Virus record (IMG/VR): IMGVR_UViG_3300009132_000011
Span: 1 to 43,042 of that record
Direction: 5' to 3' (one strand)
Origin: a virus
Length of the DNA: 43,042 nucleotides
Shown: positions 1 through 43,042 of the stretch, in pieces
Layout: every line of letters begins with the position of its first letter
Numbering within the stretch: the stretch's first letter is position 1
Program-made: the position numbers and the translations under genes
Notes under the pieces: generated by a model
Told to the model about the DNA's origin: nothing
Databases searched by the model: none
Seen by the model: the letters and a program-made list of their open reading frames with translations, nothing else

Positions 1-97
1 AAATGAGTGCGTTGAAGGGTAGCCTAGTCAACTACTACAAAACAGGGATAAGGTGGACTGAAAAACAAACCCCCTGCGCTCTTACCTACCAAAACAT

Positions 98-126
98 TTG
101 CGTCAAAATATAAGCAATGCTACAAT
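98..126 (+). promoter_or_regulatory. Promoter with embedded 15-bp palindromic element (site 1)
   Basis: A -35 TTGCGT (98-103), a 17-nt spacer and a -10 TACAAT (121-126) are visible. The recurring element ATAAGCA-A-TGCTACA occupies 110-124, so its TGC forms an extended -10. It lies 11 nt before the start codon at 136. Bases 1-97 hold no gene I can support; a short open frame from 3 to 113 may be the tail of an upstream gene. The promoter call is inference from the match to sigma70 spacing. Confidence 0.6.
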
Positions 127-135
127 GGGGACATC

Positions 136-543
136 ATGAATATCGCATTAAAAGACATAGAAGAAGCCACGATTGGCCAACTGCTGCAAGATTACAAACA
201 CTTAAAAGACCGAAAGAGAGCAATCGAATCTGGGGAGCTGAAGGCCATTAAGGCTTCGCTGACTGACATGGAGCGCGTGATTACCCGCAAGATGTCAGAC
301 CTTGGCGTGCGTCAAATGGTGGATGAAGACAACACTGCCACCTTCTCCCTCTCCGAAGAAATAGTGCCGAAAGTCGATGACTGGGATTCGCTGTACAACT
401 ACATCTCTGCAAACGGCTATTGGCATTTGCTGTACCGGAAGATCACTGCCCGTGCTTATCGAGAGATTATTCAATCAGGCGAAATTGTACCTGGTTGTGA
501 ATCTGAAGTAGTTACCCGGCTTTCGATGCGTTCCAAAAATTAA
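136..543 (+). CDS. Conserved phage protein of the replication module, function unknown
   Basis: This 135-aa soluble protein starts at an ATG preceded by GGGGA. Its N-terminal half (about residues 8-55) is charged and helical, with coiled-coil character. The C-terminal half has a DWDSLYNYI segment and ends in a PGCESEV...RLSMRS pattern, which I recognise from a family of small proteins beside phage replication genes. No catalytic motif is visible. It is the first gene after promoter site 1 and lies 21 nt before the next gene, so it is likely co-transcribed with the polymerase genes. A role with single-stranded DNA or recombination is possible by context only. Confidence 0.8.
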   Translation: MNIALKDIEEATIGQLLQDYKHLKDRKRAIESGELKAIKASLTDMERVITRKMSDLGVRQMVDEDNTATFSLSEEIVPKVDDWDSLYNYISANGYWHLLYRKITARAYREIIQSGEIVPGCESEVVTRLSMRSKN

Positions 544-564
544 CCAACCAACCAAGAGAAATAC

Positions 565-1269
565 ATGACTAAAAAAGATATCTCAACACCCAAAGGTAGT
601 AGCATTGCTTCTGTTCCGTCATTCCTGCAGGTAGATAAGCCTGCTGGCAATGAGAACGTCACCAGTGACGACATGCAATTGCCGCGTCTTAAACTGACGC
701 AAACCCTGTCACCCGAACTCGATTCTGGATCGGCCTCCTATATTGAAGGTGCAAAAGCCGGACAGATCATCAACACCGTCACGCAAGAAGCCGCTGACTC
801 ACTTAACGTGGTCAACATCTTCTACAAGCGTGAGTTCGCTGTCTATCAGAAACGCGAAGCCGGCAGTGGTGGTTTCCAGGGTGCTTTCGAAACTGAAAGC
901 GCCGCGTTAGAGCACATCCGAAACATCGGTGGAACGCCTGACAAGTACATCGTTAAAGAAACCGGCAAGCATCTGCTGCTGCTTCTTGACGAAGATGGCA
1001 ACCCCACGATGGAAGCCATGTGCATGATGGACGGCTCCAAGATTCAGACCAGCAACCAGTGGAACACTTCGATCGCCATGATCAAAGGCGTTGACCGGTT
1101 TGCCAGTGTCTGGAACCTGTCAACTGTCAGACAGTCCAATTCCAAGGGCTCCTGGCACAACTACGCCGTGAACTTCGTCGGCTATGTTGACGAAGAGTTG
1201 TACAACACTGCGAAAGCGTTGTACGAAAAGATTGCTCCTGCAGATACACCTGCAGCGAAAGCAGCCTAA
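565..1269 (+). CDS. Conserved phage protein, possibly ssDNA-binding or replication accessory
   Basis: This 234-aa protein starts at an ATG with a purine-rich AAGAGA upstream. It has a disordered Ser/Pro-rich N-terminus (about 1-38), then an LPRLKLTQTLSPEL segment of the kind seen in phage proteins coded next to family A polymerases. A mixed alpha/beta body with several conserved Trp (WNTSIA, SVWNLS, SWHNYAVNF) follows, and then an Ala/Pro/Lys tail. No enzymatic motif is seen. Its position just before the polymerase suggests a replication accessory or single-strand binding role, but this is inference. The 9-bp core AGCATTGCT of the genome-wide element occurs inside it at 601-609. Confidence 0.78.
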   Translation: MTKKDISTPKGSSIASVPSFLQVDKPAGNENVTSDDMQLPRLKLTQTLSPELDSGSASYIEGAKAGQIINTVTQEAADSLNVVNIFYKREFAVYQKREAGSGGFQGAFETESAALEHIRNIGGTPDKYIVKETGKHLLLLLDEDGNPTMEAMCMMDGSKIQTSNQWNTSIAMIKGVDRFASVWNLSTVRQSNSKGSWHNYAVNFVGYVDEELYNTAKALYEKIAPADTPAAKAA

Positions 1270-1349
1270 CCCATCCTCCTCCTATGGGTTGATTAGCAGG
1301 GTTTCCTAACATTTTCCCTGCTGTGCTGGGCATCACTTAAAACTGCCCA
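1268..1349 (+). other. Three consecutive hairpins between the accessory gene and the polymerase
   Basis: Three perfect inverted repeats follow one another: AACCCAT/ATGGGTT (1268-1274 with 1284-1290, loop 9), AGCAGGG/CCCTGCT (1295-1301 with 1316-1322, loop 14) and TGGGCA/TGCCCA (1327-1332 with 1344-1349, loop 11). None is followed by a clear T-run, so simple intrinsic termination is not strongly supported. mRNA processing, attenuation or a replication-linked structure are alternatives. Confidence 0.55.
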
Positions 1350-1372
1350 TTTCTTTGTGCCGGAGAATGCCA

Positions 1373-1627
1373 ATGCTGATTAAATTTTTAGCCCGTGACA
1401 TGCGCACTAACCTCGAATACGAATTTGTGACGCCTGTAAATCCTGAACTTCACGACTGGGAGCGTCAGGCATGGCGTGACATTGTGAAAACTTGGACACT
1501 GCCTAACGCAGTGCAGCCTGTTGAATGGAAACAATATGCAGAACGTAACAATCGACTTCGAAACTCGATACAACAAGAAACTGTCCCTGAAAAAGCTCAC
1601 GACAACGGAGTACATCTGGCACGATGA
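1373..1627 (+). CDS. Small protein overlapping the polymerase start
   Basis: An 84-aa frame. I chose the ATG at 1373 because GGAG at 1362-1365 lies 7 nt before it; a TTG at 1355 would also keep the frame open. The first 55 or so residues (LIKFLARDM...HDWERQAWRDIV) look like real protein with Trp-rich helices. The last 31 codons overlap the start of the polymerase in another frame. No family is recognised. It may be a small accessory protein translationally coupled to the polymerase, or the frame may be open by chance. Confidence 0.5.
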   Translation: MLIKFLARDMRTNLEYEFVTPVNPELHDWERQAWRDIVKTWTLPNAVQPVEWKQYAERNNRLRNSIQQETVPEKAHDNGVHLAR

Positions 1628-3308
1628 TTTCTTTGTTTTTGGCGTTGGGATCAAGATTGAAGACGGGCCTACAAAATGGGTTCCCTACCAGGAGATCGAT
1701 GCAGCGTTTGCTGAAATCGACTGGGATCGAACGAATCTTATTGCGCATAACTGTCGGTTTGAGGCTGCAATACTTGCTTGGCATTACCAGCGTGAACCTG
1801 TTTTTTACTCGTGTACGATGTCGATGGCAAAGGCTCAGAGACACTACGAGTCGGCTTCACTGGCTGCAGTGGCGCGTCGTACCTTCCCAAATGACCCTTC
1901 CATGCGTAAAGGTGACGAGCTGGTCATGGCTGAAGGTATGGATTTTCTGGATGAAACGACTGAGCAGGCAATTGCCGGTTATTGCATACAGGATGTGGAA
2001 CTCTGTCACGCGATATATGAACGCCAGATCTTTGATTATCCAGTTGCCGAACAGGCGCTGATTGACCTTACCATTCGTATGTTTGCCGACCCCCGGTTGG
2101 CGCTCGACACCACTATCCTCAACTCTGTCCTAGAGGCAGAGATAAATAAGAAAGCACAAGTCCTTGAAGACTTGGGCGTATCCAGCACGCAACTCGCGTC
2201 AAACAACCAGTTTGCTGAGTTACTCGAATCCAAAGGGGTGACTGTGCCGATGAAGACTTCTCCGCGCACAGGCAAGCAGACCTACGCTTTCTCTAAAACC
2301 GACCTGGGTTTTCAGAAACTGATGGATAACCCTGTGGCTGCGCCGTTTGTTGAAGGACGCCTGACAATCAAATCAACGCAGAACCAGACCCGCGCTGAAC
2401 GCCTGCTGCGGATCGCAGAGTTTACAGAGAACGCCGAACTGCCTGTGCCCCTTAATTACTACGGCGCACATACCGGCAGGTTCTCCGGTGCTGACAAGGT
2501 GAACCTTCAGAACTTCCCGCGTGGCGGTGATCTAAGAAAGGCTTTAGTCGCGCCGAGCGACGGGTGGCTCGTGTCGGTTGACGCTTCTCAAATTGAATGC
2601 CGCATGCTGGCATGGCTGGCAGGCGAACAGGACCTGCTTGAACAGTTCAGGAACAAGGTCGATGTCTACAAAGCTTTTGCTTCTACTATATATAACGTTC
2701 CTGCTGACCAAGTGGACTCAACACAACGCTTTGTCGGCAAGACCGCGATCCTGGGATTGGGTTACGGCATGGGGGCTGTTAAGTTCCGTGCCATGTTGGA
2801 GGCTGGCGCCACCGGCCCCAAGGTGTTGATTAGCGACGATGAGGCTGTGTCGATCGTCGCGAAGTACCGTTCCCAGTTCCCCTGGATAACGACTTTCTGG
2901 AACTTCTGCAATAACAAAATCTCTCACATGAAACGATGGGATTGGCAGGGTGAATCTTGGAAGGGTGTTATTCATTTCAAACCCTGGTCTATCGAACTGC
3001 CGAATGGCTTGGCGTTGAACTACGACCCCAATGAGTTCTCTGAAGAAACAACCTTCGGCGGCAAGATCACTGAAAACATCGTGCAGGCATTAAGCCGGAT
3101 AGTGCTGAGTGAGCACATGCTTGAAATTGATAAAAGGTTCCCAGTCGCCTTTACAGTGCATGATGAGATCACCTCATACGTTCCTGAGTATGGCGATCCA
3201 GAGGACGTCCTGCGTGAGATGACTGAAATATTCCAATACGCGCCTAACTGGTGCGGTGACATTCCACTGGACGCCGAAGGCTCCTACGACCACTTTTACT
3301 CAAAATGA
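1536..3308 (+). CDS. polA: Family A DNA polymerase with 3'-5' exonuclease
   Basis: This 590-aa polymerase replicates the phage genome. It has the exonuclease plus polymerase layout of T7 and lacks a 5'-3' exonuclease domain. Exo I is DFET at residues 6-9, Exo II is AHNCRFE and Exo III is YCIQDVE. Polymerase motif A is VDASQIE with catalytic Asp about 349. Motif B runs from R to YG with Lys about 402 and Tyr about 410. Motif C is VHDE with Asp about 543. The ATG at 1536 is preferred over a TTG at 1521 because it leaves Exo I close to the N-terminus, as is usual. The residue equivalent to E. coli Pol I Phe762 is Leu (about 406). The stop overlaps the next start as ATGA. Confidence 0.96.
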   Translation: MQNVTIDFETRYNKKLSLKKLTTTEYIWHDDFFVFGVGIKIEDGPTKWVPYQEIDAAFAEIDWDRTNLIAHNCRFEAAILAWHYQREPVFYSCTMSMAKAQRHYESASLAAVARRTFPNDPSMRKGDELVMAEGMDFLDETTEQAIAGYCIQDVELCHAIYERQIFDYPVAEQALIDLTIRMFADPRLALDTTILNSVLEAEINKKAQVLEDLGVSSTQLASNNQFAELLESKGVTVPMKTSPRTGKQTYAFSKTDLGFQKLMDNPVAAPFVEGRLTIKSTQNQTRAERLLRIAEFTENAELPVPLNYYGAHTGRFSGADKVNLQNFPRGGDLRKALVAPSDGWLVSVDASQIECRMLAWLAGEQDLLEQFRNKVDVYKAFASTIYNVPADQVDSTQRFVGKTAILGLGYGMGAVKFRAMLEAGATGPKVLISDDEAVSIVAKYRSQFPWITTFWNFCNNKISHMKRWDWQGESWKGVIHFKPWSIELPNGLALNYDPNEFSEETTFGGKITENIVQALSRIVLSEHMLEIDKRFPVAFTVHDEITSYVPEYGDPEDVLREMTEIFQYAPNWCGDIPLDAEGSYDHFYSK

Positions 3309-3502
3309 AACCTGTAATCCTCACCGACAAATACGTAACCACTCTAATCGACGAAGACTTATGGCAGCAGTTAAGCGCAATAGCAAACGAAAAAAATCTA
3401 GATCTAAGCTACGTGGCAAGGGAACTAATACAACAGGGATTGCAGCATTGGACGGAGATCCAAGACCTCGTACCAAACCACCCAAAGCCAGTATCACAGT
3501 AA
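3305..3502 (+). CDS. Ribbon-helix-helix-like small protein
   Basis: This 65-aa protein starts inside the polymerase stop (ATGA), so it is probably translated by coupling. Residues about 14-46 run as a short strand, DEDLWQQLSAIANEKN, then LDLSYVARELIQQGL. This is the spacing of a CopG/Arc-type ribbon-helix-helix DNA-binding fold. It could be a small transcription factor, but the match is by pattern only. The second half of its reading frame is overlapped by another open frame (3361-3654), and an A-rich heptamer at 3391-3397 lies at the crossover. Confidence 0.6.
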   Translation: MKPVILTDKYVTTLIDEDLWQQLSAIANEKNLDLSYVARELIQQGLQHWTEIQDLVPNHPKPVSQ

Positions 3503-3654
3503 CCAAAGATCTTTATATAAAAAACTTCTACAACGTAACGATCGCTATCGGACGGATGAAGGGGATAACCACGTTTATCAGTGACGAAGAACCGACCAGA
3601 AAGCACCCGGTCATCGCTAAGTTATTGAAACAAATGCGGGATTCTTATTCTTGA
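3361..3654 (+). CDS. Small basic protein, or the -1 frameshift extension of the preceding gene
   Basis: This is a 97-aa frame if read from the ATG at 3361, which has no good ribosome site. The first 40 residues are very basic (KRNSKRKKSRSKLRGKG). The C-terminal 55 (TVTKDLYIKNFYNV...MKGITTFISDEE...) look like a folded domain. It overlaps the ribbon-helix-helix gene by 142 nt in the -1 frame. The weak start and convincing C-terminus suggest either a separate overlapped gene or a product reached by a -1 shift at the A_AAA_AAT heptamer (3391-3397) of the upstream gene. Function unknown. Confidence 0.5.
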   Translation: MAAVKRNSKRKKSRSKLRGKGTNTTGIAALDGDPRPRTKPPKASITVTKDLYIKNFYNVTIAIGRMKGITTFISDEEPTRKHPVIAKLLKQMRDSYS

Positions 3655-3679
3655 TGTATAATATAAGCATTGCTCATAC
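3651..3679 (+). promoter_or_regulatory. Promoter with embedded palindromic element (site 2)
   Basis: A -35 TTGATG (3651-3656), 17-nt spacer and -10 TCATAC (3674-3679) are in the same register as site 1. The element ATAAGCA-T-TGCTCAT lies at 3663-3677. A better -10, TATAAT (3657-3662), sits directly upstream of the element and may be the real one. It precedes the nuclease gene. Confidence 0.6.
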
Positions 3680-3692
3680 ATGAGGTAATGCT

Positions 3693-4076
3693 TTGGCCAC
3701 AGAGTCCGACCGGATCAGATCGATCCATAAGTACCTGCCCCCAGAAGTTTATGCCTGGAAGATAGCCGACCGCTTTCACCGTGGAATCTGCGACGCTTAT
3801 TACGGCGGTGATAAAGCCGACCTCTGGGTCGAGTACAAGTCGCAAGAAATGACCAAGCGGAGGCGCTGTGTCCCCCGCCTTTCCTCATTACAGCGCGAGT
3901 GGCTGCGCCGCCAACACGAGAGAAACAGACAGGTCTGGGTAATCCTGATGACCGATGTCGGCCATTACATAATGAAAGATCCTGATTCCTGGGAAGCAGG
4001 TGTCTTGCCGTGGGACGCTTGTTTAGCAAAGTACAAGATGGTTGCTGAAGCCATCAAGGAGCACTGCTGTGGCTAG
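3693..4076 (+). CDS. PD-(D/E)XK nuclease, VRR-NUC-like
   Basis: This 127-aa protein starts at TTG, supported by GAGG at 3682-3685 seven nt upstream. Residues 43-49 read DLWVEYK, which fits the D...ExK core of the PD-(D/E)XK fold. It is followed by LSSLQREWLRR and VWVILMTD, matching the helix and strand after the core in VRR-NUC and Holliday-junction-resolvase-like phage nucleases. Metal ligands would be Asp43 and Glu47 with Lys49. It probably resolves or trims DNA during phage replication or packaging. It overlaps the next gene by 8 nt and heads its own promoter-led unit. Confidence 0.75.
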   Translation: MATESDRIRSIHKYLPPEVYAWKIADRFHRGICDAYYGGDKADLWVEYKSQEMTKRRRCVPRLSSLQREWLRRQHERNRQVWVILMTDVGHYIMKDPDSWEAGVLPWDACLAKYKMVAEAIKEHCCG

Positions 4077-4767
4077 AGTGCTCATAATAGGTGACACTCA
4101 CTGCCCTGTCATGTTAAAGGGTTACGTTGAGTTTCTTAAACAAATCCACGACCAATGGAATTGCGATACTGTCGTCCATATAGGTGACATGGTTGACTGG
4201 TCTTCGATAAGTTACCATCCGAAGGCGCCTTCAATGAAGGATTCCGAGCGCGAGTATAAGAAAGCCTACCGGCAGGTGCAGGAACTATACGAGGCGTTCC
4301 CCCAAGTCACTTGGTTAATTGGCAACCACGACGCGCTTACAGAACGGCAGGTGTTTGACGCCGGACTGCCCTTCGAAGTGTTAAAAGACTACAAAGAACT
4401 GTGGGGAGTACACGAGTGGGAGATCAAGCCCCGATACTCAAAGCACATCGTTGACGGTGTTATTTATATGCACGGTGACGCGGGGAAAGGCGGCCGGTTC
4501 CCTGCCTTATCTAATGCCGAGGCGGAGTTTCAATCAGTTGTCCAGGGCCACGCGCACAGCGCGGCGGGCGTCCAGTATGGCGCAAACCAAAACATGAGGT
4601 ACTTCGGCATGCAGGTTGGCTGCGGGGTTAATTACAAAGCAGCCGCGATGAGTTACGGCCATAAATACACGAGGAAACCCATCATTGGATGCGGAGTTGT
4701 TATTGACGGCAAGACGGCGGTCTTCGAGCCAATGGGTCTAAAGAACCGGTACAACGTCCTTCGTTAA
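4069..4767 (+). CDS. Calcineurin-like metallophosphoesterase
   Basis: This 232-aa protein starts at a GTG with AAGGAG seven nt before it; an upstream TTG at 4042 keeps the frame but lacks such a site. The metal-binding motifs come in order: GDTH (8-11), GDMVD (39-43), GNHD (85-88), a later HGD and GHAHS. It is therefore a complete two-metal phosphoesterase. Phage members are usually annotated as phosphatases or nucleases of unknown substrate. It is coupled to the nuclease gene, so a DNA or nucleotide substrate is likely. Its stop shares bases with the stop of the convergent gene on the other strand. Confidence 0.9.
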   Translation: MARVLIIGDTHCPVMLKGYVEFLKQIHDQWNCDTVVHIGDMVDWSSISYHPKAPSMKDSEREYKKAYRQVQELYEAFPQVTWLIGNHDALTERQVFDAGLPFEVLKDYKELWGVHEWEIKPRYSKHIVDGVIYMHGDAGKGGRFPALSNAEAEFQSVVQGHAHSAAGVQYGANQNMRYFGMQVGCGVNYKAAAMSYGHKYTRKPIIGCGVVIDGKTAVFEPMGLKNRYNVLR

Positions 4768-5063
4768 TGAAAAGTAAACGACACGGTATCTTCCGCGTCT
4801 ACTGTTCCATCAGGTAGTTCTACATAAAAGGCCCCGCGCTCTTCGTTCCATTCCAATAGGGCCCCATCAAGATAAGGCGCTGCTGCAGCGTCAAGCAATA
4901 CGTGCGCTCCCAGCGGAAAGAATAGATCTTCAGGCGGTTCCGTTACGGGGTCAAAAGAGATTTTGTAGACATCATCTTCGCGATGGATCGATACGTACAG
5001 AAACCCAGGGACGGCATCAAAAAACGCTTCCAGCGTGTCTACAGCTTCGTCGCTGATTTTCAT
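4764..5063 (-). CDS. IscA/HesB-fold protein lacking all cysteines
   Basis: This 99-aa protein lies alone on the minus strand inside a plus-strand block. MKISDEAVDTLEAFF, then EPPEDLFF, then HVLLDAAAAPYLDGALLEW follow the A-type Fe-S carrier pattern (N-terminal helix, EDxxF, hxVD...S..YLxG..hDW). However, no Cys is present, so the three cluster ligands are missing and it cannot bind Fe-S in the usual way. I start it at the ATG at 5063; the frame is open to 5108. Promoter-like boxes lie at 5099-5127. It may have been recast as a structural or regulatory partner. The fold assignment is inferred by eye. Confidence 0.6.
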   Translation of the reverse strand: MKISDEAVDTLEAFFDAVPGFLYVSIHREDDVYKISFDPVTEPPEDLFFPLGAHVLLDAAAAPYLDGALLEWNEERGAFYVELPDGTVDAEDTVSFTFH

Positions 5064-5098
5064 AGAGTTGCCCACTTTTGGTGCCGAGGAAGCGCTTA

Positions 5099-5127
5099 AT
5101 AGTAGCATGGCTTATGAAAAAAATCAA
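5099..5127 (-). promoter_or_regulatory. Minus-strand promoter with variant palindromic element (site 9)
   Basis: On the minus strand TTGATT (5127-5122), a 17-nt spacer and TACTAT (5104-5099) are seen. The element at 5101-5115 reads ATAAGCC-A-TGCTACT, one core mismatch from the others, and again gives an extended TGC -10. It would serve the cysteine-less IscA-fold gene. With site 3, 48 nt away, it makes a divergent control region between that gene and the HTH regulator. Confidence 0.55.
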
Positions 5128-5162
5128 GATAAACAAAGACTTACGATGGGGGTTGTGTTTGT

Positions 5163-5177
5163 ATTAGCATTGCTGTA
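5163..5177 (+). promoter_or_regulatory. Palindromic element ahead of the HTH regulator (site 3)
   Basis: ATTAGCA-T-TGCTGTA lies 38 nt upstream of the regulator start. A clear -35 at the standard distance is not seen. TGTATT just before the core could be a -10. If the regulator binds this element, the site would allow autoregulation. Confidence 0.5.
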
Positions 5178-5215
5178 GGTTTCTGCTTCAACTTTATTCA
5201 GTAAAGGAAACCGTA

Positions 5216-5605
5216 ATGTCTCCAAAAGATGATATTCAGAGACGCACCATCACTCAAAAAGATAGAACTATTTCTAAGAAGTTAAGGGATCTTTGGGAAG
5301 TGAAAAAAGAAACCCTCGAACTCAGCCAGCAGGACATGGCTGAAAAGTTAGGGATTACCCAATCTGCGTTTTCACAAATGCTTCATGCCCGTATGGTTAT
5401 TACTACAGATCAGATTATTAAAATCTCTCTGGTCTTTAAAGAAAGCCCTACCTTAATTGACCCTACGTTTTATACGCGGTTCGATATCCATAACAAGGCA
5501 GACTTAAAAACCTTTTTGGCTTTGGAAATCGCAAAAATGTCTGAGACTGAGCGGAAAGAGCTGTTAGAAGGCGCACCCGCAAAGCGTCGAAGACTAAGTA
5601 AGTAA
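5216..5605 (+). CDS. Cro/CI-family helix-turn-helix regulator, candidate phage repressor
   Basis: This 129-aa protein has AAAGGAAA 8 nt before its ATG. An XRE/HTH_3 domain spans about residues 22-70, with the helix-turn-helix at 37-58 (LSQQDMAEKLGITQSAFSQML). The rest is a short helical tail ending in basic residues. There is no LexA-like peptidase domain, so it is not a self-cleaving CI of the lambda type. It lies in the lysogeny module, two genes before Xis and Int, and has the genome-wide element in its own upstream region. It is the best candidate for the protein that binds that element, but no binding evidence exists in the sequence itself. Confidence 0.85.
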   Translation: MSPKDDIQRRTITQKDRTISKKLRDLWEVKKETLELSQQDMAEKLGITQSAFSQMLHARMVITTDQIIKISLVFKESPTLIDPTFYTRFDIHNKADLKTFLALEIAKMSETERKELLEGAPAKRRRLSK

Positions 5606-5607
5606 CT

Positions 5608-5649
5608 GGCTCATTTGTTGAGCCTATAGAACTCCTATACTGGGGTTCT
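5608..5649 (+). terminator. Two tandem hairpins after the regulator gene
   Basis: GGCTCA/TGAGCC (5608-5613 with 5619-5624, loop TTTGT) is followed by AGAACTCC/GGGGTTCT (5628-5635 with 5642-5649, one G-T pair). No long T-run follows. The first base-pairs begin 2 nt after the stop codon. A terminator or an RNA-stability element for the regulator mRNA is likely. Confidence 0.45.
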
Positions 5650-5707
5650 GTTTGTATGTAGTCCTATAAATAAATAATAAAAACCCGTTTTGAGGAAAAC
5701 TTTAAGT

Positions 5708-6274
5708 ATGCCAAGTATAGAAAAATCTGATGTTGAGCTAGAAATCGTATCGACACAAAGCGACAATAACTACAGCAAGTCGATACTTGAGCTTTATCCG
5801 TTTGATAACGCGTCTACTTTAGAAAACCTTAACCAACACGATCTAAGCCCTGCACAGCAAGCGGTTTTGTTTTACCTGGCCGGCAGGGCCGTTGATCGTA
5901 AATCACCTCTTACAGCAGCGTTTGCAGATAGCAGTTACCCAGAAGAATTTGTTTTGCCTTTACACATAGACCATAACGGTGAAGGCAAAGGTATGTGCCA
6001 ATTCAATAACGTTGCTGATGGAGTGAACTCATTAAAGAGCGGCATGGCGTTGCCGCAGTTTACATGTGGAGACGGGTCAATTTCCCGCAACCACACAAAC
6101 TGCTACGTTGATATAGAAAACACCTGGGTAGCCTGGAATACAGACCGTCCTGTTTACACCTCGATGCTTAACTTTGAGGCAATGAAGGTATGGCAGACGG
6201 TTTCATCCTGCGGCCATAATACGGTGTCAATCGTTGACAACATGCGACGTCCGTCGCTTTCAGTAATAAAGTAA
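5708..6274 (+). CDS. Unknown protein of the lysogeny module
   Basis: This is a 188-aa protein if started at the ATG at 5708, with TGAGGAAA at 5691-5698; a TTG at 5690 would add six residues. I do not recognise a family. Visible parts are an acidic, Asn/Ser-rich N-terminus, an amphipathic helix (SPAQQAVLFYLAGRAV), a His/Gly-rich stretch (HIDHNGEGKGMCQF) and a C-terminal half with four Cys (CGDGS, NCYVD, SSCGH). There is no signal peptide or membrane segment. It lies between the candidate repressor and the Xis-like gene, so a lysogeny or superinfection function is possible by context only. Confidence 0.7.
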   Translation: MPSIEKSDVELEIVSTQSDNNYSKSILELYPFDNASTLENLNQHDLSPAQQAVLFYLAGRAVDRKSPLTAAFADSSYPEEFVLPLHIDHNGEGKGMCQFNNVADGVNSLKSGMALPQFTCGDGSISRNHTNCYVDIENTWVAWNTDRPVYTSMLNFEAMKVWQTVSSCGHNTVSIVDNMRRPSLSVIK

Positions 6275-6320
6275 TTAGTTTTAGCGCGCTTTTACTTTTT
6301 GGCTGTCAGTTGTTTTATTA

Positions 6321-6349
6321 TTGACTTCATCTATTAGCAATGCTTTTTA
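6321..6349 (+). promoter_or_regulatory. Promoter with palindromic element before xis/int (site 4)
   Basis: TTGACT (6321-6326), a 17-nt spacer and TTTTTA (6344-6349) form a promoter whose extended TGC comes from the element ATTAGCA-A-TGCTTTT (6333-6347). It ends 4 nt before the xis-like ATG, so the transcript would be leaderless or nearly so. Confidence 0.6.
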
Positions 6350-6353
6350 TTTA

Positions 6354-6644
6354 ATGAAATCGTATCAACCCTATATGACACTGGATGAGGCCGCAAAATA
6401 CTGCGGCCTAGCCAATGCTGTTTTTGTCGAAAAAGCCTCGGACTTAGGCATCTATCCCTTTCCTTTTATTGACACCCTGTTGTATCGTAAGGAAGATATT
6501 GACGCTGCAATGGCAAGAGCATGGCGAGAATCTATCAACGAAACGGCTCCTGGTATCTCGACTACTTCAAAGAAGGCAAGAGGTCGCGCCGGTCGCTCGG
6601 CAAGGTTAGCGAAGCCGAAGCGCAGGTCCAGCTCACTGCACTAG
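6354..6644 (+). CDS. xis: Excisionase-like winged-helix DNA-binding protein
   Basis: This 96-aa protein starts at an ATG with no Shine-Dalgarno. Residues about 8-50 (YMTLDEAAKYCGLANAVFVEKAS...LYRKEDIDAAM) have the layout of the excisionase/MerR-like HTH_17 family: helix-turn-helix, a small wing, then the typical RKEDID before the last helix. A Ser/Arg/Lys-rich tail follows. It overlaps the integrase by 124 nt in another frame, as xis and int genes often do. Expected role: bending DNA at the attachment site and turning integrase toward excision; it may also regulate transcription. The last 40 residues are in the overlap and less certain. Confidence 0.68.
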   Translation: MKSYQPYMTLDEAAKYCGLANAVFVEKASDLGIYPFPFIDTLLYRKEDIDAAMARAWRESINETAPGISTTSKKARGRAGRSARLAKPKRRSSSLH

Positions 6645-7480
6645 AACGCCGACTCGACGCTCCGCCGCCTGCCGCCGGCCCTGACTTCCTTACCTGGGCC
6701 GAAGAGTATTCCCATTGGCACAGCGGTGAGTTTCCTGATTCATACTATCGCGTTGAGTCGATTATCCGCTGTCACCTGATCCCTGCGTTTGGTGATTTAG
6801 CGATTGGGATGATCACCCCCCGCGCAGTAGAAGCGTATAAGCGTGCCCGTTCGGAAGTAGTGGCTCCCGGCACTGTAGTTAAGGAAATACGCACGCTGCA
6901 GGCCATGATTAACCACGCGGTAACGTGGGATGTGATCCCTCGAAACCCCATTAAGCGCGTAAAAGCACCTAAAGATCTGCGCAGTAAGCCCCCTCGGTGG
7001 TACACCAAAGACGAACTACAGCAGATTTATGGGGCTAGTGAGTACGGCCCTACCTGGCAACTCATGGCAAATACCGGCTTGCGTCGCACTGAGGCAATGC
7101 AATTGGAATGGAAAAACATCGATACGGACAGCATCAGGATCGTATCGGGCGCAGAAGCCAGAACAAAATCCGGCAAATGGAGGCTGGTACCGCTCTCAGA
7201 CGGTGCCAAGAGCGCGCTCAGAGCGTTTAAAGGCAAAGGGCGGGTGTTACCTGAACTTGCGCCCTACTCTTTTTCAAGGGCATTCTCACGTGATGCCATG
7301 CGGTCTGGTTTGGACGGGTCACTTCATTGTTTGCGCCACACTTACTGCAGCCATTTGGTAATGGCGGGCGTCCCGCTGCGCACAGTTCAGATACTGGCAG
7401 GGCATGCCTCTTTCACCACAACTGAGAAGTACGCCCACCTGGCACCTGATCATTTAAAGGGCGCCGTGGTGGACTTGTGA
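6521..7480 (+). CDS. int: Tyrosine site-specific integrase
   Basis: This 319-aa phage integrase has an N-terminal arm-binding region (about 1-45), a SAM-like core-binding domain (about 55-150) and a catalytic domain (about 160-319). Catalytic residues are visible: Arg188 in TGLRRTE, Lys about 216-219 in TKSGKW, His269 and Arg272 in HCLRH, His295 in LAGHAS and Tyr304 nucleophile in TEKYAHL. It is complete. It catalyses integration into and, with Xis, excision from the host chromosome. The attP with a tRNA-Glu 3' half follows directly, so the target is a host tRNA-Glu gene. Confidence 0.97.
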   Translation: MARIYQRNGSWYLDYFKEGKRSRRSLGKVSEAEAQVQLTALERRLDAPPPAAGPDFLTWAEEYSHWHSGEFPDSYYRVESIIRCHLIPAFGDLAIGMITPRAVEAYKRARSEVVAPGTVVKEIRTLQAMINHAVTWDVIPRNPIKRVKAPKDLRSKPPRWYTKDELQQIYGASEYGPTWQLMANTGLRRTEAMQLEWKNIDTDSIRIVSGAEARTKSGKWRLVPLSDGAKSALRAFKGKGRVLPELAPYSFSRAFSRDAMRSGLDGSLHCLRHTYCSHLVMAGVPLRTVQILAGHASFTTTEKYAHLAPDHLKGAVVDL

Positions 7481-7650
7481 CACTGTGCCACCTACATGGC
7501 ATAATAAGCGAATCCTAATACACGCCTAAGTCATTGATTTATTGGCGTCCCCAAGGGGATTCGAACCCCTGTTGCCGCCGTGAAAGGGCGTTATAATTCC
7601 TTTGTTTTCAATGACTTATTTTAATTACTGTGACACCGATTTGGCACAGT
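7476..7650. other. attP: attP: tRNA-Glu 3' half flanked by nested repeats
   Basis: Bases 7543-7590, read on the minus strand, are the 3' half of a tRNA-Glu(UUC) gene: anticodon stem with the CTTTCAC loop, T-arm GGTTCGAATCC, acceptor strand and CCA. No 5' half follows, so it is not a functional tRNA. An 11-bp inverted repeat TAAGTCATTGA/TCAATGACTTA (7527-7537 and 7608-7618) brackets the core. Outside it lie an inverted ACTGTGCCA/TGGCACAGT (7482-7490 and 7642-7650) and a direct TGTGACAC (7476-7483 and 7629-7636), candidate arm-type sites for integrase and Xis. The tRNA match is from memory of gamma-proteobacterial tRNA-Glu. Confidence 0.88.
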
Positions 7651-7862
7651 TAGAGTCTCCCCCTGGATCTTCCTCTTTTCTTTTTAACGTTGGTTTCCTT
7701 GTTTAACTTGTCAATTCCGCTGCTCATTGTCTCGGTAAACAGGGCCGGATAAAGGGCGTGGATCACGCCGGACAAACCATACACGAATAGCGCTCCGGCT
7801 ATCGCCAATGCCTGCCGGGCGTGACCCCAGTAGCCCAGTCCTACTTTTTTTAGATGATCCAC
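7650..7862 (-). CDS. Small membrane protein, DUF6356-like
   Basis: This is a 70-aa protein if started at the GTG at 7862, giving an N-terminus MDHLKKVGLGYWGHAR like that of the DUF6356 family; a TTG at 7919 would add 19 residues that look like an out-of-frame shadow. One hydrophobic segment (ALAIAGALFVYGLSGVIHALYPALF) is followed by a polar stretch and a very basic tail. The start overlaps the stop of the 27-aa membrane peptide, so coupling is likely. Function unknown; a holin-like or envelope role is possible by size and position. It ends beside attP. Confidence 0.65.
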   Translation of the reverse strand: MDHLKKVGLGYWGHARQALAIAGALFVYGLSGVIHALYPALFTETMSSGIDKLNKETNVKKKRGRSRGRL

Positions 7863-7933
7863 TGCACAATGTGCATCAAGACAACTGTGATCACGGCTGT
7901 TACGCCGGCCTGTAGCCAATCATGTCCTTTCAT
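7850..7933 (-). CDS. 27-aa transmembrane peptide
   Basis: This is an 84-nt gene. ATG at 7933 has a strong AGGAG ten nt upstream. It encodes a short polar start (MKGHDWLQ) followed by one membrane helix (AGVTAVITVVLMHIVQWII) and stops directly after it. The start lies 14 nt inside the preceding gene and the stop 13 nt inside the following one, an overlap pattern typical of phage cassettes. It could be a small holin, pinholin or antiholin, but no family is recognised. Confidence 0.6.
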   Translation of the reverse strand: MKGHDWLQAGVTAVITVVLMHIVQWII

Positions 7934-8165
7934 TTGAATCACTCTCCTTTTCTTTGTCAGATGGAACCTCTACAAGATGCAAAGTGCCACACTCACCGCA
8001 CTTCTGGTACTCGTAGTCGGTTGTTACGGCTTTCAACATCGTGATTTTGTTCCCCTCCTTTGGGAACGCTTTGTCCACTGCTTTCAGTGGTGTGGATGCG
8101 TTGAACTCCCGCATCATGTTTTCAAATAAGCGGTTCACTGCCCGCATTTCGTTGCTGATAAACAC
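7920..8165 (-). CDS. Small protein with a CxxC zinc motif
   Basis: This 81-aa protein starts at GTG, supported by GGAG about 8 nt upstream. The N-terminal half is helical and basic (NRLFENMMREFN). The C-terminal half holds CGECG, a half zinc-ribbon motif, followed by strands and an acidic Ser/Glu tail. A single CxxC could bind zinc only as a dimer, or be redox-active. It overlaps the 27-aa membrane peptide gene. Function unknown. Confidence 0.65.
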   Translation of the reverse strand: MFISNEMRAVNRLFENMMREFNASTPLKAVDKAFPKEGNKITMLKAVTTDYEYQKCGECGTLHLVEVPSDKEKESDSNERT

Positions 8166-8184
8166 CTTAATACTCCAATAGTCT

Positions 8185-8210
8185 GATGCCGTCAGGTACC
8201 GTGCGGCATC
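8185..8210 (-). other. Hairpin between the TIM-barrel gene and the CxxC gene
   Basis: GATGCCG (8185-8191) and CGGCATC (8204-8210) form a perfect 7-bp stem with a 12-nt loop in the 66-nt gap between two minus-strand genes. There is no T-run on either side, so it may affect mRNA stability or translation more than termination. Confidence 0.4.
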
Positions 8211-8231
8211 GTCACGGTTCTTCTCCGGTGA

Positions 8232-9422
8232 TTACTTTCGTTCTTCTTTTTCTTTCTCCCTTCCCTTCTTAAACAAACCAAAGTCATCGAACATGCCCCG
8301 TACAAAGACCATCATTCGCCCTTGGTCATTTAAGGTCGTTCCGACATTCGCAGACTCGGTAACGTTGCGGCTGAACTCTAATTCGTAGTGACCGCCCTCC
8401 GTTGCGTAGTTGTATCTGGCAACAAACGGTAGATCCATCATCTCCACAGCGCTCAAAGTAACGAGGATCAACCCCATGACCGCTAACTCGTCGTCCCATT
8501 TTTCGTGCCATTCTTCATCCTTTTCGCTACCTAACGCCCACTGTAAATTTCCGCAGACTGAGTTACCGCGTCCGTTTCCTGTTCCGACGATGTTGGCGGT
8601 GACTCCACCGACTTGTGTTCCGGTGTATGAGCAGGCAATGTCGCCATAGCGCCTCGCAGTATCTCCACTTCCATCCATGTGATATTCCGACACGACGATA
8701 GGCTTTCCACCACTAAGCCGTATCGCTCTTTCAACTTTTTGCCTGAACTGTGCTTCATTCAAATCGAACCCGGTTTGCACGTAAAAAATGTCGGCTTGCG
8801 CGATGTAGCTCGTAACCTGCGCGTCCGATAGGTTGTCCATGTTTGTTAAATGAACAGCGATGGGTTTATCTGTCTCGCGGCGCAAAGCCTGGATCGAGAC
8901 AGCGGTTTCCTGCGGCGAGTAATACTCGTCGGCTTCCAGAGCAATCGTGTAGTGGCTAACGAGATCATCAACGGCAGCAACGACCTGCTTGTTGTATTCG
9001 ATCTGGTTAGATAACGGCAGGCGGTCGATTTCTGGCGAATCGTCAGAACGCATCCAAATTACTGGGGCCAACCCGTTATCGCGTAAGTCAGTAAGGCGAG
9101 TCCTCCACCGATCACGGTCAACGCCGTTAACCACACCCCAAGATGCGTCCGTATTGCGTGCAAAGATGTCGATGTGCGTGTCGCCATTGTTCTTTAAGAC
9201 CGTTTTGAGGTTCGAGCGCCAGGTATCTGATCGCTCGTCGCTGAGATAAGAAAGTGATGAGAACTCTGAAACGTCTACTGAGTTTCCTGAGACATCTTTT
9301 TCCAGCAGGAAGGTGCTTTTAAAATCGGCTATTAACGGTTGTGAGTAGATCAATATCAGGATCAGCACGGCTGCCATGACCATCAGGATCATCACCACAA
9401 ACTCTGGACGTTTCGGAGTCAT
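8232..9422 (-). CDS. Membrane-anchored TIM-barrel-like protein, possible glycoside hydrolase
   Basis: This 396-aa protein has an N-terminal signal anchor (residues 8-27, very hydrophobic). The rest, on the periplasmic side, reads like a beta/alpha barrel: DIFARN, APVIWMRSD, TIALEADEYYS, KPIAVHLTNM, DIFYVQTGFD and GKPIVVSEYHMDG. Glu163 or Glu166 and Glu246 stand at strand ends where retaining glycosidases of clan GH-A carry their acid/base and nucleophile. The C-terminal 60 residues are beta-rich, with a Lys/Glu tail. A signal-anchored cell-wall or polysaccharide hydrolase fits the neighbouring small membrane genes. The enzymatic role is inferred, not shown. Confidence 0.65.
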   Translation of the reverse strand: MTPKRPEFVVMILMVMAAVLILILIYSQPLIADFKSTFLLEKDVSGNSVDVSEFSSLSYLSDERSDTWRSNLKTVLKNNGDTHIDIFARNTDASWGVVNGVDRDRWRTRLTDLRDNGLAPVIWMRSDDSPEIDRLPLSNQIEYNKQVVAAVDDLVSHYTIALEADEYYSPQETAVSIQALRRETDKPIAVHLTNMDNLSDAQVTSYIAQADIFYVQTGFDLNEAQFRQKVERAIRLSGGKPIVVSEYHMDGSGDTARRYGDIACSYTGTQVGGVTANIVGTGNGRGNSVCGNLQWALGSEKDEEWHEKWDDELAVMGLILVTLSAVEMMDLPFVARYNYATEGGHYELEFSRNVTESANVGTTLNDQGRMMVFVRGMFDDFGLFKKGREKEKEERK

Positions 9423-9515
9423 CGGCTACCCCACACAAAGAACATAGGCACGAGTCGCATTCGCCCCAGAACACACAGGGACACCCATAGAGATCGCATT
9501 CGGAACACTCGCATT

Positions 9516-9827
9516 TCACTTCGGGGCAAAAGATTCGCCGCAACCACAGGAATAGAAGTCAGCAGGCGGGGTGATCTTTAATCCAATATGGAATGGGTCA
9601 CTGTAGAGATCCAAATTAGCGCCCTGCAAAACGGTCATACTGTCGGGATCGACAAAGACTTTGCCACTCGCGTCGATACTCGATCCGGTGCAGTTCTCTA
9701 ATGGCACTTTGTCGAGCGAGGCTTTGAAGCCAGTGCAGCCGCCAGACGTTAAGCCAATCTGCAGCCCTTCTGAATCGGTAAGCAATTTGTCTAAGTAGTC
9801 TTGCGCTGCTTGAGATACAGTCATCAT
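9516..9827 (-). CDS. A-type Fe-S cluster carrier (IscA/HesB family)
   Basis: This 103-aa protein has the family's full set of ligands: Cys31 in SGGCTGF and Cys94 and Cys96 in CGCGESF. The central VFVDPDSM...LQGANLDL matches the conserved VD..S..yL.G..hD region. A-type carriers pass iron-sulphur clusters to target proteins, and phage-coded members are known from aquatic phages. It could support host Fe-S enzymes during infection or serve a virion protein. The ATG lies only 3 nt after a palindromic promoter element (site 5) and has no ribosome site, so the message may be leaderless. An extra Cys46 is present. Confidence 0.92.
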   Translation of the reverse strand: MMTVSQAAQDYLDKLLTDSEGLQIGLTSGGCTGFKASLDKVPLENCTGSSIDASGKVFVDPDSMTVLQGANLDLYSDPFHIGLKITPPADFYSCGCGESFAPK

Positions 9828-9829
9828 TC

Positions 9830-9844
9830 AATAGCATTGCTTAT
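9830..9844 (-). promoter_or_regulatory. Palindromic element directly before the A-type carrier (site 5)
   Basis: On the minus strand the element reads ATAAGCA-A-TGCTATT. GATTAT or TATAAG at its upstream edge could be a -10, and no clear -35 is seen. The start codon follows after 2 nt. Confidence 0.55.
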
Positions 9845-9846
9845 AA

Positions 9847-10221
9847 TCATAGAGAAACTTTAGGACCCTTTAGGATTTCTTCAGCCTGTTCCACAACTTC
9901 TCCCGGTGTGAGGTGGCAATCACCCTCGCGGCAGCGCGTGGAATAGATCATGCAAGATTCTCCACTTGGTGAGTCGATTACAACCGACATGGTTGTTTTC
10001 TCGGCGTTAGTGAACCATACGACTGCGGTATCGCCTTGACTGAACGCAATGACCACAGGTACTTCGGCGTGTGTTTCACCTAGTGCGTTGTATAAGTCCC
10101 GCGTATCCCCGCAAACCATAGGAATAGGTACGTTCCTGCCTTCAAGACCTTCTGGCAGTCCCTGTTGTGCCACAGCGACTGAGGGGAGTAAAAGCGCGGT
10201 AAGGAATATAAGTTTCTTCAT
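9847..10221 (-). CDS. Secreted small protein with paired cysteines
   Basis: This 124-aa protein has a classical signal peptide (MKKLIFLTALLLPSVAVA, cut near AQQ). The mature part of about 105 residues has Cys in PMVCGDTRDLY, GESCMIY and a CREGDC loop, which could form two disulphides. It is therefore exported to the periplasm or outside. I recall similar small secreted proteins in marine phage genomes, without known function. It is followed by the A-type carrier, which has its own promoter element just past this stop codon. Confidence 0.75.
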   Translation of the reverse strand: MKKLIFLTALLLPSVAVAQQGLPEGLEGRNVPIPMVCGDTRDLYNALGETHAEVPVVIAFSQGDTAVVWFTNAEKTTMSVVIDSPSGESCMIYSTRCREGDCHLTPGEVVEQAEEILKGPKVSL

Positions 10222-10243
10222 GATATCTCCGGCGTGGTATGAA

Positions 10244-12001
10244 TTAACACTCTTTTTCGTCTACTTCATAACTGGCGACTTCTTCTTCCAGAAGTTCGAT
10301 CAGTTTGGCTTTTAGTGATGCAAAGTCGCTTGAACTTTTCAGCGCCTGCAGCATGGTTGCGTTTCGCGTGACGGAAGAACCTTTAACTTTCAAACCGTTC
10401 TTATCAATCTCGACTGATGTGTCACCGGTGTGGGTTGCCGCCCAAGTCATTTTTCCGGTGCTCATAGTCCATCGCGTTTCCCAATAAGTGCTGGTCGGTC
10501 CAAAATGAAGCCAATACTCACCGTTTGCATTTAGCAGGAACTTCATAAACGAACGGTCGTTAGTTCCTGAATAATCTGATTTAGAGCCTTTATACGTTAC
10601 ACCGCCTTGCACGTTGTTGATCTCTAAGTTGCCGCTTGTGTATCTATGGTGGCCAGTCCATTCGTAATCAGCAGCAGTATCTACTTCTGCTTTTTCATCT
10701 GGGTCAGCAAGTCTCCCTTTGTGGTGGATCTGCATGTCGTAGAGGTTGTCTGTTTCAAATGGGGACTTAGCCTCATTTGCAACCCATATACGGAAAAGAT
10801 CACCTTCTTTAGCTATACGCTCGACAACCCAGGTATGTACTACTGATTCATATATCTCAACACTTCTTTCTTCTTGTTGTTGTTTAATCTGTGGGTTCTG
10901 GAAGTACAGTATGTCGCCTGGATTTAATGAATCAAAATCAACGGGGTTTCCCCCAAAGTCCGATCCATGAAACAGGAATGTTGCTATTCTGTTCTTTTCA
11001 AGGTTGGCAGAAAACTTACCAGAACCACTTACCCATTGGTTATCCCCGATAAACATATACGAAGCCGTATCTGTTTCGGGCTCAAGGATTACGCCAAGTT
11101 GAGTCTTGATGTCATCCAGGTCTTCGGTTATTTCGTTAACCTGACCCTGTAGTTTTTCATCTTCACTATCGGAATACTCGACTGTTGCGTAGTCATCCAG
11201 GTTAATGCCGGAGGTGTAGTTAGAGTAGATAGCGACAGGTGTCTGACCTGGAACCACTCCGGTAGCAGGTAGGTTGTGGTCAATAATCTTGAAGTTTTTA
11301 CCCCGACCGCTTTGTCCACCATTTCCAAGATACTCAACTACAGCCCAATACCATACATCCTCAACTAACAGACCAATAGTCGCTGGGTAGGGTTCTAATT
11401 TGGTTTCCCAGTTGACACGCCCTTGGGCGGCTGTGTCGTGGTTAAGCACCATGTGGGTGCGGGCCTCATGTATTTTTATTTCATTAACGGCAGCATCGAC
11501 GAGATTATCGGTGTTCCAGTTACCTTCCACCCACCTCAGTGAGCCCTCAAATACGGGTTCTGACTCGCTAACGTGTTCACTAAGCTCATTGATCTGCGCC
11601 TGCAGAGCCTCATCACCATCTTTACGGCTGTTTGTTTCTGCAACTATCTGCGCTTCTAACGCAACTGTTGAAGCAGTCTGTTTGTCAGATTCCTCATCGA
11701 TTCTGTCATTGAGTTCGGCATCGCGGAATAGACTGGCTTCATCAACAGCGACAAGTTGTTCGGTTTTGGCGTACCCTTCCAGATTTATTTCGGTATCTGG
11801 AAGTTCAATAGCCTCGATTTGGGCGTCAACGTATTCCTTACCTACTTTACCCAACTGATCGACGTACTGTTTTACCTTAACGTCTTCTGCATCAGAGTAG
11901 GCAATCGTTGCATAAGAAGCGAGATCGACATCTCCGCCATTACCGCCGCCACCGTCAGGGTTAGATATACCCGGCTTTCCGATATTGTGTATTTTTGCCA
12001 T
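10244..12001 (-). CDS. Tail fibre-like protein
   Basis: This 585-aa protein starts with a Gly-rich linker after MAKIHNIGKPG. Two copies of a YAT..YSD.ED.K segment (about residues 29-45 and 271-287) are each followed by coiled-coil heptads. The C-terminal 180 residues (NLEINNVQGGVTYKG..., WLHFGPTSTYWETRW...) look like the beta-rich tip of a phage fibre. It is probably a trimeric receptor-binding or side fibre. It is the last gene of the fibre block and has its own promoter element (site 6), suggesting separate control. Confidence 0.75.
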   Translation of the reverse strand: MAKIHNIGKPGISNPDGGGGNGGDVDLASYATIAYSDAEDVKVKQYVDQLGKVGKEYVDAQIEAIELPDTEINLEGYAKTEQLVAVDEASLFRDAELNDRIDEESDKQTASTVALEAQIVAETNSRKDGDEALQAQINELSEHVSESEPVFEGSLRWVEGNWNTDNLVDAAVNEIKIHEARTHMVLNHDTAAQGRVNWETKLEPYPATIGLLVEDVWYWAVVEYLGNGGQSGRGKNFKIIDHNLPATGVVPGQTPVAIYSNYTSGINLDDYATVEYSDSEDEKLQGQVNEITEDLDDIKTQLGVILEPETDTASYMFIGDNQWVSGSGKFSANLEKNRIATFLFHGSDFGGNPVDFDSLNPGDILYFQNPQIKQQQEERSVEIYESVVHTWVVERIAKEGDLFRIWVANEAKSPFETDNLYDMQIHHKGRLADPDEKAEVDTAADYEWTGHHRYTSGNLEINNVQGGVTYKGSKSDYSGTNDRSFMKFLLNANGEYWLHFGPTSTYWETRWTMSTGKMTWAATHTGDTSVEIDKNGLKVKGSSVTRNATMLQALKSSSDFASLKAKLIELLEEEVASYEVDEKEC

Positions 12002-12016
12002 GTTCAGGATTTCCCT

Positions 12017-12058
12017 ATTAGCATTGCTTATTATCTAATAAACACAAGGTTATTGCAA
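12017..12058 (-). promoter_or_regulatory. Promoter with palindromic element upstream of the fibre gene (site 6)
   Basis: On the minus strand TTGCAA (12058-12053), a 17-nt spacer and GATAAT (12035-12030) form a promoter. The element ATAAGCA-A-TGCTAAT (12031-12017) starts at the last bases of the -10 and would cover the transcription start. This is the second arrangement of the element, also seen at 36421. Confidence 0.65.
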
Positions 12059-12070
12059 GAAACTTATCGC

Positions 12071-12406
12071 TTATGACAGAGCCATAGTTAAGGTGCCCGT
12101 TAGTTTCATTTGTGGAACACCTTGGATATTAAACCGGACAAACCTGTAAGGTACCTGCTTATCCATAAGCATCGTCCCGTCTTCTATCGGGTAGGTTTCT
12201 CCTAAAGGCACCCAAACCGCATCATCTCCTGCGCTAACTTCAGCCTGTACTGTTGAAGTTCCGCCTTGTCCTGGGTCCTCGATGCCGAACTGCACGCACC
12301 AGTTGCTACATTTACCAATGTCGATGGGGTCAGTAACTCCTGATCCCGACCAGATGTTGCGGTTCTCCCCAAATAAAATATCACCTTTGATTGTAAGACG
12401 GGCCAT
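12071..12406 (-). CDS. Small virion-like beta protein
   Basis: This 111-aa all-beta-looking protein (MARLTIKGDILFGENRNIW, then VQFGIEDPGQGG, VQAEVSAGDDAVWVPLG, YRFVRFNIQGV, MKLTGTLTMAL) has no signal or membrane segment. It lies between two fibre genes in the same orientation, 15 nt after the collagen-like fibre. It is likely a fibre accessory, cap or head or tail decoration protein. No family is recognised. Confidence 0.65.
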   Translation of the reverse strand: MARLTIKGDILFGENRNIWSGSGVTDPIDIGKCSNWCVQFGIEDPGQGGTSTVQAEVSAGDDAVWVPLGETYPIEDGTMLMDKQVPYRFVRFNIQGVPQMKLTGTLTMALS

Positions 12407-12421
12407 GTTGGACTCCTTGTG

Positions 12422-14917
12422 TTAAGTTAAAGGCCACGTTATTGAGCCTGTGTTATCAAGCACTCGTTTCCGGGTATACCCATCAACATCTTCAGTGATC
12501 TCTGCCTTCTTTTGTGCTGGCGTCCAGCCAAGTTGTAGCGTTTCGTCATCGTCACTGATGATTCCAGTCGTAGTCGTGCCGTTTTGCGACCTAATGCTAG
12601 GTACAAGAGTTGGTGTAGCATTTTGTGAGACAACCGTGATCGGTACGTCTGCCACGATGTATCCGGCGGCTAAGTCCCCTTCCAACTGCACTACGCTGGG
12701 GTCAACGAGAGTAGGCTCGTTGGCGATCAGGCCCGAGCACGGGAAATACTGCTCCTCTGGGGTCTGAGGTGTGATCCCAACTCCGTTGGAGCCACGGGTC
12801 AGCGGTACGGTGTACGCCAGTTCTGCTACGCCCGTAGTGTCGTTCCAAGCGTAATACTTGGCTGTCCCCTCGTACGGAGAGCCGATAGCCACGCCTGAGT
12901 TACCACCATCTCCAGTGTCGCCAATAAAGAACGGCTGTGCCACTACCTGAGACAGTGCTGCTACAGGGATCATAGGCGATGCCTCTAGTCCCGCTGAGTC
13001 AGCACCGGAGTACGCTACCGCAAGTCCGTTGACCCGCAGCCTTGTGCATCCGTTAGGTTCGTAGTCACTGTCGTTCGCGCCTGTGCCGCTTCCGGCGTCA
13101 AAGTCTTGGGGAGCGCCGGGGCTAACAGGAGGGAAGTCCCCAGTAGCTCCGTCACGCACATAATACTTGGAGGTGGTGTTGTCGTATGGCGCACTCACGA
13201 ATCCAGAGCGCGGCCATGTCATGCCGTCGTTGGTCAGCGGCATAACAAGTCGTGCGTCGTAGAAACGTTGAGCACTGTCGGCGGGATCTCCTGCAACTAA
13301 TGGCGGGTTAGTGCCCATAAAGGCTTGCACACACGCCATAATTGGCGATGTACTTGATAAGAAATATTCCGTGCTTTGATCCGTGTAGAAGTATGTCAGT
13401 TCAAAAGGCTCAAGATCGCGAGGCACTTGATCTCTTACCTGACTGCCATTTTTAGTAAACGTTACAGTCGAAGGCAAGGGACCGTTGACCACAATGACCT
13501 GTCCTGTGCTAGTGCCCTCACCAGGGTAGTTATTAGAGTTACGGAACGCATACAAAAACGTACCCGTGAACGCTAAACCCAGAGACAGCAGCGGCATTGG
13601 GCTTTCGTTATTGCCTTGAACCTGTTCACCACATCCGTAAAAGCCCTGAGTTGAGGTAATGATTGCACCGGCACTCAAGCCTGTAAAACAAATTGGCTCA
13701 CCTGCCCCCATAAACTCACGATAAAGAACATTAGCGTTATTAAAGTCAGCACCAGTGGCGTAGACCTCAACCACGTTACCGTCACCTAAACTACAGCCTT
13801 GCACTTTACCTGTGTTTGTAGCGCCTACAGCTAATACTGTCAGGGCAGGCTGTCCATCTGCTGCCAGTAAGCCCTGCTCTACGGCTAGACCTGCGCCTTT
13901 GGCAAATGCCAGCGCGTTTTCGTCAGAGCCGCCGCCGCTTGAAGGCACGTAAATTAAATTGTCGGTGCCTATAGTTGCTGTGTTACCTGGGTCGGTAGAC
14001 ACTGCGGTTGGACCTTCGCCACCGTCGGGTCCCTGATCACCTATCGGTCCCTGTTCGCCTACTGGCCCCTGTTCGCCTACTAAACCTTGATCACCGTCAG
14101 GCCCTTTGTCGCCCTCTAAGCCTTGAAGACCTTGGTCGCCGTCAGGCCCTTTGTCGCCTGTTAGTCCTTTATCACCGTCAGGCCCTTTATCGCCGTCAGG
14201 CCCTTTGTCGCCTACCGGTCCCTGATCTCCGATAGGTCCCTGTTCACCTACTGGGCCTTGATTACCTACTAAGCCCTGATCTCCGTCAGGGCCTTTGTCG
14301 CCTACTGGTCCCTGTTCACCTACCGGGCCTTGATTCCCAACAGGCCCCTGATTTCCGATAGGTCCTTGATCCCCAACAGGTCCCTGATCTCCGACAGGGC
14401 CTTTGTCACCCTCGGCACCAGGTAGGCCGTCGGCACCAGGTAGGCCGTCGGCACCAGGTAGGCCGTCGGCACCAGGATCGCCAGTAGGGCCTTTATCGCC
14501 TACCGGGCCTTGCTCTCCGACAGGGCCTTGTTCTCCTATCGGCCCCTGTTCACCTATCGGGCCTTGCTCTCCAATACCTCCGGGTTCGCCTTGGGGTCCT
14601 TGAGGACCTTCGGGTCCTTCGGGTCCTTCGGGTCCTTCGGGTCCAGTTAAGCTTTCAAGTTGCTCCGGGGTAAAGTCTTCGTATTCAAACGGGTCGCCCT
14701 GCGGACCCTGCGGACCCTGCGGGCCTTGGGGCCCCTCGGGACCTACAGCTCCATCCGGTCCCTGAGTTACATAAGGCAAAGCAGCCCACTGTTGAATACC
14801 ATCACCAATTTTAAATTGGTTAGTATCTATCTCTACAGCAAACTCGCCTTGCGCAAGTACGGGGTTTACGCTAGTCCAGTTTAGAGCGGTGTCGCGTCTA
14901 ATTTGAATTAAAGCCAT
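12422..14917 (-). CDS. Collagen-like tail fibre with Mtd-type N-terminal domain
   Basis: This 831-aa protein begins with the virion-anchoring Mtd N-terminal module (residues 1-50: [26 protein letters not shown]). Collagen-like G-x-y triplets follow from about 53 to 306, broken once at about 76-90 ([14 protein letters not shown]). The C-terminal 500 residues are beta-rich with many Gly, Asn and Thr. Collagen segments in phage fibres form trimers. The C-terminal part likely binds the receptor. The triplet region shows recent unit duplication at DNA level (14413-14475). No reverse transcriptase or variable-repeat pair typical of a diversity-generating retroelement is in the window. Confidence 0.88.
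14413..14475 (-). repeat. 18-bp tandem repeat, 3.5 copies, in the collagen-like region
   Basis: The unit CGGCACCAGGTAGGCCGT repeats exactly at 14413, 14431 and 14449, with a half copy at 14467. On the coding strand it encodes repeated G-A-D-G-L-P. Exact DNA identity, unlike the surrounding diverged triplets, points to recent expansion by slippage or recombination. Confidence 0.9.
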
Positions 14918-14926
14918 GCTGCTTCT

Positions 14927-17272
14927 CTAAAGTAACGCTGGTATCAGACCAGAGTTAGTTGCTGCTTTTTTAAGTTGCGCAGCTTGTTCTGTTGTTAGTC
15001 CTGAGCCAACTTCTGCAATTAAGATTGTGTTGCGCCACACAACGTCTAACCCATACCCGCTAGTCGTGGGTACTTTGACGGGATAACCGTCTCCTGAGTC
15101 TCTATAAAAACGTCGGTTGTCTGTCTGCTTAAAACTGGCGCTGGTTGCGTTATCTAAATACAGATCTAGATTCGCTGTGTTAATTACAAAGTTGGCCTCG
15201 TTTTGTGCAGTCATGCCGCCAAAGAATGAGCGTACTCCTTCTTCTGTAGTTAAGTTGTAGCACCACCACGCATAGAGTTCTGCTTGTTCCCAATCTGTTA
15301 ACAGTGTTAAAACTATATCGTTGTCAACGTAATCAGAAACAAACTTGGTAACTGTTGAGCCATCTATACCGATGCTGATATATACAGCGTCATCAACTTG
15401 CGAGGCTAATCCGCCAAAGCCTGTTGAAGTCACAACAACTTTTGCTTCAAACTCTTCTTTACCTAATTTAACAAGGCGAACACGAATCACATCACCAGGG
15501 TTGTACGCATTACCATCATAGAGTTCTGTGTAATCAGACCCTGCTACGATTTCATTAACAGTTTCGGTGCCTGTGGTTTCGTTATATAACTGAATCCTTG
15601 ACCCAGGCGATATGTTGCCGATGTTAATTTCCAAAGGCGGATATATCGTGCCGTTTTGGTCTGTGTACGTTCCCAGAATAATGCCGCCGTTCAGCAGAGT
15701 AATCGTACCCGTAGTTAATAGATCGCCAGTGTAGATTGCTCCATCTACTACCATGTCCCAGTCAGCAATGACGAGCAGATCTCCTGAACGAGTCCATTCA
15801 TTTGCGTACTGCATGTTAGATGACTGCGCAAGTTGGTACAGGTAGTAGTCGTAGAGTTTGCTAGTATCAGCGTCTTCTGTGATGGTTACAGTTTTTGTGA
15901 CAAAATCAATTGAGATACCAGTAAAGGCAGCTACCTGTGCTTCCGTATACGTAAGTCCTTCGTCAATCGGCAAACGAAGCTCCTGCTTGATAGGCTCTGA
16001 TACCTCACTAGAGATTTCAACGTACTTCAAACCGTACTTACGGACTCGAATATCAAAAGGAAACTTGAGTACGCCACTGCTTAGGTGGTTTCTGCGGTAG
16101 AACCTAGCGTTGATTGGAGATACTATTCCGCTTGCGCTTGTCTGGACGCCATCCTGTACGAGTCCTGTGTTGTCGTAAACTGCCACGTTGACGCCACTGA
16201 GGCCAACGCCGGCGGAATCAGCAACGGTGTAATTAATCGACTTGAACTGCTCGTAATTGCCTCTGTTGGATGAAAACTTACTGTCATCAAAGGTGGTGCA
16301 GTCAATGAACTTGAACAGCAGGTCGCCAGTGGCGCTGCCGTTGTCGAGGATCTTCTGGTTAGAGTCAGCAAACGTGGTGTTGCTGAATGTGCCTGTCCAG
16401 CCCTGAAAAGCCTTTACCGACGTATTGTTTTGAAAAAAGAATGCGTTGTCGATAGGCCGCGTGAATGACCCACCCAGTGACCAGGCCACGCCACCAGACA
16501 CGTTACCCGAAAACCGGGTATCAACCAACTCAGATGCCGACGAATAAAGCCGACCACCCATCGGGCCATCCATAACACAGCCAATCATGCGCATCGGGCC
16601 TGAAGCCCTAACAAACATGGCCGTCGATGTTTTAGATGCTACGTGAGAGCCATAGAAGTTAAAGACGGGGCCGTCTGAATAGGCTTCGCCGTCTGTCGTG
16701 AACATCAGGCTGTTGTTGTTTATAACTTCCAAATTTAACTGGCAGCCGCCAATAGTCTCGACCGAATCATTAGCCTCACCACCAATAAGGCGCCCCCACT
16801 GCATTGCGCAGTTCGTTGAAATGGGGTACGTCCCGGCAAAGTTGCCCGTGCTGGTTCCCGTTGCGCTTAGGGTCTTGCCCGTGTCAGCGAGAAACGCGCC
16901 GCTTGATAGCCCAAAGTCGCGGCCAATCATTTGATAGCTGCGTCCATCCTTTCGCATGACGCTATCAGCAAGCGCATCGTTCAAGTCATCAAGGTTGGTG
17001 GAAATGACCAGGTTCGCGCCGTTCGGCGGTGTCCCGTTGAAGCCACCATCACCAACAGTGACCGAAGTGCTTGTGGCAGATTCAATGAAGCGAATCTGCC
17101 AGTTGTTTGTGTTGGCGGTGTTCTTCCATAGCAGGAAACGGCCAGCACTACCGGTGGGGTCATCCCCTGTGTTCTTTTGGATGGTCGTTGAAGTGCTACC
17201 CGCCCCGCCTACAAATTCCTTGTACGTACCGGAGACTGTTATTCTGTTACTGTTAGACGTTATCGTCGCCAT
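14927..17272 (-). CDS. Large tail spike or fibre protein
   Basis: This 781-aa protein has an N-terminal beta segment (residues 1-95), then a Gly/Ser/Asn-rich stretch with short repeated strands (about 110-340) that looks like a parallel beta helix (LIGGEANDSVETIGGCQLNLEV, MIGCVMDGPMGGRLYSS). A TVADSAGVGLSGVNVAVYDNTG segment is Ig-like, and further beta domains end in TSGYGLDVVWRNTILIAEVG. It is probably a spike or fibre that contacts the host surface, and may carry depolymerase activity although no catalytic motif is recognisable. It lies between two Mtd-N/collagen genes. Confidence 0.75.
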   Translation of the reverse strand: MATITSNSNRITVSGTYKEFVGGAGSTSTTIQKNTGDDPTGSAGRFLLWKNTANTNNWQIRFIESATSTSVTVGDGGFNGTPPNGANLVISTNLDDLNDALADSVMRKDGRSYQMIGRDFGLSSGAFLADTGKTLSATGTSTGNFAGTYPISTNCAMQWGRLIGGEANDSVETIGGCQLNLEVINNNSLMFTTDGEAYSDGPVFNFYGSHVASKTSTAMFVRASGPMRMIGCVMDGPMGGRLYSSASELVDTRFSGNVSGGVAWSLGGSFTRPIDNAFFFQNNTSVKAFQGWTGTFSNTTFADSNQKILDNGSATGDLLFKFIDCTTFDDSKFSSNRGNYEQFKSINYTVADSAGVGLSGVNVAVYDNTGLVQDGVQTSASGIVSPINARFYRRNHLSSGVLKFPFDIRVRKYGLKYVEISSEVSEPIKQELRLPIDEGLTYTEAQVAAFTGISIDFVTKTVTITEDADTSKLYDYYLYQLAQSSNMQYANEWTRSGDLLVIADWDMVVDGAIYTGDLLTTGTITLLNGGIILGTYTDQNGTIYPPLEINIGNISPGSRIQLYNETTGTETVNEIVAGSDYTELYDGNAYNPGDVIRVRLVKLGKEEFEAKVVVTSTGFGGLASQVDDAVYISIGIDGSTVTKFVSDYVDNDIVLTLLTDWEQAELYAWWCYNLTTEEGVRSFFGGMTAQNEANFVINTANLDLYLDNATSASFKQTDNRRFYRDSGDGYPVKVPTTSGYGLDVVWRNTILIAEVGSGLTTEQAAQLKKAATNSGLIPALL

Positions 17273-17273
17273 A

Positions 17274-18170
17274 TTAAGACTCCACTACGGATGCCAACGT
17301 GCCGTCAGGGTTGTAATTAAATTCCTTGGAGGTAATCACCGTGCCGTTCTGCTCGTGTAGCACTAAATCTGTTAATTCTTCTTCAAGGTTGTACGTCAAA
17401 ATTTTGTACTTATCTGCGTTGTAATCAACACGAACAAGAAGCTCGTTGGTGTAAGTAAAAACAGGATTAATTAACGTAGGCGCATCTTGTCCTGCTGGTC
17501 CCTGCGGTCCTTGCGGTCCCTCTGGACCGGTATCTCCGGTATCGCCTTTATCACCAACAGGTCCCTGCGGTCCCTGCGGTCCTTGCGGTCCTTGCGGTCC
17601 GGTATCTCCGGTATCGCCTTTTTCGCCTGGGACACCTTGTATCCCTTGTTGACCTTGTATTCCTTGCTCACCTTGAATACCTTGTTCGCCTTGAATACCT
17701 TGGGGTCCTTGTATCGAACCTCCATCTACCCAGTCACTACCATCAAAAATCCAAAGCGAGTCATCGGTTACATCGATAACAGCGTCGCCTTGCTCTGGAC
17801 TAAATGTGCCGTTACCTATTGTTGTAACATCACCTGGACCAGAAGGCGCTGACGCTACTTGTCCTTTAAAGGTAATACCAGCACCGGCTGGTCCTTGAAT
17901 ACCTTGTTGCCCTTGCTCACCCTGAATGCCCTGCTCACCTTGGGGTCCTTGAACGCCTTGCTCACCTTGGGGTCCTTGAGGGCCTTGAGGACCTTGAGGG
18001 CCTTGAACGCCTTCTGTTACATAAGGAAGTAAGCTCCACTCAGTAACTCCGTCACCAATCTTGAACTGGTTAGTGTCTGTCTCAACAGCAAATTCGCCTT
18101 GAGCAAGAGTAGGGTCTATGTTTGTCCAATTAGCAGCGGTATCGCGTCTAATTTGAATCCTATCCGCCAT
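17274..18170 (-). CDS. Collagen-like fibre with Mtd-type N-terminal domain (shorter paralogue)
   Basis: This 298-aa protein starts at the ATG at 18170 ([11 protein letters not shown]), five residues inside the longest frame. Its first 50 residues closely match those of the 831-aa fibre ([19 protein letters not shown]), so the two share an attachment module. Two collagen-like runs (GPQGPQ..., GIQGEQ..., GDTGDTGPQ...) flank a small globular segment ([12 protein letters not shown]...[15 protein letters not shown]). The C-terminal 60 residues are a compact beta domain ([22 protein letters not shown]...). The triplets are rich in Gln, Glu and Asp and lack Pro in many positions. Confidence 0.85.
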
Positions 18171-18525
18171 TGACAGAACCCCCATCTACAACCTGTTCAG
18201 TTAGATAAACAGACGCGGCTGCACCACCATCTATGTTGGTATCTAAAGCCTCTACTTCATCTAATACTGACTCCCAGTTTGCGTCTTTGCGTCCATATAG
18301 AATTCCATCTATTGGCGCTTCTGAAATGCCCCCACCGCCGAGGTTAATGTTGTTAATTAAGTCTTGTATATTTTCAAGCGTAATAACCTGATTGGTTTCG
18401 CCAACCAGCCCTTGCAGATGCTTAACGGCATCACGTATTTCGCCCAGCACGCGCTGCAACTGGTTGTCGGTAAACTGAAAGTCACCAATCAGCCTTCGCT
18501 GCTTTGAGACTCTTGTTACTGCCAT
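18160..18525 (-). CDS. Small tail-associated coiled-coil protein
   Basis: This 121-aa protein has a basic start (MAVTRVSKQRRLIGDFQF) and a helical segment (NQLQRVLGEIRDAVKHLQGLVGETNQVITLENIQDLINNINL). The Gly-rich C-terminal part (GGGGISEAPIDGILYGRKDANWESV) recurs in phage fibre connectors. It overlaps the collagen-like fibre gene by 11 nt and abuts the 567-aa tail gene. It is likely a small fibre-attachment or chaperone protein. The family is not recognised with certainty. Confidence 0.65.
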   Translation of the reverse strand: MAVTRVSKQRRLIGDFQFTDNQLQRVLGEIRDAVKHLQGLVGETNQVITLENIQDLINNINLGGGGISEAPIDGILYGRKDANWESVLDEVEALDTNIDGGAAASVYLTEQVVDGGSVNGG

Positions 18526-20228
18526 CAGACCTGATCCGCTAAATCTCTGACGCTGGTTGCAATGGCAACGTCATAGACCGTGCCTGTTCCTGTAAGATCA
18601 AATTCCCAAAACTTGTGTTTACCGGGAGGCAGCTTGAACGCACGGTCGTTTGTTACATAACCAGCCCAATGCACGGCTGAATCCGCCCAGACTCTCATGA
18701 AGACCGGGTAGGCTTGTGCGTCCACCTGCGCAGAGTTAATGGCAATCGGTCGCGGTGCCTGAAAGATTTTTGAGCGCCAGGTGAATTCCCCGTTAACCCC
18801 GCCCCGTGCTTCAGTGGGGTTGAACTCGTAGAGTTCCCAGTCGCCATTGCCGTCGTTCTTTAACGCCCAAAAGAAAGTTTCATCGTGCGGGCGTGAAACA
18901 CCGTAATCCGACCCGACTTCGTGGTACGTCAGATACCCTTCTGCACCGGGATCAAGAATCATGATGCCGGCGTTGGGGTAACTGGCGTTTGAATAGTCGT
19001 ACACAGTTGGGTCGGTAATGTCACCGTAAGACACAAGGATCGATTCACGGAACGGGAACATCCTGATAGTCGGCGGATCGTGATCCTCCCACTGTTGCCG
19101 TGTCAGGGATTGTTCTGTCATTAAAGTAAAACTGCCCAGCCCGACTGCCGTCACCCCGTTGGGCGACGCGTAGATTGCAGTAGAGCCTTTTGTAACTACC
19201 GACTTCTTTGAAACACAGGCTTCTTCTGTTGGGATCTTCTGGGACTGTGGGTTCTGTGGAAGCGCTCCTGAAACCACATAAGGCGTGCTGTTAGTTAACG
19301 CAATAACAGAGTTGGCCACAGCACAGATGTTTACAATGTCAGCGCCAACCGCTACCCGGTATGCCGGTGGCCATGCGTTAGGCAGGTACTGTTCACAGAA
19401 GTACACTGTGTTTTCTTTAAACGCAGCAATGACGCCGTTACCTACATGGCACAACCCCTGCAGGCCGTTCTCAGGCGGGAACCAGTCCTCGGTGGGTAAA
19501 GCCTCGCCTGGGATCTTGCCGTCATAGTCATCGTTCCAGTTGGGGTTCCCAATAGACTGCTCTCCGACATAAAGGAAGTCAGTTGTTTCTGAACCGGTTA
19601 TTGCGCGGTAAATCCGCCATGAGACAGCATGAGCCGGAGGCGAAGGATCGTTATTGGTGACGGTAACAACGCCGTTGGAAGTTACCTGCACCAAGTTGGA
19701 TGCGTTAGAGGCCGGCCCCTCGGCGCCGTACTTATCTACGTAAGTAATGACATAGGAAGCATCAAACAACGGTGTGTTAGTTCCTATACTTGCGACCACC
19801 GCGCTGGGTGCCGGAGCCGGTGCAGGCAATCCTGCAGGCTGGAATGAGTCAATCGTGATCCGGTTGCCGTTTGGCGAGTTAAAAGTCAGCGAAGCGTGGT
19901 CTGTGACCAGCAGCTCACCTGTCTCGCTTAGATAATAAATTCGGTCGTACTCATCGTTAGGCAACGGCCTGACAATAAACTCGTTTATCCAGTACGGGAG
20001 TGACAGCCAGCCCCTGAAGGTACCGGTGTCATCGTAATACGCCTGCAGTGTTTCAGGCGGATCGTTCTCGTCCCAAACGCTGCCCTCGGCAACGGAGTAG
20101 CGGGTCGGACGCAAATCCCCGTCAATGATCTCGCAGTTCCATGCCTGGAACGAGTTGTTGGCAGGCAACAGCCTGCGCGTTAGACGAGGCAGTTGGCCCA
20201 TGAACGTTTTAACTGAAAAATTAGGCAT
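18525..20228 (-). CDS. Tail nozzle-like structural protein
   Basis: This 567-aa protein starts with MPNFSVKTF...LPRLTRRLLP.NNSFQAWNCEIIDGDLRPTR, an opening I know from tail proteins of short-tailed phages that lie beside the ejection genes. Repeated beta blades, a fibronectin-like stretch (DASYVITYVDKYGAEGPASNASN) and many Trp suggest a beta-propeller nozzle of the T7 gp12 or P22 gp10 kind. The position between the large ejection protein and the fibres fits a tail tip component. The assignment is by architecture and order. Confidence 0.68.
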   Translation of the reverse strand: MPNFSVKTFMGQLPRLTRRLLPANNSFQAWNCEIIDGDLRPTRYSVAEGSVWDENDPPETLQAYYDDTGTFRGWLSLPYWINEFIVRPLPNDEYDRIYYLSETGELLVTDHASLTFNSPNGNRITIDSFQPAGLPAPAPAPSAVVASIGTNTPLFDASYVITYVDKYGAEGPASNASNLVQVTSNGVVTVTNNDPSPPAHAVSWRIYRAITGSETTDFLYVGEQSIGNPNWNDDYDGKIPGEALPTEDWFPPENGLQGLCHVGNGVIAAFKENTVYFCEQYLPNAWPPAYRVAVGADIVNICAVANSVIALTNSTPYVVSGALPQNPQSQKIPTEEACVSKKSVVTKGSTAIYASPNGVTAVGLGSFTLMTEQSLTRQQWEDHDPPTIRMFPFRESILVSYGDITDPTVYDYSNASYPNAGIMILDPGAEGYLTYHEVGSDYGVSRPHDETFFWALKNDGNGDWELYEFNPTEARGGVNGEFTWRSKIFQAPRPIAINSAQVDAQAYPVFMRVWADSAVHWAGYVTNDRAFKLPPGKHKFWEFDLTGTGTVYDVAIATSVRDLADQV

Positions 20229-23200
20229 TAGCTTCGTCCCAACGTTTCGTCAAAGGTTGGTGTGCCTTGCTTGATGGCATCACGCCCTGCCCTGAACCAC
20301 GAGACACCCGGTACCGATTTAGATAACGTGGTAGCCGGATGCTGGGTCAATGCGCCATACGCATAACCGTACAGTGGGCCGACATTTCTGAAGATGGTGT
20401 TACCTGACAGACCTCGATCGTCTACGGTGTCGGCAAATTCCATCGGAATCGTCCACGGACCCAGCACTCCGGTGCGACCAACAAGATCAAGTAAATCCCG
20501 ATCAGGTGGTTCAGCATCGGAGAAGGCGTAGTAGGTCATGTCTCTCATGGCAAGACCTAACATGGCCAGAGGGAGCATCATCATGCCAGCCATGAGTATC
20601 CGCGATGCAGCAGGGCCGTTAACATTCATTTCCCAACCGTCAGCGGTTTTTTCCAAACCAAATTGTTTAAACACGCGGGGCCAATACGTCTCAGACATGT
20701 ACCAAAAGTAAGACTTCAGATGCGCTACCGTGGCCCAGCGTGGGTCAGAATGCCATGAAGGTTTGATTGCAGCAGACGGACGCATGATGGCTTCGTCTAC
20801 AAACTTATTCATCACCTGCGCTTCCAGTTCTTCCATGTATCCAGAGAATTCAGAAGCAGGCGCTTTGGAGTTCCTGAGTTGGCTGATGGCGTTCCATTCT
20901 TCGGGGGTCACTCCCAGTTCAGTAAACGCTTCATTTGCTGCTGCAGCCTGTTCGGTAAATACACCGGGGTGGGCTTTCTCCATCTGCAAGTCTGCGTAAG
21001 CGTTATCTAAGAAATTACGTCCCGTCTGCATTGCCAGGATACGGGTGAAGTTAGTCCAGGCTTCGAGTTGAATCAGCTTGAAGAAGCCTTCCTGTGCCTG
21101 CATTACCTTCTGGTATTTACCGCCGGAGTAGTTATCAAAAGCAGCATTGCCCTCATCGAGGAAGGCGTGTTGTATAACGTGCTCACTGGCGATGCCTAAT
21201 GACTCCGCCATTTCTCTAAGACCTTCAGGATCTGACCCCCAAGCAGCGCGTGCGCTTGATGCGATATTCCTTAAAAGATCCCGGTACTGCCCGTCAGCAC
21301 GCATCGCAATACCTGCCAAATCAGGGAAGGAAGCAAATACGGACATTGGCAACACCAGCATATTCATGATCGCTGTTGCCACGTTGGTGTACATCCGGCC
21401 CTTTGCAGAAAGCCGACGGTTGGACCGGCCTTGCAGAACGTCGATCAGATCACGCGCCTCGGAGGACATGTCTGTTCCATTTGCGCGGTCAAAAGTTTTA
21501 AGACTTTCGTGCCAGTCCTTTATTGTTCGGTTGGCGTTCCACTGCCACTGGCCGGTCGTGTCGTTCTGCTCGTACCCGCCAAATCGTTCTTCCCAGGCAA
21601 CTTGACGGGCGCCGTCATGCAGGTAGTTGCGAATCGCGTGGTCGAACTGATTGTCAATTAACGTCGGTTCGCCGTTACGGCCCAGCAGTTCCCACGTGGG
21701 GATGTTTCGTAACACCCTTGCGCGGGAGTTGTTGAACCGCAGGTTATCTGCGTAGTCATTAGCAAGCAGTCCTTCAGAGTTGACGATCTTCTTTAAGACA
21801 TACTCACGGAACGCAGTCCAGTCAGCTTCAGAGGCATTTTTGTTATCCCTGAAGAACTGGGGCTTTTCGTACTTATCCAGAAGTTCAAAGAACCGCTCTT
21901 TCCCCGGCTGGGTGATTAACTGCTCAACCGCATAGTTGTGAGGCATGTTCCAGCCTTCGAGAATGCGAAGAACTGTTGGATCGTCTTCTGGCGCCCGCGT
22001 AGTTTTGCCGGCCCTTTTGTCTTTATTTAAAGAAGCCTCTCTTGCGGCTTCCTGCTTAGTGGCCATCCAACGGGCGAAGTCCCGCAACCCTGCCTGCACT
22101 TCTTTAGCGTCGGCAGTTTCTACATTGCCACTAGCAATCTCATCACGCAGTGCTCTCATCCTTTCTGCGTGTTCGCGTCGCGATTCACCTTTGCGTTTGC
22201 GTAAGGGTTTAACGCGGCCGTACCACTTGTTGTAGTAGTGGCGCTCTGCCGCTTCACTGGTACCACGACCAGTGGCTTTATCGCCGGGTCTTTGTCGGAT
22301 AAGGCTAACTATCTCTTCTCCCCCAGGCAGTGCAGCAGCACGGCTCCTGACCGAACTCAAAACGGTTTCGGCCCGCTGGCCCCATCTATTGATAGTGTTT
22401 ACGGCTTTCGGGTTATCTCTGAATAACTCATCCACCCAAGACTCAGCTTGTCTTCGGGCATCGTTCTGTTCTTCTTTTCCGAAGAACGAAGCCTTTTGGG
22501 CGGTTTCAATAACTTCACCCGCGTCATTGGACTGCGTTGGGTCCTTCTTGGCTTGCCGGGCGGTAGATTCAACTTGTTCTTTGGCGCTTTCTTCAACCGG
22601 TACGCGCCGCTGGCGTGGCATATCTCTGAATGCCACTTTCGGGTTTTTGAGCCCCGCTTTGACAAAGGCTTTCTCCATGTGGGCTTTGGCGACAAGGATG
22701 GCGTCTTCTGGTGCGACACCGCTCAATACCTGCTGGCGGTACCACTGACGCGCCCGTGCTTTGATCCCCGCCTCGTTTGCGATCTCCTGCAGAAAATCGT
22801 GATACGGCTTTGAGACTCCGCCCGTACGGCCCAGCACCTGCTTCAATAAACGGCCTACTTGGTCGTAGAGTTTCTTTATAGAAGCAAAGAGTTTTTTCCA
22901 ATGGGCTGGTGCGTGCTCAGTTTTGCCGTCATTTTCAGCAACGCTCCTGACATAAAGCCCGAACTGATCAGCCACCCATTCGTCTTGGGTGTACGTCCCT
23001 CGTTTATCTTGAGGCACAGCCTCGTTGTATTCTTTGGTCAGACGCTGCGTAAGCGCAGCCGGCATGGCGTCACGCCAGTTAAGAAACACCGCATGTCCTA
23101 ACTCATGACCAAAGGCGGTTATGACATCGGCAAAAAGTTCAGGTGACTTAATTTCTGTATAACGATACGTATTTCCATCGTTACCTAAATACCGGAAGTC

Positions 23201-26200
23201 ACGGTTTATCATCACCACAAGTGGTGTTCCTGCGCCATACATCGTGCGGAAAGGCGTAGTAGATTTGAACGGCTTTTTTAATTTACCCAGCTGCTCTGCA
23301 TGTGCAGGGTTCTGAGCTATCAGGCTGTCTAGTCCTGTCTCATCTACAAAAAGCAGTTGGTCGTCAAAGTTCGACTGGCTGTTGAAATTAAAAGTTTCTT
23401 GCGCCCAAACACCTAAATTGTGTAACTGAGCAGTAATCTTTGATCGGGTAAATTCTTCTGACCCATAAGAACTTACTCTACCGTCGGCACTGGTATGTCG
23501 AACATACTGAGGGTCATACTTAAACGGCACATCAGCAGGAGCGTGCTCTACGTCGGGTTTACCTTCTACTTGATAAGCCCAAAGGTCTTCTGCAGCCTGA
23601 TCGACCCCATACGTCGGAGCAGGAGCTGGCTCTACTTCTGGTCTTGTCCTCCTTTGTTCCGTAGCAGGCGGAAGATCTGCTGCCCCCGCTCTTGGTCGCG
23701 CCGGTAACTCGATACTGGGGCCGGTTCCCTTCTTCCCTGATATTAGGTTGCCCGCTGCATCATAGGTAGCTCCTGGGGTACTTGCGGCAGTTGAGCCAGT
23801 TCGAGCTGTTCTTGGTCTTGGGTTAAGTAGTTGATCCCGGCGACCACGAGCAGTGACAGGGGTGGACGGCTCTTGGTTGAGGTCTGGGTTTGGTCCGGCA
23901 TACTCAACCGTCGCATCTCGTTCAATTGGCGGGAGCGGTTCTCTGTTTTCTGACCGCTTTTCTTCAGCGTCTCTAACTGAGTTAATAGCCCGTTGTAGCT
24001 TATAGGTATCGTTAGTCTGTCGCTCTGTTGGTTCTTTAGCGCGCTCCTGAGCCAAGTCCCGCATCTGCAGGGAAGAGGCTTCACCGAAATTCTGCCTGCC
24101 AGGCGAAGCATTGTCGGCTCCAAATGTTTCACGGCCGTAAATTAAACTATCGCCAGCTTCTCGTTCATTAGGGTCGATCTGCTGATTGGTTTCTGCAGCT
24201 AACTGATCCTTTGAGATGAGCGACTGAAATGCAATTTCCTGGGGGATAATCTTTTTGTCTGCCAGGTCTGCAGCATAAGCACGCACCCCAGCCGTAATGC
24301 CTTCAATCTTCGCAATTGAATGGTTAAGGCTTTTCGGGTACGTGTAAACTGGATCGCCGTTGGTCTTATGGTCTATTAAAGTTGGGATAATTCCGGCCGG
24401 CGCGATAAGTTTCTTACCTTTGACCTTCTTCTCATTATTGACAATATTGCTTTCAATATCGCCTGACAGCTCTTCAAGCGCTTCGGTAATAAATCCGACA
24501 ATCTGACCAGAGTCGTTCCCCGGCTGGTTTAAAAAATGCTCAAGAACATCTGCGTCTTTGAGCTTGATGATCTTGTTAGTATCGGATTCATCTGCCCAAA
24601 CAAGCATGTGGTCACGTACAAGTGCCGGTACGCGTTCTTTTAGATGATCGTGGACTTTTGCCTGCCAGTTTTCATTGGCCTTAGTTGTCTGCAGATCACG
24701 TTCATTTAAACGATCGCGCGATACCTGGGGATCAGACAGCAGGCCAGGAGAAGGTCGTCCAAACAGAACAGACACCATTGGGTCAAAAGCTGCTTTAACC
24801 GAAGTGTTGACAATTGCCCGTGTGAACTCTTGTGATCTGTTCCAGACTTCAGGGAGTTCTTTGCCTTTGGCTCCCGACCAGGTTTCGCCGGACCAGCCCA
24901 ACATGTTCTGAAGTCCTGGCAGGACATGATCTTTGATAATCCTTTCTACATAAGGAGCAGAGGGGTCGTCATATTGATGCTCTCCCGCCCACTGTGCTTT
25001 GTCCTGCTCCCACTGGCGGTCTTCATTAACGTCTTCAATCCGCTCGTCAGAGTATTTAACAATGGTAGGTGTAACCTCACGGGGAGGTGCGGTTGCAGCC
25101 TTGACAAGATCAGCGAATAAGAACTTCTTATCGTTAATCTTGATTTTCGGGCCAGTATCCTTCTCACCTTTTTTCGGCGGGTCTTGTTTAAGTAACGGAG
25201 CCAGTCGGTTCGTTGCATCAAGTTTGATGCCTTGCATTGCCTGGTACTGCTCAAACGCTTGCAGCCCGACGCTTAACGCATCCAGCGCGCCTTTGCCGTT
25301 AGCGCCGATCTCAAAGTCAGCATTGTGCTGGGATTGGATAATGGCTTTACCGGCCCACATCAAAGACGGCAGATAGACGGCTCGTTTTACTTTCTTGGTA
25401 GACTCAAAATGAAAACCGGTATTGCCGTTCTCATCTGTTTTTTCAACAAGGCGGTAGTCCGACTCTTTAAATGTTTTGCCTTTGGACTCAAGATCCTTTT
25501 TGATCCTGGCAAGACCATACCGCTGTGCGCTGGCAGCGGTGTTATATAACCCGCCATCGGGTTTCCCGTGGAAAGCTTTTTGTTCGGTAACGAAAACTAG
25601 CGTGCTTTTTAAAGCCTCTTTATATTGATTAGGTTTCCCTACGTATTGCTGGCCATAATCCGCCGCTTGTTGCAGCATGGAGATAGCCTGTGGGCTTAGT
25701 GAGTCAACGGGTGCTGATAACCCAGGAGTGTTGGTTGTAGGAGTTGCAGTAACAACATGTCCAGAAACTTTTTTATTTCGTGAACTTGTCTCACGGGGCA
25801 ACAAGTTTCGATTGACATCAACCGCCCGCACTTCAAAGACCGTGCTTTCCGGCGGATAGGCTTCACGAAAACGCGCTGCAGCGGGTTCGTTATATCCGCT
25901 AAACGAAGGGTTGGTCAGTTTCTGTAACTGTGCTTTGGCCCGTGCCAAACCTCTGTCGCCAGTAGTAGATCGATAAGGTTGGTTCCAATCCGTAACTGGT
26001 ACTTTGTTGGCTTGATTACCAGATGCTGGGTTTAGACCAATAATGTGAGTCGGTATTTCTTCATCGTTTACCGTAACATCATCTTCAAAGGTATCAACCG
26101 CGCGCGCTTTTAATGGCGTAACATCATCCGCCATCGTACGGACAACTTCAGATTCCATTGCCGTATCGTTGTCAATGAAGTCTTTAGCTTCTTGGTAGGT

Positions 26201-28114
26201 CGCTGCTTCTTCTAAAGAAACTTCCTTGCCAACACTTCGTTTTCTGTCAACGCTTTCGACAATTTTTGCAGCTTCGTCTCTGATGCCCTGACGGTAGATG
26301 TCTCCCATTCCGCCTTTTTTGTACTGGGCTATGTTCTTCTTAGCCCATTGCACTTGTTCCTTACTAAACGCATCAGGGTTTTTAGCAATATTGCGAATAC
26401 GCTCAATATCAGTTGCGCTAACAATGCCTGTGTTGTTGACAATGTTAACAGCATTGCTTATGGCTTGACGCGTAGAAAGAATGTTTTGGGCAAATTTAGG
26501 TGTCATCTCGCGCAGTTTCTTATATGCGCGTGCTGTTTGACCTTTCAGCTCCCAGGTCTTGCCGTCTTCATCTCGAACAACTGTATTGCCTTCTCTGTCG
26601 AGCGGGAACTCGACGTTCATCTCAAAGACTTGTGCTTCAGGAGCCGGAAGCGCTTTTACTTCAGGGTTTGATTCTGGCGTCTCAAACGTGGCATCTTCAG
26701 TAGGTGCAGGAGGTGCTTGCTCTTGGGCAGGCGTGTTATATAACGGTGCCATGCCGGCTTTCGTAGCCGTTCCTTCACCTGCGCCTTCATAGTCTTCTAC
26801 ACCAAAGGTTGCATCGCCCTGCTCATCGATGCCGGGTTCTGGCTCAGGGGCAGTTGCCTGACCTTCTTCGTCAACAAAAATAGTATCGGATGCTTCAGGT
26901 GAGAGATTTGGGTTTTCCCCCAACATCTCTCCCATCTGCCCTTCCAGGGTTTCAACATTGCCCTGTGCTTTTTTAAGCCTTTTCTCTGCTTTTTTCTCGC
27001 TACGGTACTCACCAAGGTTGCGTCCAGTAGCAACACCGCCAGCAAGAACACTAGAAGCGACAAGTGCAGTGGCACCCGCGTTTAAGAGACGATGGTAGTC
27101 TTCTTTAGAGAAAGGTGACGGGTCGTTGGTTGCGTCTTTTACCGCAAGGATATTAAGTGCTTCCTGCACCATTTCTTGCGGGACTTCCGCTGAAGCGCCT
27201 ATTCCCGCTTTTTTAAGGATATCGCCTACACGACCGGGGAGCGATGAAGGTCTGCCTTTTAACCCTTTTGGGGCTGTCACCATACCTCTGGCAATGTAGT
27301 AGCCAGGCAGGTTCAACGCACCGGCAGGTATGCCGTACTTTAATGCAGTACCTAGTGTCTCTCCGTCCAACTGGCCTTTTTCAATGTAGATATCAAAAGC
27401 GTTTGCTCCTGATTCCAGACCTGTAAAGAAACCAGTAACAGCAGCCATTTTGCCGGCAGGGACAAATTTGGCTGACTGCTGATGCGCTTGTTTTGCAATT
27501 AAGCGTGATACCTGCTTCTGTACTTTTGGATCATTTAATACTTCTTCCGGCAGGCCCAGGTCTTTTGCAATGGCTTTTGATTTAATATCTTTCTTAACAC
27601 GCTTGAGAATCGGGTTAATTACGCCCCTTCTCAAGAGTTGTGTTCCAGCGCCGCCGGCCAGACTGGCGCCTTCAGCCATTGCTATATAAGCAAGCTGACC
27701 CATTGCCCCCTGTACCCAATCTACAAAATCGCCACCGTCTTCAATATCCGCGATATCGGTAATGCGGGGTGCATCACGTTGGGCCTCGTGAAAGTTAATA
27801 GTCGCACTTTCTATTAGCCTGTCGGCCTCATACGGATCGCCAACATATTCGTTATAAGCAGCGCGAAGGGCTTTAAAAGCACCTATTGCAGAGGAAGTTG
27901 CGGAAGAAACGCCGCGCTTAAAGTCTTCATCCTCGCCGTATTTGCTTTGATTAGACGGCTGAGAACGACTGATAGAGCCACCGCTTAGATAAGCAGTAGC
28001 CTCATCTTGCCTGTGGGCAATATCAAATATCGAATCGAACTGTGAACTTAGTTCAGTTTCAGCAGTTCCGGTCGTCGCAGGAAGCGATGCGTCTCCGAAA
28101 AGATCATCGGTCAT
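20228..28114 (-). CDS. Giant polyvalent ejection protein with metallopeptidase domain
   Basis: This 2628-aa gene is the largest in the window (7.9 kb). Near residue 1670 it has HELGH, with DEWVAD about 40 residues later supplying Glu1712 and Asp1716, the layout of polyvalent-protein zinc peptidases. The N-terminal 380 residues have Gly/Ala-rich hydrophobic helices and an EVPQEMVQEAL motif frequent in injected phage proteins. Pro/Glu-rich linkers separate globular blocks. The last 600 residues are helical with hydrophobic stretches (MNMLVLPMSVFASF, MAGMMMLPLAMLGLAMRDM). It is probably carried in the capsid and injected, to help DNA entry and counter host defences. Inference from family features; domains other than the peptidase are not named with confidence. 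Confidence 0.8.
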   Translation of the reverse strand: MTDDLFGDASLPATTGTAETELSSQFDSIFDIAHRQDEATAYLSGGSISRSQPSNQSKYGEDEDFKRGVSSATSSAIGAFKALRAAYNEYVGDPYEADRLIESATINFHEAQRDAPRITDIADIEDGGDFVDWVQGAMGQLAYIAMAEGASLAGGAGTQLLRRGVINPILKRVKKDIKSKAIAKDLGLPEEVLNDPKVQKQVSRLIAKQAHQQSAKFVPAGKMAAVTGFFTGLESGANAFDIYIEKGQLDGETLGTALKYGIPAGALNLPGYYIARGMVTAPKGLKGRPSSLPGRVGDILKKAGIGASAEVPQEMVQEALNILAVKDATNDPSPFSKEDYHRLLNAGATALVASSVLAGGVATGRNLGEYRSEKKAEKRLKKAQGNVETLEGQMGEMLGENPNLSPEASDTIFVDEEGQATAPEPEPGIDEQGDATFGVEDYEGAGEGTATKAGMAPLYNTPAQEQAPPAPTEDATFETPESNPEVKALPAPEAQVFEMNVEFPLDREGNTVVRDEDGKTWELKGQTARAYKKLREMTPKFAQNILSTRQAISNAVNIVNNTGIVSATDIERIRNIAKNPDAFSKEQVQWAKKNIAQYKKGGMGDIYRQGIRDEAAKIVESVDRKRSVGKEVSLEEAATYQEAKDFIDNDTAMESEVVRTMADDVTPLKARAVDTFEDDVTVNDEEIPTHIIGLNPASGNQANKVPVTDWNQPYRSTTGDRGLARAKAQLQKLTNPSFSGYNEPAAARFREAYPPESTVFEVRAVDVNRNLLPRETSSRNKKVSGHVVTATPTTNTPGLSAPVDSLSPQAISMLQQAADYGQQYVGKPNQYKEALKSTLVFVTEQKAFHGKPDGGLYNTAASAQRYGLARIKKDLESKGKTFKESDYRLVEKTDENGNTGFHFESTKKVKRAVYLPSLMWAGKAIIQSQHNADFEIGANGKGALDALSVGLQAFEQYQAMQGIKLDATNRLAPLLKQDPPKKGEKDTGPKIKINDKKFLFADLVKAATAPPREVTPTIVKYSDERIEDVNEDRQWEQDKAQWAGEHQYDDPSAPYVERIIKDHVLPGLQNMLGWSGETWSGAKGKELPEVWNRSQEFTRAIVNTSVKAAFDPMVSVLFGRPSPGLLSDPQVSRDRLNERDLQTTKANENWQAKVHDHLKERVPALVRDHMLVWADESDTNKIIKLKDADVLEHFLNQPGNDSGQIVGFITEALEELSGDIESNIVNNEKKVKGKKLIAPAGIIPTLIDHKTNGDPVYTYPKSLNHSIAKIEGITAGVRAYAADLADKKIIPQEIAFQSLISKDQLAAETNQQIDPNEREAGDSLIYGRETFGADNASPGRQNFGEASSLQMRDLAQERAKEPTERQTNDTYKLQRAINSVRDAEEKRSENREPLPPIERDATVEYAGPNPDLNQEPSTPVTARGRRDQLLNPRPRTARTGSTAASTPGATYDAAGNLISGKKGTGPSIELPARPRAGAADLPPATEQRRTRPEVEPAPAPTYGVDQAAEDLWAYQVEGKPDVEHAPADVPFKYDPQYVRHTSADGRVSSYGSEEFTRSKITAQLHNLGVWAQETFNFNSQSNFDDQLLFVDETGLDSLIAQNPAHAEQLGKLKKPFKSTTPFRTMYGAGTPLVVMINRDFRYLGNDGNTYRYTEIKSPELFADVITAFGHELGHAVFLNWRDAMPAALTQRLTKEYNEAVPQDKRGTYTQDEWVADQFGLYVRSVAENDGKTEHAPAHWKKLFASIKKLYDQVGRLLKQVLGRTGGVSKPYHDFLQEIANEAGIKARARQWYRQQVLSGVAPEDAILVAKAHMEKAFVKAGLKNPKVAFRDMPRQRRVPVEESAKEQVESTARQAKKDPTQSNDAGEVIETAQKASFFGKEEQNDARRQAESWVDELFRDNPKAVNTINRWGQRAETVLSSVRSRAAALPGGEEIVSLIRQRPGDKATGRGTSEAAERHYYNKWYGRVKPLRKRKGESRREHAERMRALRDEIASGNVETADAKEVQAGLRDFARWMATKQEAAREASLNKDKRAGKTTRAPEDDPTVLRILEGWNMPHNYAVEQLITQPGKERFFELLDKYEKPQFFRDNKNASEADWTAFREYVLKKIVNSEGLLANDYADNLRFNNSRARVLRNIPTWELLGRNGEPTLIDNQFDHAIRNYLHDGARQVAWEERFGGYEQNDTTGQWQWNANRTIKDWHESLKTFDRANGTDMSSEARDLIDVLQGRSNRRLSAKGRMYTNVATAIMNMLVLPMSVFASFPDLAGIAMRADGQYRDLLRNIASSARAAWGSDPEGLREMAESLGIASEHVIQHAFLDEGNAAFDNYSGGKYQKVMQAQEGFFKLIQLEAWTNFTRILAMQTGRNFLDNAYADLQMEKAHPGVFTEQAAAANEAFTELGVTPEEWNAISQLRNSKAPASEFSGYMEELEAQVMNKFVDEAIMRPSAAIKPSWHSDPRWATVAHLKSYFWYMSETYWPRVFKQFGLEKTADGWEMNVNGPAASRILMAGMMMLPLAMLGLAMRDMTYYAFSDAEPPDRDLLDLVGRTGVLGPWTIPMEFADTVDDRGLSGNTIFRNVGPLYGYAYGALTQHPATTLSKSVPGVSWFRAGRDAIKQGTPTFDETLGRS
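26447..26461 (-). promoter_or_regulatory. Intragenic copy of the palindromic element
   Basis: On the minus strand the site reads ATAAGCA-A-TGCTGTT, with a perfect left half and core, in the middle of the giant ejection gene. No -35 at the class spacing is seen. It could be a roadblock-type operator far from any promoter, or chance. Confidence 0.3.
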
Positions 28115-28120
28115 CGGTAA

Positions 28121-31100
28121 CTATTCCCAATCCTGCACTGCCCGTTCTGCACTTGCTATTCCTTGTGCTTCTGCAGTAGCCTTCCGATTGTTACTTTTGG
28201 TTACTGCTCTGTTGTAGCCAATTTGACCCAGACCCATAAGGTAAGATTCCAGTTGTCCTCTAGGCATATTGGCAGCATCAGCAACTCTTGAGAGTGTTGC
28301 CCAATATTCATCTGTTTCACTTTTTATTAACCCAAAAGTGGCTTTAGATAATGGGTCTTTAAAAGCACTCCACCCTAAATCAGGTACGTCTTCCCCGAAT
28401 GTGTTGGCGGCGTAAAAGACAGTAGCGTAATCTTCGAGTCTTAGGTATTCCGGCTGGTCCCCAGTTAAAAATCGATAAGCCCTAGAAGCCATACTTCTCG
28501 AATTCTCATACCCTTTTTTCTGGAGTTGCTCAATGGCTGCTACTCCAACAACTACCGCATCAAGATTCAAACCAGCGCGAGTGTATAAATCGGCCAGCGT
28601 TTTGTTGTTCATGTCCGAAAGGTTTTTACCCTTGGCATTCCACTCGTCCATAAACTCTTGGTGGGCTGCTGGATCGCGATATTTAAGCTGGTTAAGCGCA
28701 CTCATGATGAGGTCGTTTTTCTGATTTTTTATATAGCTCTTTGCATCGTTTGAGATTTTTCTTTTTAGGGTTTCAGGGTCTTCTCCCGCAAATAGCCCTC
28801 CACCACGCTGTGTTAAAAGATCATCAATTATTCGACCAGTAGATTCATCTACAGCAAGACCCATTTCCTTATCAGCTTTTTCTACTGACAGCGGTCCTCT
28901 TTGTGATTGCTCATACTCATACTCTTCTTGAGCTTTTTTAAGATTAAACCGATCTTGCTCAATCTTTATTTCCTGTTCTTCGCGGTCTAGTTGATCCTTC
29001 AGTAACGTACTTCGGTCTTTAATCAACTGGCTTGTAGTTTTACGGCCCTCCAACATCGTTTCTTGCGCGTCAGTTGCTGCTGCTACCATATTTTTGACAG
29101 CATTTGACGCTTGAACTTTTGATACCCAATACTGTTCCAGTTCTTTAGGAGTACGTCCTGTTTGTATAAACTGGCGTTGCAGCAATAGCCCTGCTTCACC
29201 TGCCGGCATAAAGCCAGCCTGTGTGGCCATTGCCATGAACGTCATACGTTCTGCCATTGTGCCTGGATGAGGCTTAGTGCCGGTATACTGATCTGTCTGG
29301 CCCCTAACAAAGAAGTCGTTAGCATTACCTGCATTTTCCAGAAGATCTTGAGCAGACTCTGATTGCAGCGGTGCAAGAACGCTGGCTTGCAGATCACTTA
29401 GCAAATTTTCAATCGAAGCCTGAACACCGGACGCGCCAACTTCATCTACGATTTGTCTACCTGCATCATCGGGGTTGGTTGTACCGGCAGCAACACCGTC
29501 TGTTAACTCTTGGAGAAGCCCTGTTCTTACCGGGTCATCGCCTTTTGTGGCGACGCTTGCTTCATGTTCAAGGTCTTTGCCGGTTTTACCGTCTGCTTTC
29601 GCTTGGTTAATCTCTTCTTGTGCGCTTTCAGATATATTGGCGTCTGCAGCATTAGTTGCTTGTAACTTTTTGCGCTGCCGCTCTTCAGCCCGAAACTCGC
29701 TATCAGAAATACCGCGTTCTTTAGCATCTGCTAAACGCTTGCCATGTTCTTGCTCTAGCCTAAGCTGTTCTTCATATTTAAAGTAATCTTTCTGATTGCC
29801 TGCTGCATCAGCTTGGGCACTTGCTGTTTTATTGCGTTCTACTAGCTCATTGTTTTTCGCTATACGCTCATCCCACTTTGCTGCGGTTTCTTCGGGAGTA
29901 GCGTTTCTTACTCTGCTGTTTGCAGGGTTACTAACCTCGGTGCGATCGTCATACATCTCGCGGTTATTACCAGACGGTGTATAACCAGGCACTCCTGGCT
30001 CAGACTGTAGCTTTGCGCCTGGAAAATCTGAGTTTTGGGCATTTGCACTTCCCATCAAAGGGAAGCCGTCTGTCGAGTTTGGTAAGACTTGTGCCTCGTT
30101 ATAGCGCTCTTGTACTGCATCAGGCACAACAGTAGGTCGGAACTGATTACCCATCGGGCCTAATTGGCCGCCTAACGGTTGTGCCTGATCCGGCACAACA
30201 TTACCCGTGCCTGTGCCGTCATCGATGACGACCTGGCCTTCGGGAGTCATTTGACCGTTAGTTGAGGTTGCTTGTTGACCTGGCTGTGGGTTTTGTTGCC
30301 CCCTGTTTGGACCAGCAGCAGGACTCCATTGAGAACTGGCAAGTTGCTCTCCCAGCCCAGGCGGTGGAGTATTTGGCGCGGTTACAGCGGGTGGATTAAT
30401 AACCGTCTCACCGCCGGATTGTGAGCTGTCACTGAACTCACCCGCTGCATCCGCATTGACTGCTAATCCATTATTGTTTTCAGATGTTGTACTGACCGCG
30501 CCTGACAGTGTGCTTGTTGCAGAATTGGCTTGTGCAGCGTTATTTGCCGCAGCGCCAGTATCTCCATCGATACGTTGCCCTACACTGCGCGACGCGATCT
30601 GCATGTCGCTGAACGGGTTAAGTCCGTACTTTGTAGCAATGTTGTAACGGGCGTTACGGGCAAGTTCTAACGCAGAAAGTTGTAAGACAGGATCATCAGG
30701 GTTGTTTGAGCCCCATTCCGTTTTAGGCACGGTTTTCCCGTCTTTGTCTTTCCCAAGCAGCATGTATTTGCCTTTATTCAGCGCACTTTTTATGATCTGA
30801 ATCGGCTCGTTAGGGTCAGTCATCCCGCTCTCTGCCCAGGCAGGGCCGGAATACTTACCGAAATCTTTTTTAAGTCCTTCTACCAATGCGGGGTTTTTGA
30901 CGTTAAACCAGTCGTCAAATGAATCCTGCTGATCGGGAGTCAGATCTCCTGAAATGTTGTTATCTCGCTTGTACCTATCCATCTCATCGCGATAGATGGT
31001 TTCAAACGTGTTCAAGCCTTTAACGGCTCTTTCGGCGTCTTGCATTTCCCAGTTACGGCGACTCTCAGTCGCTATCAACGAGGTGCGATACGCGCTGTTC

Positions 31101-31147
31101 CAGTCGCTAATTAAACCGGAGAAGTCTGCTGGTCGGTAAGTTGCCAT
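28121..31147 (-). CDS. Ejection or internal virion protein
   Basis: This 1008-aa soluble protein has an N-terminal helical domain (residues 1-200, charged). A long low-complexity middle (about 200-420) is rich in Asn, Gln, Gly, Pro and Ala. Strong coiled-coil helices follow (QLIKDRSTLLKDQLDREEQE...), and the C-terminal domain is helical. Such layout and size, next to the giant polyvalent protein, is that of internal virion proteins of podoviruses that form the trans-envelope channel. No enzymatic motif is visible. It lies 6 nt before the polyvalent gene. Confidence 0.7.
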   Translation of the reverse strand: MATYRPADFSGLISDWNSAYRTSLIATESRRNWEMQDAERAVKGLNTFETIYRDEMDRYKRDNNISGDLTPDQQDSFDDWFNVKNPALVEGLKKDFGKYSGPAWAESGMTDPNEPIQIIKSALNKGKYMLLGKDKDGKTVPKTEWGSNNPDDPVLQLSALELARNARYNIATKYGLNPFSDMQIASRSVGQRIDGDTGAAANNAAQANSATSTLSGAVSTTSENNNGLAVNADAAGEFSDSSQSGGETVINPPAVTAPNTPPPGLGEQLASSQWSPAAGPNRGQQNPQPGQQATSTNGQMTPEGQVVIDDGTGTGNVVPDQAQPLGGQLGPMGNQFRPTVVPDAVQERYNEAQVLPNSTDGFPLMGSANAQNSDFPGAKLQSEPGVPGYTPSGNNREMYDDRTEVSNPANSRVRNATPEETAAKWDERIAKNNELVERNKTASAQADAAGNQKDYFKYEEQLRLEQEHGKRLADAKERGISDSEFRAEERQRKKLQATNAADANISESAQEEINQAKADGKTGKDLEHEASVATKGDDPVRTGLLQELTDGVAAGTTNPDDAGRQIVDEVGASGVQASIENLLSDLQASVLAPLQSESAQDLLENAGNANDFFVRGQTDQYTGTKPHPGTMAERMTFMAMATQAGFMPAGEAGLLLQRQFIQTGRTPKELEQYWVSKVQASNAVKNMVAAATDAQETMLEGRKTTSQLIKDRSTLLKDQLDREEQEIKIEQDRFNLKKAQEEYEYEQSQRGPLSVEKADKEMGLAVDESTGRIIDDLLTQRGGGLFAGEDPETLKRKISNDAKSYIKNQKNDLIMSALNQLKYRDPAAHQEFMDEWNAKGKNLSDMNNKTLADLYTRAGLNLDAVVVGVAAIEQLQKKGYENSRSMASRAYRFLTGDQPEYLRLEDYATVFYAANTFGEDVPDLGWSAFKDPLSKATFGLIKSETDEYWATLSRVADAANMPRGQLESYLMGLGQIGYNRAVTKSNNRKATAEAQGIASAERAVQDWE

Positions 31148-31153
31148 ATCTAG

Positions 31154-32176
31154 TTATCCCAACAATGAGCCAAGGCCACCGCCTACCATTGCCCCAACAG
31201 GGCCAAACATGCCGCCGACTGCGGTGCCTATTAGCCCGAATATTCCAGACTTTTGGCTTTTTTGAGCATATTGGTATTGCATCTGGTATTGCTGTTGTTG
31301 CAGCGCTTGTGATTGGTTAAAGAAGCTCTGCGCTTGTTTCATCTGGGCAATGGCAGCAGCACGGTTAGTTTCCATTTGTGCAGCCTGCCCCAGTCCTGCA
31401 GTTGCTGATGCGCCAATCCCGTGGCCTATGCCAATCATGTCTTTTTGCAGGGCGTCTTTAAGGTCCACCATGCCCGCGCGGGTTTTGTTGGCAAGACCGA
31501 CGCCAAGAGCTTTCTTGTCTCTTTGATAGCCACGATTAAGTGATTCGGCTTGTCTGCCTTGAATGTCCACGCCATAACGATCCATTTGGCGTTCGGCTTG
31601 GGCTTTGTTATCCATTGCAAGACCGGCACGCCTTGCTTTTCTGACTACATCTTCACCGAAATCATCGTCGGTAAGGAGGTCATTCATTTCCTCCTCAATA
31701 GGGCCCCAACGTTTCTTATAGTCTTCCCACTGTTTGCGGAGCAGTTCAGCGAAATTCTTATCGGCTTCGTTTTCCGGTTCTTCGTGGCCTCCTTCGTCGC
31801 CACCGCCACCATTGTTTGGTGGTGGCTTATCCTCACCATTATCTGGCATGGAGCAGGTGAGGCTGGAAGAATCCCAAACACCGCCTCGCGCTTCGCACGC
31901 TGCTGCTGCACCGCCATCGCCTACATTGCCGTCGGGGTTGCCGCCCGGCCCGTGCGATCCGTCTGTATTCCCGCCGGTATTGCCCGGTAAATCAGCATCG
32001 GAATGACCGTCGTCTGGGCCGTATCCGCCTCCCCCTGTAGATGGCCCGGCAGTACCTCCACCAGCACCGTCTAAATCGCCGTCTGAATGACCTGCGTCTG
32101 GGCCATAAAAGCATTGATGGCCATACTTGGCCTCAAGCCATTCGGTGTTATCCCATTTAAATTCGCGGTGTATCAT
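31154..32176 (-). CDS. Gly-rich ejection-type protein with N-terminal LEAKYG tag
   Basis: This 340-aa protein starts with a short segment WLEAKYGHQCF, shared in pattern with the next protein upstream. A Gly/Asp/Asn/Pro-rich disordered run (about 25-130) has two copies of GPD.GHSD.DL. Residues 130-310 are long charged and Gln-rich helices (NQSQALQQQQYQMQYQYAQ), and the C-terminus is a glycine zipper (GTAVGGMFGPVGAMVGGGLG) able to insert into membrane. This resembles P22 gp7/T7 gp14-like internal proteins that line the ejection channel. Role inferred from design and position. Confidence 0.7.
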   Translation of the reverse strand: MIHREFKWDNTEWLEAKYGHQCFYGPDAGHSDGDLDGAGGGTAGPSTGGGGYGPDDGHSDADLPGNTGGNTDGSHGPGGNPDGNVGDGGAAAACEARGGVWDSSSLTCSMPDNGEDKPPPNNGGGGDEGGHEEPENEADKNFAELLRKQWEDYKKRWGPIEEEMNDLLTDDDFGEDVVRKARRAGLAMDNKAQAERQMDRYGVDIQGRQAESLNRGYQRDKKALGVGLANKTRAGMVDLKDALQKDMIGIGHGIGASATAGLGQAAQMETNRAAAIAQMKQAQSFFNQSQALQQQQYQMQYQYAQKSQKSGIFGLIGTAVGGMFGPVGAMVGGGLGSLLG

Positions 32177-32178
32177 GA

Positions 32179-33018
32179 TTAAAACCAGCTATTGTTTTGG
32201 TTCCATTGGCCGATAGGACCGGAGTAATGGTTAGGGCCGGAAAGGTTTATTCCTGATCCTGCGCCAGAGCCGAGTGGGTTAGTAAACCCTCCTGCAAAGC
32301 CGCCGCCACCCAGTTGATTGGTAGCGCCACCCATGTAGTGCCCAATTAACGAAGCACCCATCGATGCAAGGTTCTGGATCTTTCCCTGCTGATAGTTGTA
32401 CTTCATGACCTCACGTTCGTGTGCCAGAGCATTCGTTGCAGCAGTAATACGGTTCTGATATCCCTGGGCGCTTGACGCTACCCGTACGGCAGCATTGGAA
32501 GCAGCGCCTGCAACACCAGCCAACGTGCCCTGATTGGCTGCAGCCAGTTTATTTGCCGCAGACAACCCCCATAGTTTGTTGGCATTACGCCGTTGGAAAT
32601 CTGCAGCAACGGCAGTGGCTTTTGCTGACGCTGCGCCACCGGCTCCGGCAGTTGCCAGCCCTGCCAGTCCGACTGCTGCTTGACCAGAGGCAGCATTAAT
32701 TTGAGCCGGTGCTTTAGCTAACTGCTGGGCGTCGGCATAGCCCATCATGGCGCCATAGTCGGACATGTCCTGGTCTTGTTCTTTAAGCCACTTCGCTTCT
32801 ACCGGATCATAATATTCCTTAAATCGGTCGTATTTTTCTAAAGCAATTTCAGATAACGCAATCTCCGATTCTGACGGGCCGGGCTCTTCGAACTCATGAG
32901 GGTATTCTCCGCCCGAAGGAGGTGCAGGGGCGCTGGCGCCTCCGCCTCCGCCCCCGCAGAAACATTTGTTACCGTACCGGGCTTCTAAATACTCTTCATT
33001 TTCGAAGTTGCGCTTCAT
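32179..33018 (-). CDS. Ala/Gly-rich ejection-type protein, paralogue of the neighbour
   Basis: This 279-aa protein opens with ENEEYLEARYGNKCFCGG, matching the tag of the 340-aa protein, then a short Gly/Pro-rich linker. The middle (about 75-215) is Ala-rich helix (AAVGLAGLATAGAGGAASAKATAVAA), typical of internal head proteins that insert into the inner membrane. It ends Gly/Asn-rich. It has ATGA overlap with the GNAT gene and lies 2 nt before its paralogue. The shared tag and overall plan suggest duplication followed by divergence, or a common docking signal. Confidence 0.68.
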   Translation of the reverse strand: MKRNFENEEYLEARYGNKCFCGGGGGGASAPAPPSGGEYPHEFEEPGPSESEIALSEIALEKYDRFKEYYDPVEAKWLKEQDQDMSDYGAMMGYADAQQLAKAPAQINAASGQAAVGLAGLATAGAGGAASAKATAVAADFQRRNANKLWGLSAANKLAAANQGTLAGVAGAASNAAVRVASSAQGYQNRITAATNALAHEREVMKYNYQQGKIQNLASMGASLIGHYMGGATNQLGGGGFAGGFTNPLGSGAGSGINLSGPNHYSGPIGQWNQNNSWF

Positions 33019-33506
33019 ATCTGTTTAGGGTCCTGTACGTACCAGGTTCCAGCTTCAGTAAACCCAAATTTCCGTTGTAGGAACTTCCCAAACCGGCTTG
33101 CATAAGGACGCTTACCGTCCTGATTAAACCCGTTGGTCGCCCCAATATGGATCTCAGAGGCATCCATTGCTTTAGCCCAATTCATAAACATCTTGAGCAG
33201 TTGGTACGCTACCCGGCTTTTACGGTGTTCTGGGTAGGTATAAGCGCCGTAGTCGGCAGCAAAATACTCTTTGGAGAAGGCAAAATATTCCAGACGCCCT
33301 AAGAACGCTGAGATAATTTCTCCTTCAGTATTTACACCGACCCAACAGAATTTGTTGGACTTTTCTATACAGTCCGTAATCAGTTTGATAACCGCCTCGT
33401 CATCAAACGTAAACTTGTTGTAGTGCTCGTTTGACTCATACATCGCTTTAACGATCTTATAAAGTTCGCCAACATCGAAATACTGAGCCTCACGAATACC
33501 ATTCAT
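33015..33506 (-). CDS. GNAT-family acetyltransferase-like protein
   Basis: This 163-aa protein has the GNAT core: FCWVGVNTEGEIISAFLG (strands 2-3), then YTYPEHRKSRVAYQLLKMFM with the acetyl-CoA loop in a degenerate R-x-x-R/G form (EHRKSRVAYQLL), and KFGFTEAGTWYV as the last strand. GNAT-like genes are often found in this position between head connector and ejection genes of short-tailed phages. The substrate is unknown; modification of a virion or host protein is possible. It overlaps both neighbours by a few bases, so it is part of the structural operon. Confidence 0.8.
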   Translation of the reverse strand: MNGIREAQYFDVGELYKIVKAMYESNEHYNKFTFDDEAVIKLITDCIEKSNKFCWVGVNTEGEIISAFLGRLEYFAFSKEYFAADYGAYTYPEHRKSRVAYQLLKMFMNWAKAMDASEIHIGATNGFNQDGKRPYASRFGKFLQRKFGFTEAGTWYVQDPKQI

Positions 33507-34126
33507 TAAATGCCTCCGTAATTCACCATTCGGATGCGTTTGGTAGAACCATCGCGGGCTTTGGTACGGGCACGGTTAACGCCCTGAATGAACATCTCGT
33601 TATATAAAATTCCCCCTTGAGCGTCAGACCAGACTTTTCCAGGCATCAGCATGAGGTAACTCATCGCACCTGATGACAGGGTTTGTCCGTGCTGCGCCTG
33701 CAGCGAGTCATCAAAAGTCGTAGCGTTCAGGGTCGGCATTAACGACAGCCTGATCTTGACTTCCTCAATCTGCTGGGGGATAGGCCACAGAGACAACTCA
33801 CCTACAATCTTTTCAGAGAAGTGAGTCGGGCGCCCTGTCTTTTCAGGGTCATACTTCGGGTATAGCAGTTCGTCCCAAGCAATGGGAGTCATCTGCTCTT
33901 CGTTAATCCATACGTTGTCGATTCGGATGCGTTCTGAATCCGCCGGCAACGTATAGGTATAGTCCTGTTGCCCGACAACAGTGTCAAAAGTTGTTTCATA
34001 TTTCCAGCAATAGGATTCAGCGCACATGGTGCGTGCTGCACGCGCAAGTTGCTGCACGATCAGCAGATCAGAAGCCATTGGGAAACTATTGGCAACGTAA
34101 GGGGTCAGATCTTTTAGCGAAGCCAT
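33506..34126 (-). CDS. Head-tail connector or tail adaptor protein
   Basis: This 206-aa protein begins MASLKDLTPYVANSFP with a helical N-terminus (LLIVQQLARAARTMC.ESYCW), then a beta part (QQDYTYTLPADSERI, ELSLWPIPQQIEEVKIRLSL). Its C-terminal helical stretch contains YNEMFIQGVNRARTKARDG. The helix-beta-helix plan and place between the DUF6682-like protein and GNAT fit an adaptor or tail-tube protein of podoviruses. No motif gives a more exact role. Confidence 0.7.
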   Translation of the reverse strand: MASLKDLTPYVANSFPMASDLLIVQQLARAARTMCAESYCWKYETTFDTVVGQQDYTYTLPADSERIRIDNVWINEEQMTPIAWDELLYPKYDPEKTGRPTHFSEKIVGELSLWPIPQQIEEVKIRLSLMPTLNATTFDDSLQAQHGQTLSSGAMSYLMLMPGKVWSDAQGGILYNEMFIQGVNRARTKARDGSTKRIRMVNYGGI

Positions 34127-34128
34127 GC

Positions 34129-34758
34129 TTAACCCATGAACGGAGGTTTATCGGTTTCGTTCTGTGCCAACAAAGCCAGCCCGCTCATAAACTGTCCATA
34201 GAACGTTTCGGCCATCGCCCGGTTAGCAGCATCTTCGGCGTCTTTCAGGAAACACCGGTACAGCACGTAATCCACTAAAGCCGAGCGGTAAAAATCCGGC
34301 ACACTCATTACATCAATCGGATCGTTAACCTCTGGCGGTATCGCGCTGTAAAGAATCTCAAGTTGTCCATTACCGTCGTTCGGCGGTTGCACATAAAAGG
34401 ACAACGGCTCGTAGTCGGTATAGGTAAAGTGATCGACTTCTTCCGCTGCGTTAGCGGGGTCGTGCCAAGCAGGATCAATGGCATCCAGTTCTTCGCGAGT
34501 TGTCTGTCTGACAATGCGAGAGGAAGTCGATGAATTGCGAATGACATCCAGAAGCTGGATGGCATCGGCAGGCATGTTCTGGTAAGTACCGCTCACCAAT
34601 GGAAGTGAGGCAGTAAGGGAGTATGCGTTCGGTTTGTTTTTTACAATAACCCGCTGCCCTTCATTCAGCCACGATAGCAGCTCATCCAGGCTCCATCGGG
34701 CATTTGAAGGGTCTTGCAGCGTCTTTTCGCAGTCGTCAATGATTTCCTGTGCAAGCAA
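34129..34758 (-). CDS. Head-tail adaptor, DUF6682-like
   Basis: This 209-aa protein has the family opening ARWSLDELLSWLNEGQRVIVKNKP and a middle LVSGTYQNMPADAIQLLDVIRN, found in phage adaptor proteins. The helical C-terminal half (DFYRSALVDYVLYRCFLKDAED) would sit on the portal ring. The only good start in reach is a TTG at 34758; there is no strong ribosome site, so the start may be off by a few codons. It lies in the usual place downstream of the capsid gene. Confidence 0.75.
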   Translation of the reverse strand: MLAQEIIDDCEKTLQDPSNARWSLDELLSWLNEGQRVIVKNKPNAYSLTASLPLVSGTYQNMPADAIQLLDVIRNSSTSSRIVRQTTREELDAIDPAWHDPANAAEEVDHFTYTDYEPLSFYVQPPNDGNGQLEILYSAIPPEVNDPIDVMSVPDFYRSALVDYVLYRCFLKDAEDAANRAMAETFYGQFMSGLALLAQNETDKPPFMG

Positions 34759-34817
34759 ACCCAGTCCCCGTTAGTGAAAAGGTTAGGGGGTCAAAAGACC
34801 CCCGCCCCTTATTCTGC

Positions 34818-35099
34818 TTAAACGTCGGCAGCTTTGAGAGCCGCGTGATCTGCAGTGTTTGCTGCAATCGTGGTGCCAGCCGCGTCAGATACCGAGTACG
34901 TCGGGCGTCCGAAGACAACCGAGCCACCCAGCGTGCTGGACGCATTGCCGTCTGCATCGATCGCTGCGTCTGAGACAGACGCTTCAGCAATCAGAACGGC
35001 ATCTTGGCCAACGAACAGGCTTTCACCTGCTCCCAGGACTACTGCTTGCACATCGTAGATCGGCCCGTAGGCGCCGAAATTGTCTGTATATGCAGTCAT
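34818..35099 (-). CDS. Small head protein, possible capsid decoration
   Basis: This 93-aa protein starts at an ATG with a very strong AAGGAGG. It is rich in Ala, Gly, Ser, Asp and Val, with short predicted strands (YDVQAVVLGAGESLFVGQDAVLIAEA) and no cysteine or charge-rich helix. Its place 13 nt after the major capsid gene and its strong translation start suggest an abundant head protein such as a decoration or cement protein. Confidence 0.7.
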   Translation of the reverse strand: MTAYTDNFGAYGPIYDVQAVVLGAGESLFVGQDAVLIAEASVSDAAIDADGNASSTLGGSVVFGRPTYSVSDAAGTTIAANTADHAALKAADV

Positions 35100-35112
35100 T
35101 TCTTAGCCTCCT

Positions 35113-36210
35113 TTAGCCTTCAGCGACGTTGATACACACAACACCGAAGTCTTCATCAGACCCGTTAACGGCGCTGTACCATTGCGGTTTCAGCATGCCA
35201 AGGATCTTGGCAATCGAAATACCACGCTGGTTATCGTAGTCAAAGTTTTTCTCCACCCAGTCTGGATTGCCGAGATCGGCCATTGCCAGTGCCTGGGCAC
35301 CACACATCATCATGCGACAACCTGCAACGGTTGGCGTGCCTTCGCCCGCGAAATCGTCAGCGGTATCCCAATGCGGGACATGCCGGAATTCGTGGATCAT
35401 CAGGCCATCCACCAGAAGGTGGCTGGTGCCGGTCCAAAGCTGGTTTCCTTCGCTACGGGGCAGCGCATGACGCGCAGCAGCCATATAGTCGGCATCCAGT
35501 TTCAGAGTGGCCATGACCTGCGGGGTCACAAAGATGTGATACATCTCCTCGCCTTTACCGCTGCGAATTCCCCGGATGTAGTTGTCTTTGGCATAAGCCT
35601 TCAGACGAACAATCGTTTCCCAGGTAGGGGCAACGATGGTGCCGGTGACATCACCTGCTTCGAAGCCGGTGGCTTCCCAGTTCAGGTAGCGGTTAGTTGA
35701 GGGGGCACTAACGTCAGCCGCGTAATCCAGGTTGGCAAACGTATTGTCAGCACGCGCAGTACCGTCAGGACGGTAGTCGTACATCACACCACCCAGCGTC
35801 TGGAACGCCAACTGGTCAATACGATCGGCCAGCCAGTAGGCAAGCTGATCCCGTGAAGCCTCACGGAAGTTCACGATAGAGCGCTGGTCCGCCATCTTTC
35901 CGGTAGTACGGTTAGCGTTCCGCATCTGATCGATTCTGATGACTCGATCAAAGGCGCGGATCTTCTCTTCCCGTCCTTCCATCTGATTGTCGCCGCCAAT
36001 ACCGTCCCCTTCCAGGTCCGTGAGCAGCGTCAGGACAGCACGCGCACCCGCTTCACTTTTGGTGAGTTCGGTGATTCGCTGAATCATCGCGTTCTGTCCA
36101 GTTCCGAGGAACTTGTTCACAAACGCGTTGTTTCGGGCGACTTTCCAAAGATCACGGGACCAGACTGTTTTTTGTTCAGTCGTTAGACTGGCAAAGTTTG
36201 TCTGAGCCAT
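35113..36210 (-). CDS. Major capsid protein, N4 gp56 family
   Basis: This 365-aa protein starts at the ATG at 36210, with AAGGA five nt before it; the frame is open 12 codons further upstream without support. N4-gp56 family marks are visible: TEQKTVWSRDLWKVARNNAFVNKFLG, then DLEGDGIGGDNQMEGREE, FREASRDQLAYWLADRID and WETIVRLKAYAKDNYIRGIR, with VTPQVMATLKLDADYM before the C-terminal part. It forms the icosahedral shell with an HK97-like fold. A dedicated strong promoter with operator element lies about 220 nt upstream, fitting high late expression. Confidence 0.95.
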   Translation of the reverse strand: MAQTNFASLTTEQKTVWSRDLWKVARNNAFVNKFLGTGQNAMIQRITELTKSEAGARAVLTLLTDLEGDGIGGDNQMEGREEKIRAFDRVIRIDQMRNANRTTGKMADQRSIVNFREASRDQLAYWLADRIDQLAFQTLGGVMYDYRPDGTARADNTFANLDYAADVSAPSTNRYLNWEATGFEAGDVTGTIVAPTWETIVRLKAYAKDNYIRGIRSGKGEEMYHIFVTPQVMATLKLDADYMAAARHALPRSEGNQLWTGTSHLLVDGLMIHEFRHVPHWDTADDFAGEGTPTVAGCRMMMCGAQALAMADLGNPDWVEKNFDYDNQRGISIAKILGMLKPQWYSAVNGSDEDFGVVCINVAEG

Positions 36211-36288
36211 TTTTCCTTGTCTCGTAAAGTTATGGGCAGGGGCCAATCCCCCGTCCGTTAATTAACAACCTGTTGCAATCATTTTTGA

Positions 36289-36404
36289 CTGCCTGATTGC
36301 AGGCAGAGGTCGCTTCTTTAACGTGAGGGAACGCCCCGCTGTATCGTCGCGAGTCACGAAAAATGGCACTCGGCTGTGCCCTGCCCTCTGGCGGCGGCCC
36401 AGAG
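36289..36404 (-). other. Structured leader of the capsid gene
   Basis: The transcript from the 36421 promoter would carry about 215 nt before the capsid start. Two perfect hairpins lie in it: CTGCCT/AGGCAG (36289-36294 with 36301-36306, loop 6) and CTCTGG/CCAGAG (36386-36391 with 36399-36404, loop 7). They have no T-run, so mRNA stabilisation is more likely than termination. No gene is seen in 36211-36420. Confidence 0.5.
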
Positions 36405-36420
36405 AATTACGCCCGTTTAC

Positions 36421-36463
36421 ATAAGCATTGCTTATTGTATAAGAAAAATACTTGAAAAGTCAA
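36421..36463 (-). promoter_or_regulatory. Strong capsid promoter with perfect palindromic element (site 7)
   Basis: On the minus strand TTGACT (36463-36458), an 18-nt spacer and TACAAT (36439-36434) form a near-consensus sigma70 promoter. The element ATAAGCA-A-TGCTTAT (36435-36421) is a perfect 15-bp palindrome around its central base and covers the predicted transcription start, the classical place for a repressor. Confidence 0.75.
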
Positions 36464-36473
36464 GCACTTATGT

Positions 36474-36566
36474 TTACATCTTCGGTTTCGGCAAAGCCAC
36501 AGGTCCACACCCGCCTGGTTTAGGCAGAGCCGGTGAGGGGCCGTTTTTAGGTAATGCGCAAGACAT
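36474..36566 (-). CDS. 30-aa Pro/Lys-rich peptide with two cysteines
   Basis: This 93-nt gene has its ATG at 36566 preceded by AAGGAG with ideal spacing (7 nt). The product is rich in Pro, Lys and Gly with repeated LPKP/LPKN-type units around a GGCGP (Cys3 and Cys20). It lies 24 nt after the scaffold gene and just before the capsid promoter. No family is recognised. Its strong ribosome site and clear boundaries support a real gene, perhaps a head assembly or host-directed peptide. Confidence 0.6.
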   Translation of the reverse strand: MSCALPKNGPSPALPKPGGCGPVALPKPKM

Positions 36567-36590
36567 AGCCAGTCTCCTTTGTGGTTTAGG

Positions 36591-37631
36591 TTATATATCG
36601 CCTCTTAGGCGGGCTAACGTTGACGCTGGTAGAGCATCAAAATCTTCCTCGGTCATGGTAAGCGGGTCGATCTGAGGCGTCTTACCGTGCGAGGTTCCCC
36701 GATCACCGGGCAGTGTAGGAGGCACCTGATTGGCTGCCGCTACCTTCTTCTTTACATTGCCGGTTGCTGCCTGCTGGCTTTCCGCCAACTGCTGCTGCAG
36801 CGGTGCTTTTTCCGGCATCTTCATGGCGACTGCCTGGCGTAATGCCTGGGCAGGGGTGTATTTAGGCATCCCGTCGTCACGCTGCACAGTTGTCAGTGCG
36901 CCCATCAACTCGTTGATTTCTCCGGTTAACTCAGCATTGAAAGCATCTTTGTTCTGAATGTCGAGTTCGGGGTAATCCGAGACGATCTCGTTGGCTGCGG
37001 ACGCCAGATCGGCCTGGATCTGTTCTTGTGAGCGGTTCTGTTCGTAGGTTTGCGCAATCTGATGGTTAAACCGCTGCTCCATCGAGCTTTGCTGGTGCGA
37101 AAGGATGTCTTGAAAGACTTCAGCAGCCTTATCAGGCTCTCCGTCGAGGGTAAGTTCCTGCATCAGCTTGTACTGGCCCGCAAAATCGTAGGTTTCTTCC
37201 TGTGGCGGGGCTTCTGCGGCAGGTTCAGGCTGTTTTCCGGCGTCAATCTGCGCTTGAAGGAACTTCATCTGCTCCTCCATGCGGATTTTGGCCTCTTCCA
37301 GTTCCCTTGTTTTACGAATCTGGCTGTCCAGACGCGATTTCGGGATCATGTGAGGCTTTTCCGGCTCCTCTGGCGCAACTTCTACGGCATCTTCGGCCAA
37401 CGCCTCGGCCTGAACTTCGGGGGCTTCAGGGGCTTCCGCCTCTACCGGCTCAGATTCTTCAACAAAATCCCCGCGATCTTCCTTTGAAGGCTCCCAATCT
37501 TCTTCTGAAGTCAGGATACTTGCGGCATCATCCAAAGACTGCTCATGGGCAGCGTCGGCTGCCTGAGTATCGGTATCGATTGCTGCGGTTTCTTCTACAA
37601 CTTCTTGCTGTGCAAGTGCTTCATTACTCAT
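36591..37631 (-). CDS. Capsid scaffolding protein
   Basis: This 346-aa, strongly acidic protein has an N-terminal 100 residues rich in Glu, Ala and Pro, then a coiled coil (RLDSQIRKTRELEEAKIRMEEQMKFLQAQI). A further helical region follows, and the C-terminus is basic to mixed (GNVKKKVAAANQ) before DPLTMTEEDFDALP. Such composition and the place between portal and capsid genes mark a scaffold that directs head assembly and leaves later. It overlaps the portal gene by 8 nt. Confidence 0.85.
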   Translation of the reverse strand: MSNEALAQQEVVEETAAIDTDTQAADAAHEQSLDDAASILTSEEDWEPSKEDRGDFVEESEPVEAEAPEAPEVQAEALAEDAVEVAPEEPEKPHMIPKSRLDSQIRKTRELEEAKIRMEEQMKFLQAQIDAGKQPEPAAEAPPQEETYDFAGQYKLMQELTLDGEPDKAAEVFQDILSHQQSSMEQRFNHQIAQTYEQNRSQEQIQADLASAANEIVSDYPELDIQNKDAFNAELTGEINELMGALTTVQRDDGMPKYTPAQALRQAVAMKMPEKAPLQQQLAESQQAATGNVKKKVAAANQVPPTLPGDRGTSHGKTPQIDPLTMTEEDFDALPASTLARLRGDI

Positions 37632-39843
37632 TTTTAGTAGCTCCGGCTAACTGTTTCTGTTGTTGTTTAAGTTTGGTGAGTTCCACCGCCACTTTTGAGG
37701 CATTCTGGTCGCGCGCTCCGGCTTCACGGATTTGTGCAGTCGCAATGCGCGTCTGGTTCTCGGTACTCTTGATACCCTGATCGGATTCCGCCTTCATTTT
37801 GGCGATCTCGATCTTGGTCATGTTGTCTTGGATATTCATCATCTGATCAGCATGGACCTTGAGTTCGGCAATCTCCTGAGTCTCATCAGTGAGAAGTTCC
37901 GTTTTGGCCTTGGCCATCTTGAGCGCCGTATCGGATTCGAGGTTCTGGATCTGTGCCTTCATCTGCGACAGTTGCAGTTCAATCTGCTTGAACTGAATAT
38001 CGCGCATGGCCTGACTCATTTGCTGTTCTTCCTCGGTCGGCGGAGCCGTACCGGTCATCTGACGAACCTCATCGGCAATTGCGCGTTTGTTTTCCAGGTG
38101 GGAGTATTCAATGACTGAAGCATCTGGAATAACGACGCCTGCCGCGCGCAGCGCCATCGCTTCAGCAAACTGCTGGTCGGAATAGACATCCCGTGCCGGC
38201 TGGCTGGTGACATCTACATCGTAGTCACCCATCGACAAATCGTTAAACGTGGAACCATCCGGCATTGGTTTATTAACTTCCACTGCCTGTGGGTCTTCGT
38301 TTTGCTGGACATCGGCAATGAAAAATACCCGTGGGTTGTCGTAATACTCCTGCACCAGATGCAAAATGCGCTTGGCCAGAACGCTTCGGCAACGGTTCAG
38401 GTTGTCAATCGCGACCTGGATCTGTACTGCTCCGCGTTCTTGTTTGGACTCCAAAGCCACCCCCGATACCGATGCCGGGGATTGCCCCAGCATGGCATCA
38501 GAAATTCCGCTGATCTCCTTGATATTCATGGCTGCTTTTAAGCCAATACGCTCTAATCCAGTCGGGATTTGATTCGGCGGAATTTTTGAAGGCGGTTCGG
38601 CTCCTTTGTGGTATTCCAGAACCAGGCCGGTTGTCGCGCCTTTATGTTCCAGATCATCAACGTCCATGTTGGCCAAAGAGCCGGATTCGACTACCCAACC
38701 GGAATTCGCTGTTGTATTAACTACATGCAGTTCCTGGCTGGACACCTTATTGAGCTGTTCTTGCGGGCTGATGAGGTTACGCACCATTCCAAAGGGGCGC
38801 CCGCGTCTGAAATAAGGAAAGTACGGGACAATCGTAAAGAAGGGGTAGATAGACCAGTTATCGTAAAGCACCACCTTGTCGCAGGTAATGGTGTAACGGA
38901 TCTTCATTTCTTCTTTAGGAACGCGCATTAGCCCGTACTGCTGCGCGTGGGTTTCAATCTTTTCGTCATCCCAGGATTCGGGAATCTTGGCCATGTCGCC
39001 ATGTTCAGGATTAACAAAGTACCAGCAGCGGTACGGAATCTTGTGCTGGCGTTCTATAACGCGCACGCGGCGGATTTGCCGCTGCTCATGCTCTGGTAAA
39101 TAAGCTGCGTTGTACGGCCCCATCCATGAGTCAGGGGAGTCTCCAAACCGGTTATGAGTTACATAGATGGAGTCAGGCCCGTAATACTGGTTGCCGTCCA
39201 CCAGAGCGCGCAATTTGTCGGACTTATCGGTGCCGTAAAGCATCTCGACTTCGTTCATCGACAGCCAGCGCGATTTCATGACTTCCTGCCACGTATCAGG
39301 ATCGCAGTCCTTTGCGTCAGGGTCGATGTAAATATCCAGCGGGTCTTCGACCGTTACTTTGACCTCGCCTTCGATGTTTTCTGAAAAATCAATTCCAACT
39401 TCAAAATAACCCCGATCCTGTATCAACCCGTCGGAAAATACCTGGCTTTCTTTATGTGTCAGGTCATTCTGGTCGTGGATAACGGTGTACAGCTTATTTA
39501 AGATATTGGCGGTGTTCTCTGAACCCGTCCGTTTAGGTTTGAAGTTGACCATCCCCCGTTTGAGGGTCTGCTCTCCCAGTACCGTATTAATAGTAGAGAG
39601 AATGGTGTTGATGGTTAGTGCGGGTCGGCCCTGGGCTTCGAGGGTCTGTTTGTCAGTAAGCGTCCACTGATCGCCCCGATAATAGGCATCGCATTTCTTT
39701 GCCATTTCCACCCAGTCCAGATGTCCTGAGTCGCGGGCTCGTTCATAACGGCGCCAGTTGTTTTCTGCGATATTCCATTCTTCTAGGTCAGAAGGGACCG
39801 CATGCTTGATATCTTTTGTCGAAAGCTTCTTTTTTCGTGCCAT
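37624..39843 (-). CDS. Portal protein, P22-like
   Basis: This 739-aa protein opens with a basic MARKKKLSTKD segment, then the family core WVEMAKKCDAYYRGDQWT, RPALTINTILSTINTVLGEQ, QRxxxKPKRTGSE and DGLIQDRGYFEVGIDFSENIEGEVKVTVEDPLDIYIDPDA. The C-terminal 200 residues are Gln/Lys/Glu-rich coiled coil (QIELQLSQMKAQIQNLES). It forms the dodecameric ring at the head vertex through which DNA is packaged and ejected. It is followed by scaffold and capsid, the usual order. The terminase, normally close by, is not in the window. Confidence 0.92.
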   Translation of the reverse strand: MARKKKLSTKDIKHAVPSDLEEWNIAENNWRRYERARDSGHLDWVEMAKKCDAYYRGDQWTLTDKQTLEAQGRPALTINTILSTINTVLGEQTLKRGMVNFKPKRTGSENTANILNKLYTVIHDQNDLTHKESQVFSDGLIQDRGYFEVGIDFSENIEGEVKVTVEDPLDIYIDPDAKDCDPDTWQEVMKSRWLSMNEVEMLYGTDKSDKLRALVDGNQYYGPDSIYVTHNRFGDSPDSWMGPYNAAYLPEHEQRQIRRVRVIERQHKIPYRCWYFVNPEHGDMAKIPESWDDEKIETHAQQYGLMRVPKEEMKIRYTITCDKVVLYDNWSIYPFFTIVPYFPYFRRGRPFGMVRNLISPQEQLNKVSSQELHVVNTTANSGWVVESGSLANMDVDDLEHKGATTGLVLEYHKGAEPPSKIPPNQIPTGLERIGLKAAMNIKEISGISDAMLGQSPASVSGVALESKQERGAVQIQVAIDNLNRCRSVLAKRILHLVQEYYDNPRVFFIADVQQNEDPQAVEVNKPMPDGSTFNDLSMGDYDVDVTSQPARDVYSDQQFAEAMALRAAGVVIPDASVIEYSHLENKRAIADEVRQMTGTAPPTEEEQQMSQAMRDIQFKQIELQLSQMKAQIQNLESDTALKMAKAKTELLTDETQEIAELKVHADQMMNIQDNMTKIEIAKMKAESDQGIKSTENQTRIATAQIREAGARDQNASKVAVELTKLKQQQKQLAGATKNE

Positions 39844-39845
39844 GT

Positions 39846-40139
39846 TTAGCCTTTGCAGTCAGGGTATGCGAGGAAGGTATGGATCTTTTTCACCATGTTT
39901 TTAGGGATGTACCAAACATTCCCCCAGTACCCTGGTCCCTTCTCTCCTGGGATGTGGGTTTGCGCTAACGTTACCCATTCCTTTGTGTTTTCTACTAACA
40001 ATCCGTATGACACAACTAAAGTCGAATCAGGTTTCGGGTTGTCTATCCAACCGGCTTCTGTACACGCGTCAAGCCAATGCACCGAGACTAGCGGGTGCTT
40101 GACCTTACAGGTATGTTTCTTCTTCGCAGGGGAGGCCAT
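39846..40139 (-). CDS. Small protein before the portal gene
   Basis: This 97-aa protein starts MASPAKKKHTCKVKHPLVSVHWLDACTEAGWID, then SYGLLVENTKEWVTLAQTH and GNVWYIPKNMVKKIHTF. It has a compact alpha/beta look with several Trp and three Cys, and no signal peptide. The start overlaps the preceding gene by 35 nt, and the stop lies 2 nt before the portal start. I do not recognise the family; it may be a head or packaging accessory, as small genes at this place often are. Confidence 0.7.
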   Translation of the reverse strand: MASPAKKKHTCKVKHPLVSVHWLDACTEAGWIDNPKPDSTLVVSYGLLVENTKEWVTLAQTHIPGEKGPGYWGNVWYIPKNMVKKIHTFLAYPDCKG

Positions 40140-40296
40140 CGATATAGTTCATGACTTCAGGGGGCAACTCACCAGTAGACAGAAACAGCGTGTATCCATC
40201 CTGTGCCTTATGCTGATCTCCCTGATACGCAGATTTAAATACGTCCCAGTCGCTGCAGGCCAGCAACGAAGAAGCACGATCCAACATCCCACTCAT
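40105..40296 (-). CDS. Small acidic protein downstream of the MGCGC gene
   Basis: This is a 63-aa protein if started at the ATG at 40296, 7 nt after the stop of the 53-aa gene. The frame is open up to 40506, but that part overlaps the better-supported 53-aa gene and the promoter element. The product (LACSDWDVFKSAYQGDQ...GYTLFLSTGELPPEV.NYIDGL) is acidic and ends CEEETYL. No family is recognised. It is probably translated by coupling. Confidence 0.5.
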   Translation of the reverse strand: MSGMLDRASSLLACSDWDVFKSAYQGDQHKAQDGYTLFLSTGELPPEVMNYIDGLPCEEETYL

Positions 40297-40303
40297 AGCC
40301 CAT

Positions 40304-40465
40304 CTACTTATCTTTTCCAGAGGATTTTTGAGGGTCAGCAACGAAGAAATTTTTACCGCCGATTGATATAGGCTTATCGCCAGCAAGTACCTCTTGCACT
40401 CGCGCGCGTGTTGCCGCTGCCACCTTTTTAAGTTTTTCGCGTCTTTGCGCGCATCCACATCCCAT
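40304..40465 (-). CDS. 53-aa basic protein with MGCGC start
   Basis: This 162-nt gene has ATG at 40465 and AAGGGA six nt upstream. The product begins MGCGCAQRREKLKKVAAATRARV, a Cys pair followed by a basic helix, and ends with GGKNFFVADPQKSSGKDK. It is the first gene after the 40499 promoter element in the head block. The good ribosome site and protein-like composition favour it over the longer open frame in the same stretch (40105-40506). Function unknown. Confidence 0.65.
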   Translation of the reverse strand: MGCGCAQRREKLKKVAAATRARVQEVLAGDKPISIGGKNFFVADPQKSSGKDK

Positions 40466-40496
40466 GATTTGTCCCTTTGCAGGAATCCGTATTTAA

Positions 40497-40525
40497 ATAT
40501 TAGCATTGCTTTTATGAAAAGTCAA
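40497..40525 (-). promoter_or_regulatory. Promoter with embedded palindromic element at the head block (site 8)
   Basis: On the minus strand TTGACT (40525-40520), a 17-nt spacer and TAATAT (40502-40497) form a strong promoter. The element AAAAGCA-A-TGCTAAT (40513-40499) lies in the spacer and gives the extended TGC -10, exactly as at sites 1, 4 and 9. It leads into the head gene block. Confidence 0.75.
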
Positions 40526-40538
40526 ATAAATCAATGCT

Positions 40539-42398
40539 TTAGAGCAGCGTAACCACTAGGGCTAAATCTACTGCTCCTGACCCTGCTTCAGTAACGTCAA
40601 TGGTTATATAAGAACCTTTTGTTATAGAAGAGTCGTAAGTTACTTCGTCTCCTACCAATGTACTGTTGGCCACAGATCCAGTTGTTACAACCGTGCCGTC
40701 AATACGAATGTTGAACTGCACAGCGAGCCCTGATGAAAAAGTAGACAAGTAAGGTATAACAGAAAGACCACTGCAGTCGCGCGGTGCGTATATTCTTTTC
40801 GATTGGGGCGTGCCGCTTAACGCGCCTTCAAAGTCAATCTGCTTATGAATTGCTGCATTTAGATTTAACGCTGAAGGTTTAAATTTCTGATCACCGTCTA
40901 CCCATTGCAGAACGTCACCATCAGCAAGTGGTATTTCAGCAGTTGCGTTTGGGTCGTATTCACTAACCCAGACAGTTGTCGCAGCGCCAATTCCTGCTGA
41001 AACATTTGTAATAAAGGTAACGCCTCCACAACCAAATTGGTTAGGTATCTTGGTAACAGAGCCAGATGAAGTAAACGGTCCTGAAGCGCTAACGGTTGAA
41101 TAATTAAACCCTTCCCAGTTTTGCGCAATTGTTCCCAAGTTTGTAATTAACTGGCCGTTGGTTTCATCATAGGCTTTAGTTCCTAAGATTGTTGTACCCT
41201 GGTATTGAGCGAATGATACTTCCATCTCTGCGCAACTTCCGCCATCAGAAACTGCGTCGTATCTGTAGACTGTATTTACGGTAGGGCTTAACGCATAGTC
41301 ATTCATATCTTGAATGCCAAGAGACACGACCCCGGTCTGATCATTAACGCTATCTACAGCACCGCCACCACCTCCTGCTGTAGAACCAGAAAGAACCAAA
41401 ACTCCGTTATCTGCCCATACCTCATTTGTATTGCCGGGATCGGTAGTTGGCAGTTCCGGCATCTCAACAGAGCCGTTAGTCGTTTTAAGCCCTACTTTAT
41501 TGTTGGTTTTAAGACGAATTGTTGCACCAGTGGCCTCAAACCCTTTACCGATCAGGTTAAGCCCTGACTCACCGGCAATTTCGGCGTGATAACCAATCAG
41601 ATTCACGCCGTCGGTTGCGTCTTCAAAAAGTATCTGTTGGTTGGTAGGAGACGCCATCGAAAACTGATAGCCTCCATAACCGTTATTCTCTCCCACCCAA
41701 TCGGGGTCATTTCCGGCATATCCGTTTGTTTTGAACTGCATCCGGTCTGCGCCGCCAGAAGTGTAGAAGGTCAGCCAATCTCCGTCAGCGGTACGGGAAG
41801 ACTCATCAATGGCGTAGGTTCCGCCACCACCGCCCCCTCCATCAACATCATTAACCCAGTTGCTGCCGTTGTACTTCAACACTTCGCCGTTAGCAGGTGA
41901 AGTCAGCACCACATCGGTGTGGTCATCAAGCGGACCGATTGACGTTAAATAACCTGAGTCATTAGTGAAGCTCGACACGTTGGTCGGCGTGCCGGAGAGA
42001 TCGCTATAGTCAAGTTGGGCATTGACCCACTCAGAGCCGTTGTAACGGAGCACCTGCCCACTAGAGGCAGATGTAATCGTCACATCAGTCAAAGCACCCA
42101 GTGTCGTTGCCCCGGCAGACACATCAGCCGCCGGTTCCCAGGCTGTGCCCGTCCACACATTCAGCACGTTCCCTGTTGTATCAAACCACAAAGCGCCGGG
42201 CGCGCTGGGGTCAGCAGGTGTGGGCGGTTCCACCAGGACATCACGTGAGAGCAACGCTTCGCCACCGGCCTGAAGCCCGTACCACAGGGCGTTCTCCGCT
42301 TCGTTAATTGCCATCTCGCCCCAGGCTAACTGCGTGCCGCGAGAGGCCGGCGTTTCTCCTGACGCATTAAACCGTTTAATCTGTATTGTCTGCGCCAT
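40539..42398 (-). CDS. Fibre-like protein with repeated YNGS.WVN units
   Basis: This 619-aa protein starts at the ATG at 42398 (MAQTIQIKRFN), with GGAGAG upstream; this start overlaps the preceding stop as TGATG. The N-terminus (QIKR...GTQLAWGEMAINE.ENALWYG) resembles the virion-attachment module of the other fibres. Two copies of L.DVT.TS...G.VL+YNGS.WVN follow (about residues 95-195), common in phage fibres. Gly-rich linkers and a C-terminal beta domain end the chain. It is probably a head or tail fibre, the last gene before the head promoter. Confidence 0.8.
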   Translation of the reverse strand: MAQTIQIKRFNASGETPASRGTQLAWGEMAINEAENALWYGLQAGGEALLSRDVLVEPPTPADPSAPGALWFDTTGNVLNVWTGTAWEPAADVSAGATTLGALTDVTITSASSGQVLRYNGSEWVNAQLDYSDLSGTPTNVSSFTNDSGYLTSIGPLDDHTDVVLTSPANGEVLKYNGSNWVNDVDGGGGGGGTYAIDESSRTADGDWLTFYTSGGADRMQFKTNGYAGNDPDWVGENNGYGGYQFSMASPTNQQILFEDATDGVNLIGYHAEIAGESGLNLIGKGFEATGATIRLKTNNKVGLKTTNGSVEMPELPTTDPGNTNEVWADNGVLVLSGSTAGGGGGAVDSVNDQTGVVSLGIQDMNDYALSPTVNTVYRYDAVSDGGSCAEMEVSFAQYQGTTILGTKAYDETNGQLITNLGTIAQNWEGFNYSTVSASGPFTSSGSVTKIPNQFGCGGVTFITNVSAGIGAATTVWVSEYDPNATAEIPLADGDVLQWVDGDQKFKPSALNLNAAIHKQIDFEGALSGTPQSKRIYAPRDCSGLSVIPYLSTFSSGLAVQFNIRIDGTVVTTGSVANSTLVGDEVTYDSSITKGSYITIDVTEAGSGAVDLALVVTLL

Positions 42399-42829
42399 CA
42401 AATCTCTCCAAAATCCAGTGTTGAGTCCGGTGTATAAAAGTAGTTCCCTACCGGGCGCCAAGTGCGTTTCTTTACTGAGGGGCTGTCATCGATCAACACA
42501 ACGCAACTCCCCAGGTCCGTATCAAATGCTTCACCGGCTGCGCAGCCGGCATCCCCGGTTTCATCACCCTCAAGCAATACCCAGCCTTCGCCTGTGGTGT
42601 CGTTAATCCAGATATCCCCAGAGTTCTTATATAAGTCGTTAGGCTGCACTGTCGGTGCGGGCGGTGTTGCAGCGCGGAACGCCTGTGTTCCGGCGCAGGT
42701 CGCTGTGTCGATGCCGCAGCCTGACCCGTCTTCGCCGGGAATCCAGTTAATAGCCTGATAGGTAAGTTTTACCTCTGCTGTATCAGACAGGTTGATATCG
42801 CCTACATCAACGACAATCCGTTCCGTCAT
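42398..42829 (-). CDS. Fibre-associated structural protein
   Basis: This 143-aa acidic protein (MTERIVVDVGDINLSDTAEVKLTYQAINW) contains PNDLYKNSGDIWINDTTGEGWVLLEGD, a short unit often seen in phage fibre and tail proteins. It has six Cys in GCGIDTATC, GCAAG and SCVV settings. It has TGATG overlap with the fibre that follows and ATGA overlap with the gene before, so all three are translated together. Likely a fibre connector; not firmly assigned. Confidence 0.65.
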   Translation of the reverse strand: MTERIVVDVGDINLSDTAEVKLTYQAINWIPGEDGSGCGIDTATCAGTQAFRAATPPAPTVQPNDLYKNSGDIWINDTTGEGWVLLEGDETGDAGCAAGEAFDTDLGSCVVLIDDSPSVKKRTWRPVGNYFYTPDSTLDFGEI

Positions 42830-43042
42830 ATCACGCCTCCATCAAGGGAATCCGGTTTTTGGGCAAGCCAGCCGTAATTAACCCCCTGCGTTTCGCCGTA
42901 ATACGAGTCATCCATATCCAGATCCTTTCCCCGGTACAAGATGCCGTCATTGGCACCGTCTAGGGGAGGCGTATCAGACCAGTCAGCCCGCACGACGGTG
43001 CTTCTTAACTGGATGGCAGGAGAGGCGAAGCAAGCACAGTTA
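42826..43042 (-). CDS. Partial structural gene at the right edge (C-terminal part)
   Basis: Only the last 71 or so residues lie in the window: LRSTVVRADWSDTPPLDG, LYRGKDLDMDDSYYGE and VNYGWLAQKPDSL, ending at a TGA inside the ATG of the next gene. The start is beyond 43042. There is no motif of known function. Continuous overlap with the fibre-associated genes suggests another virion protein. Confidence 0.65.
   Translation of the reverse strand, partial: NCACFASPAIQLRSTVVRADWSDTPPLDGANDGILYRGKDLDMDDSYYGETQGVNYGWLAQKPDSLDGGVI

Follow-up and report, generated by a model that had tools for sequence, protein, structure and literature searches.

Single palindromic sites dispersed over the promoters of a temperate podovirus-like phage, probable operators of one CI-type repressor

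The virus record IMGVR_UViG_3300009132_000011, of which we analysed the whole stretch of 43,042 bases (the window), carries a short palindrome, AGCA-W-TGCT (AGCAWTGCT), at many gene starts. A first-pass annotation had read these sites as a genome-wide operator set under a single regulator. We asked whether the set is real, what it does at the promoters and which protein is likely to bind it.

The window phage is temperate and podovirus-like. It encodes a portal protein (phrog_156), a major head protein (phrog_334), an internal virion protein (phrog_511), a family A DNA polymerase and a tyrosine integrase (phrog_1, E 5.6e-64). As expected of a temperate phage, the integrase comes with a probable attachment site, since its gene adjoins a tRNA-Glu 3′ end:

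7541..7588, strand not assigned: 3′ end of a tRNA-Glu gene adjoining the integrase gene, the probable attP

This tRNA-Glu 48-mer is identical in 96 genome stretches and, as many gamma- and zetaproteobacterial genomes contain it, does not settle the host. Among annotated phages, the closest portals (Pseudomonas phage KPP25, Acidovorax phage AP1) reach about 38% identity with that of the window, and those of short IMG/VR contigs 78–100%. Part of the phage genome is probably missing from the record, because the relative L008 has terminase genes upstream of its fibre-side genes and no terminase was found among the window ORFs examined; the terminase promoter has probably been cut off by the window end.

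The core occurs 10 times in the window. Dinucleotide shuffles (n = 100) gave a mean of 0.38 copies and a maximum of 3, so that in this control, named in the first-pass annotation as one that could refute the set, no shuffle came near 10 (0/100); the enrichment claimed there was right, but its chance expectation of about one copy was generous. When all 9-bp palindromes centred on A/T or G/C were counted, AGCAWTGCT stood well apart from the rest (10 copies against 3 for the next). Noncoding DNA makes up 4.6% of the window, yet it holds 8 of the 10 copies (binomial P 8.5e-10), each directly upstream of a transcription unit as judged from gene order. The eight copies listed in the annotation were all found, as was its one-mismatch copy at 5101-5115, which is also promoter-placed, but the list had missed two copies inside ORFs, at 598-612 and 26447-26461. 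Given the shuffle expectation of 0.38 copies in total, chance could account for the two intragenic copies, though not with certainty; the copy at 598-612 may be such a chance copy.

A 15-bp matrix derived from the nine promoter sites and scanned over the window picked out 11 places at 16.6–23.8 bits, everything else scoring 11.1 bits or less; the high scores of the nine follow from the way the matrix was built, whereas those of the two intragenic copies do not. The consensus is a 15-bp dyad, A T W AGCA W TGCT W A T, with A at the outermost conserved position in 16 of the 18 half-sites of the promoter sites, and the copy at 36421-36435 is, as claimed, fully palindromic over 15 bp, with an A/T centre. 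A palindromic site has no orientation of its own, so the 'both orientations' of the annotation holds for the genes only. The operator set is confirmed as real, and the annotation had somewhat understated it. A text search of the literature for the motif returned only unrelated sequence matches.

The sites, the units downstream of them and the candidate repressor gene are as follows:

98..126, + strand: promoter TTGCGT-17-TACAAT with operator 110-124 (ATAAGCAATGCTACA) in its spacer, driving 136-3654 (minor head/Pam3 gp33- and gp34-like proteins, DNA polymerase A)
598..612, strand not assigned: operator-like copy AGTAGCATTGCTTCT inside the Pam3 gp34-like gene 565-1269
3651..3680, + strand: operator 3663-3677 with TTGATG 15 nt upstream of the core and a weak -10, driving 3693-4767 (helicase/nuclease-like protein, metallophosphoesterase)
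5099..5127, - strand: operator 5101-5115, one mismatch, core AGCCATGCT (minus strand) in the spacer of TTGATT-17-TACTAT, driving the leftward gene 5063-4764
5163..5177, + strand: operator upstream of the repressor gene, TTGTGT 13 nt upstream, no clear promoter register
5216..5605, + strand: 129-aa CI-type repressor, candidate binder of all sites, recognition helix TQSAFSQ
6321..6350, + strand: promoter TTGACT-18-TTTTAT with spacer operator 6333-6347, driving a small ORF (about 6375-6644; a possible excisionase) and the tyrosine integrase 6521-7480
9830..9848, - strand: operator 9830-9844 directly after the -10-like GATTAT; downstream, the A-type Fe-S carrier gene 9827-9516, then genes down to 7650
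12017..12058, - strand: promoter TTGCAA-17-GATAAT with operator 12017-12031 immediately downstream of the -10, driving 12001-10244 and 10221-9847
26447..26461, strand not assigned: operator-like copy inside the ORF 28114-20228, with TTGACA on the + strand 14 nt upstream of the core
36421..36463, - strand: promoter TTGACT-18-TACAAT, its -10 followed directly by the perfect palindromic operator 36421-36435, driving the major head protein gene and then late genes as far as 12071
40497..40525, - strand: promoter TTGACT-17-TAATAT with spacer operator 40499-40513, driving about 40466-36591 (portal, then the following gene)

The nine units are thus those of the polymerase, 3693, the leftward 4764 gene, the repressor, the integrase, the Fe-S/lysis side, 12001, head-tail and portal. 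Two further assignments of the annotation were borne out, in that an operator lies upstream of the fibre genes (10244-12001) and another upstream of the Fe-S gene (9516-9827, a match to PF01521, E 3e-8). The product of this phage gene resembles A-type Fe-S carriers, and the gene opens an operon that has an operator to itself. The late region also contains a single ORF of 2628 aa (20228-28114) and, at 12422-14917, a large tail-fibre protein with collagen repeats and Mtd_N (PF18454), the major tropism determinant N-terminal domain, a name that comes from Bordetella phage BPP-1.

The sites keep a register with the promoters. Read in the direction of the downstream gene, a TTG lies exactly 15 nt upstream of the core in five of the nine promoter sites (core starts 113, 3666, 5104, 6336 and 40502), and no other offset recurs at more than two sites; such a coincidence has P about 4e-7, or 3e-5 when corrected for 70 offsets. 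At these five sites the operator fills the -35/-10 spacer of a sigma-70-like promoter, most clearly at 40499, 110 and 5101 (minus strand). Cores starting at 36424, 12020 and 9833 begin one base after a -10-like hexamer (TACAAT, GATAAT and GATTAT, respectively), and the promoters at 5166 and 9833 are weak by consensus. Promoter scores of single sites are not rare in noncoding DNA, and therefore register and conservation carry the argument. Since the sites stand at the promoters of all units, late genes included, and several of these promoters are poor by consensus, a phage activator exerting positive control through them could be envisaged; we regard this as quite unlikely, because a position within the spacer or over the start region, and not upstream of the -35, is typical of repression, and because the same sequence forms CI/Cro operator pairs in other phages (see below).

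We then considered conservation, which the annotation had set as a check. Close relatives of the phage (L005-L010 and L012) keep the site at their portal and/or head promoters with differing flanks, and L007/L008 keep it at the terminase promoter too. In distant terminase relatives (29–52% identical; 0.91 Mb), the motif occurs 0.38 times per 43 kb, which is chance level. Integrase relatives (about 50% identical) likewise did not carry it above chance, and a search by portal found no prophage relatives in genome contigs. Since the site is kept in the close relatives and falls to chance density beyond them, the dispersed set appears to be a trait of a close clade, as far as the collections searched show. 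The density control also bears on the idea that the phage exploits a host regulator, LexA-like or another global one. Some phages do use host LexA boxes, and a palindromic, promoter-placed motif would suit such a regulator. By contrast, in 0.55 Mb of host-type DNA, taken from the surroundings of candidate attachment sites in possible hosts, the motif has a density of 0.31 per 43 kb, again chance level, and the same motif stands in phage-specific CI/Cro regions of phages of differing GC content, which makes a host origin very unlikely.

What, then, binds the sites? The 129-aa protein 5216-5605 matches lambda repressor structures (phmmer against the PDB: 1lli, E 7.1e-5, residues 8-77) and scores over the cut-off of PF01381. 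Its matches are to HTH families only, and the S24 self-cleaving C-terminal domain is absent from it. In lambda repressor, Gln44 contacts the A at operator position 2, and the conserved outermost A of the window sites fits this contact. Single-sequence structure prediction of the repressor was of low confidence (pLDDT 51), and we draw no conclusion from it. No homologs of the repressor were found in viral contigs, so its co-inheritance with the sites could not be assessed in relatives; none of the window polymerase were found there either.

A scan of IMG/VR with the pattern TTGAC-N10-AGCAWTGCTWAT returned relatives, chance hits and, in addition, unrelated phages with paired operators about 25 bp apart around CI/Cro genes. 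Their helices are:

L034, L026, L027: CI helix NQSMVSQ
L014/L040/L047: CI helix GQSAFSQ
L044: helix TQGAISQ, with single operator copies on either side of its CI

As these phages were selected by operator, they do not by themselves prove a helix rule. Repressors fetched by protein similarity provide a fairer test, in which 140–160 bp upstream of each was inspected for AGC-N3-GCT; of those with a Q[SG]..[SN]Q helix, a class defined after the helices had been inspected, 4 of 5 had the motif, and of the others 0 of 16. The five are:

Pseudomonas phage phita81A, helix QSTVSQ: AGC-N3-GCT upstream
PAN70, helix QSTVNQ: AGC-N3-GCT upstream
RacR-like 153-aa protein of plasmid pD17EC0246-6, helix SQGTVSQ: AGC-N3-GCT upstream (TTAGCCCCGCTAA)
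Halomonas phage H4907, helix QSAVSQ: one weak copy upstream
Leaf58, helix QSVFSQ: no AGC-N3-GCT upstream

The motif was absent from P22-type C2 repressors although their helix (NVAISQ) also has SQ, and therefore the first helix residues matter too. In Acidovorax phage AP1, three copies of AGC-N3-GCT (AGCGATGCT, AGCATGGCT, AGCGATGCT) precede the CI, whose helix is ASMLSQ. These are variant copies; of its three exact core copies, two lie inside genes and one (5568) is paired with AGCAACGCT 25 bp away. The helix of the window repressor, TQSAFSQ, fits the Q[SG]..[SN]Q class that appears to be linked to this operator.

These observations argue for the single regulator that the annotation had proposed: the promoter register, the conservation in relatives, the lack of enrichment outside the clade, the homology to the lambda CI DNA-binding domain and the resemblance of the recognition helix. 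We consider, with a probability of roughly 0.8, that a single phage repressor uses the sites as its operators, and that this is most likely the 129-aa CI-type protein 5216-5605, whose binding is predicted from sequence. A different phage regulator is conceivable, such as the 65-aa ORF 3305-3502, which lies in the early region and looks ribbon-helix-helix by eye; small proteins of this type bind short palindromes. However, that ORF has no Pfam match, and phages with the same operator have CI-type repressors with a matching helix and adjoining sites, so we regard such a regulator as unlikely.

If the CI-type protein is the regulator, its dimers would bind each site and exclude RNA polymerase, a steric form of repression, and in the prophage one protein would shut the replication, integration, head, tail, lysis-side and accessory units. 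The site at 5163, together with that at 5101, would probably serve autoregulation of the repressor. A lambda-like cascade would be absent and, as the protein is without a RecA-cleavable domain, induction would need another route, for example an antirepressor or dilution of the repressor; we found no gene that would provide one. Tentatively, and at somewhat below even odds, we propose that a single short, non-cleavable CI-type repressor acts through a single operator at every promoter, late ones included, so as to silence the whole genome, and that induction acts on the repressor.

How does this compare with known systems? Lambda CI and the lambdoid OL/OR regions share with the window a homologous DNA-binding domain, a dyad operator with the outer-contact A, and operators that overlap promoters. 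By contrast, the window repressor has no S24 C-terminal domain, and the window has single operators spread over the genome (two of them 62 bp apart near the repressor) in place of OL/OR triplets, the integrase operon and each of the late structural operons having one of its own. No Cro was found; the divergent ORF 4764-5108 is without a family match. The P1 C1 and phiC31 repressors have operators dispersed at many promoters, as in the window, although their repressor families and operator sequences, as far as is known, differ from those of the window.

In Cluster A mycobacteriophages (L5/Bxb1), one repressor has sites distributed over the genome, as is likely here; these stoperators, however, are 13–14 bp, without dyad symmetry, number 20–30 per genome, lie mostly outside promoters and are oriented with transcription (PMC6550527), whereas the window has about 11 symmetric 15-mers, 9 of the 11 at promoters. 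E. coli RacR and CB of the telomere phages N15/phiKO2 are also prophage repressors, and CB likewise has no detected self-cleavage site; unlike the window sites, those of RacR lie in the racR-ydaS region (PMC11014345), and the five operators of CB are at cB-cro and repA (PMC4997575). AP1, which also belongs to the portal lineage of the window (38%), phita81A and the IMG/VR phages L034, L026, L027, L014/L047 and L044 share AGC-N3-GCT operators and a similar recognition helix, but AP1, phita81A and the IMG/VR phages have clustered operators, about 25 bp apart, in conventional CI/Cro regions. The arrangement thus resembles, on its sequence features, a dispersed-operator system, in which one repressor serves many separate promoters, and lacks the defining features of both lambda immunity and Cluster A.

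If this reading is true, an environmental podovirus-like lineage uses a lambda-CI-type DNA-binding domain in dispersed-operator mode, and the model names the promoters expected to be silent in the prophage. Helix and operator appear to match across unrelated phages, which could also yield a testable rule for predicting operators where a phage repressor is uncharacterised.

A leader (36205-36412, - strand) separates the head-protein gene from its promoter. It is conserved among L006, L008, L010 and L012 and appears to be structured, with a hairpin CTCTGG-GCCGCCG-CCAGAG showing compensatory changes at 6 of 6 pairs; the fold of the window leader has z -2.7, and the leader has no Rfam match. Within the corresponding leader of L010, an extra operator copy (AGTAGTAGCAATGCTACT) lies at 2010-2018. 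Two of the terminase relatives carry nine copies of TATTTAAATA at a spacing of about 40 bp (L204:9102-9420 and L205:3416-3734), which are possibly iterons or partition sites.
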